Origin: a virus
DNA length: 34,642 nt
Strand: one strand, 5' to 3'
Virus record (IMG/VR): IMGVR_UViG_3300048131_000272
Span: 1 to 34,642 of that record
Below, piece after piece: positions 1-34,642 of the stretch. The notes beneath the pieces are model-generated. The model was not told where the DNA came from and ran no database searches. It saw only the letters and a list, made by a program, of their open reading frames with translations. The first letter of the stretch is position 1. Each line of letters opens with the position of its first letter. Both the position numbers and the translations under genes were made by a program.

Positions 1-456
1 TCAGTCAGCAGGGATGGCAGCGCACCACAGATCGGGGTCGTGACCGATACTGCGGGCTTCGAGCTCGCACAGGCCCCGGCCAGCAGGGCGGTCGAGATCA
101 CCAGAAGGATCTTCAAGTTGGCGGAGATCTTCACGGATCTGCCCCCCTTCACTTTCAATGGTTCGGATTTCAATTTCGATGACGCCCGCCGCCTCGATCC
201 AGCCTTGCACCGCGCCGCTCGCCGCCTCCGACAGCGCCCGCGTGAGGGCCACCGCGCCCCGGCCGATCTCGACCTGCGCAGCCACAGCATCCGATAGCTG
301 GCGGTTCTCCTTGCGCAGCTCACTGGCCTCTCCGGCCCGGTGCAGCTTGTGAGCGGCGACGCCGCCCAGGACGCCGCCAAGCACGAACGCCGTGGTGGCA
401 AGCCCGGTCATCAGGCCGGGATCGAGCTTGGCAAGGGCAGTGAGGCGAGAGAGCAT
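1..456 (-). CDS. Small membrane-anchored protein, spanin (Rz-like) candidate
   Basis: The 151-residue product has one hydrophobic segment near the N-terminus (about residues 14-36, rich in Gly, Ala, Val and Leu). A long charged helical region follows (about 40-125), with ELRKENRQL-type heptads and an acidic stretch. One N-terminal membrane anchor plus a periplasmic helix is the plan of inner-membrane spanins, which link inner and outer membranes during lysis. The ATG at 456 is preferred over a GTG at 471 because it overlaps the stop of the Tad2-like gene as TGATG, so translation is probably coupled. Its place at the end of the late operon after the tail genes fits a lysis role. No conserved spanin motif is visible and no separate outer-membrane lipoprotein gene is seen, so the function is inferred. 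The stop codon lies exactly at the window edge. Confidence 0.55.
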   Translation of the reverse strand: MLSRLTALAKLDPGLMTGLATTAFVLGGVLGGVAAHKLHRAGEASELRKENRQLSDAVAAQVEIGRGAVALTRALSEAASGAVQGWIEAAGVIEIEIRTIESEGGQIREDLRQLEDPSGDLDRPAGRGLCELEARSIGHDPDLWCAAIPAD

Positions 457-986
457 CAGTCCGGCTCCCACACGATGAACCAGTCATCGGCGAGCATGTC
501 GGTCTGCGAGGCGAGCCATCCTGGCACCCATTTCTCGTCTGCCGTGTAGATTGCGAGATAGGGCTGACAGTCGAGCGGCTTGTCCTCACCGATCCACTTG
601 GCGGTGCGGTCGTTCACCTTCCGGATCGTGTCTTGCGTGTTGAAAGGCGGCAACTGCAGGCGAGGCATCAGGACAACAAACTGGCCCTTGCCGTTCCAGC
701 CTGCCCGCGCCACGCGGTGGCCATCCTTCATCGCTTCCAGCGCATGCCCGAAGCTCATGGCCCCGGTCGATTGATAGGCCCGCTCGAAAACGGCAGCAGG
801 CGACCAGCTGATATAGCCCTCATGATCGGGGTGATTGGCCTGTCCGCCATCGACATACTCGACAAGGAAGCCGTCATCGTCGCCGTTCTCATCGGCCGGA
901 AGCTCCCAGCCGCGATAGTCATTATAAGCCTGCCGCGTCATCGGCGTGGCACCGATCTTCTTGGTTCCGTAGAAAGGGGTCATCAT
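456..986 (-). CDS. Tad2-domain (DUF2829) protein, probable Thoeris anti-defence, with N-terminal extension
   Basis: The C-terminal 100 of 176 residues (from Met77) carry the DUF2829/Tad2 signature: MSFGHALEAMKDGHRVARAG near the start and WLASQTDMLADDW near the end. Characterised phage Tad2 proteins bind and sequester the cyclic ADP-ribose-type signal made by Thoeris ThsB, which stops ThsA activation. The first 76 residues form a second compact block (PMTRQAYNDYRGWELPADEN, later GYISWSPAAVFERAY) that I recall as a companion block in other phage DUF2829 proteins; no function is known to me. The ATG at 986 is preceded by GGAG at good spacing and overlaps the DUF5675 stop as ATGATGA. It sits in the late lysis-end module, which is unusual for an anti-defence protein expected to act early. 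Domain assignment is confident; anti-Thoeris activity here is inference. Confidence 0.85.
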   Translation of the reverse strand: MMTPFYGTKKIGATPMTRQAYNDYRGWELPADENGDDDGFLVEYVDGGQANHPDHEGYISWSPAAVFERAYQSTGAMSFGHALEAMKDGHRVARAGWNGKGQFVVLMPRLQLPPFNTQDTIRKVNDRTAKWIGEDKPLDCQPYLAIYTADEKWVPGWLASQTDMLADDWFIVWEPD

Positions 987-1507
987 CTATCTCCATCGAC
1001 ATATTCAATTTCGCTCAGCATCCCGCGCGCCATCAGGTCGGCCAGCCGGCGATAGATCTTGCGATACGTCGCCGCGCTCTCGCCGACCCACATGCGGTTG
1101 GTGTCATCGGCATTGCCGACAAGCAGGCAACCGGCCGTGTCGGCCTCCTTGTTGCCGACATGGATCAGGATGTAGTCAAAGCCGGGCACGTCGCGCACCC
1201 AGATCATGCCCTTGTGAATGTCGGCGAAGCGCTGCGAATAGCGCGCATGAAACCCGCCCACCGTCCGCAGGGTCAGCCGGTAACGCCCGGCCGGGATGCG
1301 CGTCTCGCCCGCCACTTTCTCGGCCCGGTACTCGTCTTCCAGCCCCTCGCACAGATGCTCGATCCGCCCGTCCGGCCAGATCAGGCGCACCCAGGACAGG
1401 GTCGCCTCTTCGTCAGACGCGAAACGGTAGACCTGCACAAAGGGCAGGCGCCGCACATGCGAGGGGGCCAGCGGCCCGGTCAGCACAGCCGTCCCGGCCC
1501 CGGTCAT
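983..1507 (-). CDS. DUF5675 family phage protein
   Basis: The 174-residue product matches the DUF5675 family of podophages and temperate phages, recognised by EGLEDEYR..., RIPAGRYRL, and ILIHVGNKEADTAGCLLVG. The family has no established activity. The HVGN...TAGC pattern recalls the His...Ser/Thr-x-Gly-Cys active-site layout of YkuD-type L,D-transpeptidases, so a peptidoglycan-related role is possible, but this is my inference from a short motif. The ATG at 1507 is chosen because a GAGG sequence lies 7-8 nt upstream and the first conserved residues follow soon after. A longer open frame runs back to 1621 but overlaps the tailspike and has no good ribosome site. Its stop overlaps the Tad2-like start (ATGATGA), so the two are translated together. 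Confidence 0.75.
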   Translation of the reverse strand: MTGAGTAVLTGPLAPSHVRRLPFVQVYRFASDEEATLSWVRLIWPDGRIEHLCEGLEDEYRAEKVAGETRIPAGRYRLTLRTVGGFHARYSQRFADIHKGMIWVRDVPGFDYILIHVGNKEADTAGCLLVGNADDTNRMWVGESAATYRKIYRRLADLMARGMLSEIEYVDGDR

Positions 1508-1562
1508 GCCGTAACCTCGACCAGGCGGATCAGAGCGGGAAGAAAGGCGAAAGGGATCATGG

Positions 1563-4019
1563 TCAAGCAAAGCCCACTTCAATCTCAGCGCTGGAGATGT
1601 AGACTTCTTGAGATACGTCATCGAGGCCTACGGCGAGCACAAGGTCTCCGGCACCAGATGTGTCTGTTGAGCCTTTGATGTCCCGCGTTCCAGCCTGCTG
1701 ATTGGCCCATACCCAATCCGCTGAATCCTCAAGGCTCCATGTCAAAACGCCTTCTTGAGCGCTGCTTCCTGCTGGCGTAATTGTCCACTCCAGGTCAAAA
1801 ACGTCATCACCATCAAGGCTCGGGCTAATTGTGCTTGCGCCTCCCAGGTTTGCACGGAACGTGCAGCTGGTCCCTGAATTGTTTACAAACCGCCCGGTCA
1901 GTCTCACTCGCACAAACGCGATCACGCCCTCATCAAAGAAACCTGACGGATAATCCCATCTAAGAACTTCTTGTTTTCCCGTGCTGCCCGTGATCAGTTT
2001 GTAGCCACTGCGGATAATGAGTGGCGCCGGCGACACCTCGAAAACATGGCCAGCCGCTATCTGGGTGCGGTTATCGTCTGCCTGAATGTCCGGCGTCGTG
2101 ACGCCTGCTGGCAGGTTTCTGTTGTTGTAATGGACAATGTCGCCGCTCAGCACGCAGCTGTCGTCGCTGCCGCCGAAGTCGCAGCCGTAGACCTGCATAT
2201 TCTCGCCCGACGCCAGCGCCCGGATCGCCCTGTTATCAACACTCGCATCACACGCCAGCGCGACCCTCGACACCCGGTAATCGTCGCCGTTCTGGTAGAG
2301 GACGCAATGACTGCCTGACGTGATAGAGCCGCCCGTGATGCTGCCATTGTGGCGCGCATCCACGCCGCGCCCCGGCGTGACGATCACGTCATTGACGTGA
2401 TGGCACGGCGTCACGTCTCCGGCCGGATCTTCAAGGTAGAGGATGCCGCTGCCGGTCGGGCCGATAATCCTGTTGCGTTCGGTATAGGCGCCCGGCCCGC
2501 AGAGGATGCCTTCATCGCCGCCGATCAGCACGTTGTTGATTGCCCGCAACCCTTCGCAGCCGCGCCCCGATCCTTCCACGCTGCCGGTATTTTCGTTCGC
2601 AGACTGGATCAGTTGCTGCGCGGTATTGCTCGGCTTGGCCTGCCCGGCATAACAGTCCTGCACGAGCGGGCGCTTGGCATTGTCGTGTTTGAACAGCTGC
2701 AGCATGTTCGTCGCGCGGCACTCGATCATCTTGAAATCGTCGCCGCCAAGCTCGACCAGGGCGCAGACCATTTCGATATTGTCGAAGATGACGCCTTCGC
2801 AGCGGCCATTCGAGGCCACAACCAGCGTGCTATAGTCGGGCGTATTGTCCGGGTTGAAGTCCAGCGTCGAAGCAAACGTGCCCCAGCGCAGCGCATGCGC
2901 GCTGAAATCGTGGACCAGCCCGCCGACAAGGTGACAGTTCGGAGAGCGGAAATTCCAGAGATTGGCCACTTCGCAATCGTAGAAATGGACATTCTCAAGC
3001 CGCACGCCAGATAGCGTACCTTCCACATTGCACGGGCGCGCCGTGGCTCCGCTCTCGCCAACCCGGAAGCCGTGCATGACAGGGCGCGACAGCAGGGCAT
3101 GCCCGGTCCCGGCCAGCTCGAAATAATAGCTGGTCAGCCCGCCCGGCGTGACCTGCTCACCGTCAAGGTGCATGTCCATCACAGACAGGCGCCCGCCCTG
3201 CGGATCGTGGCGCCAGCCGAACCCGGCGGCCGGGTCAAGCAGGATGCGCGCCCCTTTCAGATAACGGATCTCCACCGTGCCGGTCGTGACCATCTCACCA
3301 ATGCGGGTATCCTCATTGACCAGCACCGGACGGCCCAGCACCTTGCCCGCCGTGATCGCGGCCGCCATCATTTCTGTATCGGTGCCGCCAACCGGCCGGT
3401 AGCTTTCCGCGTTCAGCCCCTGCGCCGACAGCACATCATCGGACAACGCGCCAATGGCATCGTCCAGCCGGCCTTGCGCGATCAGCGCGGCCAGCAGATC
3501 GACAGCGCTGACCCGGCTGACAATGGCCGCCATGTCATCGGCCGGGAACTGCACCCACCGGCCCGTTTCGGTCGACAGGAAAGGCACCCCGCCCTCCCAA
3601 TGCCGCCGCGCAATCTCCGGCAACGGCGCATCGCCAAACCGCACCCGCAGCGCGCGATTGATGTCGCGCCGGTTCTCCTGCCCGGTCATCACAAGCCGGT
3701 TGAGATCGGCATTGATGTCACGGGCCGGAAGACCTGTGCGCTCTGCGAATTGTGCTTCGCGCTCGGCAGCTGTCGCACCGAACACCACGACTGTTTCGCC
3801 GCCGGCAAGCCCGGCCGGTAGCGTCAGGGTGCCGCTCTGGGCGGGGCCGTCTGGCGTGACACTGATCGTCGGATGGGCGACCGTGCCGTCGCTGCCGGTG
3901 ATTTCGACAGAGATCTCGCTCGCAATGGCATATGGAAACGGGACTGAAAAGACAGTCTGTCCGGGCGTCGCTGTATAGGTCCGCAGGCGCGCATCCGGCC
4001 CGATAATGAGATCTGTCAT
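1563..4019 (-). CDS. Tailspike: T7-type fibre N-terminal domain joined to a beta-helix-like receptor-binding domain
   Basis: This 818-residue protein is the likely host-recognition spike. Residues 1 to about 135 resemble the T7 gp17 virion-anchoring domain (YTATPGQTVFSVPFPY, then GLPARDINADLNRLVMTGQE). From about residue 195 a pectate-lyase-like start appears (SYRPVGGTDTEMMAAAITAG), followed by long stretches typical of right-handed parallel beta-helices with many short Asn/Gly/Val/Ile turns. The last 150 or so residues look like a beta-sandwich, perhaps carbohydrate binding. The enzyme class cannot be told from sequence, and the distal part is expected to be host specific. It has its own copy of the late promoter motif, whose -10-like element ends 6 nt before the ATG. 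No ribosome site is visible, so its mRNA may be leaderless. Confidence 0.88.
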   Translation of the reverse strand: MTDLIIGPDARLRTYTATPGQTVFSVPFPYAIASEISVEITGSDGTVAHPTISVTPDGPAQSGTLTLPAGLAGGETVVVFGATAAEREAQFAERTGLPARDINADLNRLVMTGQENRRDINRALRVRFGDAPLPEIARRHWEGGVPFLSTETGRWVQFPADDMAAIVSRVSAVDLLAALIAQGRLDDAIGALSDDVLSAQGLNAESYRPVGGTDTEMMAAAITAGKVLGRPVLVNEDTRIGEMVTTGTVEIRYLKGARILLDPAAGFGWRHDPQGGRLSVMDMHLDGEQVTPGGLTSYYFELAGTGHALLSRPVMHGFRVGESGATARPCNVEGTLSGVRLENVHFYDCEVANLWNFRSPNCHLVGGLVHDFSAHALRWGTFASTLDFNPDNTPDYSTLVVASNGRCEGVIFDNIEMVCALVELGGDDFKMIECRATNMLQLFKHDNAKRPLVQDCYAGQAKPSNTAQQLIQSANENTGSVEGSGRGCEGLRAINNVLIGGDEGILCGPGAYTERNRIIGPTGSGILYLEDPAGDVTPCHHVNDVIVTPGRGVDARHNGSITGGSITSGSHCVLYQNGDDYRVSRVALACDASVDNRAIRALASGENMQVYGCDFGGSDDSCVLSGDIVHYNNRNLPAGVTTPDIQADDNRTQIAAGHVFEVSPAPLIIRSGYKLITGSTGKQEVLRWDYPSGFFDEGVIAFVRVRLTGRFVNNSGTSCTFRANLGGASTISPSLDGDDVFDLEWTITPAGSSAQEGVLTWSLEDSADWVWANQQAGTRDIKGSTDTSGAGDLVLAVGLDDVSQEVYISSAEIEVGFA

Positions 4020-4025
4020 ACGGGC

Positions 4026-4058
4026 ATTTTAACGGCCCGGGCGCGGGGTTGACTTACG
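4026..4058 (-). promoter_or_regulatory. Late promoter copy A, upstream of tailspike
   Basis: Read on the minus strand this is CGTAAGTCAACC (4058 to 4047), a 15-nt spacer, then TAAAAT (4031 to 4026). The 12-mer is identical at four sites in the window, each before a late gene block. The TAA inside the motif also serves as the stop codon of the upstream virion gene. Only 6 nt separate the -10-like element from the tailspike ATG at 4019, so transcription would start at or next to that ATG. Confidence 0.75.
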
Positions 4059-6564
4059 GACCCGCCGCCGCCGAGAGATCGGGGCCGCGGTCGGGCGTAT
4101 CCTCGCCCGGGGCCCACCAGTAGTCCTGCCCCGTTTCGCGCTGGCGCCGCCTGATATTGCGCCGGAACGCTGCCTCTGCATCGGGGTCCAGCGCCTGCCT
4201 CAGATTGTCCTGCACGGCCCTGTCCCAGGCAAGGCCCAGATACCAGATATTCGAGCCGGGCAGATTGTCGCCGATCAGCTTGGCTGCCTCAGAGGCAAAC
4301 TCCGGATCGTCCCCGCTGAGGATCTGCTGGATATTCCCGCCGGTGAGCTTGATGACTTCCGCTCCGAGCTCTACGACCGGCCCGCCAACTGTCATCGGAA
4401 GCGTACCACCATAGCGGTTGACATCGGCAAAGAAGAAATCGCCGTAGATGGCCAGCCCACCGCCCTGCATTACCGATTTTCCCAGAAAGGCCAGGTCCGT
4501 CATGTCGTGCGGGTCGCGCCCGCCCTTGATCTCTTTCATCTGGACAGCCAGCGCGCCGCCAATCGTCGTCGTAAAGACGAGTGCCGACGTATAGGCCGCC
4601 CCCCGCGCGAAGCCGTTTCCGCCCTGCATCATCATCTGGGCGATCCGGTAACCGTGCAGCATCGGCATGGTCGCGGCGAAACTCATGAACATTGTAGTCG
4701 AGCGGGCAATCTCACCCCAAAGATCACCCGGTCGGCTGGTGCCTTTCAACACGGACCGCGAGCGAAGCGTGCCGGACGGCACGGCGTACTCGCTTTCGGC
4801 GTGCAGCATTTCCAGATAGCGGTCAGCAAGGCCGCGGTCGATCGCATCCAGCGCTTCGGGCTCGAGGAAGCCGTCCGGCGACTTCACGCCGCGCATCGCC
4901 TCCCATTCGGCCGGGCTGATATCATAGCGCTGCAGCGTGCGTTGGACGGGAGCAGGCAGGTCGGCATGCGGGCGGTCCTGGAAGTCTGCGAAATCGGCCA
5001 TTGCGCCACGGATAAAGGCATGCCGCCCCGCCCGCGTCCACGGCGTCAGGCCGGACATTGTCAAGGTTGCATCAGCGAGTACATTAGACCAGGCGGACCC
5101 TGCGAAAGTGCCCGCATAGCGCGCCTGCTGGCCGAAAACGCTGAGCGCGCTCTCCTGTATCGCGCCCATCCGGACAGCATCGCGGCGTGATTTGCGGCTG
5201 GCGAACTGGCCGACCATCTCTTTCAGCCAGTTGCCGCTGCTTGTGCCCATGTATTGCCGGGCCATCAGCGAATAGAACGGATCGGTCGCGACGGCCGGGA
5301 TGATGGCAGCGCCGAGAGCCGTCGATGTTTTAAAGTTCCTGATATTGGCCAGATGTGTTGCCCAGAAGTCGTTGTCCGGTGTGTTCACTGCGCCGGTATA
5401 ATGCTCCCACATGGCTTTGGCGCGCTTTATCTTTCCGCTAATATGGCGCTCGGGATCTTTCAGGATCAGGTCGGCTTTTACAAGGCTCTCTTTGCCCAGC
5501 GCGGCTTTTGCCGCCTCGCCCTTCGCGATCTGGCTCATCCATTCGATCGTCGCAGCCGGGTTCGGCCCCAGAACTTCCAGCGCGGCGATATCCTTCGCCA
5601 TGCCGTCAAGATGCCCCATCATCGCGCCGAACGGATCGCCCGCGCCAAACTCGCTCGCATATTCCAGCCAGGCATCGGCGTCCCTGAAGACGAGAAAACG
5701 GTGTTCGGCCCGCTGATTGGCCAGCATGCCCCGGCCGAAACTCTGGCGCGATGGCTCACGCGAGATCCAGCCATCGGTCAATATATTCTCGATCACCCCG
5801 TCCAGCTGGGCATAGACCTGCGCTGGGCCCATCGGCTTGCCGGTCAGGGGATTTTTCATTTTCTCCGGATCGAGCAGCTTGAACAATTTTTCCTTGAATG
5901 CCTGCTGGCTATTGTCATTGATAAAGTTGCGGATCGCCCGGCCATTATGCGATTGCGGCAGGCCCCAATTCTCCAGCTTGCCGATCATCCCGCCGGCTTT
6001 GTTAAAGCGCAGGCGCAGATCTTCGGCGACCTTTCGGAAAGCCCCGGCAAAGGCCCTGGCAGCCTCGTCGGCCGTGTCCTCGCCAAACAGCTCTCGCACC
6101 ATGTTCTGCAGCTTGGCCTTGTTGACCCGGCGATATCCGGCCCCTGTCCGGAAAGTATGCAGCACCTCTTCCATATCGGCCTGCGCGCGGCCAAGCACGG
6201 ACATACGCCTGTTCTGCACGCTGGAGCGGATGCCGGTGCCCTGTCCCTGGTATTCAATCTTGGCCTGCAGGTATTCGCCAATATCCACATTGCCGCTGCC
6301 AGAGCGGAACCGCTTCATCTCGTCCGCGATCTCGCGCGCATTTTTCTTGTTCAGCGCGGCGCGCCATTTCCGGATGGCCTTCTCGGCCTCCATCTCGTCC
6401 CAGACATCGCGTGTCGCCCCGTCATGCGCGGAACTGCGGCCCTCGCCGGACGCCTCGCGCGCCGCCCGCTTCTGGCGAAACGTCTCGCCGATCGCATCGG
6501 CCTCGTCCTCGTCGATGACGCCCTCTTTCAGGGCCTCGGCAATACAGTCCTCGAAATTGCTCAT
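4054..6564 (-). CDS. Large internal virion / DNA-ejection protein (gp16 position)
   Basis: The 836-residue product occupies the place of T7 gp16, last of four consecutive internal-core genes. It is mostly helical, with a charged N-terminal half and a block that I recognise from ejection proteins of other podophages: FRDADAWLEYASEFGAGDPF followed by a Met-Ala-x-Asp-Ile-Ala...LGPNP motif at about residues 295-340. The C-terminal half has hydrophobic helices (around FMSFAATMPMLHGYRIAQMM and GAAYTSALVFTTTIGGALAV) that could cross the inner membrane when the protein is ejected with the DNA. No transglycosylase motif is seen. The ATG at 6564 is chosen because it overlaps the upstream stop as ATGA; an ATG at 6576 is in frame but its only purine-rich sequence touches the start. 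The TAA stop lies inside late promoter copy A. Confidence 0.8.
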   Translation of the reverse strand: MSNFEDCIAEALKEGVIDEDEADAIGETFRQKRAAREASGEGRSSAHDGATRDVWDEMEAEKAIRKWRAALNKKNAREIADEMKRFRSGSGNVDIGEYLQAKIEYQGQGTGIRSSVQNRRMSVLGRAQADMEEVLHTFRTGAGYRRVNKAKLQNMVRELFGEDTADEAARAFAGAFRKVAEDLRLRFNKAGGMIGKLENWGLPQSHNGRAIRNFINDNSQQAFKEKLFKLLDPEKMKNPLTGKPMGPAQVYAQLDGVIENILTDGWISREPSRQSFGRGMLANQRAEHRFLVFRDADAWLEYASEFGAGDPFGAMMGHLDGMAKDIAALEVLGPNPAATIEWMSQIAKGEAAKAALGKESLVKADLILKDPERHISGKIKRAKAMWEHYTGAVNTPDNDFWATHLANIRNFKTSTALGAAIIPAVATDPFYSLMARQYMGTSSGNWLKEMVGQFASRKSRRDAVRMGAIQESALSVFGQQARYAGTFAGSAWSNVLADATLTMSGLTPWTRAGRHAFIRGAMADFADFQDRPHADLPAPVQRTLQRYDISPAEWEAMRGVKSPDGFLEPEALDAIDRGLADRYLEMLHAESEYAVPSGTLRSRSVLKGTSRPGDLWGEIARSTTMFMSFAATMPMLHGYRIAQMMMQGGNGFARGAAYTSALVFTTTIGGALAVQMKEIKGGRDPHDMTDLAFLGKSVMQGGGLAIYGDFFFADVNRYGGTLPMTVGGPVVELGAEVIKLTGGNIQQILSGDDPEFASEAAKLIGDNLPGSNIWYLGLAWDRAVQDNLRQALDPDAEAAFRRNIRRRQRETGQDYWWAPGEDTPDRGPDLSAAAGP

Positions 6565-8918
6565 CGCACCACGCATCCTTTAAATCGTTTCATCACCACA
6601 TCGGCCCGCGATACGTCAGCGTCAGCCGCACGCACCGGCGTCCCATCCGCGCCGGGGACGGTCGCAAACATGTCATCGGTGTTCGGGTCGCGAACCGCCG
6701 GCTCATCACCTGCCCCGGCGATATCGGTCTCGTTTCCGAGATCACGCGGCCCGGCCTCGTCCGGCCCGTCATACACGCGCGGTGGTGGCGCATCCTCGGC
6801 CAGAAGGCTGGCGGCCCCGCCCTCGTCGATCTCCGTGCGCAGGCTGGTGGCGAGATCTCCGGCCGCCTTTGCCCGCGACACCGTGCCATCGGCGACGCTG
6901 GCCGCCGCCTCGTTCAGCTGCGCCGAGATCCGGCCGCGCCGTGTCGCCAGCCGGACAAGCAGCGTCTCGACCTGTGCGGCACTGGCCGCCCGGCCGGCAT
7001 TCTCGCTGCGGTCCAGCTGGTTGCCCGCCGCCTCGATCCGGTCGGCCTCGCGCGACAGGGTGCGAAACAGCGTCTTGTCCTGGCGAAGCTTCGCCGTGAT
7101 CGCCGAGACCAGCTTCATCTTCTCCGGCAGGAGAGACATCTGCAGGGTTTCCATGCCGAACAGGCTTTCCTGCACTTCGATGCGCGCGCCGGCTTCCATC
7201 GCCTCGCGCGTTACGACCTGCGCTTCCAGCTCCGATCGCGGCTTGACCTTCACCATCGCATCGGCGACGGCCCCATGCATCTCGCGCGGGGCGTATCGGC
7301 CGATCACGGCCCCGTGAACCGGGTCGATCACGCCGCCCCGGACAAGGTCATAAGCCCCGTCCGAGAGCCGCCCGATCGCACGCGCCTGGCGCATATGATC
7401 GGAGCTGACAGGCAGGCTGTCATCGATAATGTCGGGGCGGTCGCGGATCGCCTGCGCGGTATCGAGCACGTCACCTGAGCCTTCGGCGATATTCTTCTTC
7501 GAGGCGACGGCCCGCACATCGGCGGCGCTCCAGCCATCGGCCTCGCGCAGCACGTTCGCATTGACATCGATGCGCTCTTCCGCGCCCGACTGGACGAGGC
7601 GGCGGCCAAGCCCGCTGCGCTGGTGTCCGTCAGCGACGATCCGTGTGCCGTCCATCCGTTCCCAGACGATCATCTCATTGGCGAGGATCGGGTTCCAGCG
7701 CTTCACCGCGTAAAGACGCTCTGTGACGCCCTTGGCATCGCCGCCCGCCTTGTACTGCATCGTCGCCGCGTCGGTCGTGAGGGTCATCACGTCCAGCCGC
7801 TGCTGGCTGACCGGCTTGCTCTCGACGTCGAAGGCCGCCCCCGGCCGGAAGGGCGGTGGCTCAGCCATGTTCCGGCCTTTTGCCGGCGGGGTGATATCGG
7901 CCGCTGCGGCGATCGCCTGTTCAGCGTCGGCGTCGTGCATCGCATTCCGGTGACCGGGCGCATCGACAAAGGCCGGGCGTGCATCGTCGGCGGCCTGGTC
8001 AAGCTGCGCTCTGGCCAGCGCGGCGCGGCCTGCCTCGTCCAGTTCCAGCCCATCGAGCTTTCCGGCCGCCGCGACCACGTCAGAGCGCTTGCCAGACAGG
8101 ATCTGCTTCAGTGCGTGATCGTCCGGCAGGGCCTGCAGCCGCGCCTTCGCCGTCCGGAACTCCGGAGATCCGCGAACCGCGCGGTAGCCCGCCTGCCCGC
8201 CGCCTGACAGCACACCGCCAAACAGGGCAGCGAAGGCGGTATTGTTCACCGCGTCGCCAAACGTGTAATCGAGGCCGACATCCTCGTGCCACTTTGCGAT
8301 CGTCGGCTGCATCGCGGCCTCTGTTCCGCCCGAAAGCACGGCGCCGGCAATGGCTGTCCGCAACACGCTGACCGACTGGCCGACAGGCACGGCGCCAGCC
8401 AGCACCTGCGTCGGATCGGTAAAGGCTGCTGAAAAGCCGCCGGCCAGACTGCCGGCCAATGCGGTGGTGCCTGAAGCGCGGCGCCGGGTGTCTTCAAGGA
8501 TGGCGCGCCGGTCGCGCACCAGCTCCATCGCCGCAGACTGCAGATCTGTCTGCGGCAGGCCGGCGCCCTGCTCGGTTCTGCGAAGCTGCGCATACCGTTC
8601 ATTGAAATGCTGGATTGCATCGGCCCGCACGTCCCCGCGCGATCCGCCCCAGGCTTCCGGCGACGGCACAAGCCGCGGTGCAATGTTCATCTGGTAGAAA
8701 CTGAGCCGGAACGGGTTTTCAAGCGTCACGCCGGTCTCGGCCCGGACCTCGTCGATCATCGTATCGGCAGCAAGCTCACCGGCCACGATGCTCCCATTGA
8801 AGGCAGTCGAAGTCCGCGCGTCCCGGTGTACCGCCTCCCACATCTCTCCAAGGCCCGCCACGCCGCCAGACGCGAACGTGATCGTTTCGCCGGACGGCTC
8901 TTCGAAAATGATGCTCAT
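6561..8918 (-). CDS. Internal virion protein with ParB-like (ddrB-ParB type) nuclease domain
   Basis: This 785-residue protein lies in the ejection-protein cluster. Residues 1-340 include a Gly/Ala-rich hydrophobic region (about 150-250: SGTTALAGSLAGGFSAAFTD..., later GGVLSGGGQAGY) that could insert in membranes. Residues 361 to about 520 look like the ParB/Srx-fold domain found in phage polyvalent proteins: an N-terminal strand, RIVADGHQRSGLGRRL (near residue 429) matching the ParB D/N-G-x-x-R box, then SAADVRAVASKKNIAEGSG. The C-terminal region is coiled-coil like. Because internal virion proteins enter the cell with the DNA, the domain would be delivered at the first moment of infection, perhaps to act on host or phage DNA. 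Domain identity is by motif only. ATGA overlaps join it to both neighbours. Confidence 0.78.
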   Translation of the reverse strand: MSIIFEEPSGETITFASGGVAGLGEMWEAVHRDARTSTAFNGSIVAGELAADTMIDEVRAETGVTLENPFRLSFYQMNIAPRLVPSPEAWGGSRGDVRADAIQHFNERYAQLRRTEQGAGLPQTDLQSAAMELVRDRRAILEDTRRRASGTTALAGSLAGGFSAAFTDPTQVLAGAVPVGQSVSVLRTAIAGAVLSGGTEAAMQPTIAKWHEDVGLDYTFGDAVNNTAFAALFGGVLSGGGQAGYRAVRGSPEFRTAKARLQALPDDHALKQILSGKRSDVVAAAGKLDGLELDEAGRAALARAQLDQAADDARPAFVDAPGHRNAMHDADAEQAIAAAADITPPAKGRNMAEPPPFRPGAAFDVESKPVSQQRLDVMTLTTDAATMQYKAGGDAKGVTERLYAVKRWNPILANEMIVWERMDGTRIVADGHQRSGLGRRLVQSGAEERIDVNANVLREADGWSAADVRAVASKKNIAEGSGDVLDTAQAIRDRPDIIDDSLPVSSDHMRQARAIGRLSDGAYDLVRGGVIDPVHGAVIGRYAPREMHGAVADAMVKVKPRSELEAQVVTREAMEAGARIEVQESLFGMETLQMSLLPEKMKLVSAITAKLRQDKTLFRTLSREADRIEAAGNQLDRSENAGRAASAAQVETLLVRLATRRGRISAQLNEAAASVADGTVSRAKAAGDLATSLRTEIDEGGAASLLAEDAPPPRVYDGPDEAGPRDLGNETDIAGAGDEPAVRDPNTDDMFATVPGADGTPVRAADADVSRADVVMKRFKGCVVR

Positions 8919-11191
8919 GGGCTCACCCAGTCTGGATGACGCTCGCTGATGACGGCCTGCAGCTCGCCGGCGTTGAGGATATAGCGACCGTCCGCGCCGT
9001 CGCCGGCAATGAATTGCGGATCGTCGCTATCGGGATTTTTCAGAGACAGCGCGTACCGGTCCTGACCGATACTGACCACATGAGCGCGGCGCAGATCCGC
9101 AAGGCTGACAGGCTCGCCGTCCTCGGTGCGGGGCGCCCCCCCGGCCCTCTCATAATCCTCGATCGTCAACGCCCGGAACATGTCATCGAACCTGTCGGCC
9201 CGTAACCAGTTCGGGGCCAGCGCGGTCGTGCGGCGTTTCGCCCGGCCCATCAGGCCGCCCGATCTGGACGTGTCGCTGACCGCGCCGCCAAACTGCACAC
9301 CGCCGACAAACCGCGCCCCGGCCGCTTCCTGCAGGGACCGCTCATAAAGCTCACCGTCGAAAGGCGCATTCAGTCCGACCCGGCCGATATAGATATCCTC
9401 TGCGACCTTGGTGACACGCGCAGACGTGCCTTTCAGCCGTGACAATGGCCCGGCCAGCAGCTCGCGGGCGATCTCGTCAGTCGTCTCGCCGGTCCCCTCA
9501 TCTTTCAGCACCGGCGAGACACCGGGATTTTCCGACCTCATCTGCTTGCCGCGGCTTGCATCGGCAACGGCTGCAGGGCTGCCGCCGGACAGCATTAGCC
9601 CGCCATAATGGGCAAGGTCGGGCGCCGCGTCGGAAATATCGGCCAGAAGACGCGGCGCGTCATTGCCGGCCGCCCGGATATACGCGCCGGCCAGCGGCAC
9701 CATCTGCAGCGGATCCTCGCGTTCGAGACGGCCAATCTGCGCCTTCTCGTCTGCGGTAAACAGGCCGGCATCGACGCCGTAATGTTCCGAGACCAGGCGC
9801 GCCTGCGCCCGGCGCGAGCGAAGCGTCAGCTCGGCGCCCTCTTCGCTGAGGTCCAGCGGAATGACAGGCGTGACGCCCTGCGCCTGGGCGAAGGCCAGCG
9901 GATCCTTCGACAGACCGCTCCTGAGCGTCGTCAGCGCGTTTTCCAGCATCGTGAGCCGTTCGGCCTGCTCCGGGCTCGCGCCGCCCTGCAGTCCCGCTCT
10001 GTACGCCGTCACTTCGGCCTGGACCGCCGCAGGCGGACGGGTGAGCGCATCGGCATAGATCGACGCATTGGCAACCATCCTGTTGACGTCCGCGACCACA
10101 TCGGCCCCGCCAAGCCGTGCTGCCTCGCCCGCCAGCGCGTTCAGCGCGTCCATATCCGGGGGCACGCCCGCCTGAACGGTCGAATTGTAATCGCGAAGCC
10201 GGCCCCTGATATCGGTCAGCCGGGCCCGCTGCTGCGCGACCTTCGCGCGGCGGTCGGCTTCTAGCGCGCGCACATCCTGCAGCATGTAGCGCTCAAGGCC
10301 TTCGACCTGGTCGAGGCCGAGCGTGCTGGCATGGCCGTCTCCGGTCGCGAAATCCTGCCGGAAGCCTTCGACAAAGGCTGTCTTGGCCTGCAGGCCATCG
10401 GTCCGGTCAAAGGCGCCCTTGATCCGGTTTTCCGCGGCGGCCTCGCCAGCCTTGAGCAGCTGGCGTTCGATATCGTCGAGGCCAAGCGCGCCGGACCGGG
10501 CCGGATCGGCCTCATAGTCGGCGCCGCCAAACTTGAACGCCTCCTGCGGGCCGTGAACCAGCAAGGCTTCGCGGATCGCATCGATCTCGCCTGCAATGAC
10601 ATGGTCGGCCGTCTCGTCCAGGCCGGACTGATAGGCCAGACGTCCAAGATCCTTGACCCGCTTGTCCATGATGCTGACCGCATCGGCGGCGGCGGCCTCA
10701 CGTTCGGTCTGGTCGGCCGCGCGGGCATAGTCCCGGTCATAGCCGAATTTGGCGCGCGCGAAGTCGCGCTCGATGATCGGGACAAGCTCGGGTGCGCGGG
10801 ACTGCAGCGGCTCGATCAGTCGCTTGCGCAGATCCGCGACGCCAGTATTGAAGCCCGTCACATCGCCCGGGTTGGCGTCATAAAGCGTTGCCAGTTCCTC
10901 GCGAAGCGCCGTATCGGTCTGCGTCGACAGGGTCTTGAGACCCGCCTCGTCGAAGGCGGCGCCCCTTATCGTGCCATCGCGGCGCGGGCGAAACTCGGGA
11001 TCCATCCCGGCCTTCAGCCCGGCCTGCTCGCCTTCGGCGGCCGCCGTGCGATCGGCGATCCTGCCGAGGCGCTGGCTGATCGAGCCAAGCGCTTTGGCCG
11101 CTGTCTGCCAGACCTGCCCGCCGGGCCCGGCCGGCGTGCGCTGAAGGCTGTCGCTGACGCGCTGGCCCCGGAATTTGATCTGGTCTCTCAT
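8915..11191 (-). CDS. Internal virion protein (gp15 position), long helical
   Basis: The 758-residue product has no domain I can name. It is dominated by amphipathic helices rich in Ala, Glu, Arg and Asp (for example residues 35-300) with no signal peptide and no clear membrane segment. Lytic-enzyme motifs such as a transglycosylase Glu-Ser box were looked for and not seen. It lies between the gp14-like protein and the ParB-domain protein, the position of T7 gp15, which forms part of the periplasmic ejection tube. Start and stop overlap the neighbours by ATGA (11188-11191 and 8915-8918), so the four core proteins are translationally coupled. The role is inferred from position, size and composition. 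Confidence 0.72.
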   Translation of the reverse strand: MRDQIKFRGQRVSDSLQRTPAGPGGQVWQTAAKALGSISQRLGRIADRTAAAEGEQAGLKAGMDPEFRPRRDGTIRGAAFDEAGLKTLSTQTDTALREELATLYDANPGDVTGFNTGVADLRKRLIEPLQSRAPELVPIIERDFARAKFGYDRDYARAADQTEREAAAADAVSIMDKRVKDLGRLAYQSGLDETADHVIAGEIDAIREALLVHGPQEAFKFGGADYEADPARSGALGLDDIERQLLKAGEAAAENRIKGAFDRTDGLQAKTAFVEGFRQDFATGDGHASTLGLDQVEGLERYMLQDVRALEADRRAKVAQQRARLTDIRGRLRDYNSTVQAGVPPDMDALNALAGEAARLGGADVVADVNRMVANASIYADALTRPPAAVQAEVTAYRAGLQGGASPEQAERLTMLENALTTLRSGLSKDPLAFAQAQGVTPVIPLDLSEEGAELTLRSRRAQARLVSEHYGVDAGLFTADEKAQIGRLEREDPLQMVPLAGAYIRAAGNDAPRLLADISDAAPDLAHYGGLMLSGGSPAAVADASRGKQMRSENPGVSPVLKDEGTGETTDEIARELLAGPLSRLKGTSARVTKVAEDIYIGRVGLNAPFDGELYERSLQEAAGARFVGGVQFGGAVSDTSRSGGLMGRAKRRTTALAPNWLRADRFDDMFRALTIEDYERAGGAPRTEDGEPVSLADLRRAHVVSIGQDRYALSLKNPDSDDPQFIAGDGADGRYILNAGELQAVISERHPDWVSP

Positions 11192-11823
11192 CCGCGCACC
11201 TTGCTGTCGGCAAGAACACCGGCAATCTGTCCGGCGCCCGCGACAGCCCCTGATAACATTGCATCGCTGCCCTGCTGCTTGAGCATGCGTTGCGAATAGC
11301 GTGACTGGAGACGCCGCATGAAACCATTGTCCTGCGCGGTCCGGACGCTGCGTTCGCCCTGGCTGGCCGTTTTCTGCAGGGCATCGCGGGCGCTGCCGCG
11401 TGTCGGATCGACCCCAGCGGCAGAAAAGGCCACCCGGTTCTTCGCAATCGTATCGATCACACGGTCGAGGATCTCGTTGCCCTCTTGCATGCCCTGTATG
11501 CTGGATTGGCGCGCCTCAAGCCCTGCCTGATAGGCCTGGTCTTCAGCTTGCCTCTTTTGCGCCATTCCGGCCGAAAAGGTCGAGAATGCGCTGAGCGCCC
11601 CGCTGGCCAGAGCCAGATTGCTGGCTGTGAAAAGCCCGGCACTCCCCGCGGCCGCGGTGCCAGCTGCCGCTGTTCCTGCTGCAGCGGCGGTGCCTGCAGC
11701 CGCTGTGCCAGCCGCCGCGGTGCCTGCAGCGGCGGTACCGGCCGCCGCCGTTCCCGCTGCCGCTGTCCCGCCTGCCGCAGCGGCACTGCCTGCCCAGGCC
11801 GCAAGGGCTGCTACCATTTCCAT
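11188..11823 (-). CDS. Virion core protein, T7 gp14-like, with GTAAA pentapeptide repeats
   Basis: This 211-residue protein fits the gp14-type internal core protein: a short hydrophobic N-terminus, a membrane-like segment (SNLALASGALSAFSTFSAG, about residues 66-84), a helix with QKRQAEDQAYQAGLEARQ, then ...VAFSAAGVDPTRGSARDAL, a motif typical of these proteins (small hydrophobic plus helical, G-x-x-x-x-x-GS-A-x-D). Gp14-type proteins form the outer-membrane part of the ejection channel. Residues 19-59 are replaced by eight near-perfect GTAAA repeats, one with an extra Ala; this low-complexity insert is not a usual part of the family and probably expands or contracts by slippage. It overlaps both neighbours: 1 nt with the nozzle gene (TGATG type) and ATGA with the gp15-position gene. 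Confidence 0.78.
   Translation of the reverse strand: MEMVAALAAWAGSAAAAGGTAAAGTAAAGTAAAGTAAAGTAAAGTAAAAGTAAAGTAAAGSAGLFTASNLALASGALSAFSTFSAGMAQKRQAEDQAYQAGLEARQSSIQGMQEGNEILDRVIDTIAKNRVAFSAAGVDPTRGSARDALQKTASQGERSVRTAQDNGFMRRLQSRYSQRMLKQQGSDAMLSGAVAGAGQIAGVLADSKVRG
11647..11769 (-). repeat. In-frame 15-bp tandem repeat coding GTAAA units
   Basis: Eight units of about 15 bp encode Gly-Thr-Ala-Ala-Ala in the gp14-like gene; the sixth unit has one extra Ala codon. Synonymous codons vary between units (GGCACAGC, GGTACCGC and others), so the array is not a very recent expansion and protein-level selection may keep it. Confidence 0.9.
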
Positions 11824-14036
11824 CAGAAAACCACCTCAAGTTTGAGTGAGCGCAAATTCATCGGGCCTGCAAATTGCCGTTTGATCCGGGCCTCGGCCGT
11901 CCGGGCCCAGCCGGTAAATCCTTCCAGCCGCAGATATCCGGTGACCAGCCCCTCGCCGAACGGGCCCTGGTCGAGGACGCGCCTGTCTGAAAGCTGGAAC
12001 GGATAGGTTCGGCCCTGTATCGTGATCGCCGGCGGCGCGGACGCCTCGACGCTGACAGCGGCCGCGACGATCCGGCGGCGCGTATCGGCGACACTTCCGG
12101 CACCGGACTGGAACCGGATATCCATCGTGTCTGCCCAGGCATCGAAGAATAGCCCGCATTCATAGGCGCCGCTGACCGTCCGGGCGAACGAGATCGCGCC
12201 GTTTGCAACGGTGTACGGCCCAAGCGCGACCCCTTCGCCATAGAGCCAGACCTGCTTGCCTTCCAGGTGATCGAGACCAGACACGCCGGTGGCGTCATCC
12301 AGCTCCACATCAATCGAGCAGTCGAGCACCCGGCCGGTCACGAAGTATTCGACATAGCGGCGGGTTTCGCCGTTGATCTCGCGCTCGGTCACGCAATAGC
12401 CGCCACCGATACTGTCGCTGCCCACAGCAATGAATTTTCCGTCGGTGCCGAACCGGCTCCACGCTGCCACATCCTGCTCGCGCTGGCTGGTGAAGGCACT
12501 GATGCCGCCGTCTTCCAGCGCCAGCATGTAAAGCGCGTCCTCATTGTCATAGCCCGGCTGGCGCGCCGCTGCGCTCACGGGGCGGTTAACCAGCTCCGGG
12601 GCGCGCACCGACAGGCTGGAGCCGACATAGGAGCGGGCATCCTCGCTGTATTGCAGCTCGCGGGCGACCTTGCCGCCCTTCTGGATATGAACGATCGCCC
12701 CGTCCACTTCGCGGGGCAGGATGTTGAACTGTGTCCCGGATCGCCCGGCCGGAATGATAGGCAGCGTCGCATCGGCAGCGATTGTATCGGTGCCGATATA
12801 GAATTCAGCTGACGCGGTATAGAGCAGGATGAACCGTCCGGCATACATACGCCGGACGCCGTTCGCATCCTCGCTATCGACGGTAAATTCAAGCCCGTCT
12901 GTCGCCCGTCCGCCGCCGGCACGAAAATCGAAATACTCGCCAAGCCTGGAGGCGATGACCGTTTGCGGCAGGTCCCGCAAGCCTCCCATGAAAAGCCGCC
13001 CGGCCGCGAACTTGCCGGTTCTCGGCCAGCCGCGCGCAGCCGAGACGATATCCTCGCCGCCTTCTTCGCCGCCGGTCAGCGTCGCGCTGATGGCGACGCC
13101 CTTGTTGCTGACCACGACAGCCGGGCCGAGCTCTGGCCAGTTCGTCTGACCGGCGTCTCCGGTAAACTCGATCCGGTAGCGGTTGCCGCCCGCCGCCGCG
13201 ACCGTCACCGTGCCGTCGCCTATCACGTCGAGCGCCTCGATCGCTGCCTTCAGGCTGGCCGACATCGAGGCCGAATAGGTGATGCTGTCAGTGGTCTCCC
13301 CGTCCAGCGTCAGATTGAATGTGTCGGCAGTTTCGAAATCGGAGAATTCCAGCTGCTGGACCTCGTTGCGGCCATTGGTGTAGGTCGCGCCGGGGAACTG
13401 CGCCTGACGCATCCCGGTAAAGTCGAGCGCGCGGCTGTCCCAGTCCTCATCGCTCCCCTGCCGGAATATCCGCCAGGGCGGCGTCTGCTCATGAAAGACG
13501 AGCATCGTGTCAAGCTGCTGGGCAAAATCGGCCCGGCTGAGCAGGCCCTGCGTATGCGGCACGGCGATCGAGGCCCGCCTCACACCGTTCAGGAACACTT
13601 CGGCATTCTGGTCCGAGAAGAGCAGGCAATAAGCCGACGTGTCCTGGTAGGTGAATTCAGCGAAAACACCGGCACTGAGATCTGCTTCGCTCATCAGGGA
13701 GAGCGATCCGATAAACAGCGTCCGGTCCGTAACCGCAGCGGCGTCCGGAACGACGAGACGCACATACCGGCACGTCACCGGCAGGCCTGACATTGCGCTG
13801 ATACGCCGGGTCCGCGCCTCCGGCCCAAGCGTCAGCGCCGAGCCCAGATCCATCCATGCGGCCCCGTCCGTCGATACTCTGGCCTGCAGGACACCAGCCA
13901 CAAGGTCTGCGGTCAGCGTCGCATTGTCGATATCGATCGCGCCCAGCTCATGGGTCGCGCCGAGATCGATCGTACAGACGGTTTTCTCGCCGGTCCCGGT
14001 GATCACAAGGGAAATCGCGTCGTACCGGTCGGTCAT
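11823..14036 (-). CDS. Tail nozzle protein (gp12-like), C-terminal main part, with discoidin-like N-terminal insertion
   Basis: The 737-residue product carries most of a podophage tail-tube nozzle: FAEFTYQDTSAYCLLFSDQN and ...DTMLVFHEQTPPWRIFRQGS (about residues 125-190), a middle section with ENRLFMGG-type wording (GKFAAGRLFMGGLRDLPQTV) and EYFDFRAGG, and PREVDGAIVHIQKGG further on. The order fits tail tubular protein B-type proteins. The canonical N-terminal segment is missing here and is found in the preceding gene. Instead, residues about 18-115 look like an F5/8 type C (discoidin) sandwich (TIDLGATHELGAIDI, ...CRYVRLVVPD), which may bind surface sugars. The ATG overlaps the upstream stop as ATGA, in a different frame. 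Seen: split gene and extra domain. Inferred: the two products assemble as one nozzle subunit. Confidence 0.82.
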   Translation of the reverse strand: MTDRYDAISLVITGTGEKTVCTIDLGATHELGAIDIDNATLTADLVAGVLQARVSTDGAAWMDLGSALTLGPEARTRRISAMSGLPVTCRYVRLVVPDAAAVTDRTLFIGSLSLMSEADLSAGVFAEFTYQDTSAYCLLFSDQNAEVFLNGVRRASIAVPHTQGLLSRADFAQQLDTMLVFHEQTPPWRIFRQGSDEDWDSRALDFTGMRQAQFPGATYTNGRNEVQQLEFSDFETADTFNLTLDGETTDSITYSASMSASLKAAIEALDVIGDGTVTVAAAGGNRYRIEFTGDAGQTNWPELGPAVVVSNKGVAISATLTGGEEGGEDIVSAARGWPRTGKFAAGRLFMGGLRDLPQTVIASRLGEYFDFRAGGGRATDGLEFTVDSEDANGVRRMYAGRFILLYTASAEFYIGTDTIAADATLPIIPAGRSGTQFNILPREVDGAIVHIQKGGKVARELQYSEDARSYVGSSLSVRAPELVNRPVSAAARQPGYDNEDALYMLALEDGGISAFTSQREQDVAAWSRFGTDGKFIAVGSDSIGGGYCVTEREINGETRRYVEYFVTGRVLDCSIDVELDDATGVSGLDHLEGKQVWLYGEGVALGPYTVANGAISFARTVSGAYECGLFFDAWADTMDIRFQSGAGSVADTRRRIVAAAVSVEASAPPAITIQGRTYPFQLSDRRVLDQGPFGEGLVTGYLRLEGFTGWARTAEARIKRQFAGPMNLRSLKLEVVF

Positions 14037-14389
14037 GGGTTATCCGCAATCTGGTCATAGGGCGGCCTTGGCCAGTCCGGATTGCGTGGGTCCGGATAGA
14101 CGGGCGGGTCGGGTGGCGGCGGGGCCGGGCCTGTGCCGCCGTCGCCGCCTGTCGCATCGTCAGCCAGCGTCAGCGTTGCATCTGTCAGGTCGATCCGGGT
14201 CAGCTGGCCGCGATGAGGCCCGCAATAGCGGGTTCCGGCCCGCAGGCTGAGACCGCCCTGCGGCCGCACGACCATGTTCATGATATCGGCAGCGCTGTTA
14301 TTGTAGGCGCTGGTATCCTCGCGCTCGGCCGCAGCCTGCCCGAGAATGCCGCCGGCGAAACTGGTCTGAACGATCCGGGCGACGGGCAT
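14033..14389 (-). CDS. Nozzle N-terminal fragment gene (gp12-like) with proline-rich tail
   Basis: The first 60 of 118 residues match the usual N-terminus of podophage nozzle proteins: QTSFAGGILGQAAAEREDTS, AYNNSAADIMNMVVRPQGGL, then SLRAGTRYCGP. These proteins normally continue straight into the next conserved block, but here the chain passes into a short strand and then a Gly/Pro-rich linker (about residues 80-112, including PAPPPPDPPVYPDP) and stops. The rest of the nozzle begins in the next gene through an ATGA overlap. No canonical slippery heptamer is visible at the junction, so reinitiation is more likely than frameshifting. It could be a genuine two-subunit nozzle or the result of domain insertion at this point. 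Confidence 0.78.
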   Translation of the reverse strand: MPVARIVQTSFAGGILGQAAAEREDTSAYNNSAADIMNMVVRPQGGLSLRAGTRYCGPHRGQLTRIDLTDATLTLADDATGGDGGTGPAPPPPDPPVYPDPRNPDWPRPPYDQIADNP

Positions 14390-14997
14390 CAGTGCCTCAC
14401 ATCGATGAGCGGCCCGTCCTCGAGTACCAGCTGCGCGGATGGCTCGTTCTGCCCATCGAGCGCGATCGCCTGCCCCATCAGGCCGCCCCGGCCAGCTTCG
14501 CTCGGCAAGCCGTAAGCCTCCTGCATGAGGTCATTTCGCAAGGTGCGCGATCCGGTGTGCTGCATGCAGCCCGCGGCAGCAAGCGCCTTGATGGCCAGCT
14601 GGCGGAACTTGTGCGGCCAGAGCTCTGGAGACCGGACCAGCCGCACTTCGGCGTGCAGGGCTTCGCAATTGGCATGCACGCGGCCGTCCATGAACCTGTA
14701 ATCGAGGAAAGGCCGGTTGCTTTCGGCCCGGTCATAGACCGCGTGGACCTGCTCATTGCCCGGCACATCGAACTGGAAGCTGTAATGGGTCGGGCTCGCC
14801 TCGCCGAGGCGCGACAACGCCACACGCTGCATCAGGAATGACCAGGGGCGCGCCTCGGTAATCTCGCCGATCACCTGCCGGTAACGCCGCTCGGCATTCT
14901 CCGCGCCCGGGGCCTCGGCCGAAAAGGACTGGATCGGGCTCTGTCCAAGCTCGTCCAGTGCAAGATTATAGAGATCGACTTCACTCTGCGCGGACAT
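14389..14997 (-). CDS. Tail adaptor protein (T7 gp11-like, tail tubular protein A)
   Basis: This 202-residue product matches the adaptor that joins portal and nozzle in T7-like tails. Diagnostic stretches are VDLYNLALDELGQSPIQSF near the N-terminus, ...AERRYRQVIGEITEARPWSF (about residues 35-55, the R-x-x-L/I...PW-x-F/S/A signature), and a C-terminal helix with LWPHKFRQLAIKALAAAGC. Size is close to T7 gp11 (about 200 residues). It overlaps the nozzle N-terminal gene by 1 nt at 14389 (stop and start TGATG). A 50-nt gap separates it from the small gene downstream of capsid. Role: assembly of the short non-contractile tail. Confidence 0.88.
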   Translation of the reverse strand: MSAQSEVDLYNLALDELGQSPIQSFSAEAPGAENAERRYRQVIGEITEARPWSFLMQRVALSRLGEASPTHYSFQFDVPGNEQVHAVYDRAESNRPFLDYRFMDGRVHANCEALHAEVRLVRSPELWPHKFRQLAIKALAAAGCMQHTGSRTLRNDLMQEAYGLPSEAGRGGLMGQAIALDGQNEPSAQLVLEDGPLIDVRH

Positions 14998-15047
14998 GAT
15001 GAGACGGGCGCCCCAGTTCTGGCTGCGGCGCCCTGCCTCCTTTCGGT

Positions 15048-15323
15048 TTAGGTCGTGGCGTCAAGGAACGCAGTGAGGCTGATATCGCCCCCGGCGCGCG
15101 TCACGGCATAGTTCTTGCCGACGGGCGTGTTGTCCGTGTCCATCACGGCGAAGATGACATCGCCCTTGCCCTCGGTGAACTTGTCCGCGAAATCGTCGAG
15201 ATAACCATCTGCCTCGACGACAGCCGCAGCATCGGACGTGACAAGATGGAACAATCCGAACGTCTTGTTGCCATTATGAGCGCCATTGGCGGCCCGGATG
15301 ATATTGTATTTGGTGATAGCCAT
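15048..15323 (-). CDS. Small virion-associated protein downstream of capsid (possible decoration protein)
   Basis: The 91-residue product starts MAITKYNIIRAANGAHNGNK and is a compact alpha/beta-looking protein with an acidic middle (DGYLDDFADKF) and no Cys. Proteins of this size and start occur between capsid and adaptor genes in related podophages, usually annotated as hypothetical. A role as a head decoration or accessory capsid protein is inferred from position only. A GC-rich hairpin lies in the 93-nt gap between the capsid stop and this gene and may adjust its expression relative to capsid. Confidence 0.6.
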   Translation of the reverse strand: MAITKYNIIRAANGAHNGNKTFGLFHLVTSDAAAVVEADGYLDDFADKFTEGKGDVIFAVMDTDNTPVGKNYAVTRAGGDISLTAFLDATT

Positions 15324-15381
15324 AAGCCTCGCCTTTCTGTTTTGCTTCTGGAACGGGCCTGCAGGATCCGCAGCGCCGGAT

Positions 15382-15406
15382 CCGGGCCGCCGCGCGGGCG
15401 GCCCGG
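15382..15406. other. GC-rich hairpin between capsid and the following small gene
   Basis: A perfect 10-bp stem (CCGGGCCGCC pairing with GGCGGCCCGG) with a 5-nt loop lies 10 nt beyond the capsid stop. No U-run follows in the minus direction, so it is not a classical terminator. It may be a partial terminator or an RNA 3'-end stabiliser separating abundant capsid message from downstream genes. Confidence 0.6.
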
Positions 15407-15416
15407 ACAGGAAGGA

Positions 15417-16277
15417 TTAGCTGGCCGTGTAGGCGGCCGGGTCGATATCGAGCGGCTTGATGCTCTCATCGATATCGAATGGCGTGATGCCTTCGGGCAG
15501 GAGCGGCTTGCAGCCCATCTGGAACCCGGAATTGACGAACCAGAAATCCTTGAGGTTCTCCCAGGTGATGATTGTCTTCTCGCCTTCCAGCGTGGCATGG
15601 CCGACCGCGTTGCGCGCATACTGGAAGCCCCGGCGCAGATTGCCGGTTTTCGGCAGCTTGTTATGCTGGATCCAGTGTTTGCCATTCCAGGTGCGCCGCA
15701 TGGATTTGTTCATCCAGGGCAGGTCCGGTCCGGAATAGTCCGACTTCACATATTCGTCGAACCGCATCAGCTGGCTGTGCATGCGCGGCGAGATCAGCAT
15801 GAAGATATCGTCATCGTCGATATCGGCTTCGGCCTGGATCTCGTTCAGGCTTTCCGAGAAAGCAGGGCTCATGAATTCGCCGCTGCCGCCCCGGACGGTC
15901 TGGCCGCTGGTATTGAGCGCGGTAATGATCTGGTTGTCGGCGGCGCGCGCCAGCGCCTTGGCGGCCGCCTTCTTCAGCTCGTCGCGGTCATCGGCGGCCA
16001 TCTGCGACAGGTCGCGGTGCCGGATGACGGGCGTGACCTTCTTGTACTGGGTGGTGACCCTGACGTTGGAATGCTCGGCGCCCTGCTCACGCAGGTCTCC
16101 GACGCCGTCATAATCATAGGCTTCAAGAACGCCGAGGACATTGAACTGGGCGTCAGCCGCATTCGTGATCGACTTGCGGCGGACCGTGGACAGGAGACGC
16201 CCGCCCTTGTCCTGGTATTTGTGGATCACCCCCTCGACGAATTCTCGGGTGAACCATTCTGGTGCTGAAATGCTCAT
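15417..16277 (-). CDS. Major capsid protein
   Basis: The 286-residue product forms the T=7-type head shell. Recognisable parts are MSISAPEWFTREFVEGVIHK at the start, a ...VTPVIRHRDLSQMAADDRDE stretch, a central helix with AAKALARAADNQII, and ...MLISPRMHSQLMRFDEY, a wording common to HK97-fold capsids of podophages (I-x-S/P-x-x-x-x-x-L). The order portal, Bbp19-like, scaffold, capsid supports the call. The ATG at 16277 is chosen; an open frame extends to a TTG at 16352 but codes atypical sequence. No strong ribosome site precedes 16277, which is odd for an abundant protein. The gene has its own late promoter copy with a leader of about 115 nt. Confidence 0.92.
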   Translation of the reverse strand: MSISAPEWFTREFVEGVIHKYQDKGGRLLSTVRRKSITNAADAQFNVLGVLEAYDYDGVGDLREQGAEHSNVRVTTQYKKVTPVIRHRDLSQMAADDRDELKKAAAKALARAADNQIITALNTSGQTVRGGSGEFMSPAFSESLNEIQAEADIDDDDIFMLISPRMHSQLMRFDEYVKSDYSGPDLPWMNKSMRRTWNGKHWIQHNKLPKTGNLRRGFQYARNAVGHATLEGEKTIITWENLKDFWFVNSGFQMGCKPLLPEGITPFDIDESIKPLDIDPAAYTAS

Positions 16278-16397
16278 TTGCTTTGGACATTGACTGGTGA
16301 ATGGATCAGCCGGGCCGATTGCCAGAGCGGTGAGGCGGGCCTGTCCCCTCAAGGGCCGGTTGCCACCTCGCCCCAGGTCCTTCCCAGGCGAAGCGCA

Positions 16398-16430
16398 ATC
16401 ATAATCCGGCCCCGGTTTGGTTGACTTACG
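16398..16430 (-). promoter_or_regulatory. Late promoter copy B, upstream of major capsid gene
   Basis: On the minus strand: CGTAAGTCAACC (16430 to 16419), a 15-nt spacer, then TATGAT (16403 to 16398). The TAA of the motif is the stop codon of the scaffold gene. The predicted start near 16391 gives a capsid leader of about 115 nt (16278-16391), in which I see no gene. Confidence 0.78.
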
Positions 16431-17391
16431 AGGACATTTCCCGGTTCAGCTTGTCCCATTTTTCACGGAAGGCCTTGTCATAGTTCGGGCTGGTCGTATC
16501 ATAGCGCTCATCGCGCATGGCGGCCTTGACATCATCGACCGTCACGGCCCCGGCATTGGCGCCGGTGTCGCCCATCGCCGCGGTCGATTTCTCGCGCGTC
16601 TTGCCCATAAGATACTCGAAGGCCAGAACACCCTGATGGGTCGATGCGAGCAGCTCAAGCTCGGTCGCAACGCCGTCATCGAGATTGTCTTCCGCCTTCA
16701 TGCGGGCGATCCGCTCATCAACGAGTTTGGCCCGCGCCGCGCCCTTGGTCGCATCGCCGTCGCCCAGAAGTTTCGCTTCGGCCAGAGGGTCGATTGGCGG
16801 TTCGATCAGCCCATCATCGACCATCTTGTCCAGGATGCCGCCGATTACCGACTGGAACTCGCCCTGCGGCAGTCCCGCCTTGTGCGCGACCTCGCGCGCG
16901 ATTTTCAGCGCCGGGTCATCGCCTTCGGTGTTGAACACTTTCGACGCGCCCTCACTGAGCTTCAGCGTCTCGTAGCCGTCGGCCTTTTCGGGAACCTTTC
17001 CGCGGGCCGCCTGGGTATCGCGGTAGCCCTTCAGGGCCGGCGCGATCAGGGCCAGCGTGGCTTCCGGCGTTTCGCCGCGTAAATTCTCCGGCAGGACAGC
17101 GGTATCGAAGTCCCCGAATTTTGGCGCGTCGGTCAGCTTGTTGGTATTGTCCGCCGGCGTCTCCGCCCCGGCCGGCGCCGCCGCTTCGGCTGCCGCCGCG
17201 ATCGCAGCGGGCCCACGCGCAGCAGGTTTCGCGTCGGTCCCCTGCTCACCGGCGCCGGCACCTGCACCAGCACCCGCCGCGCCGCCGCCAGCCGCCTCAC
17301 CGGGCGTGCCATTATCGGCATGGCAAAGAAATGGATTGATTGCCGTATCGGCCTGCATGAACCAGCGTCTGGGGGTCTTCATGAGTGTCAT
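16426..17391 (-). CDS. Capsid scaffolding protein
   Basis: The 321-residue product lies between the Bbp19-like gene and capsid, the usual scaffold slot. It has an Ala/Gly/Pro-rich disordered N-terminus (residues 30-85, with many AGAGAGAG-type runs) and an acidic helical body with LPENLRGETPEATLALIAPA and ...REVAHKAGLPQGEFQSVIGG. The C-terminal third is charged and helical (DDVKAAMRDERYDTTSPNYD, KAFREKWDKLNREM). The ...YD...FREKWD...ending resembles capsid-binding tails of scaffold proteins in podophages. Scaffolds guide procapsid assembly and leave or are degraded before DNA packaging. The start at 17391 overlaps the upstream stop by ATGA; its TAA stop is part of late promoter copy B. Confidence 0.82.
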   Translation of the reverse strand: MTLMKTPRRWFMQADTAINPFLCHADNGTPGEAAGGGAAGAGAGAGAGEQGTDAKPAARGPAAIAAAAEAAAPAGAETPADNTNKLTDAPKFGDFDTAVLPENLRGETPEATLALIAPALKGYRDTQAARGKVPEKADGYETLKLSEGASKVFNTEGDDPALKIAREVAHKAGLPQGEFQSVIGGILDKMVDDGLIEPPIDPLAEAKLLGDGDATKGAARAKLVDERIARMKAEDNLDDGVATELELLASTHQGVLAFEYLMGKTREKSTAAMGDTGANAGAVTVDDVKAAMRDERYDTTSPNYDKAFREKWDKLNREMSS

Positions 17392-17756
17392 GTCTCTTCT
17401 CGGTCTAGGGTTTCAAAATCGCGGATGGCTTTCTCGATCCGGCGCACCGTTTCGTTCTCGCCTTCACGGAAGAAGGCGCGGGCCATCATCTTTTCGGGGC
17501 TGACAGCGAACATGTAGTCGGCGTCGATGACGGCCCGGTCGGTCGTCAACGCTTTCATCCATGCCAGGACGGCCTGACCCATATCGCTGGTAAACAGGGC
17601 GTGGATCTTCGCCAGCTGATCGGTCTGGGCGGTGTTCAGCGCAGACTGGAACGGCGTCTCGCTGTCATCGCCCGCCGGAATATCCGGCAGATCAGTGCTG
17701 ACATCGTCGATGGTCTGGAAAGCACGGCCAAGGCCGCCCGTTGATTTTTCGCTCAT
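17388..17756 (-). CDS. Bbp19-like phage structural protein
   Basis: This 122-residue protein has an acidic, disordered N-terminus (residues 1-35) and a helical C-terminal domain. KIHALFTSDMGQAVLAWM followed later by ARAFFREGENETVRRIEKAI resembles the Bbp19 structural domain first named from Bordetella phage BPP-1. These proteins lie between portal and scaffold genes, as here, and are thought to be minor virion components; their exact job is unknown. It overlaps the portal stop and the scaffold start by ATGA on each side, so portal, Bbp19-like and scaffold are produced from one coupled message. Confidence 0.7.
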   Translation of the reverse strand: MSEKSTGGLGRAFQTIDDVSTDLPDIPAGDDSETPFQSALNTAQTDQLAKIHALFTSDMGQAVLAWMKALTTDRAVIDADYMFAVSPEKMMARAFFREGENETVRRIEKAIRDFETLDREET

Positions 17757-19318
17757 GCCGCTGCCTTTTCGGGGATTTTCATGCCGGCGGCCTGCGCGGC
17801 CATGATCGCGGCGTTCATCTCTTCATTCTGCTTGCGCAGCGCCGCGCGTTCATCCGGTGGGGTCATCAGGCCGCGCTCAATGCCCATCTTGGCCTGCAGG
17901 AAATCGACCAGCTTGTCGTCGCTCATATAGATTTTTGCGGCCTCTGGCCCGACGGTCTGGACGAGGATGCTGTGGAAGTTCAGCGTCTTCTCGACCTCTT
18001 CCATCATCTGCGCTTCAGCCAGCGGCGACAGCACCTGAAGGCGCGCCACGAACTGGTTGATGCTGACAAATTCAGACAGGAGGCCAGCCTGTTCCAGCAG
18101 GTCGATGACCCGCTGGATAAGCGGGATGAAAAGCTCTGAAATCAGGCGCCCGAACGCGCTTGATATATCCTGGCTGAGACGGCGCAGGCGCGCCACGATC
18201 TCGGTCGGCGACCGTACAGCGCCCTGTTCGTCGGGTAGCGGATCATCATACATGATCTCACGCACCTGGGCGCGCAGCTCCTGCAGGACGAGGCCGGTCA
18301 GGTCGAACTGCTCGGGGATGGGCAGGCGTTCCAGCGCCGCACCATTCGGCCCGCCCGTCCGGCTGACCTTCACGATACCGCCGGGCCGAAGCGCCGTGGT
18401 GCGCGGATTGTAGAGATTGTCGTCTGACGTCATCCACGCGCCGAGAATGGCAAAGGCAGCCGCTTTCAGCTGCATCTCGACCGTCTTGTTGAGGGTCTTG
18501 ACGTGAGGCAGGGCCAGCATGGCAGGGCCGCGTCCGCGCTTTTCTCCCGGAATACGGAAGAAGCGCGGCGTGATGAAGGGCGAGGTGCGCAACTCTTCGG
18601 TCACAAGCGCGGCCTGCCCCTCTTTCCAGATCACCTGGAAGTCAAAGGTTTTCGCGCGGACTTTCGCGCAATGGATGAGCAGCGCGATATCCTTGTCCGG
18701 CTCCTCGGCAATGATCTTCGCCAGCTGGCCGGGAATTTCAGCGTCCGGCCAGGCCGTCTCGATCTCGCTGGCCGGGACAGGCATCTCGTAATACCATTTG
18801 GTGATATTGCCCTTGCCATCCTCATCGACCACGATGTCTTCGGCCGAGATCGAGGTAAAGCTGACAATCTCTTCCTCATCGTCGCCCGGGAGGACCAGCA
18901 TCGCCCCCATACCGGCAAACAGGTCGATATACATTTCATCGGCGGCGCGGCTGAACTGGCCGCCATTGAAAACCTGCCAGACAATCTTGGTCGTCGTATC
19001 GAGCAGTCGCTCGATCGTGTCGCGCTGGTTGGCGTCTTCGATCAGCGGCCCCGGAACCAGCTTGAACCATTGCTCGTAATCGGGCGTGATCGCGCGCTTC
19101 AGGCGCCCTGCGCCGCGCGGCGCGGCAGCCACCGCCGTCGCGTCGAAAACCCGCTCGGTGCGCTTCGCGCCTTTTGCCGGGCCGCCATTGCGATCCCCGG
19201 CCCTCGCCCGGTAAGGCATGATATATTCATAGACTTCGCGAAGGTGCGCCCTGTGATGGGCGTCGTCTTCTGTCGCCAGTTTCTGGTAGCGCGAGCAGAT
19301 GGATTGAGCCGATTTCAT
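17753..19318 (-). CDS. Portal protein (head-to-tail connector, T7 gp8 type)
   Basis: The 521-residue product forms the dodecameric DNA channel at one vertex of the capsid and nucleates assembly. Family features are the N-terminal ICSRYQKLATEDDAHHRAHL, EVYEYIMPYRA, the RVFDATAVAAAPRGAGRLKR block (about residues 57-80), and PFITPRFFRIPGEKRGRGPA (about 240-262), typical of podovirus connectors. Another conserved block is ...MYDDPLPDEQGAVRSPTEIV (about 360-385). Length is close to T7 gp8 (about 536). The ATG at 19318 lies 3 nt past the stop of the preceding 63-residue gene, so the two are probably co-translated. The promoter serving this group lies at 19567-19599, inside the 3' end of the GNAT-like gene. 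Confidence 0.94.
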   Translation of the reverse strand: MKSAQSICSRYQKLATEDDAHHRAHLREVYEYIMPYRARAGDRNGGPAKGAKRTERVFDATAVAAAPRGAGRLKRAITPDYEQWFKLVPGPLIEDANQRDTIERLLDTTTKIVWQVFNGGQFSRAADEMYIDLFAGMGAMLVLPGDDEEEIVSFTSISAEDIVVDEDGKGNITKWYYEMPVPASEIETAWPDAEIPGQLAKIIAEEPDKDIALLIHCAKVRAKTFDFQVIWKEGQAALVTEELRTSPFITPRFFRIPGEKRGRGPAMLALPHVKTLNKTVEMQLKAAAFAILGAWMTSDDNLYNPRTTALRPGGIVKVSRTGGPNGAALERLPIPEQFDLTGLVLQELRAQVREIMYDDPLPDEQGAVRSPTEIVARLRRLSQDISSAFGRLISELFIPLIQRVIDLLEQAGLLSEFVSINQFVARLQVLSPLAEAQMMEEVEKTLNFHSILVQTVGPEAAKIYMSDDKLVDFLQAKMGIERGLMTPPDERAALRKQNEEMNAAIMAAQAAGMKIPEKAAA

Positions 19319-19321
19319 CCC

Positions 19322-19513
19322 TCAGACACCAAAACTGCTTGCGCCCTTGGCCGCATAGGACAGGAGGCCTCGCCCCCGGCGGCGGCGTCCGGAAATATTC
19401 GCGACCGCGGCCTTTTCGGCCTCCAGCTCCGATCGCTCATTCTGGGCATCCTGCTGTTGCCGTTGCTGCAGCGCTTCCAGCTTGCGATTGCGTTTACCGC
19501 CACCTCCAAACAT
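19322..19513 (-). CDS. Small charged protein preceding portal
   Basis: This 63-residue product reads MFGGGGKRNRKLEALQQRQQ, continues as a charged helix with AQNERSELEAEKAAVA, and ends GRRRRGRGLLSYAAKGASSF-G-V. Small proteins with this Gly start, coiled middle and GRGLLS end commonly precede portal genes in temperate podophages; no function is established. AGGAG lies 7 nt before the ATG, which is a strong ribosome site. An overlapping frame of similar length (19315-19509) lacks a ribosome site and family-like sequence and was rejected. It is the first gene after late promoter copy C. Confidence 0.72.
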   Translation of the reverse strand: MFGGGGKRNRKLEALQQRQQQDAQNERSELEAEKAAVANISGRRRRGRGLLSYAAKGASSFGV

Positions 19514-19526
19514 GTCAGAACTCCTG

Positions 19527-19937
19527 TCAGCCGGGGATCCAGATCATCCGGATCGTCTGGCGGCCGAGTATAGTCGGCCCCTCCCCGGGTTGACTTACGA
19601 AGCCGACGAACTCTGCAAACCGGCGATGCGCGGGCCGGTCGGCGCGGACATGACAGATGACAGGCAAGGCGTGATCTTCAGCCAGGAGTGTCTGCGCCGC
19701 CGCAAGGGCCAACAGGCGCGCACGCGGAAAGGGTGTTTCGCGGATCAGCATCCACGCTTCCAGCTCGCCCGATCCGTCATCGTAGAGACCGCCAACTGTC
19801 GCGAGCCCATGCTGATCCTCGACAGCGACCATCGCCGTCCGCTTCGCTTGCACGACAAAACGCCGCCAGGCACGGCGGCCGGGCGCTCGCGGCAGCATCC
19901 GCGCCATGTCCTCAAGCGTTCCGGCCCGGGCGATCAT
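19527..19937 (-). CDS. GNAT-like phage protein
   Basis: The 136-residue product looks like a small GNAT-fold protein. It has a strand-rich middle (RTAMVAVEDQHGLATVGGLY, ...ELEAWMLIRE), a helix with RLLALAAAQTLLAEDHALPV, and a C-terminal HRRFAEFVGFVSQ that recalls the A-x-x-x-GF end of acetyltransferases. The acetyl-CoA Q/RxxGxG/A loop is not clear, so it may be a non-catalytic relative. Similar proteins sit between terminase and portal genes in other podophages; their role is unknown. The start overlaps the TerL stop by ATGA. Late promoter copy C is embedded in its 3' end. Confidence 0.6.
   Translation of the reverse strand: MIARAGTLEDMARMLPRAPGRRAWRRFVVQAKRTAMVAVEDQHGLATVGGLYDDGSGELEAWMLIRETPFPRARLLALAAAQTLLAEDHALPVICHVRADRPAHRRFAEFVGFVSQPGEGPTILGRQTIRMIWIPG
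19567..19599 (-). promoter_or_regulatory. Late promoter copy C, upstream of the portal gene cluster
   Basis: On the minus strand: CGTAAGTCAACC (19599 to 19588), a 15-nt spacer, then TATACT (19572 to 19567). It lies within the last codons of the GNAT-like gene, where the motif is read as Val-Ser-Gln-Pro, so coding sequence and promoter share bases. The predicted leader to the 63-residue gene is about 45 nt and contains its AGGAG ribosome site. Confidence 0.78.
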
Positions 19938-21511
19938 ATATCGCTGAACACATCGAAATCGGCCTGGAACCCGTGATCGACGAAATTGCCGGCCGACTGG
20001 TTACGGCGCTGGCGAACCTTGCCCTCGATCAGGCTGTAGCCGAAGAAGCCGGTCACGCCATGCTGCTCAGCGTCCTGGATGTGCGAGGCCTCAGATCGCT
20101 TGTTCGGCGTCGGATCCTCGATCACGCCGCCGGCCGTTTCCCGTCGGCCATATTTGTAGGCCCCGGTCTTGCCCTTGCGGTTGAGCCGGCAGCGTGGGGA
20201 CATCAGGTAAGCCTGCGTATCGCCCTCGCTGGTATTCATCAGCACCCGCGTGGTTTCCAGCCGGAAGCCTTCTAGCTCATTGCTATCGGGCTGCTGGAAC
20301 GTCACGCCGAGCGCCAGTTCCCCGATCATCACCCAGGTCTTTTCCCCGCCCTCGGTATCGGCGCCATAAAAAGCGGACGGGTCAGCCCAGATCTTCAACC
20401 GGCCCGCACAGGGCGAGAGGTGGGGCTCGTCCAGCTTTCGCTGCAGCGCCTCGAAAAACCGTGTCGGCCCGGCCCGGCCGATAAACAGCTCGTCGATGAT
20501 GCGGACATGCGCCGAAGGCGTCACCTGAAAAAAGACGGCCGCAGGCCGCCCGCCATTCACCGTCCCGGCATCGAGCCCGATGCACAGGGGCAGGCGCGGA
20601 TCAACCGCAAAATCCACCTCTGCGACATGGCGGTTCTCGCGGAACTCATTGGCATAGACCGCCTCGCCCGAGATCGCTGCGCCCCATTCGTTCTTCACGA
20701 AGCGCTTGACGTAATCGGGCCGACCCGCATTCATCCGGACCATGTCCTGATAGTAGGTCTCATCGAGATTGTGGAGGTTTTCCGCATCCGGCGCGAGGCC
20801 GCTCGGGAAATCGAACACGTCCATCACTTCCGGCTCCAGCCGCGTGACGAACCGGTCATAGCACCAGTGTTCGACATCGGTCTTGTTCATGTCAAAGCCG
20901 ATATGCTTTTCGTTTCGCCCGCCCGGCACCAGCAATTTCCGGCGTGGATAGCGCCCGATCCGGCCGGAAGCGACCGTGAACAGCTTTTCCGGGATCGAAC
21001 TGATACCGTTGAGGATGATCGAGGTGACCTGGTAGCCGTCCATGAACGCCTCGATGTCGCCATCCGGGACCGCCGCGAACTGTGCATTGAGATCGATCGG
21101 GCCGTAATCGTCTTCCAGCCGCAGGCTGTGCTCGGCAGGCCGGTCCTGACCGCCGGTCCATTTGCCTGGAACCCCGGGATTGGTCTCGAAGTCCACGTCG
21201 TTCCAGTCATCGGCCGCAGGCCGGAACAGTTCCAGCCAGGAGGGGATCGCGGTCTTGTAGAGCTGGCGGTAATTGTCACGCAGGCAGAGAAAAGAATACC
21301 GGCGAACCCCGTCGACGCACATCGGCGCTCGCAGGGCGCAGAACAGCTCTGTAGCAAACATCGTCGTCTTGGCGCACCCGTTCGGCCCGATCATGCCGCG
21401 GATCAGCTTCTCGCTCTGGGCATAGGCCAGCGACCGCGGCCCCGGCGACTTCCAGCTCGCAACGCTGACCTCGCCCTTCAGATCGTGAAGCGATGTGACG
21501 TCGCGGCTCAT
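19934..21511 (-). CDS. terL: Terminase large subunit
   Basis: This 525-residue motor packages DNA. The ATPase region begins with ...KLIRGMIGPNGCAKTTMFAT; the Walker A is GPNGCAKT (residues 42-49), with Ala in place of the usual Gly before Lys. The nuclease domain shows PLCIGLDAGTVNGGRPAAVF (first acidic residue), KIWADPSAFYGADTEGGEK (second region), and near the end SEASHIQDAEQHGVTGFFGY with a further Asp. The ATG at 21511 is chosen; it has a G-rich upstream sequence and overlaps the stop of a doubtful small ORF. An open frame continues to 21583. The protein is close to the usual family size (500-600 residues). Confidence 0.95.
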   Translation of the reverse strand: MSRDVTSLHDLKGEVSVASWKSPGPRSLAYAQSEKLIRGMIGPNGCAKTTMFATELFCALRAPMCVDGVRRYSFLCLRDNYRQLYKTAIPSWLELFRPAADDWNDVDFETNPGVPGKWTGGQDRPAEHSLRLEDDYGPIDLNAQFAAVPDGDIEAFMDGYQVTSIILNGISSIPEKLFTVASGRIGRYPRRKLLVPGGRNEKHIGFDMNKTDVEHWCYDRFVTRLEPEVMDVFDFPSGLAPDAENLHNLDETYYQDMVRMNAGRPDYVKRFVKNEWGAAISGEAVYANEFRENRHVAEVDFAVDPRLPLCIGLDAGTVNGGRPAAVFFQVTPSAHVRIIDELFIGRAGPTRFFEALQRKLDEPHLSPCAGRLKIWADPSAFYGADTEGGEKTWVMIGELALGVTFQQPDSNELEGFRLETTRVLMNTSEGDTQAYLMSPRCRLNRKGKTGAYKYGRRETAGGVIEDPTPNKRSEASHIQDAEQHGVTGFFGYSLIEGKVRQRRNQSAGNFVDHGFQADFDVFSDI

Positions 21512-21771
21512 GCGCCACCCCCGCCCCCGACTGGGCCAGCATTGCGGCGATGCCTTTTCCACCCCGACCCCGATTTGAGCCAACAGGTGCGCGAACCTGA
21601 AAAATCGCCAATCCGGTGGGATCGGTCGGCCACCCTGTACGCGCGCGGCGCGATTTCCGGGGGGCTGTCTGGCCAGAGGCGCGCGACAGGACCGCGGGGG
21701 GTGTCGGACCGATCGAGCCCGCTCGTTAATCCCTGCTTAATGTGCGCTGAGCCTGAAAGGACTGTCATCAT
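21508..21771 (-). CDS. Doubtful 87-residue ORF between terminase genes
   Basis: The frame starts with ATGATG (MMTVLSGSAHIKQGLTSG) and ends overlapping the TerL ATG by ATGA, which is the coupling seen throughout this operon. The translated sequence, however, is rich in Arg, Ser, Pro and Gly with no recognisable fold, and ends PVGGGGGA. It fills a gap of about 300 nt between TerS and TerL that otherwise holds no gene. It may be a real small protein or simply leader sequence. Confidence 0.3.
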   Translation of the reverse strand: MMTVLSGSAHIKQGLTSGLDRSDTPRGPVARLWPDSPPEIAPRAYRVADRSHRIGDFSGSRTCWLKSGSGWKRHRRNAGPVGGGGGA

Positions 21772-21785
21772 TGCGTTTCACCTCA

Positions 21786-21812
21786 TTCCGTCCGACTTTT
21801 TCCGTCCGACTT
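21786..21812. repeat. Tandem 13-bp repeat just beyond the TerS stop
   Basis: TTCCGTCCGACTT occurs at 21786-21798 and again at 21800-21812, 14 nt apart, in the short interval between TerS and the next ORF. Paired direct repeats between terminase genes could be protein-binding sites, for instance part of a packaging site. Confidence 0.7.
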
Positions 21813-21815
21813 CCG

Positions 21816-22454
21816 TTATTTCTTATCGCTTTTCGATACACCGATCCGCAAATTCTGCGGCCGCAGATCCAGCCCGCCCTTCGATCCATCCGTCACGCTG
21901 CCATCGTCAGTGACCTGGGCGAAGACGAGCGGCTTGGTCCCGGCATCCTTGGCCGGCGGCAATGGCGCGTCGGTGAACCGGCTTGCCGCCTTCAGCGCGT
22001 CCTGGATGGCCGCGAAGGCCGCGGCATCCTCGATACCGAGCGACCGCGCCAGCTGCTTTGCCCTGGTCTCCTGAAACGTGCCCATCGACCTGCCGGCCTC
22101 CAGATGCTCAGGCAGGCCATGCAGCGCGGTGGCGACGATCACTTGGCCCGGCGTCGCGCTGAAGGTCCGCTCTGCCCATCGTGCCAGGGCTTCAGACCGC
22201 TTGTTCAGCGCGCCCTTCTTGCGGCCCGCCCGGCCTTTATCAGCCGCCTCAGCCTCCTGCATCGCCGTGATCGCGCCTTCCATCGGATCCGCGCCGCGCC
22301 CATCCCCAGGCCGCCCGTCTCCTGACCGATCGCCACCACCCCCGTGGGACACAGAACACCCACCATTTCCGCCTATTTTATCGGTTTCGCGCTCCGAAGA
22401 CGGCCCGTCTCCGGACTGTCTTGCTGCTGTCTTGTCACTATCCCTTGAATTCAT
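21816..22454 (-). CDS. terS: Probable terminase small subunit
   Basis: The 212-residue ORF lies directly before TerL in transcription order. A central part (about residues 74-110) reads GRAGRKKGALNKRSEALARW and ...TFSATPGQVIVATALHGLP, a wording common in phage DNA-binding/TerS-like proteins (basic G-R-K-G-x-N-K segment and a helical bundle). TerS proteins recognise the packaging site and regulate the large subunit. The first 57 residues are Gly/Asp/Ser-rich and low in complexity, so a start at Met58 (ATG at 22283) is possible; neither start has a strong ribosome site. Two TGTCTTG repeats fall within codons 7-13 of the long version. Promoter copy D lies about 230 nt upstream. Confidence 0.68.
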   Translation of the reverse strand: MNSRDSDKTAARQSGDGPSSERETDKIGGNGGCSVSHGGGGDRSGDGRPGDGRGADPMEGAITAMQEAEAADKGRAGRKKGALNKRSEALARWAERTFSATPGQVIVATALHGLPEHLEAGRSMGTFQETRAKQLARSLGIEDAAAFAAIQDALKAASRFTDAPLPPAKDAGTKPLVFAQVTDDGSVTDGSKGGLDLRPQNLRIGVSKSDKK

Positions 22455-22654
22455 TCATCTTTATCCATCTATAAGACAGAAAGACAGAAAGACAGTAAGT
22501 AAACTCAATGCACAGGCGCACCTGTACACATAAGGCTCTATAGAGCGTCTTTTCTGTCTTATTGTCTTGTGGCCTGTAATTTCAGCGTAAAATCAAGCGC
22601 TTACGCCGACGCTCACCAAGACAGCAGCAAGACACTAGTTTTCGGACTGTCTTG
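22417..22654. repeat. Iteron-like TGTCTT/AAGACA array (ten copies) with 18-bp inverted repeat
   Basis: TGTCTT begins at 22417, 22428, 22555, 22563 and 22648; AAGACA begins at 22473, 22481, 22489, 22618 and 22629. Three copies are spaced exactly 8 bp apart (22473-22495) and two others 8 bp apart (22555/22563). TGTCTTGCTGCTGTCTTG (22417-22434) is the perfect reverse complement of 22617-22634. CGGACTGTCTTG is also repeated directly at 22412 and 22643. The region is AT-richer than its surroundings, lies between replication genes and terminase, and carries no convincing gene. It could be a replication origin, a packaging site bound by TerS, or an operator array. Confidence 0.85.
22535..22606. other. 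Two palindromes inside the control region
   Basis: GCTCTATAGAGC (22535-22546) is a perfect 12-bp palindrome. GCGTAA (22585-22590) and TTACGC (22601-22606) are inverted arms with a 10-nt loop that contains part of the palindrome AAGCGCTT. They lie between groups of the TGTCTT repeats and may be binding sites or DNA-structure elements of the same region. Confidence 0.65.
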
Positions 22655-22685
22655 TCGATCTGCCATAATTCCCACTGCTTCGCAG

Positions 22686-22719
22686 AGTATAGGGTCAGGG
22701 TTGCCCGGGTTGACTTACG
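22686..22719 (-). promoter_or_regulatory. Late promoter copy D, upstream of TerS
   Basis: On the minus strand: CGTAAGTCAACC (22719 to 22708), a 16-nt spacer, then TATACT (22691 to 22686). Transcription would run through the whole TGTCTT array before reaching TerS (ATG at 22454), giving a leader of about 225 nt. Confidence 0.78.
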
Positions 22720-22792
22720 GGCGGGTTTCACAGGGGATCGGGGCGAGCCTCGGCACGAGGGTGCGGGGTCAGGGTCCTATCCGAGAGGGAGT

Positions 22793-22821
22793 CCGCGACA
22801 GGGTCAAGATCGCTGTCGCGG
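22793..22821. other. Stem-loop downstream of GapR gene, possible terminator
   Basis: CCGCGACAG (22793-22801) and CTGTCGCGG (22813-22821) form a perfect 9-bp stem with an 11-nt loop, 15 nt past the end of the GapR-like gene. A GGGGGTTTT run follows on the plus strand only, so as a terminator it fits rightward transcription better; for the leftward early operon it may slow or protect the 3' end. Confidence 0.5.
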
Positions 22822-22836
22822 CGGGGGTTTTGAGGG

Positions 22837-23088
22837 CTACACCTCGCCGAGCGCGATCAGATAGGTCTCGAGGACAGCTTCCTGTTCCTCTCGCTCCTGC
22901 CGGTCCTGCTTTCGCATCCGGATGACCTCGCGCAGCGCCTTGGTGTCATAGCCCAGCGCCTTGGCTTCGGCGTAGACGTCGCGGATCTGGTCGGCGACCT
23001 CTTTCTTCTCCTCCTCGAGCCGCTCGATGCGCTCGACCGTCAACCGCAGCTTTTCGCGCGCGGTGTCCGTCAGTTTTCCATTGTCCAT
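22837..23088 (-). CDS. GapR/DUF2312 family nucleoid-associated protein
   Basis: The 83-residue product matches the alphaproteobacterial GapR (DUF2312) family almost along its whole length: [40 protein letters not shown], then [20 protein letters not shown] and ETYL. In Caulobacter GapR forms a clamp on overtwisted DNA ahead of replication and helps topoisomerases; phage copies are common in Alphaproteobacteria. The ATG at 23088 is chosen because AGAGGA lies about 8 nt upstream and the family begins here; a TTG at 23130 is in frame but poor. It follows the helicase gene in the replication operon, so a role in phage DNA replication is likely. The product is slightly shorter than the Caulobacter protein (about 89 residues). 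Confidence 0.92.
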
Positions 23089-23126
23089 AGTCGGGGTCCT
23101 CTCGGGTTGGGGTTCGGGGTCCGGGC

Positions 23127-24983
23127 TCAATCCTCCTCTTGAGGATCGGCCTTGGGGTTGGGGTCAAATTTCATCACCTGGTCGAGCGCGATCCGCACGC
23201 CCCGGCGCTGGACGCCGTCGACATAGAAGCGCGGCTCCCGGCGCACGACAGAGGCGTGACCGGATCGCATGGCCTTGGTCCAGCCGCCCGGCGCGTTCGC
23301 CCGGCCGGGCCAGTCGGAGCCCTCGAAGATCTTTGTCAGCTGAGGGTGCTGGTTGGGCACGCAAAGTTCCCATCCGCGCATCCCGTCATGCTCGATCGTC
23401 ACGCCAGCAAGAGCCAGCAGCTGGTTGGAGATGTCGAGCTCGGTCGGATCGGAGAGATTTCTCGGATTGCCGACATAGCGCGCGATTTCGGCGCCGATCG
23501 AAGCGCGCGTGCCGGTCTTCCAGTCATGCGGACGGGACGACAGCAGATGCTCGATGCATGACAGCCAGTTCGGCACCCGGTCGGCATATTCCTGCAGCTT
23601 GGAGGGCGGCAGGGCTGTCCAGATTTCCTCGACCTCCGGATCGTCGTCCGGGCCGTCCTCTGCCATGAAGCCGCGCTCGGCCAGCGCCAGATCCGCGCAC
23701 GCCAGCAGGGTCCCGAATGTGTCCTGGCCGCGTGCATCATGGCCAACATGGGCCAGTGCGCGGGCATAACGCTCGAATGTCGCATCGAACCGGTGCCAGC
23801 GATCGAGGCAGACCCTGAGAATTTCCTTGCCCCAGCGGGCCGCCTGGTCCGGCGTCCAGCGCGGCGCGATCGAGCCCTTCTCAAAAGGCAGCAATTCCAT
23901 CTGCGCCATGCGCGACATGTCCTGGCCTTTCAGGGGCGCTGAATTGATCGAGGAAAACAGGAAGGATGACCGCGCCCGGAAGCTCACGCCTTCATGCCCG
24001 GCAGATCCGCGCAGGCGCAGATCCGACGACGCCGCCTCGCGCGCCAGCTCGACCATGCTGTCCAGCTTGCGATTGTCCGCCCCGGCCTCCTGCTCGTCCA
24101 GGCTGACGGCAATCGCGTCGAATTTGAGTTTCTGGAAAATACCGGCGGACGTTGCATCCGACGCATTGAGGCTCCAGCTGCCCATCACATCACGCCGCAG
24201 ATCCTGCAGGTGCGATTTGCCGGACCCGGCCTCGCCCGTGACCCATCCCGACGGCCGCCAGTTCAGCGCTCCGGACAGGAACCCGGCGATCATCAGGCCG
24301 AAGAACAGGCGCGGATCCAGCCCCGGCCGGCGCCAGTTCCAGGTCTGCATCATCGAATAGACCTTCCAGGCTGCCGCCTCGGCGCTGTCGGCCTTGGGGA
24401 TCCTGTCGGCCGCCGATAAGGGCCGGCGCATACGCGGCCCGGCGGGGTAGACGCCTTCATCGCTCACCCCCGGCTCGTCAATGCCGGTCGTGCGGATCAG
24501 AACGTCGCCGCAATGCAGCACCAGAGAGCCGTCCTTGCCACGCCACGCGCCGCGGCCGCGCACCTTGTCATGATCGTCCCATATCCCGCGCGTCGTACAG
24601 GCCCGCTGCATCGCCCGTCGCGCCAGCTCCGGCTTGAAGCTGCCGGTCGCCTTGCCATTGCGGTCAAAGCCCGGCCAGTAATCGGCCAAATAGTGTTCAT
24701 CGCCGCCGAAATACTGCGTGATCCAGCCCTCGCCGAGTTTTGGCGGATCGGCCAGGGTCAGCTGGTCGGATGCGTCCAGGAAGACGCATTTCGAGCCGAG
24801 AATGCCGATCGGTTTGACCGGGCAGAAATCCGGCAGCCCGTCACCGTCGAACACTTTCGGCCCGCCATTGCCGCCCTCGCCTTTCGGCGTGCTGAACCCT
24901 TCCCGTCCAGTATCGGGTTTCCCGGTCCGGGGCGTAAAGGCTTCGGCTTCGCTCAGGCTTGAGCGAATTCCATCATCAACCAT
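23127..24983 (-). CDS. Phage replication P-loop ATPase / helicase (DUF927- or SF3-like)
   Basis: This 618-residue protein carries a Walker A at about residues 249-257 (TGEAGSGKS) and a Walker B-like [11 protein letters not shown] at about 290-300, followed by ...[16 protein letters not shown], which resembles the sensor Asn of SF3/DUF927-type helicases. The N-terminal 200 residues are without a known fold; they contain GYISxx-free, Trp-rich segments such as [20 protein letters not shown]. The protein would unwind DNA at the phage origin, working with the Toprim primase encoded two genes upstream. It precedes GapR and the repeat-rich control region. The ATG at 24983 has only a weak purine-rich upstream sequence. 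The ATPase assignment is firm; the exact helicase family is not. Confidence 0.82.
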
Positions 24984-25016
24984 GATGTCTGACTTTCTGC
25001 GGGTTCAACAGCAGGC

Positions 25017-25862
25017 TCAGGCAGTCTTGCCCTTGCCCTCATTCTCTTTATCGGCGCCGGCCCTGCGGTGTGCCTGGACAGCTTTCGCGCGCTTCGCCTT
25101 TTCCTCCTGGAAGGCCTGGTGACGCCGCGCACGCTTTCGCGCGGCGTCAGTCCGGCGAAGCTCCGACGCCAGCTGGCGCACCGCCTCGGTGTGAACGAGA
25201 CCGCTGACATCGGCTGCCTCGCACACCGCCTGTCCGATCCCCCTGAACAGGCGGAAGAAAAGCTGAACGTCCGGTTTCGCTCCGGGCCAGCCATCAGCCG
25301 GGACGGGCTCACGGTTCAGCGTGTGGGCCTGCAGGTAGAAGGCTTCCGGAACCGGCCAGCGCTGAGCGCGCCCGAAGGCATAGAGCTCGCCCGCAATCGG
25401 GTCGATGGTCACCGGCCCATCCGGCAGATCGAGCGCATCGCACAACATCGCAAAGGCCCGCTGGTGCGACAGGTCCGGCCCGTCGCCCAGGCCCCGCGCC
25501 TTGAGATCGTCCGCGCTCACCCCGTCCGGGGCCGCCCGGGCATCGAGCGACAGGATGCAGGCCGGCACGTCGGCGGGCGGCCTGAACCTCCTCAGATCGC
25601 CAGGCTTGAACTCCACGTCGAGTGAGCCTGTCTCACCCTTCGCCCAGAGCAGGGCCTCGCGCACCTGGCTGCCGGTTTCTGTCAGAATGGCAACGTCGCC
25701 ATTCCCCTGCTCGCGCTTGACCATCTCGATCAGGCCGCGATCGACCAGCGCCTTTCGCGTCGGCGCCGGGCCGGTGTGCGCCGCCTCGCCGATATCCGGC
25801 GCGGCCATCATTTCCCGCTGGGCGTCTGAAAGCCCGTTCAATAGCTCCAGAAAGTCTTTCAT
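25017..25862 (-). CDS. Replication-operon protein of unknown function
   Basis: The 281-residue product starts MKDFLELLNGLSDAQREMMA, with an N-terminal region that could be a winged helix (RKALVDRGLIEMV, then VAILTETGSQVREAL, about residues 35-75). The middle is an alpha/beta domain without a known signature (PGDLRRFRPPADVPACILSL...). The C-terminus is a highly basic helix (about 235-281, with RRTDAARKRARRHQAFQEEK) that may bind nucleic acid. It lies between primase and helicase genes, and its ATG overlaps the primase stop as ATGA; an upstream extension to 25937 has no support. A primase or helicase partner is possible by position only. Confidence 0.6.
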   Translation of the reverse strand: MKDFLELLNGLSDAQREMMAAPDIGEAAHTGPAPTRKALVDRGLIEMVKREQGNGDVAILTETGSQVREALLWAKGETGSLDVEFKPGDLRRFRPPADVPACILSLDARAAPDGVSADDLKARGLGDGPDLSHQRAFAMLCDALDLPDGPVTIDPIAGELYAFGRAQRWPVPEAFYLQAHTLNREPVPADGWPGAKPDVQLFFRLFRGIGQAVCEAADVSGLVHTEAVRQLASELRRTDAARKRARRHQAFQEEKAKRAKAVQAHRRAGADKENEGKGKTA

Positions 25863-27034
25863 CGCTGTCTCCTCATGCGCAGCTGGTCGTTGAAATCCTT
25901 CCCCTCTGACGCGCGCGCCACGCGCACCCGGCCCCATTGGGACAGGCGCTGGCAGGCTGCATTGAAGAGGGCGACGGCCTGGGGCTTTTCCCAGTCATTG
26001 TCGGCGGCGATAATCACTTCGCTGGCCACTTCCGGCCAGTCGATCAGCCCGAGATTGTTGAGGCTGCCGACGGGCCAGACACGGTATTCCGGCGCCGAGG
26101 CGGCAATCGACAATCCATCCTCGATCCCTTCGGTCAGCACCAATGGCGTCTTCGCCCCGCGGCGGATCGCCTCGCGCTCGGAAAGGCCGGTCTCGCCGCG
26201 CCACAGGCGGATCGCGGTCGCGTGCGACAGGCCGGCCATCTTCTTGGCCTTCGGCACGCGCGCCTTGCCCATCCCGCCGGGCGACAGCCAGGTGCGGTGA
26301 ACCGCCCGGCCTGCGTCTTTCGCCGCCGGGCTCATGGCCGCGATCATGGCCGGGTGAATACTTTTGCCGTCGGCCGGGCGCAGCGCCAGCATCTCTGCGC
26401 CTGTCTTGCCACGCGCGATCTCGTCTTCCAGCGTCGCGATCTCCGGCCACGCATAGGACAGCTGGCCCGCCGTCCGCAGCACGTTCAGCGGACGGATCGC
26501 CCAGAGACGGGGCAGGTCGATCTCGCGCGCGATCGTCAGATATTGCCAGCTCGCATCGCCGGGCTTCATCGGCGCGGACTGCAGCCAGACCGATTTTGCC
26601 CAGGCCATCCGGCGGGCATCCTCGGCCTTCTGGGCCTTCTCGGCCTCGATCGATTGTTGTTTCGCGGTCGCGCGGATCTCTTTCAGGCGCGCCGGGCTCG
26701 CCCCGTCCAGCCCACAGAACCCCTTGGCCCAGGCCAGCGCCTCGGCCTTGGTGCGGGCCTGCTGGCAATAGATGATAAGGTCGAAGATATCGCCCTTCTC
26801 GCCGCTGTCATATTCAGTGAACGCGCCCGCGGCAGGTCCCTTGATCCAGATCACGAAGGATGAGCCGCGCGCCTCGCCGCGCGTCGGGTTTCCGGCGGCA
26901 TAGACCTTGCCGGACAGTGTCCCGCCGGGCGCCAGCATCCGTGCCAGCTCCAGCGCCCGCGCCTGCAGGACCGGCTTGACCTCGGCCATGCCGATCCCCT
27001 GGCTGATGCGGTCCTGTCGCTCGGCCGGGGTCAT
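25859..27034 (-). CDS. Phage DNA primase with Toprim domain
   Basis: The 391-residue product has the Toprim core: KTPLVLTEGIEDGLSIA with the catalytic Glu at about residue 302, and VIIAADNDWEKP with the D-x-D at about 345-347, then GKDFNDQL near the C-terminus, a frequent end of these primases. The N-terminal region (residues 55-110: SSFVIWIKGPAAGAFTEYDS, GEKGDIFDLIIYC) looks like the primase CHC2/DUF7146-type N-domain without the zinc-binding Cys/His set. It would make RNA primers for phage replication with the helicase encoded downstream. The ATG at 27034 overlaps the upstream stop as ATGA, which decides it over a start at 27079. Confidence 0.85.
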   Translation of the reverse strand: MTPAERQDRISQGIGMAEVKPVLQARALELARMLAPGGTLSGKVYAAGNPTRGEARGSSFVIWIKGPAAGAFTEYDSGEKGDIFDLIIYCQQARTKAEALAWAKGFCGLDGASPARLKEIRATAKQQSIEAEKAQKAEDARRMAWAKSVWLQSAPMKPGDASWQYLTIAREIDLPRLWAIRPLNVLRTAGQLSYAWPEIATLEDEIARGKTGAEMLALRPADGKSIHPAMIAAMSPAAKDAGRAVHRTWLSPGGMGKARVPKAKKMAGLSHATAIRLWRGETGLSEREAIRRGAKTPLVLTEGIEDGLSIAASAPEYRVWPVGSLNNLGLIDWPEVASEVIIAADNDWEKPQAVALFNAACQRLSQWGRVRVARASEGKDFNDQLRMRRQR

Positions 27035-27372
27035 GACGACACCGTGCAGACATCGCGGGCCAGTGCCTCGACCGCGCACGACAGCGTGTGCTCAAGCTCA
27101 GGGCAGTCATCGCGTAAATTCCACCAGCGCGACCAGGCCCGCGAAGCGCCCGACCGGGAGATCCCGGACACGCCCGCAATCTGGTCCAGCAGCACGCGGT
27201 CGCGCGGCCCGCGCAGGACTTCCCGCGTCATGTGGATCGCGACAGACCGGATACGGCTGCGCTGCAGGCCGTCGCTTCCGGCCACCGCCCCCTTCGCAGG
27301 TGGCAGGGGCAGCGTTCGCGCCTGACGAAGCGCCCGGCGGTAAACCCTGCGGATCTGCGCTGGACGGCTCAT
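27031..27372 (-). CDS. Small HTH-like early protein, candidate regulator
   Basis: This 113-residue basic protein has an Arg-rich N-terminus and a possible helix-turn-helix in RDRVLLDQIAGVSGISRSGA, SRAWSRWWNLR (about residues 58-90). The pattern (RSVAIHMTREV, then LLDQIAGVSGISRSGASRAW) loosely recalls the DnaA C-terminal DNA-binding domain, but the DnaA signature is not present. ATGA overlaps join it to the primase and to the gene before it. As a DNA-binding early protein it is one candidate for the activator of the late promoters, which is speculation from position. Confidence 0.55.
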   Translation of the reverse strand: MSRPAQIRRVYRRALRQARTLPLPPAKGAVAGSDGLQRSRIRSVAIHMTREVLRGPRDRVLLDQIAGVSGISRSGASRAWSRWWNLRDDCPELEHTLSCAVEALARDVCTVSS

Positions 27373-27701
27373 TCCGCCCCCTCCCCGGCCGCGCGGGCCT
27401 TCATATCCGCGCCCTCGCCGGGCTTCGGCCTGGGCAGGGCCTTCGGCTTCTCCATCCGCCTGACCAGCAGCGCGGCAACCTCGATCCAGGTCATCCGCCG
27501 CGTCTCGCGCGTCCAGTCGACCACGATGCCCCGCGCGGCCCGCCAGATCACAAAGCCGAGATCGGCGTCCGGCAACTGATGGGCGAACTGCACCTCCGAC
27601 GCCATTTTCAGCGCCGCCTTGAGCCGCTCTTTCGACAGCGTGTCGCGCGGATTACCGGCCAGCACGCCAATCTCCTTGAGGATCTCGTGAACATGGCTCA
27701 T
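27369..27701 (-). CDS. Hypothetical early phage protein
   Basis: The 110-residue product starts MSHVHEILKEIGVLAGNPRD, is helical through RLKAALKMASEVQFAHQLPD, and ends in a Pro/Lys-rich charged tail. The middle, ...RAARGIVVDWTRETRRMTWI, has no family I recognise. The ATG at 27701 overlaps the upstream stop as ATGA; the longer frame to 27899 is Arg-rich and unsupported. It is one of a string of small coupled early genes. Confidence 0.6.
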   Translation of the reverse strand: MSHVHEILKEIGVLAGNPRDTLSKERLKAALKMASEVQFAHQLPDADLGFVIWRAARGIVVDWTRETRRMTWIEVAALLVRRMEKPKALPRPKPGEGADMKARAAGEGAE

Positions 27702-28027
27702 GACGCGGCCTCGAAGCGTGCATAGATATCGTGCCTGCGAAGCCGCCGGACGGCCCGGCGCGCCCGTTTCTGCCCCGCCGCGCTCGGAATACCTTCCGGC
27801 CCGCCCGCGCAGGCCGTATCGGTCAGCTGCATTGCGCGGTGAACCTGCGCGCGGCCGAAGCCGACAGACAGGAGCGCCGTCGCCGCCAGGCAGCGCCATT
27901 TGCGCCAGCCGGCCGGGTCGAGCTCTTCCAGATCCCCGGCCAGAAGCGCATCGAGATCGTCATCATTCCGGCGGGCCGACCCGATCAGGGCGTGGGCACA
28001 GGCCTCGGCTGTCAGCGCGCTCAGCAT
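27698..28027 (-). CDS. Hypothetical early phage protein
   Basis: The 109-residue product starts MLSALTAEACAHALIGSARR and ends in a strongly basic region (about residues 80-109, RARRAVRRLRRHDIYARFEA). A middle segment, WRKWRCLAATALLSVGFGRA, is helical and mildly hydrophobic. No family is recognised. It overlaps the upstream gene by 7 nt and the downstream gene by ATGA, which supports translation. Confidence 0.55.
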   Translation of the reverse strand: MLSALTAEACAHALIGSARRNDDDLDALLAGDLEELDPAGWRKWRCLAATALLSVGFGRAQVHRAMQLTDTACAGGPEGIPSAAGQKRARRAVRRLRRHDIYARFEAAS

Positions 28028-28455
28028 TGGTTCAGCCTCCGCTGGCGCAACAGGCGCCCTGTTTCACACACGCGGTTTTCGGCCAGACCGGCGAACGCGG
28101 TCATCGCCCCGCCCGGCAGGATCGCGGCCATCTCTTCCGGCAGGTCCGGCATCCGGCAGACAATCTGCGTGCTGGCAAGGGTCAAGAGGGACTGGCGCAA
28201 CGGGTCGGCCGGGCGCTCAAGACAGTGAGAGACGATCGCCTCCCAGGCGAGCCCGGTCTTGCGGTGCGGGCTGCGCAGCCTCACAGCGGCGGTTCCGGCT
28301 TCGGCTTGCGCCGCGTCCAGATCCTGCGCCGCCTGCCTGAGACAGAGGCGGTCCTGATCGCTTCCAGAGCGGCCCTCTGCCGCGCGCTGCAACTGCGCAG
28401 ACGCCGCGGCTTCCAGAACCTCATCATAGGCCCTGCTACTCCCGATCTGCCCCAT
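28021..28455 (-). CDS. Hypothetical early phage protein
   Basis: The 144-residue product is mostly helical, Ala/Gln/Arg-rich in the first half (AYDEVLEAAASAQLQRAAEG) and contains ...WEAIVSHCLERPADPLRQSL and LPEEMAAILPGGAMTAFAGL. It has five Cys residues but no zinc-binding spacing I recognise. GGGGAGG lies about 7 nt before the ATG, one of the better ribosome sites in this operon. Its first 20 nt overlap the end of the gene before it. Confidence 0.55.
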   Translation of the reverse strand: MGQIGSSRAYDEVLEAAASAQLQRAAEGRSGSDQDRLCLRQAAQDLDAAQAEAGTAAVRLRSPHRKTGLAWEAIVSHCLERPADPLRQSLLTLASTQIVCRMPDLPEEMAAILPGGAMTAFAGLAENRVCETGRLLRQRRLNQC

Positions 28456-29230
28456 GACAGGCCTCCCCTCTTGGATGATGGTGTGTGGTGGGTTCTTTAT
28501 CTGCCCCCGTATCGGCCTGCGGCCTCACATGGGGCGCGCTCAGGGCTGGGGGCCCATTGCCGCTGTTGGAAGCACAGCCTTGAGCCCGATCCATCGCGTC
28601 AGCGGGGATCAAACCAGAAACGCGGACCTTGCCCGGCTTGGCTGTCATGTGACGCTCTCCAGCGCGGGCGGGCAGCACTTCAGCCGGGCCTTCTGAACCT
28701 TCCCCGGCTGGCGCTGCAACGCCCGCCCGGTCCGCATGGGGTCTGGCAGGATCTCCCGCCCCAATGCTTGTTTGTTTTGCTCCCGTATCGGCCTGCGGGC
28801 TCACATGGACCGCGCTCAGGGCTGGGTCTTTCGCTGCGCTGGTCTGGTCCCGCGCCTCCGGCGCATGGTCCGCGCTCAGGGCTGCGGCCTGCTTGGCCTC
28901 GACAACGCCCGCCGCGCGGGCCGCTCGCTTCACGATCCGGCAGGTCCCGGCAAGATCGTGCAGGTCTTCCGATTTGAGATCGCCCCCATCGGCGAGCCAG
29001 GCAGACGCCAGCTTGCGCAGGCAGTCGATCCGGCGATAACAGGCGATCACTGTTTCCGTTTCGTCACGGTCGCTCCAGCTGAGGGCGCGCAGAGACGCTT
29101 CGGCCCGCGACACCGCGTCCCGCACCTGCGCCAGCGGCGCAATCATCAGGTCGCCTTCGGCCGCGACCAGCTCGATCGTGCGGGCGAGCTCCACCCCGGC
29201 CTCGATATAGCGGTGAAGATCGGGGGTCAT
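28436..29230 (-). CDS. Early phage protein with repeated PQADTGA peptide motifs
   Basis: The 264-residue product has a helical N-terminal domain (residues 1 to about 115, starting MTPDLHRYIEAGVELARTIE) of unknown function. The rest is low-complexity and holds two copies of a peptide of the form ALSAxHVxPQADTGA plus a related ALSADHAPEARDQ segment. These copies come from a DNA repeat also present in the neighbouring gene. The ATG at 29230 overlaps the upstream stop by ATGA. An internal in-frame ATG at 28648 has GGAGAG 6 nt upstream and could give a separate 70-residue product (MTAKPGKVRVSGLIPADAMD...). Its C-terminal part may therefore not belong to the N-terminal domain. Confidence 0.55.
   Translation of the reverse strand: MTPDLHRYIEAGVELARTIELVAAEGDLMIAPLAQVRDAVSRAEASLRALSWSDRDETETVIACYRRIDCLRKLASAWLADGGDLKSEDLHDLAGTCRIVKRAARAAGVVEAKQAAALSADHAPEARDQTSAAKDPALSAVHVSPQADTGAKQTSIGAGDPARPHADRAGVAAPAGEGSEGPAEVLPARAGERHMTAKPGKVRVSGLIPADAMDRAQGCASNSGNGPPALSAPHVRPQADTGADKEPTTHHHPRGEACHGADRE
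28501..28548 (-). repeat. 48-bp dispersed repeat, copy 1
   Basis: Identical over 48 bp to 29238-29285. On the minus strand it codes ALSAPHVRPQADTGAD near the end of the 264-residue protein. It contains the imperfect palindrome GGCCTGCGGCC. Confidence 0.92.
28777..28824 (-). repeat. 48-bp dispersed repeat, diverged copy 2
   Basis: About 43 of 48 positions match copies 1 and 3; it codes ALSAVHVSPQADTGAK in the same frame of the same gene. A further 21-bp partial copy of its 3' half (plus-strand orientation) lies at 28864-28884. Confidence 0.88.
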
Positions 29231-29727
29231 GATTGGTCTGCCCCCGTATCGGCCTGCGGCCTCACATGGGGCGCGCTCAGGGCTGCGCTGTTCTGCCGCT
29301 CGATTTCGGCCAGCACATCGCTGGCAGCCCGGCTCACCGCCTCTTTTTCGGCCCGCAAGGTGTCCCGTAAATTGAGATAGATCAGACTGAGCTCGAACGC
29401 GCGCCCGTCCGGAATGTCCCGGTGCTGAATAATGCTCTCCAGCTCGCCGAGTATGGCTTCGACCGCTGGCGACAGACCGGACGCCTCGCTGGCGGCCCGC
29501 AGGCTGCCGAAGGCTTTGAGAATGCACGCCACCTTTGCGGCCTCAAGCGATCTGGCGCGGTTTCGGGCGTCACAGATGGTTTCGGCCTTGCCGACGGCTG
29601 ATCGCCGCGACGCCCAGAACGACACGGCCTCCGCACCCTGGACCATGTAGTAAGGCCCGATCGTATATATCCAGCCATCATGACTGGCGTGGTACCGATC
29701 TCTCTGGCGTACAAATTCCAAGCTCAT
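29227..29727 (-). CDS. Hypothetical early phage protein ending in the repeated peptide
   Basis: The 166-residue product starts MSLEFVRQRDRYHASHDGWI with a possible small beta domain (residues 1-40, including YTIGPYYMVQGAEAVSFWAS). A long helical region follows (about 42-140). The last 16 or so residues are the ALSAPHVRPQADTGAD repeat. No family is recognised. ATGA overlaps join it to the Cro-like gene upstream and to the repeat-containing gene downstream. Confidence 0.58.
   Translation of the reverse strand: MSLEFVRQRDRYHASHDGWIYTIGPYYMVQGAEAVSFWASRRSAVGKAETICDARNRARSLEAAKVACILKAFGSLRAASEASGLSPAVEAILGELESIIQHRDIPDGRAFELSLIYLNLRDTLRAEKEAVSRAASDVLAEIERQNSAALSAPHVRPQADTGADQS
29238..29285 (-). 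repeat. 48-bp dispersed repeat, copy 3
   Basis: Identical to copy 1. It forms the C-terminal end of the 166-residue protein at 29227-29727, so two adjacent, otherwise unrelated proteins share the same peptide tail. Confidence 0.92.
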
Positions 29728-30008
29728 GCCTTCACCTCATGTGTGGATGGATCGGCCAGCGCCTCGCCGGTTTCGGCGTCGACGAGGTCGGTATAATTGG
29801 CGGCGTTGCAGGCGCCCTTGGTCACCGTCTCGATGCGCTGGCGCACCAGTGGGCACTGCGGATGCTGGTGCTTTCCGGAGAGCGGCTGGCAATAGCGCCA
29901 CGCTGTCATTTGCGCCGTTCCCAGCAGACGGCCAAGCGCCTCTGTGGTGAGGCCCTGCTGCCGCCGCCAGAAGTCCAACCGGGTTCTCTGCGAAGGTTTT
30001 TCGCTCAT
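29724..30008 (-). CDS. Cro-like HTH protein, first gene of the lytic operon
   Basis: The 94-residue product holds a helix-turn-helix in QGLTTEALGRLLGTAQMTAW, RYCQPLSG (about residues 18-45), then ...CPLVRQRIETVTKGACNAA and a short acidic tail. It is the first gene of the leftward operon and is divergent from the CI-like repressor, the usual place of Cro or an early regulator. It probably binds the 30,009-30,138 operator region. The start at 30008 lies 16 nt from the shared TAAACCGGAAACGCAT motif, with AAGG about 10 nt upstream. Regulatory role is inferred from fold and position. Confidence 0.68.
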   Translation of the reverse strand: MSEKPSQRTRLDFWRRQQGLTTEALGRLLGTAQMTAWRYCQPLSGKHQHPQCPLVRQRIETVTKGACNAANYTDLVDAETGEALADPSTHEVKA

Positions 30009-30023
30009 CGCTCTCGCCTTTTT

Positions 30024-30039
30024 ATGCGTTTCCGGTTTA
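30024..30039 (-). promoter_or_regulatory. Operator-like motif between Cro-like gene and repressor
   Basis: On the minus strand it reads TAAACCGGAAACGCAT and lies 16-31 nt before the Cro-like ATG, where repressor binding would block leftward transcription. Near-identical copies occur at 31436-31451 (plus) and 31461-31476 (minus), in front of the rightward operon. Confidence 0.65.
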
Positions 30040-30053
30040 TTGGGTGATGTGAT

Positions 30054-30081
30054 TTGTTTTGGCTCGCAAGCCCCTTATGCT
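30054..30081 (+). promoter_or_regulatory. Probable promoter of the CI-like repressor
   Basis: TTGTTT (30054-30059), a 16-nt spacer and TATGCT (30076-30081) fit a sigma-70-type promoter reading rightward into the repressor. Start of transcription would be near 30088, some 50 nt before the ATG at 30139. Confidence 0.5.
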
Positions 30082-30138
30082 GAAAATTATGACGGAGGCT
30101 CTTTTGAGAAGGCGCTGTCCGTGCCGGATAATCGGCAG

Positions 30139-30480
30139 ATGGACGACCGTGATCTTTATGATTCCTGCTTCGCAGGAAGCAGAATGCGCCGGGCCCGGCT
30201 TGACCTTGGGCTGACGCAGACCGACGTCGCCGAGAAGCTCGAAACATCGCAGGCGGCGATCTACCGCTATGAAACGGGGCAGCGTCCGCTAACCGTTGAT
30301 TTTCTGAGCCGGGTCGCGGAGGTGTTCGATCTCCCGGTCACGTATTTTCTGCGCCAGGGCGACGGACTAAAGGATCATCACCGCGAACTGCTTCGCTGGC
30401 TCGATGCCCATCCTGACGACGAGGCGGTCGTCCTCGCCACCTTTCGCAGCCTTAAGGGCCGCTCGGGCCGAGCGGCCTGA
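30139..30480 (+). CDS. CI-like XRE-family repressor
   Basis: This 113-residue protein has a clear XRE helix-turn-helix: RMRRARLDLGLTQTDVAEKL, ETSQAAIYRYETGQRPLTVD (about residues 16-55), then FLSRVAEVFDLPVTYFLRQG. A short C-terminal helix follows; there is no LexA-type protease domain, so induction would not use self-cleavage. It is divergent from the Cro-like gene and is the likely prophage-maintenance repressor. The ATG at 30139 has a weak ribosome site; a GTG at 30121 in frame has AAGG upstream and is an alternative. An open frame back to 29944 runs across the operator and is unlikely to be translated. Confidence 0.82.
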   Translation: MDDRDLYDSCFAGSRMRRARLDLGLTQTDVAEKLETSQAAIYRYETGQRPLTVDFLSRVAEVFDLPVTYFLRQGDGLKDHHRELLRWLDAHPDDEAVVLATFRSLKGRSGRAA

Positions 30481-30744
30481 ATGAAACGATGGGCCTATTT
30501 GATTGGTGGATACGTGTGTGCCGCAATTGCCATTTCCATCGGCGGCGGCGGCCTCTTGATTGCCGTTCTGAATATGGTGCGCGTTCTCGAAATATCTTTC
30601 GTTCGCGAGTACGGTATTTTCCCGTTTTACCTTTGCATTGCAATTCCGGTCGCTATCGCTGGTGGCGCATCAGCCGGCTTATTGGAGTCTGCGCGATTGC
30701 TGTCACCGCGTTTTCGCCAGCCCCCGCCCTCGCAAGACCTTTAA
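30481..30744 (+). CDS. Small two-span membrane protein after the repressor
   Basis: The 87-residue product has two hydrophobic segments: about residues 5-30 (AYLIGGYVCAAIAISIGGGG-LLIAVL) and about 47-68 (FPFYLCIAIPVAIAGGASAG). Its ATG follows the repressor stop directly (TGA then ATG), so it is coupled to the repressor and would be made in the lysogen. Superinfection exclusion is a reasonable guess for a small membrane protein in this position, but nothing in the sequence shows it. Its 3' half overlaps the start region of the thermonuclease-like gene in another frame. Confidence 0.55.
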   Translation: MKRWAYLIGGYVCAAIAISIGGGGLLIAVLNMVRVLEISFVREYGIFPFYLCIAIPVAIAGGASAGLLESARLLSPRFRQPPPSQDL

Positions 30745-31049
30745 TCGGCACCGTCACGAAGATCGTTGACGGTGACACCTGGTACATGACCGGCAGTGAG
30801 ATCCGCGTGCGCGGCTGGGGCTTTGACGCGGTCGAGTGCCGCCAGCCCTGCAACGACGCGGCCAGCCGCGCCCTGTCCCGCCTTATCCTTGGCCGGCGCC
30901 TCACCTGCCAGATCCTGCATTACAGCCACACCCGGCCTGTCGCGCGGTGCAGGCAGGGCGAAACGGATATCGGCGCTGCGATGATCGAGGCCGGTCACGC
31001 CGTCGAGGTGTGCCGGTTCTCGCGCAATGCTTACGGGACGTGCGACTGA
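30633..31049 (+). CDS. Exported thermonuclease-like (SNase domain) protein
   Basis: The conserved part is GTVTKIVDGDTWYMTGSEIR followed by VRGWGFDAVECRQPC. This carries the SNase Asp/Asp-Thr (DGDT), the Arg (IRVRG) and the Glu (AVE) expected for the active site; the later ARCRQGETDIGAAMIEAGHA holds the second Arg. Before it lies a signal-peptide-like stretch, LIGVCAIAVTAFSPAPALA, with probable cleavage after ALA. Several Cys residues suit a disulfide-bonded periplasmic protein. The start is uncertain: I give a TTG at 30633, but the frame is open to an ATG at 30489 and neither has a ribosome site. It lies beside the repressor, so it may be expressed from the prophage and cut incoming DNA or free nucleic acid. 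The 3' end overlaps the converging gene by 19 nt. Confidence 0.72.
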   Translation: MHCNSGRYRWWRISRLIGVCAIAVTAFSPAPALARPLIGTVTKIVDGDTWYMTGSEIRVRGWGFDAVECRQPCNDAASRALSRLILGRRLTCQILHYSHTRPVARCRQGETDIGAAMIEAGHAVEVCRFSRNAYGTCD

Positions 31050-31363
31050 TCGCGCTTCCCGCGTCGCACGGCAGCCACATTGATCCACAGAGCCCCGGCG
31101 TGCGCCGCGCCGACCGCGAGCAGCCCGACCCACCAGAGCGGCGCCATTTTGAAAGCAAGAAAGGCGCCAACTGCAAGCAGGGATAGCGTCCACATCGTCC
31201 ACCGCAGAACGCTGCGCCCCGGTGAGAGCAGGCTGCCCTCCAGCGGCTCATCCCCGGAAAGCACGTTTGCCGCCCGGAGTGTCGTTACGCAGATGCAGAT
31301 GAAGCTGATCCAGCCCGCCAGGCTCAGTAGCGCCCCGATGATTAGTCCCGCCTCCGCCATCAT
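31031..31363 (-). CDS. Three-span membrane protein of unknown function
   Basis: The 110-residue product has hydrophobic segments at about residues 6-30 (LIIGALLSLAGWISFICICV), 58-78 (MWTLSLLAVGAFLAFKMA) and 80-97 (WWVGLLAVGAAHAGALWI), with a basic C-terminus. GGGGAGGG lies just before the ATGATG start; 31360 is equally possible. It is the only leftward gene inside the lysogeny side and converges on the SNase-like gene. This orientation suggests independent expression from the 31,364-31,480 region. Possible exclusion factor or holin-like protein; neither can be shown. Confidence 0.55.
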   Translation of the reverse strand: MMAEAGLIIGALLSLAGWISFICICVTTLRAANVLSGDEPLEGSLLSPGRSVLRWTMWTLSLLAVGAFLAFKMAPLWWVGLLAVGAAHAGALWINVAAVRRGKRDQSHVP

Positions 31364-31420
31364 TACCCTCCCCGGCAAACCCTCACCGTCAGGGTGGGAC
31401 GTTCGGTCGCAAAATCTTAA

Positions 31421-31476
31421 TTACAAAATTGTAATAAAACCGGAAACGCATTGACGCTTTAAGCGTTTACGGTTTA
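31421..31476. promoter_or_regulatory. Operator/promoter region of the rightward operon
   Basis: It contains TTACAAAATTGTAA (31421-31434), a palindrome with 6-bp arms; AAAACCGGAAACGCAT (31436-31451) on the plus strand; and AAGCGTTTACGGTTTA (31461-31476), whose minus strand reads TAAACCGTAAACGCTT. The last two are inverted copies of the motif found before the Cro-like gene. Between them lie TTGACG (31451-31456) and the palindrome ACGCTTTAAGCGT (31454-31466). TTGACG with TTTACC about 16 nt on is a weak rightward promoter candidate. Confidence 0.6.
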
Positions 31477-31602
31477 CCCATCCCCTCACGGCCTGGGAGG
31501 CCAGGGCTGATCCGTCAGCCGTCTCGAACTTCAGTTTCCGCCGTGTCCTGGCGGAAAGCCGCCGGCAAGCACACTCGTCCCCCGTGCGCGCCGGCAACAG
31601 GG

Positions 31603-31671
31603 CCGGATCCGGGGCCAACAAGAAAAGCCTCCCAGCGACCGCGCGGAATAAACCGCGCACCCCGGATCCGG
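31603..31671. other. Nested inverted repeats in the leader of the rightward operon
   Basis: CCGGATCCGGGG (31603-31614) pairs with CCCCGGATCCGG (31660-31671). Inside, GCGCGG (31641-31646) pairs with CCGCGC (31653-31658) across a 6-nt loop. The stretch 31480-31714 holds no convincing gene, so this is probably a structured 5' leader, ending in AAAGGAGG shortly before the first gene. Confidence 0.6.
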
Positions 31672-31714
31672 TCCTCATCGAGGCGGATGACACGCAAAGG
31701 AGGCCAGAACCCCA

Positions 31715-31960
31715 ATGGCAGAAATTCGATACGATCAGGATATTGCCGCCTACAAGCGCGCGATCATCGCCGCCGACCACGGCCCGATATCCCGGCAGCG
31801 TTACCTTCGGCAGGGAATTGCTCTCGTCATCCTTGCCCAGCACGGCCCCGACATCGCCGAACACAAGCTCTACATTCGCGGGCTGACAGATGATGAATGG
31901 CAATGGGCGCTCAACCACTACCGTAAAGCGTGCGACGCCGCGACAGAGGTGATGCGCTGA
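31715..31960 (+). CDS. Hypothetical small protein, first gene of rightward operon
   Basis: The 81-residue product starts MAEIRYDQDIAAYKRAIIAA and is helical throughout (RYLRQGIALVILAQHGPDIA, ...DEWQWALNHYRKACDAATEV). No family is recognised. A strong AAAGGAGG sequence lies 11 nt before the ATG. Its stop overlaps the next start as TGATG, beginning a chain of coupled small genes that ends with the integrase. Confidence 0.6.
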   Translation: MAEIRYDQDIAAYKRAIIAADHGPISRQRYLRQGIALVILAQHGPDIAEHKLYIRGLTDDEWQWALNHYRKACDAATEVMR

Positions 31961-32301
31961 TGGCTGCAACCGCCCATACTTTCCACCCTGCCTCGCCGCG
32001 CTCCGTCGGCCCGGTCGATGAACATGTCGGACAGGTCGTCCGCCGCGAACGCCGCGCCGCGGGCCTTACCCTGGACGAGCTCGCGAAAGCGCTCGACCTG
32101 TCCTATCAACAGGTTCACAAATATGAGAACGGCACCAACCGGATTGCCTGCGGCACGCTCTGGCAGATCGCGCAGGTCCTCGAGACGCCGATCGACGTTT
32201 TCTTCCCTGACCAGATGCCCCGTCCATCAGAGACCCGCGACGAAAAAATCAGGCGGCTTTCAAATGAGCTCGGCGCGGTCGTCCGGGGGATCAACGCATG
32301 A
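31960..32301 (+). CDS. XRE-family transcriptional regulator
   Basis: The 113-residue product carries a standard XRE domain: VVRRERRAAGLTLDELAKAL, DLSYQQVHKYENGTNRIACG, then TLWQIAQVLETPIDVFFPDQ (about residues 25-82). The wording is typical of alphaproteobacterial XRE regulators with a short C-terminal helix. It is the second HTH of this type in the phage besides the repressor. Its ATG overlaps the preceding stop (TGATG), which decides the start over 31930. It may autoregulate this operon or control integrase and excisionase levels. Confidence 0.82.
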   Translation: MAATAHTFHPASPRSVGPVDEHVGQVVRRERRAAGLTLDELAKALDLSYQQVHKYENGTNRIACGTLWQIAQVLETPIDVFFPDQMPRPSETRDEKIRRLSNELGAVVRGINA

Positions 32302-32498
32302 CACAGCCCGCCAATTCCAGCACCGGCGCCCCGCAAGGCTGGCCAAAGGGGGCGACCCCAGCGGACGGCGCCATCGCCTTCGCTCAGGGCTATGGCGAGA
32401 TGCAGAACCCGTTCGAGCGCCGCTCACCCGAATATGACCGCTGGGCCGCCGACTGGCGCTGGCAGCACGAAACCACACGACAAAAGAGGACCGGCTGA
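32298..32498 (+). CDS. Hypothetical small protein
   Basis: The 66-residue product reads MTQPANSSTGAPQGWPKGAT then ADGAIAFAQGYGEMQNPFER and ...EYDRWAADWRWQHETTRQKR. The pattern of Gly-x-x-A-F-x-x-G...NPF and W-x-x-G/D-W recalls small phage/prophage proteins of the Rmf/CrpP type (A-x-x-x-G-x-x-A...NP-F/Y...W-x-x-G), although the family assignment is uncertain. Start and stop overlap both neighbours (ATGA and TGATG). Confidence 0.6.
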   Translation: MTQPANSSTGAPQGWPKGATPADGAIAFAQGYGEMQNPFERRSPEYDRWAADWRWQHETTRQKRTG

Positions 32499-32788
32499 TG
32501 GATAACCCTCTCTATCTCGGCGGCAACCAGTCGCCGCACGATATCGCCTGCAAGAACCCGGGACTGGAAGACCATTTTACCTGTCCGGGCTGCTATGGCG
32601 ACTTGGGTGGCCGGGTGGGCGATATCGTCCAGTGCGACGCCTGTGACGCGGTCGCGCGCCTGTCGATTGAGCAGGAGCCCGTTGCCGTCGCCTCGCTGAT
32701 CCCGGTGGCGGACGCAGAAGACTTCCGCGACGAACTCGACGCGCTCGACTTCATCGTCGAGAACGATCCGGAGGCCGCCAATGCTTGA
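32498..32788 (+). CDS. Small zinc-ribbon protein
   Basis: The 96-residue product has two CxxC pairs (Cys29/Cys32 in FTCPGCYGD and Cys46/Cys49 in QCDACDA), separated by 13 residues with GGRVGDIVQ between, which is a compact zinc ribbon. The C-terminal half is acidic (DAEDFRDELDALDFIVENDP), so it may mimic nucleic acid or bind a basic partner. No family is recognised. The start overlaps the previous stop (TGATG) and the end overlaps the next gene by 8 nt. Confidence 0.65.
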   Translation: MDNPLYLGGNQSPHDIACKNPGLEDHFTCPGCYGDLGGRVGDIVQCDACDAVARLSIEQEPVAVASLIPVADAEDFRDELDALDFIVENDPEAANA

Positions 32789-32981
32789 CACCCATTCCGC
32801 CCTCCACACTGAGGATTATTTCGCCTCGCCCGCCGTCGACGAGCAGGATCTCTGCGACCGCTGTGACGGCGACGGCTTCATCTGCAAGGGCTGCGGCGAG
32901 GGTGAGCACCACTGCGCCTGCGGGCGCGCCGACCAGCCAGACGGCACCGAGATCTGCGACTGGTGCTTCGGAGAGGGATGA
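32781..32981 (+). CDS. Small Cys-rich protein with DnaJ-type CxxCxGxG motifs
   Basis: The 66-residue product has two canonical CxxCxGxG motifs (CDRCDGDG and CDWCFGEG) and between them CKGCGEGEHHCACGRA, another metal-binding cluster. This is the pattern of the DnaJ zinc domain in a stand-alone mini-protein. Proteins of this type occur in phages and may bind unfolded peptides or metal; the role here is unknown. The stop overlaps the next gene within the sequence ATGATGA. Confidence 0.65.
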   Translation: MLDTHSALHTEDYFASPAVDEQDLCDRCDGDGFICKGCGEGEHHCACGRADQPDGTEICDWCFGEG

Positions 32982-33289
32982 TGACCGAGAACCATCTTGT
33001 CGAAAGCATGGCCCGCGCCATCCACTTCGCCGTCATCAATGACGAGGATCGCGGCCAGCCGCTCAACCTCGACACCGAAAGATGCGAGGCGGCTGCCGCG
33101 CTTGACGCGCTGCGCACCCATGTCCGCGCCAATTTTCTGGAACTGGAAAACACCCCGCTCGACCACGCCGTCCTTGCTGGCCCGAACATCGCCAAGGCGT
33201 GGCGTGCCGGTCTGGAGGGTCTGCACCTGATGCCGACTGCAAAACCAGTTTTCCTCGGCCTCGATCTGGCCAGCAAGGGAGAGGGATGA
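32981..33289 (+). CDS. Hypothetical small protein
   Basis: The 102-residue product starts MTENHLVESMARAIHFAVIN and is helical, with ...CEAAAALDALRTHVRANFLE and a C-terminal region ending in ASKGEG. The N-terminal part (MARAIHFAVINDEDRG...) looks like the short phage proteins that begin with a MAxAI helix; no function is known. The gene begins in GGAGAGGGATGATGACCG; either ATG (32978 or 32981) is possible and 32981 gives better spacing. Confidence 0.58.
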   Translation: MTENHLVESMARAIHFAVINDEDRGQPLNLDTERCEAAAALDALRTHVRANFLELENTPLDHAVLAGPNIAKAWRAGLEGLHLMPTAKPVFLGLDLASKGEG

Positions 33290-33717
33290 TGACCGGGAGC
33301 CTCAGCGATATCGTTCATCTTTTGATTATTGCCGTCTGCGGGTCATTTTCGGCCTGGGCATTTTGGAGGTCGGCAACACGGCCGAGCTGCGACGATCACG
33401 ATATGAATGATAATCTGGCCGGGCCTGGCGCAAAAAAGTGGAAGCATGATTATGTCTGCCCGACCTGCCGTTGCTGCGTGAGCGCTGATGAGGTTCTGAC
33501 CGAAATCTGTCTCTCATGCGGCGGGCAGATGAACCAGTGGCCCGCTTCTGCGGCTACCCGGTCCATCGTGCGGAACGGCCGCTGGATCCTGCAGCGCAAG
33601 ATCAACGGGACCAGCTACACATGGGTCGATCGTCAGTGGGTTCCGCTGTCTGACCCAAAGCAGGCCCGCAAGGCCCGGGCCAGCGGGCCATCACCGGAAG
33701 GAGCTGGCAATGGGTGA
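33289..33717 (+). CDS. Membrane-anchored zinc-ribbon protein
   Basis: The 142-residue product has one hydrophobic segment at about residues 8-27 (IVHLLIIAVCGSFSAWAFW), then a zinc ribbon with Cys57/Cys60 (YVCPTCRCC) and Cys74/Cys77 (ICLSCGGQ). The C-terminal part carries ...IVRNGRWILQRKINGTSYTW and a charged tail. The start lies in the same 18-nt sequence as the gene before it; ATG at 33286 is equally possible. A membrane protein with a small ribbon beside it is unusual in this operon, and its purpose is unknown. It overlaps the next gene by 8 nt. Confidence 0.6.
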   Translation: MTGSLSDIVHLLIIAVCGSFSAWAFWRSATRPSCDDHDMNDNLAGPGAKKWKHDYVCPTCRCCVSADEVLTEICLSCGGQMNQWPASAATRSIVRNGRWILQRKINGTSYTWVDRQWVPLSDPKQARKARASGPSPEGAGNG

Positions 33718-33997
33718 GTGTGTGCTAATGAAAGAGAAGATCGCGCTGGCGATAGCCTCTCAGGATCGTCTGGAGGACTGGAACAGGCTGCACATGGCGA
33801 CGCTCGACACGCTGTTCCCGGTCGGCTCCGGCCTTCACTACCTGCGGCACGGCAAGACACCGCAGCCAGCGACAGTCTGCCAGCACGGGCCTCGCTTCTC
33901 CCCGCCCTGGCGCGTCCGCGTGCGCAACCTTCGGACCCAGAAGCTGATCTGGATAACCCTCTACGACATCAAGCGTGCAGAGGAGGTGATGCCATGA
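33710..33997 (+). CDS. Hypothetical small protein
   Basis: The 95-residue product starts MGECVLMKEKIALAIASQDR, with an N-terminal helix and a basic C-terminal half (RVRVRNLRTQKLIWITLYDI). AAGGAG lies 7 nt before the ATG, a strong ribosome site. No family is recognised. Its stop overlaps the excisionase-like start by ATGA. Confidence 0.58.
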   Translation: MGECVLMKEKIALAIASQDRLEDWNRLHMATLDTLFPVGSGLHYLRHGKTPQPATVCQHGPRFSPPWRVRVRNLRTQKLIWITLYDIKRAEEVMP

Positions 33998-34320
33998 CCC
34001 ACATTCCCGAGCCGATGACGATCGCGGAACTGGCCCGCCGCCTCGGCCAGTCGCCCGACTGGCTCTACCGCGCCTGGGACAATCTCTGCCTCAAGGACGG
34101 GATGCCCCGGCCGCTGACCTCTGTCACCGCGCGCGGCAAGACCGGCTCGACGCGACAGAACCTGAAATGGGACAGGCAAAGCATCGAGCTCTGGATCCAG
34201 CTGCGCAACCCGCCAGAGATCCGCGCCGCCTTCGGCCACGCGCCCGCCCGGCCCGCCAATGATGCCGCCCCCGCCGCGACCGACAGCGCCAGCGACCGGC
34301 TTGCGCGCCGGATGGTTTAG
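33994..34320 (+). CDS. Excisionase/AlpA-like HTH protein
   Basis: The 108-residue product has an N-terminal HTH, MTIAELARRLGQSPDWLYRA (about residues 8-27), followed by GMPRPLTSVTARGKTGSTRQ and NLKWDRQSIELWIQ (about 40-68), where the basic strand and W-x-x-x-x-I-x-x-W/L end resemble MerR-type winged helices of AlpA/Xis proteins. The C-terminus is Ala/Pro-rich and probably disordered. It lies 37 nt before the integrase and is coupled to the previous gene (ATGA), a classic Xis position. It would bend DNA at the attachment site and direct excision; this is inferred. Confidence 0.7.
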   Translation: MTHIPEPMTIAELARRLGQSPDWLYRAWDNLCLKDGMPRPLTSVTARGKTGSTRQNLKWDRQSIELWIQLRNPPEIRAAFGHAPARPANDAAPAATDSASDRLARRMV

Positions 34321-34357
34321 CGCGACACTCGCCCCACCAGACAGGAGCCCCACTCCC

Positions 34358-34642
34358 ATGACCCGACGCCGCACCCGCACGCGCATCCTGCCCCGCTATG
34401 TCAAATGGCGCGACGGCCGCCCCCGCTGGGAACTTGGCGGGCAGGGCGGGCGCAAACTCACCGATGCCGGCTTCCGCTCGATCGACCTCAAGGACGCGCA
34501 CGGCGACTGGCTGAGCTTCGAACAGGCAACGCTCGCGGGTGAGGCGCTGAACGCCGCCGTCTCTGACTGGCGCGCGGGCAGGCCGGCCCCGGACGCTGCC
34601 ACGCTGGAACAGATCGCCGCTGCCGTCCCGGCGGCCCCGCCT
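34358..34642 (+). CDS. int: Tyrosine integrase, N-terminal part (cut by window edge)
   Basis: The 95 codons seen begin MTRRRTRTRILPRYVKWRDG, continue GRPRWELGGQGGRKLTDAGF, and pass through RSIDLKDAHGDWLSFEQATL. This R-x-G-x-P-R-x-E...L...G-F-x-x-x-D-L-x-D pattern is common at the N-termini of alphaproteobacterial phage tyrosine recombinases. The SAM-like arm and catalytic domains lie beyond the edge, so no catalytic residue can be checked. The ATG at 34358 has AGGAG about 11 nt upstream. It is the last gene of the rightward operon; the attachment site probably lies past it. Confidence 0.72.
   Translation, partial: MTRRRTRTRILPRYVKWRDGRPRWELGGQGGRKLTDAGFRSIDLKDAHGDWLSFEQATLAGEALNAAVSDWRAGRPAPDAATLEQIAAAVPAAPP

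Follow-up and report, generated by a model that had tools for sequence, protein, structure and literature searches.

A 12-mer, CGTAAGTCAACC, that stands four times on the minus strand of an IMG/VR virus record of 34.6 kb (34,642 nt, referred to here as the window) marks what are very probably the late-gene promoters of a temperate bacterial virus. From sequence and comparison, we take these promoters to form a class whose -35 box is replaced by an element private to the phage, and they are likely to be read by a dedicated activator encoded by the phage itself. The explanation as a whole, in which late promoters with a private -35 element would be read by an early phage protein, most likely a DnaA-like one, and used by the host RNA polymerase, is favoured here with moderate confidence. 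No description of such a promoter class was found in the open-access literature. It would explain in concrete terms how T7-like podophages that have no RNA polymerase of their own may time their late genes.

Four copies of one element in the window

CGTAAGTCAACC occurs exactly four times on the minus strand and never on the plus strand; a scan of the whole window that allowed up to two mismatches gave no additional match. Every copy is followed, at 15, 15, 15 and 16 nt, by a -10-like hexamer (TAAAAT, TATGAT, TATACT and TATACT, respectively) that agrees with TATAAT in 5/6 letters. Copies, coordinates, hexamers and spacers were all as an earlier note on this DNA had given them. The four sites, P1 to P4, are the following:

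22708..22719, minus strand: P1 element CGTAAGTCAACC, at about -40 to -29
22686..22691, minus strand: P1 -10-like hexamer TATACT, spacer 16, upstream of TerS/TerL
19588..19599, minus strand: P2 element CGTAAGTCAACC, within the ORF of the small gene after TerL
19567..19572, minus strand: P2 -10-like hexamer TATACT, spacer 15, upstream of the 63-aa gene and portal
16419..16430, minus strand: P3 element CGTAAGTCAACC, overlapping the TAA stop of the scaffold-like gene
16398..16403, minus strand: P3 -10-like hexamer TATGAT, spacer 15, upstream of the major capsid protein
4047..4058, minus strand: P4 element CGTAAGTCAACC, overlapping the TAA stop of the phrog_684 gene
4026..4031, minus strand: P4 -10-like hexamer TAAAAT, spacer 15, 6 nt before the ATG at 4019

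After random minus-strand 12-mers, a hexamer with at least 5/6 agreement with TATAAT at 15 or 16 nt is found with a frequency of 0.00225, and the chance of finding one after all four copies is about 3e-11. Moreover, the window has no further site at which at least 8 of the 12 letters of CGTAAGTCAACC are followed 14–17 nt downstream by a TA...T hexamer. Identity among the four copies is limited to the 12-mer, ending abruptly on both sides. A sigma-70 scan of the window did not report the four sites, and intrinsic terminators near the promoters were not above chance. The two overlaps with stop codons (4047 and 16419), the location of the 19588 copy inside an ORF and the closeness of 4026–4031 to an ATG had been missed in the first reading.

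Gene organization around the probable promoters

On the minus strand, the early part of the window is ordered as Cro-like HTH, small early genes, DnaA-like gene, primase (Toprim), protein X, 'hel' (a second primase/helicase-like protein), GapR and P1. From P1 to P3 follow the TerS candidate, TerL, a small gene, P2, the 63-aa gene, the portal, the scaffold-like gene and P3, and from there the capsid, tail tubes, internal virion proteins, the phrog_684 protein, P4, the tailspike-like gene, DUF5675 and a Tad2-like gene. The earlier claim that each copy precedes a late block is borne out by this order, as the TerS candidate, the 63-aa gene with the portal, the capsid and the tailspike-like gene were found downstream of P1 to P4:

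21816..22454, minus strand: TerS candidate, P1 unit, named from its position, no family match
19934..21583, minus strand: large terminase, P1 unit, distant tblastn matches to annotated TerL genes
19322..19513, minus strand: 63-aa gene, first of the P2 unit
17753..19318, minus strand: portal/head-tail adaptor, P2 unit, phrog_332
16426..17391, minus strand: scaffold-like capsid assembly protein, P2 unit, PF05396
15417..16352, minus strand: major capsid protein, first gene of the P3 unit, phrog_3437
4054..6576, minus strand: virion structural protein, last gene before P4, phrog_684
1563..4019, minus strand: 818-aa tailspike/fibre-like protein, P4 unit, similar in its N-terminal part to syntenic genes, without family match

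The earlier note had also held that no phage RNA polymerase gene is present. This agrees with a negative Pfam RNA_pol search for a single-subunit enzyme, albeit one run without a positive control, and with the finding that all ORFs long enough to encode such an enzyme correspond either to virion genes or to the tailspike-like gene. Likewise, no phage sigma factor was found. Within 29724–30480 and 31930–34320 lie divergent Cro-like (minus strand) and CI-like (plus strand) HTH genes and two more plus-strand HTH genes, and a plus-strand integrase-like gene of the family, named from its position and conservation and with no family match, appears to be cut by the right end of the window. The phage is taken as temperate because its relatives sit in chromosomes as prophages, and these relatives indicate that its host is most likely an alphaproteobacterium. 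No cultured phage close to the window was found, the best named relatives being approximately 33% identical in the portal.

Relatives keep the arrangement and change the word

With the phrog_684 protein and the portal as queries, 20–30 syntenic phages and prophages were retrieved, including prophages of Jiella avicenniae and Bosea lupini. The earlier note had proposed to look for the 12-mer at syntenic positions in relatives and to count its absence against the regulon. CGTAAGTCAACC itself is indeed absent from them, whereas its position, orientation and spacing are kept; since it is the word that changes, absence of the 12-mer is the wrong refutation test. The 57 stretches of viral contigs that matched CGTAAGTCAACC, none of them related to the window phage, misled us at first, and a first bipartite scan (8–10-mers, at most one mismatch, -10 close to TATAAT) returned nothing in the relatives.

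Private words emerged once the -10 requirement was dropped and words common to the four late junctions of each relative were sought de novo. In about half of the relatives, one word per genome was found in 3 or 4 late junctions, with a shuffle expectation near zero for 11–12-mers in at least 3 junctions. Examples of such words are AAACGTGACA, AAACGTAACACC, AAACGCAACAC, TTGTCGGAACA and ACACATTTGACC, and further loci provided independent confirmation with AAACCGTAACA, AAAAGGTAACA and AATAAGCAACAC. Thirteen related temperate podophages or prophages each have their own 9–13-bp word repeated at syntenic late junctions, seven more relatives, from subclades that had seemed negative, have the shorter words GGTTGAC or AATTGAC at an unchanged spacing of 16 nt, and the arrangement is thereby present in 21 phages, window included. 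Between the copies of one genome, identity is confined to about 11–13 bp and ends just after RAC. One relative, G025, looked motif-positive (GAGTTAACACC) and was left out, its -10s being unconvincing; no common word with this spacing was found in G017, G021, G022 and G032 or in the distant G002, G033 and G034.

The whole genomes of two hosts were also informative. The pattern GAAACATGAC-N16/17-TANNNT occurs four times in the Jiella genome (5.2 Mb) and GACACATTTGAC four times in the Bosea genome (6.1 Mb), in both cases always within the prophage, which would not be expected of a host regulator. From these comparisons, the phages seem to keep the places and spacing of their four promoters and to spell the control word differently, as if each had its own key. 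The supported interpretation is thus still the late-promoter regulon of the earlier note, with its non-TTGACA element at -35 and its implied activator, which the family comparison makes the best reading.

Fixed geometry and the start of the tailspike-like gene

In 14 phages, window included, 57 copies lie on the late strand and one on the opposite strand. Counting the offset from the end of the conserved RAC to the start of TANNNT, the hexamer is found at 16 nt in 33 of the 57 copies and at 17 nt in 11 (44/57 together), at 18 or 19 nt in three, and at 8–15 or 20–26 nt in none. Most of the remaining copies have CANNNT at 16 or 17 nt, or a near variant, especially at P1. A host-type -10 thus stands at a fixed distance downstream of the element, as in the MotA-box type of promoter, and the element at the -35 position is not a good sigma-70 -35, which is less clear in the GTTGAC/ATTGAC subclades, where the element looks like a normal sigma-70 -35. 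The P1 hexamer starts with C and not T in G005, G006, G014, G015, G024, G027, L176 and L182 (CATGAT, CAATCT, CAAGGT and CATAGT), while P2–P4 of those genomes differ. Two P4 copies, about 110–140 nt apart, are present in G005, G006, G014 and G028.

In the window and in G001, G005, G006, G014 and G028, the ATG of the tailspike-like gene lies 6–8 nt after the P4 -10 and opens a reading frame of 364–976 codons; a start codon so placed, with an open frame of at least 200 codons, is met at approximately 3% of random positions. As this ATG falls at the expected transcription start, the tailspike-like message would be leaderless. Leaderless messages are common in Alphaproteobacteria, and the sequence at P4 is consistent with a transcript of this kind.

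A DnaA-like protein as candidate reader

The protein most attractive as reader of the element is encoded in the early region:

27031..27372, minus strand: candidate activator, 113-aa DnaA-domain-IV-like HTH protein, directly upstream of the primase

Wherever the early region of a relative was covered, a DnaA-IV-like gene precedes the primase, and the C-terminal end of the encoded protein is a helix-turn-helix of the DnaA-domain-IV type. The family profile matches DnaA at 2.9e-6 when compared with the PDB, and in Foldseek the model of one relative's member matches the DnaA DNA-binding domain with a probability of 1.00. For the window protein, whose structure model was built on an alignment including the family, the best DnaA matches reached probabilities of 0.69–0.87, with E values of 0.46 or worse, and its similarity to the family by sequence is weak (hhalign P 0.009, probability 4.5%); its position and fold are in accord with the family. 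Lysogeny regulators aside, the DnaA-like family is the only DNA-binding family present in every relative with the early region covered. In addition, since DnaA boxes are themselves asymmetric 9-mers, a DnaA-like monomer is a fitting partner for an asymmetric element of about 11 bp. Distances between motifs correlate with distances between DnaA-like domains (rho 0.72), but equally with those of the scaffold (0.77) and the tail tube (0.77); the covariation is therefore not specific, and co-evolution beyond shared ancestry is unsupported. On the grounds of synteny, fold and universality, we lean slightly towards the DnaA-like protein as the reader; encoded upstream of the primase, it could instead be a replication initiator. 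Protein X, between the primase and the helicase, was also considered as a regulator and rejected: it is divergent, but has no recognised DNA-binding domain and no covariation.

In several relatives the candidate is associated with a second DNA-binding domain. In L125, L137, L144, L151 and L169, an XRE-type HTH is fused to the DnaA-like domain or directly precedes it, and the two are split in L133 and L147; several of the XRE-associated loci use the shorter late element GGTTGAC/AATTGAC.

Proposed mechanism and other explanations

In the mechanism that we propose, the podophage would rely on the host RNA polymerase, and its late promoters would be composed of a host-sigma -10 and an asymmetric 11–12-bp private element. 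Early transcription would yield the DnaA-like protein, which on binding the element would cover about -40 to -29, the place otherwise taken by sigma region 4. By helping or replacing sigma region 4, the bound reader would enable the host RNA polymerase to use the weak late -10s, and the terminase, portal, capsid and tailspike units would fire together after early gene expression. The 3' RAC of the element, at about -31 to -29, is 2 bp nearer the -10 than GAC would be in a canonical TTGACA box, and because of this shorter distance help to, or displacement of, sigma region 4 would be needed. We infer that the sites are transcription starts, that the reader activates and that the DnaA-like protein is this reader. 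More tentatively, the late programme of the whole family may depend on a DnaA-domain-IV-like protein that stands alone and supplants the -35 contact of sigma, with each lineage having re-coded the recognition helix together with all 4–6 promoters, position and spacing staying fixed.

Could the element rather silence the late genes in the lysogen? An asymmetric prophage-repressor operator placed over the late -35, as with P1 c1 or the L5-type operators and stoperators, would share its asymmetry, single orientation and private word with the Cluster A stoperators that diverge along with their repressor (PMC6550527), and CI-like and Cro-like HTH genes are present in the phage. Nevertheless, CGTAAGTCAACC is absent (up to two mismatches) from the repressor/cro region at 29.7–30.5 kb of the window, the copies found in relatives stand at late junctions, and nearly all copies are set at a constant distance from a -10, which stoperators are not. 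Moreover, the weak -10s (TAGCCT and the like) and a -35 spacing that is 2 bp short suggest activation, and we regard such an operator as unlikely. An arrangement with no dedicated reader, namely ordinary sigma-70 promoters whose drifted -35s are kept alike by within-genome recombination or gene conversion, could draw on the resemblance of RAC to the end of TTGACA and on the TTGAC of two subclades. Identity over only about 11–13 bp with a sharp stop is, however, unlike conversion tracts, strong -35 matches are not favoured, and the spacer to the hexamer is consistently 15–16, making this explanation very unlikely.

As for the origin of the reader, a host-encoded activator or alternative sigma factor would be in line with the host-type -10 and with the lack of a phage sigma factor among the genes found. 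Bosea and Jiella both belong to the Hyphomicrobiales, yet their phages have different words, and neither host genome has the word or promoter outside the prophage; a host reader is highly improbable. It is possible, if doubtful, that promoters and activator are real and that another phage protein is the reader, e.g., the Cro-like one (29724–30008) or an unrecognised early gene, with the DnaA-like protein starting replication together with the primase. Its gene does adjoin the primase and the covariation is not specific to its domain, but no DNA-binding family other than the DnaA-like one, lysogeny regulators aside, is shared by all early regions covered.

Comparison with known systems

By analogy, T4 MotA appears to be the closest mechanistic parallel. 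The MotA box of T4 middle promoters is located 12 ± 1 bp from the -10 and centred at -30 (PMC2988021). With MotA/AsiA, too, an asymmetric phage box of monomeric type stands in for the -35, its distance to a host sigma-70 -10 being fixed, whereas the box of the window family ends 15–16 bp from the -10, serves late genes and varies by phage. Among the annotated genes, neither an AsiA nor a MotA homologue was found.

By protein domain, the closest systems are the activators of gene transfer agents. In R. capsulatus, GafA contains a DnaA-like DNA-binding domain and directly activates late genes of phage origin (PMC6363796, PMC9638019), and GafA of Rhodobacter and GafY/GafZ of Caulobacter share with our proposal the DnaA-like domain, the activation of virion genes, the alphaproteobacterial setting and the host RNA polymerase (PMC6363796, PMC9638019, PMC11150451). 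The DnaA-domain-IV-like domain is found in the phage family, with weaker evidence for the member in the window. In contrast, the DUF6456/sigma-like domain is absent from the phages of the family: DUF6456, the C-terminal domain of GafA, was detected in 0/17 records, with a positive control in Caulobacter vibrioides. Because this domain is missing, we did not file the phages as a GafA system. The sites also differ, that of GafY being at -123 to -113 and that of GafZ between -35 and -10, while the element of the window family is on the -35 position; furthermore, GafA/GafYZ act at one main promoter and the window family has four or more. If the DnaA-like protein is the reader, phage late control would be linked to the DnaA-like domain of these activators.

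Cluster A mycobacteriophages (L5 gp71) have 13-bp asymmetric operator/stoperator sites, mostly in one orientation and with a motif that diverges between phages (PMC6550527). These are repressor sites, tens per genome and mostly not associated with promoters, in contrast to the 3–6 late-strand, mostly promoter-spaced sites per genome in the window family. Podophages of the HTVC010P/MEP301 type, also without RNA polymerase, have a distantly related portal (MEP301 also a related terminase), but their identity to the window phage is at most about 33%. About ten orthogonal promoter words with their candidate cognate readers make a natural series for the co-evolution of DNA recognition, and the words could possibly be used as alphaproteobacterial expression tools.

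Further features of the window

Several additional features were observed. A GapR-like DNA-binding protein is encoded by the phage at 22837–23130, directly upstream of P1 (PF10073, E 4.7e-32), and a protein with a Tad2-like (Thoeris anti-defence 2) domain at 456–986 (Pfam PF11195, E 6.5e-26). Between P1 and TerS, the stretch 22407–22654 holds perfect 18-nt inverted arms (TGTCTTGCTGCTGTCTTG) separated by 182 nt, along with several further TGTCTT/AAGACA repeats, a candidate TerS-binding/packaging site or regulator site; at the equivalent position, G007, G008, G013 and G020 carry ctgtctaactgtctaa repeats. Lastly, three 49-nt direct repeats and a partial fourth at 28500–29285, within the early ORF 28436–29527, are possible replication iterons or a repeat peptide.
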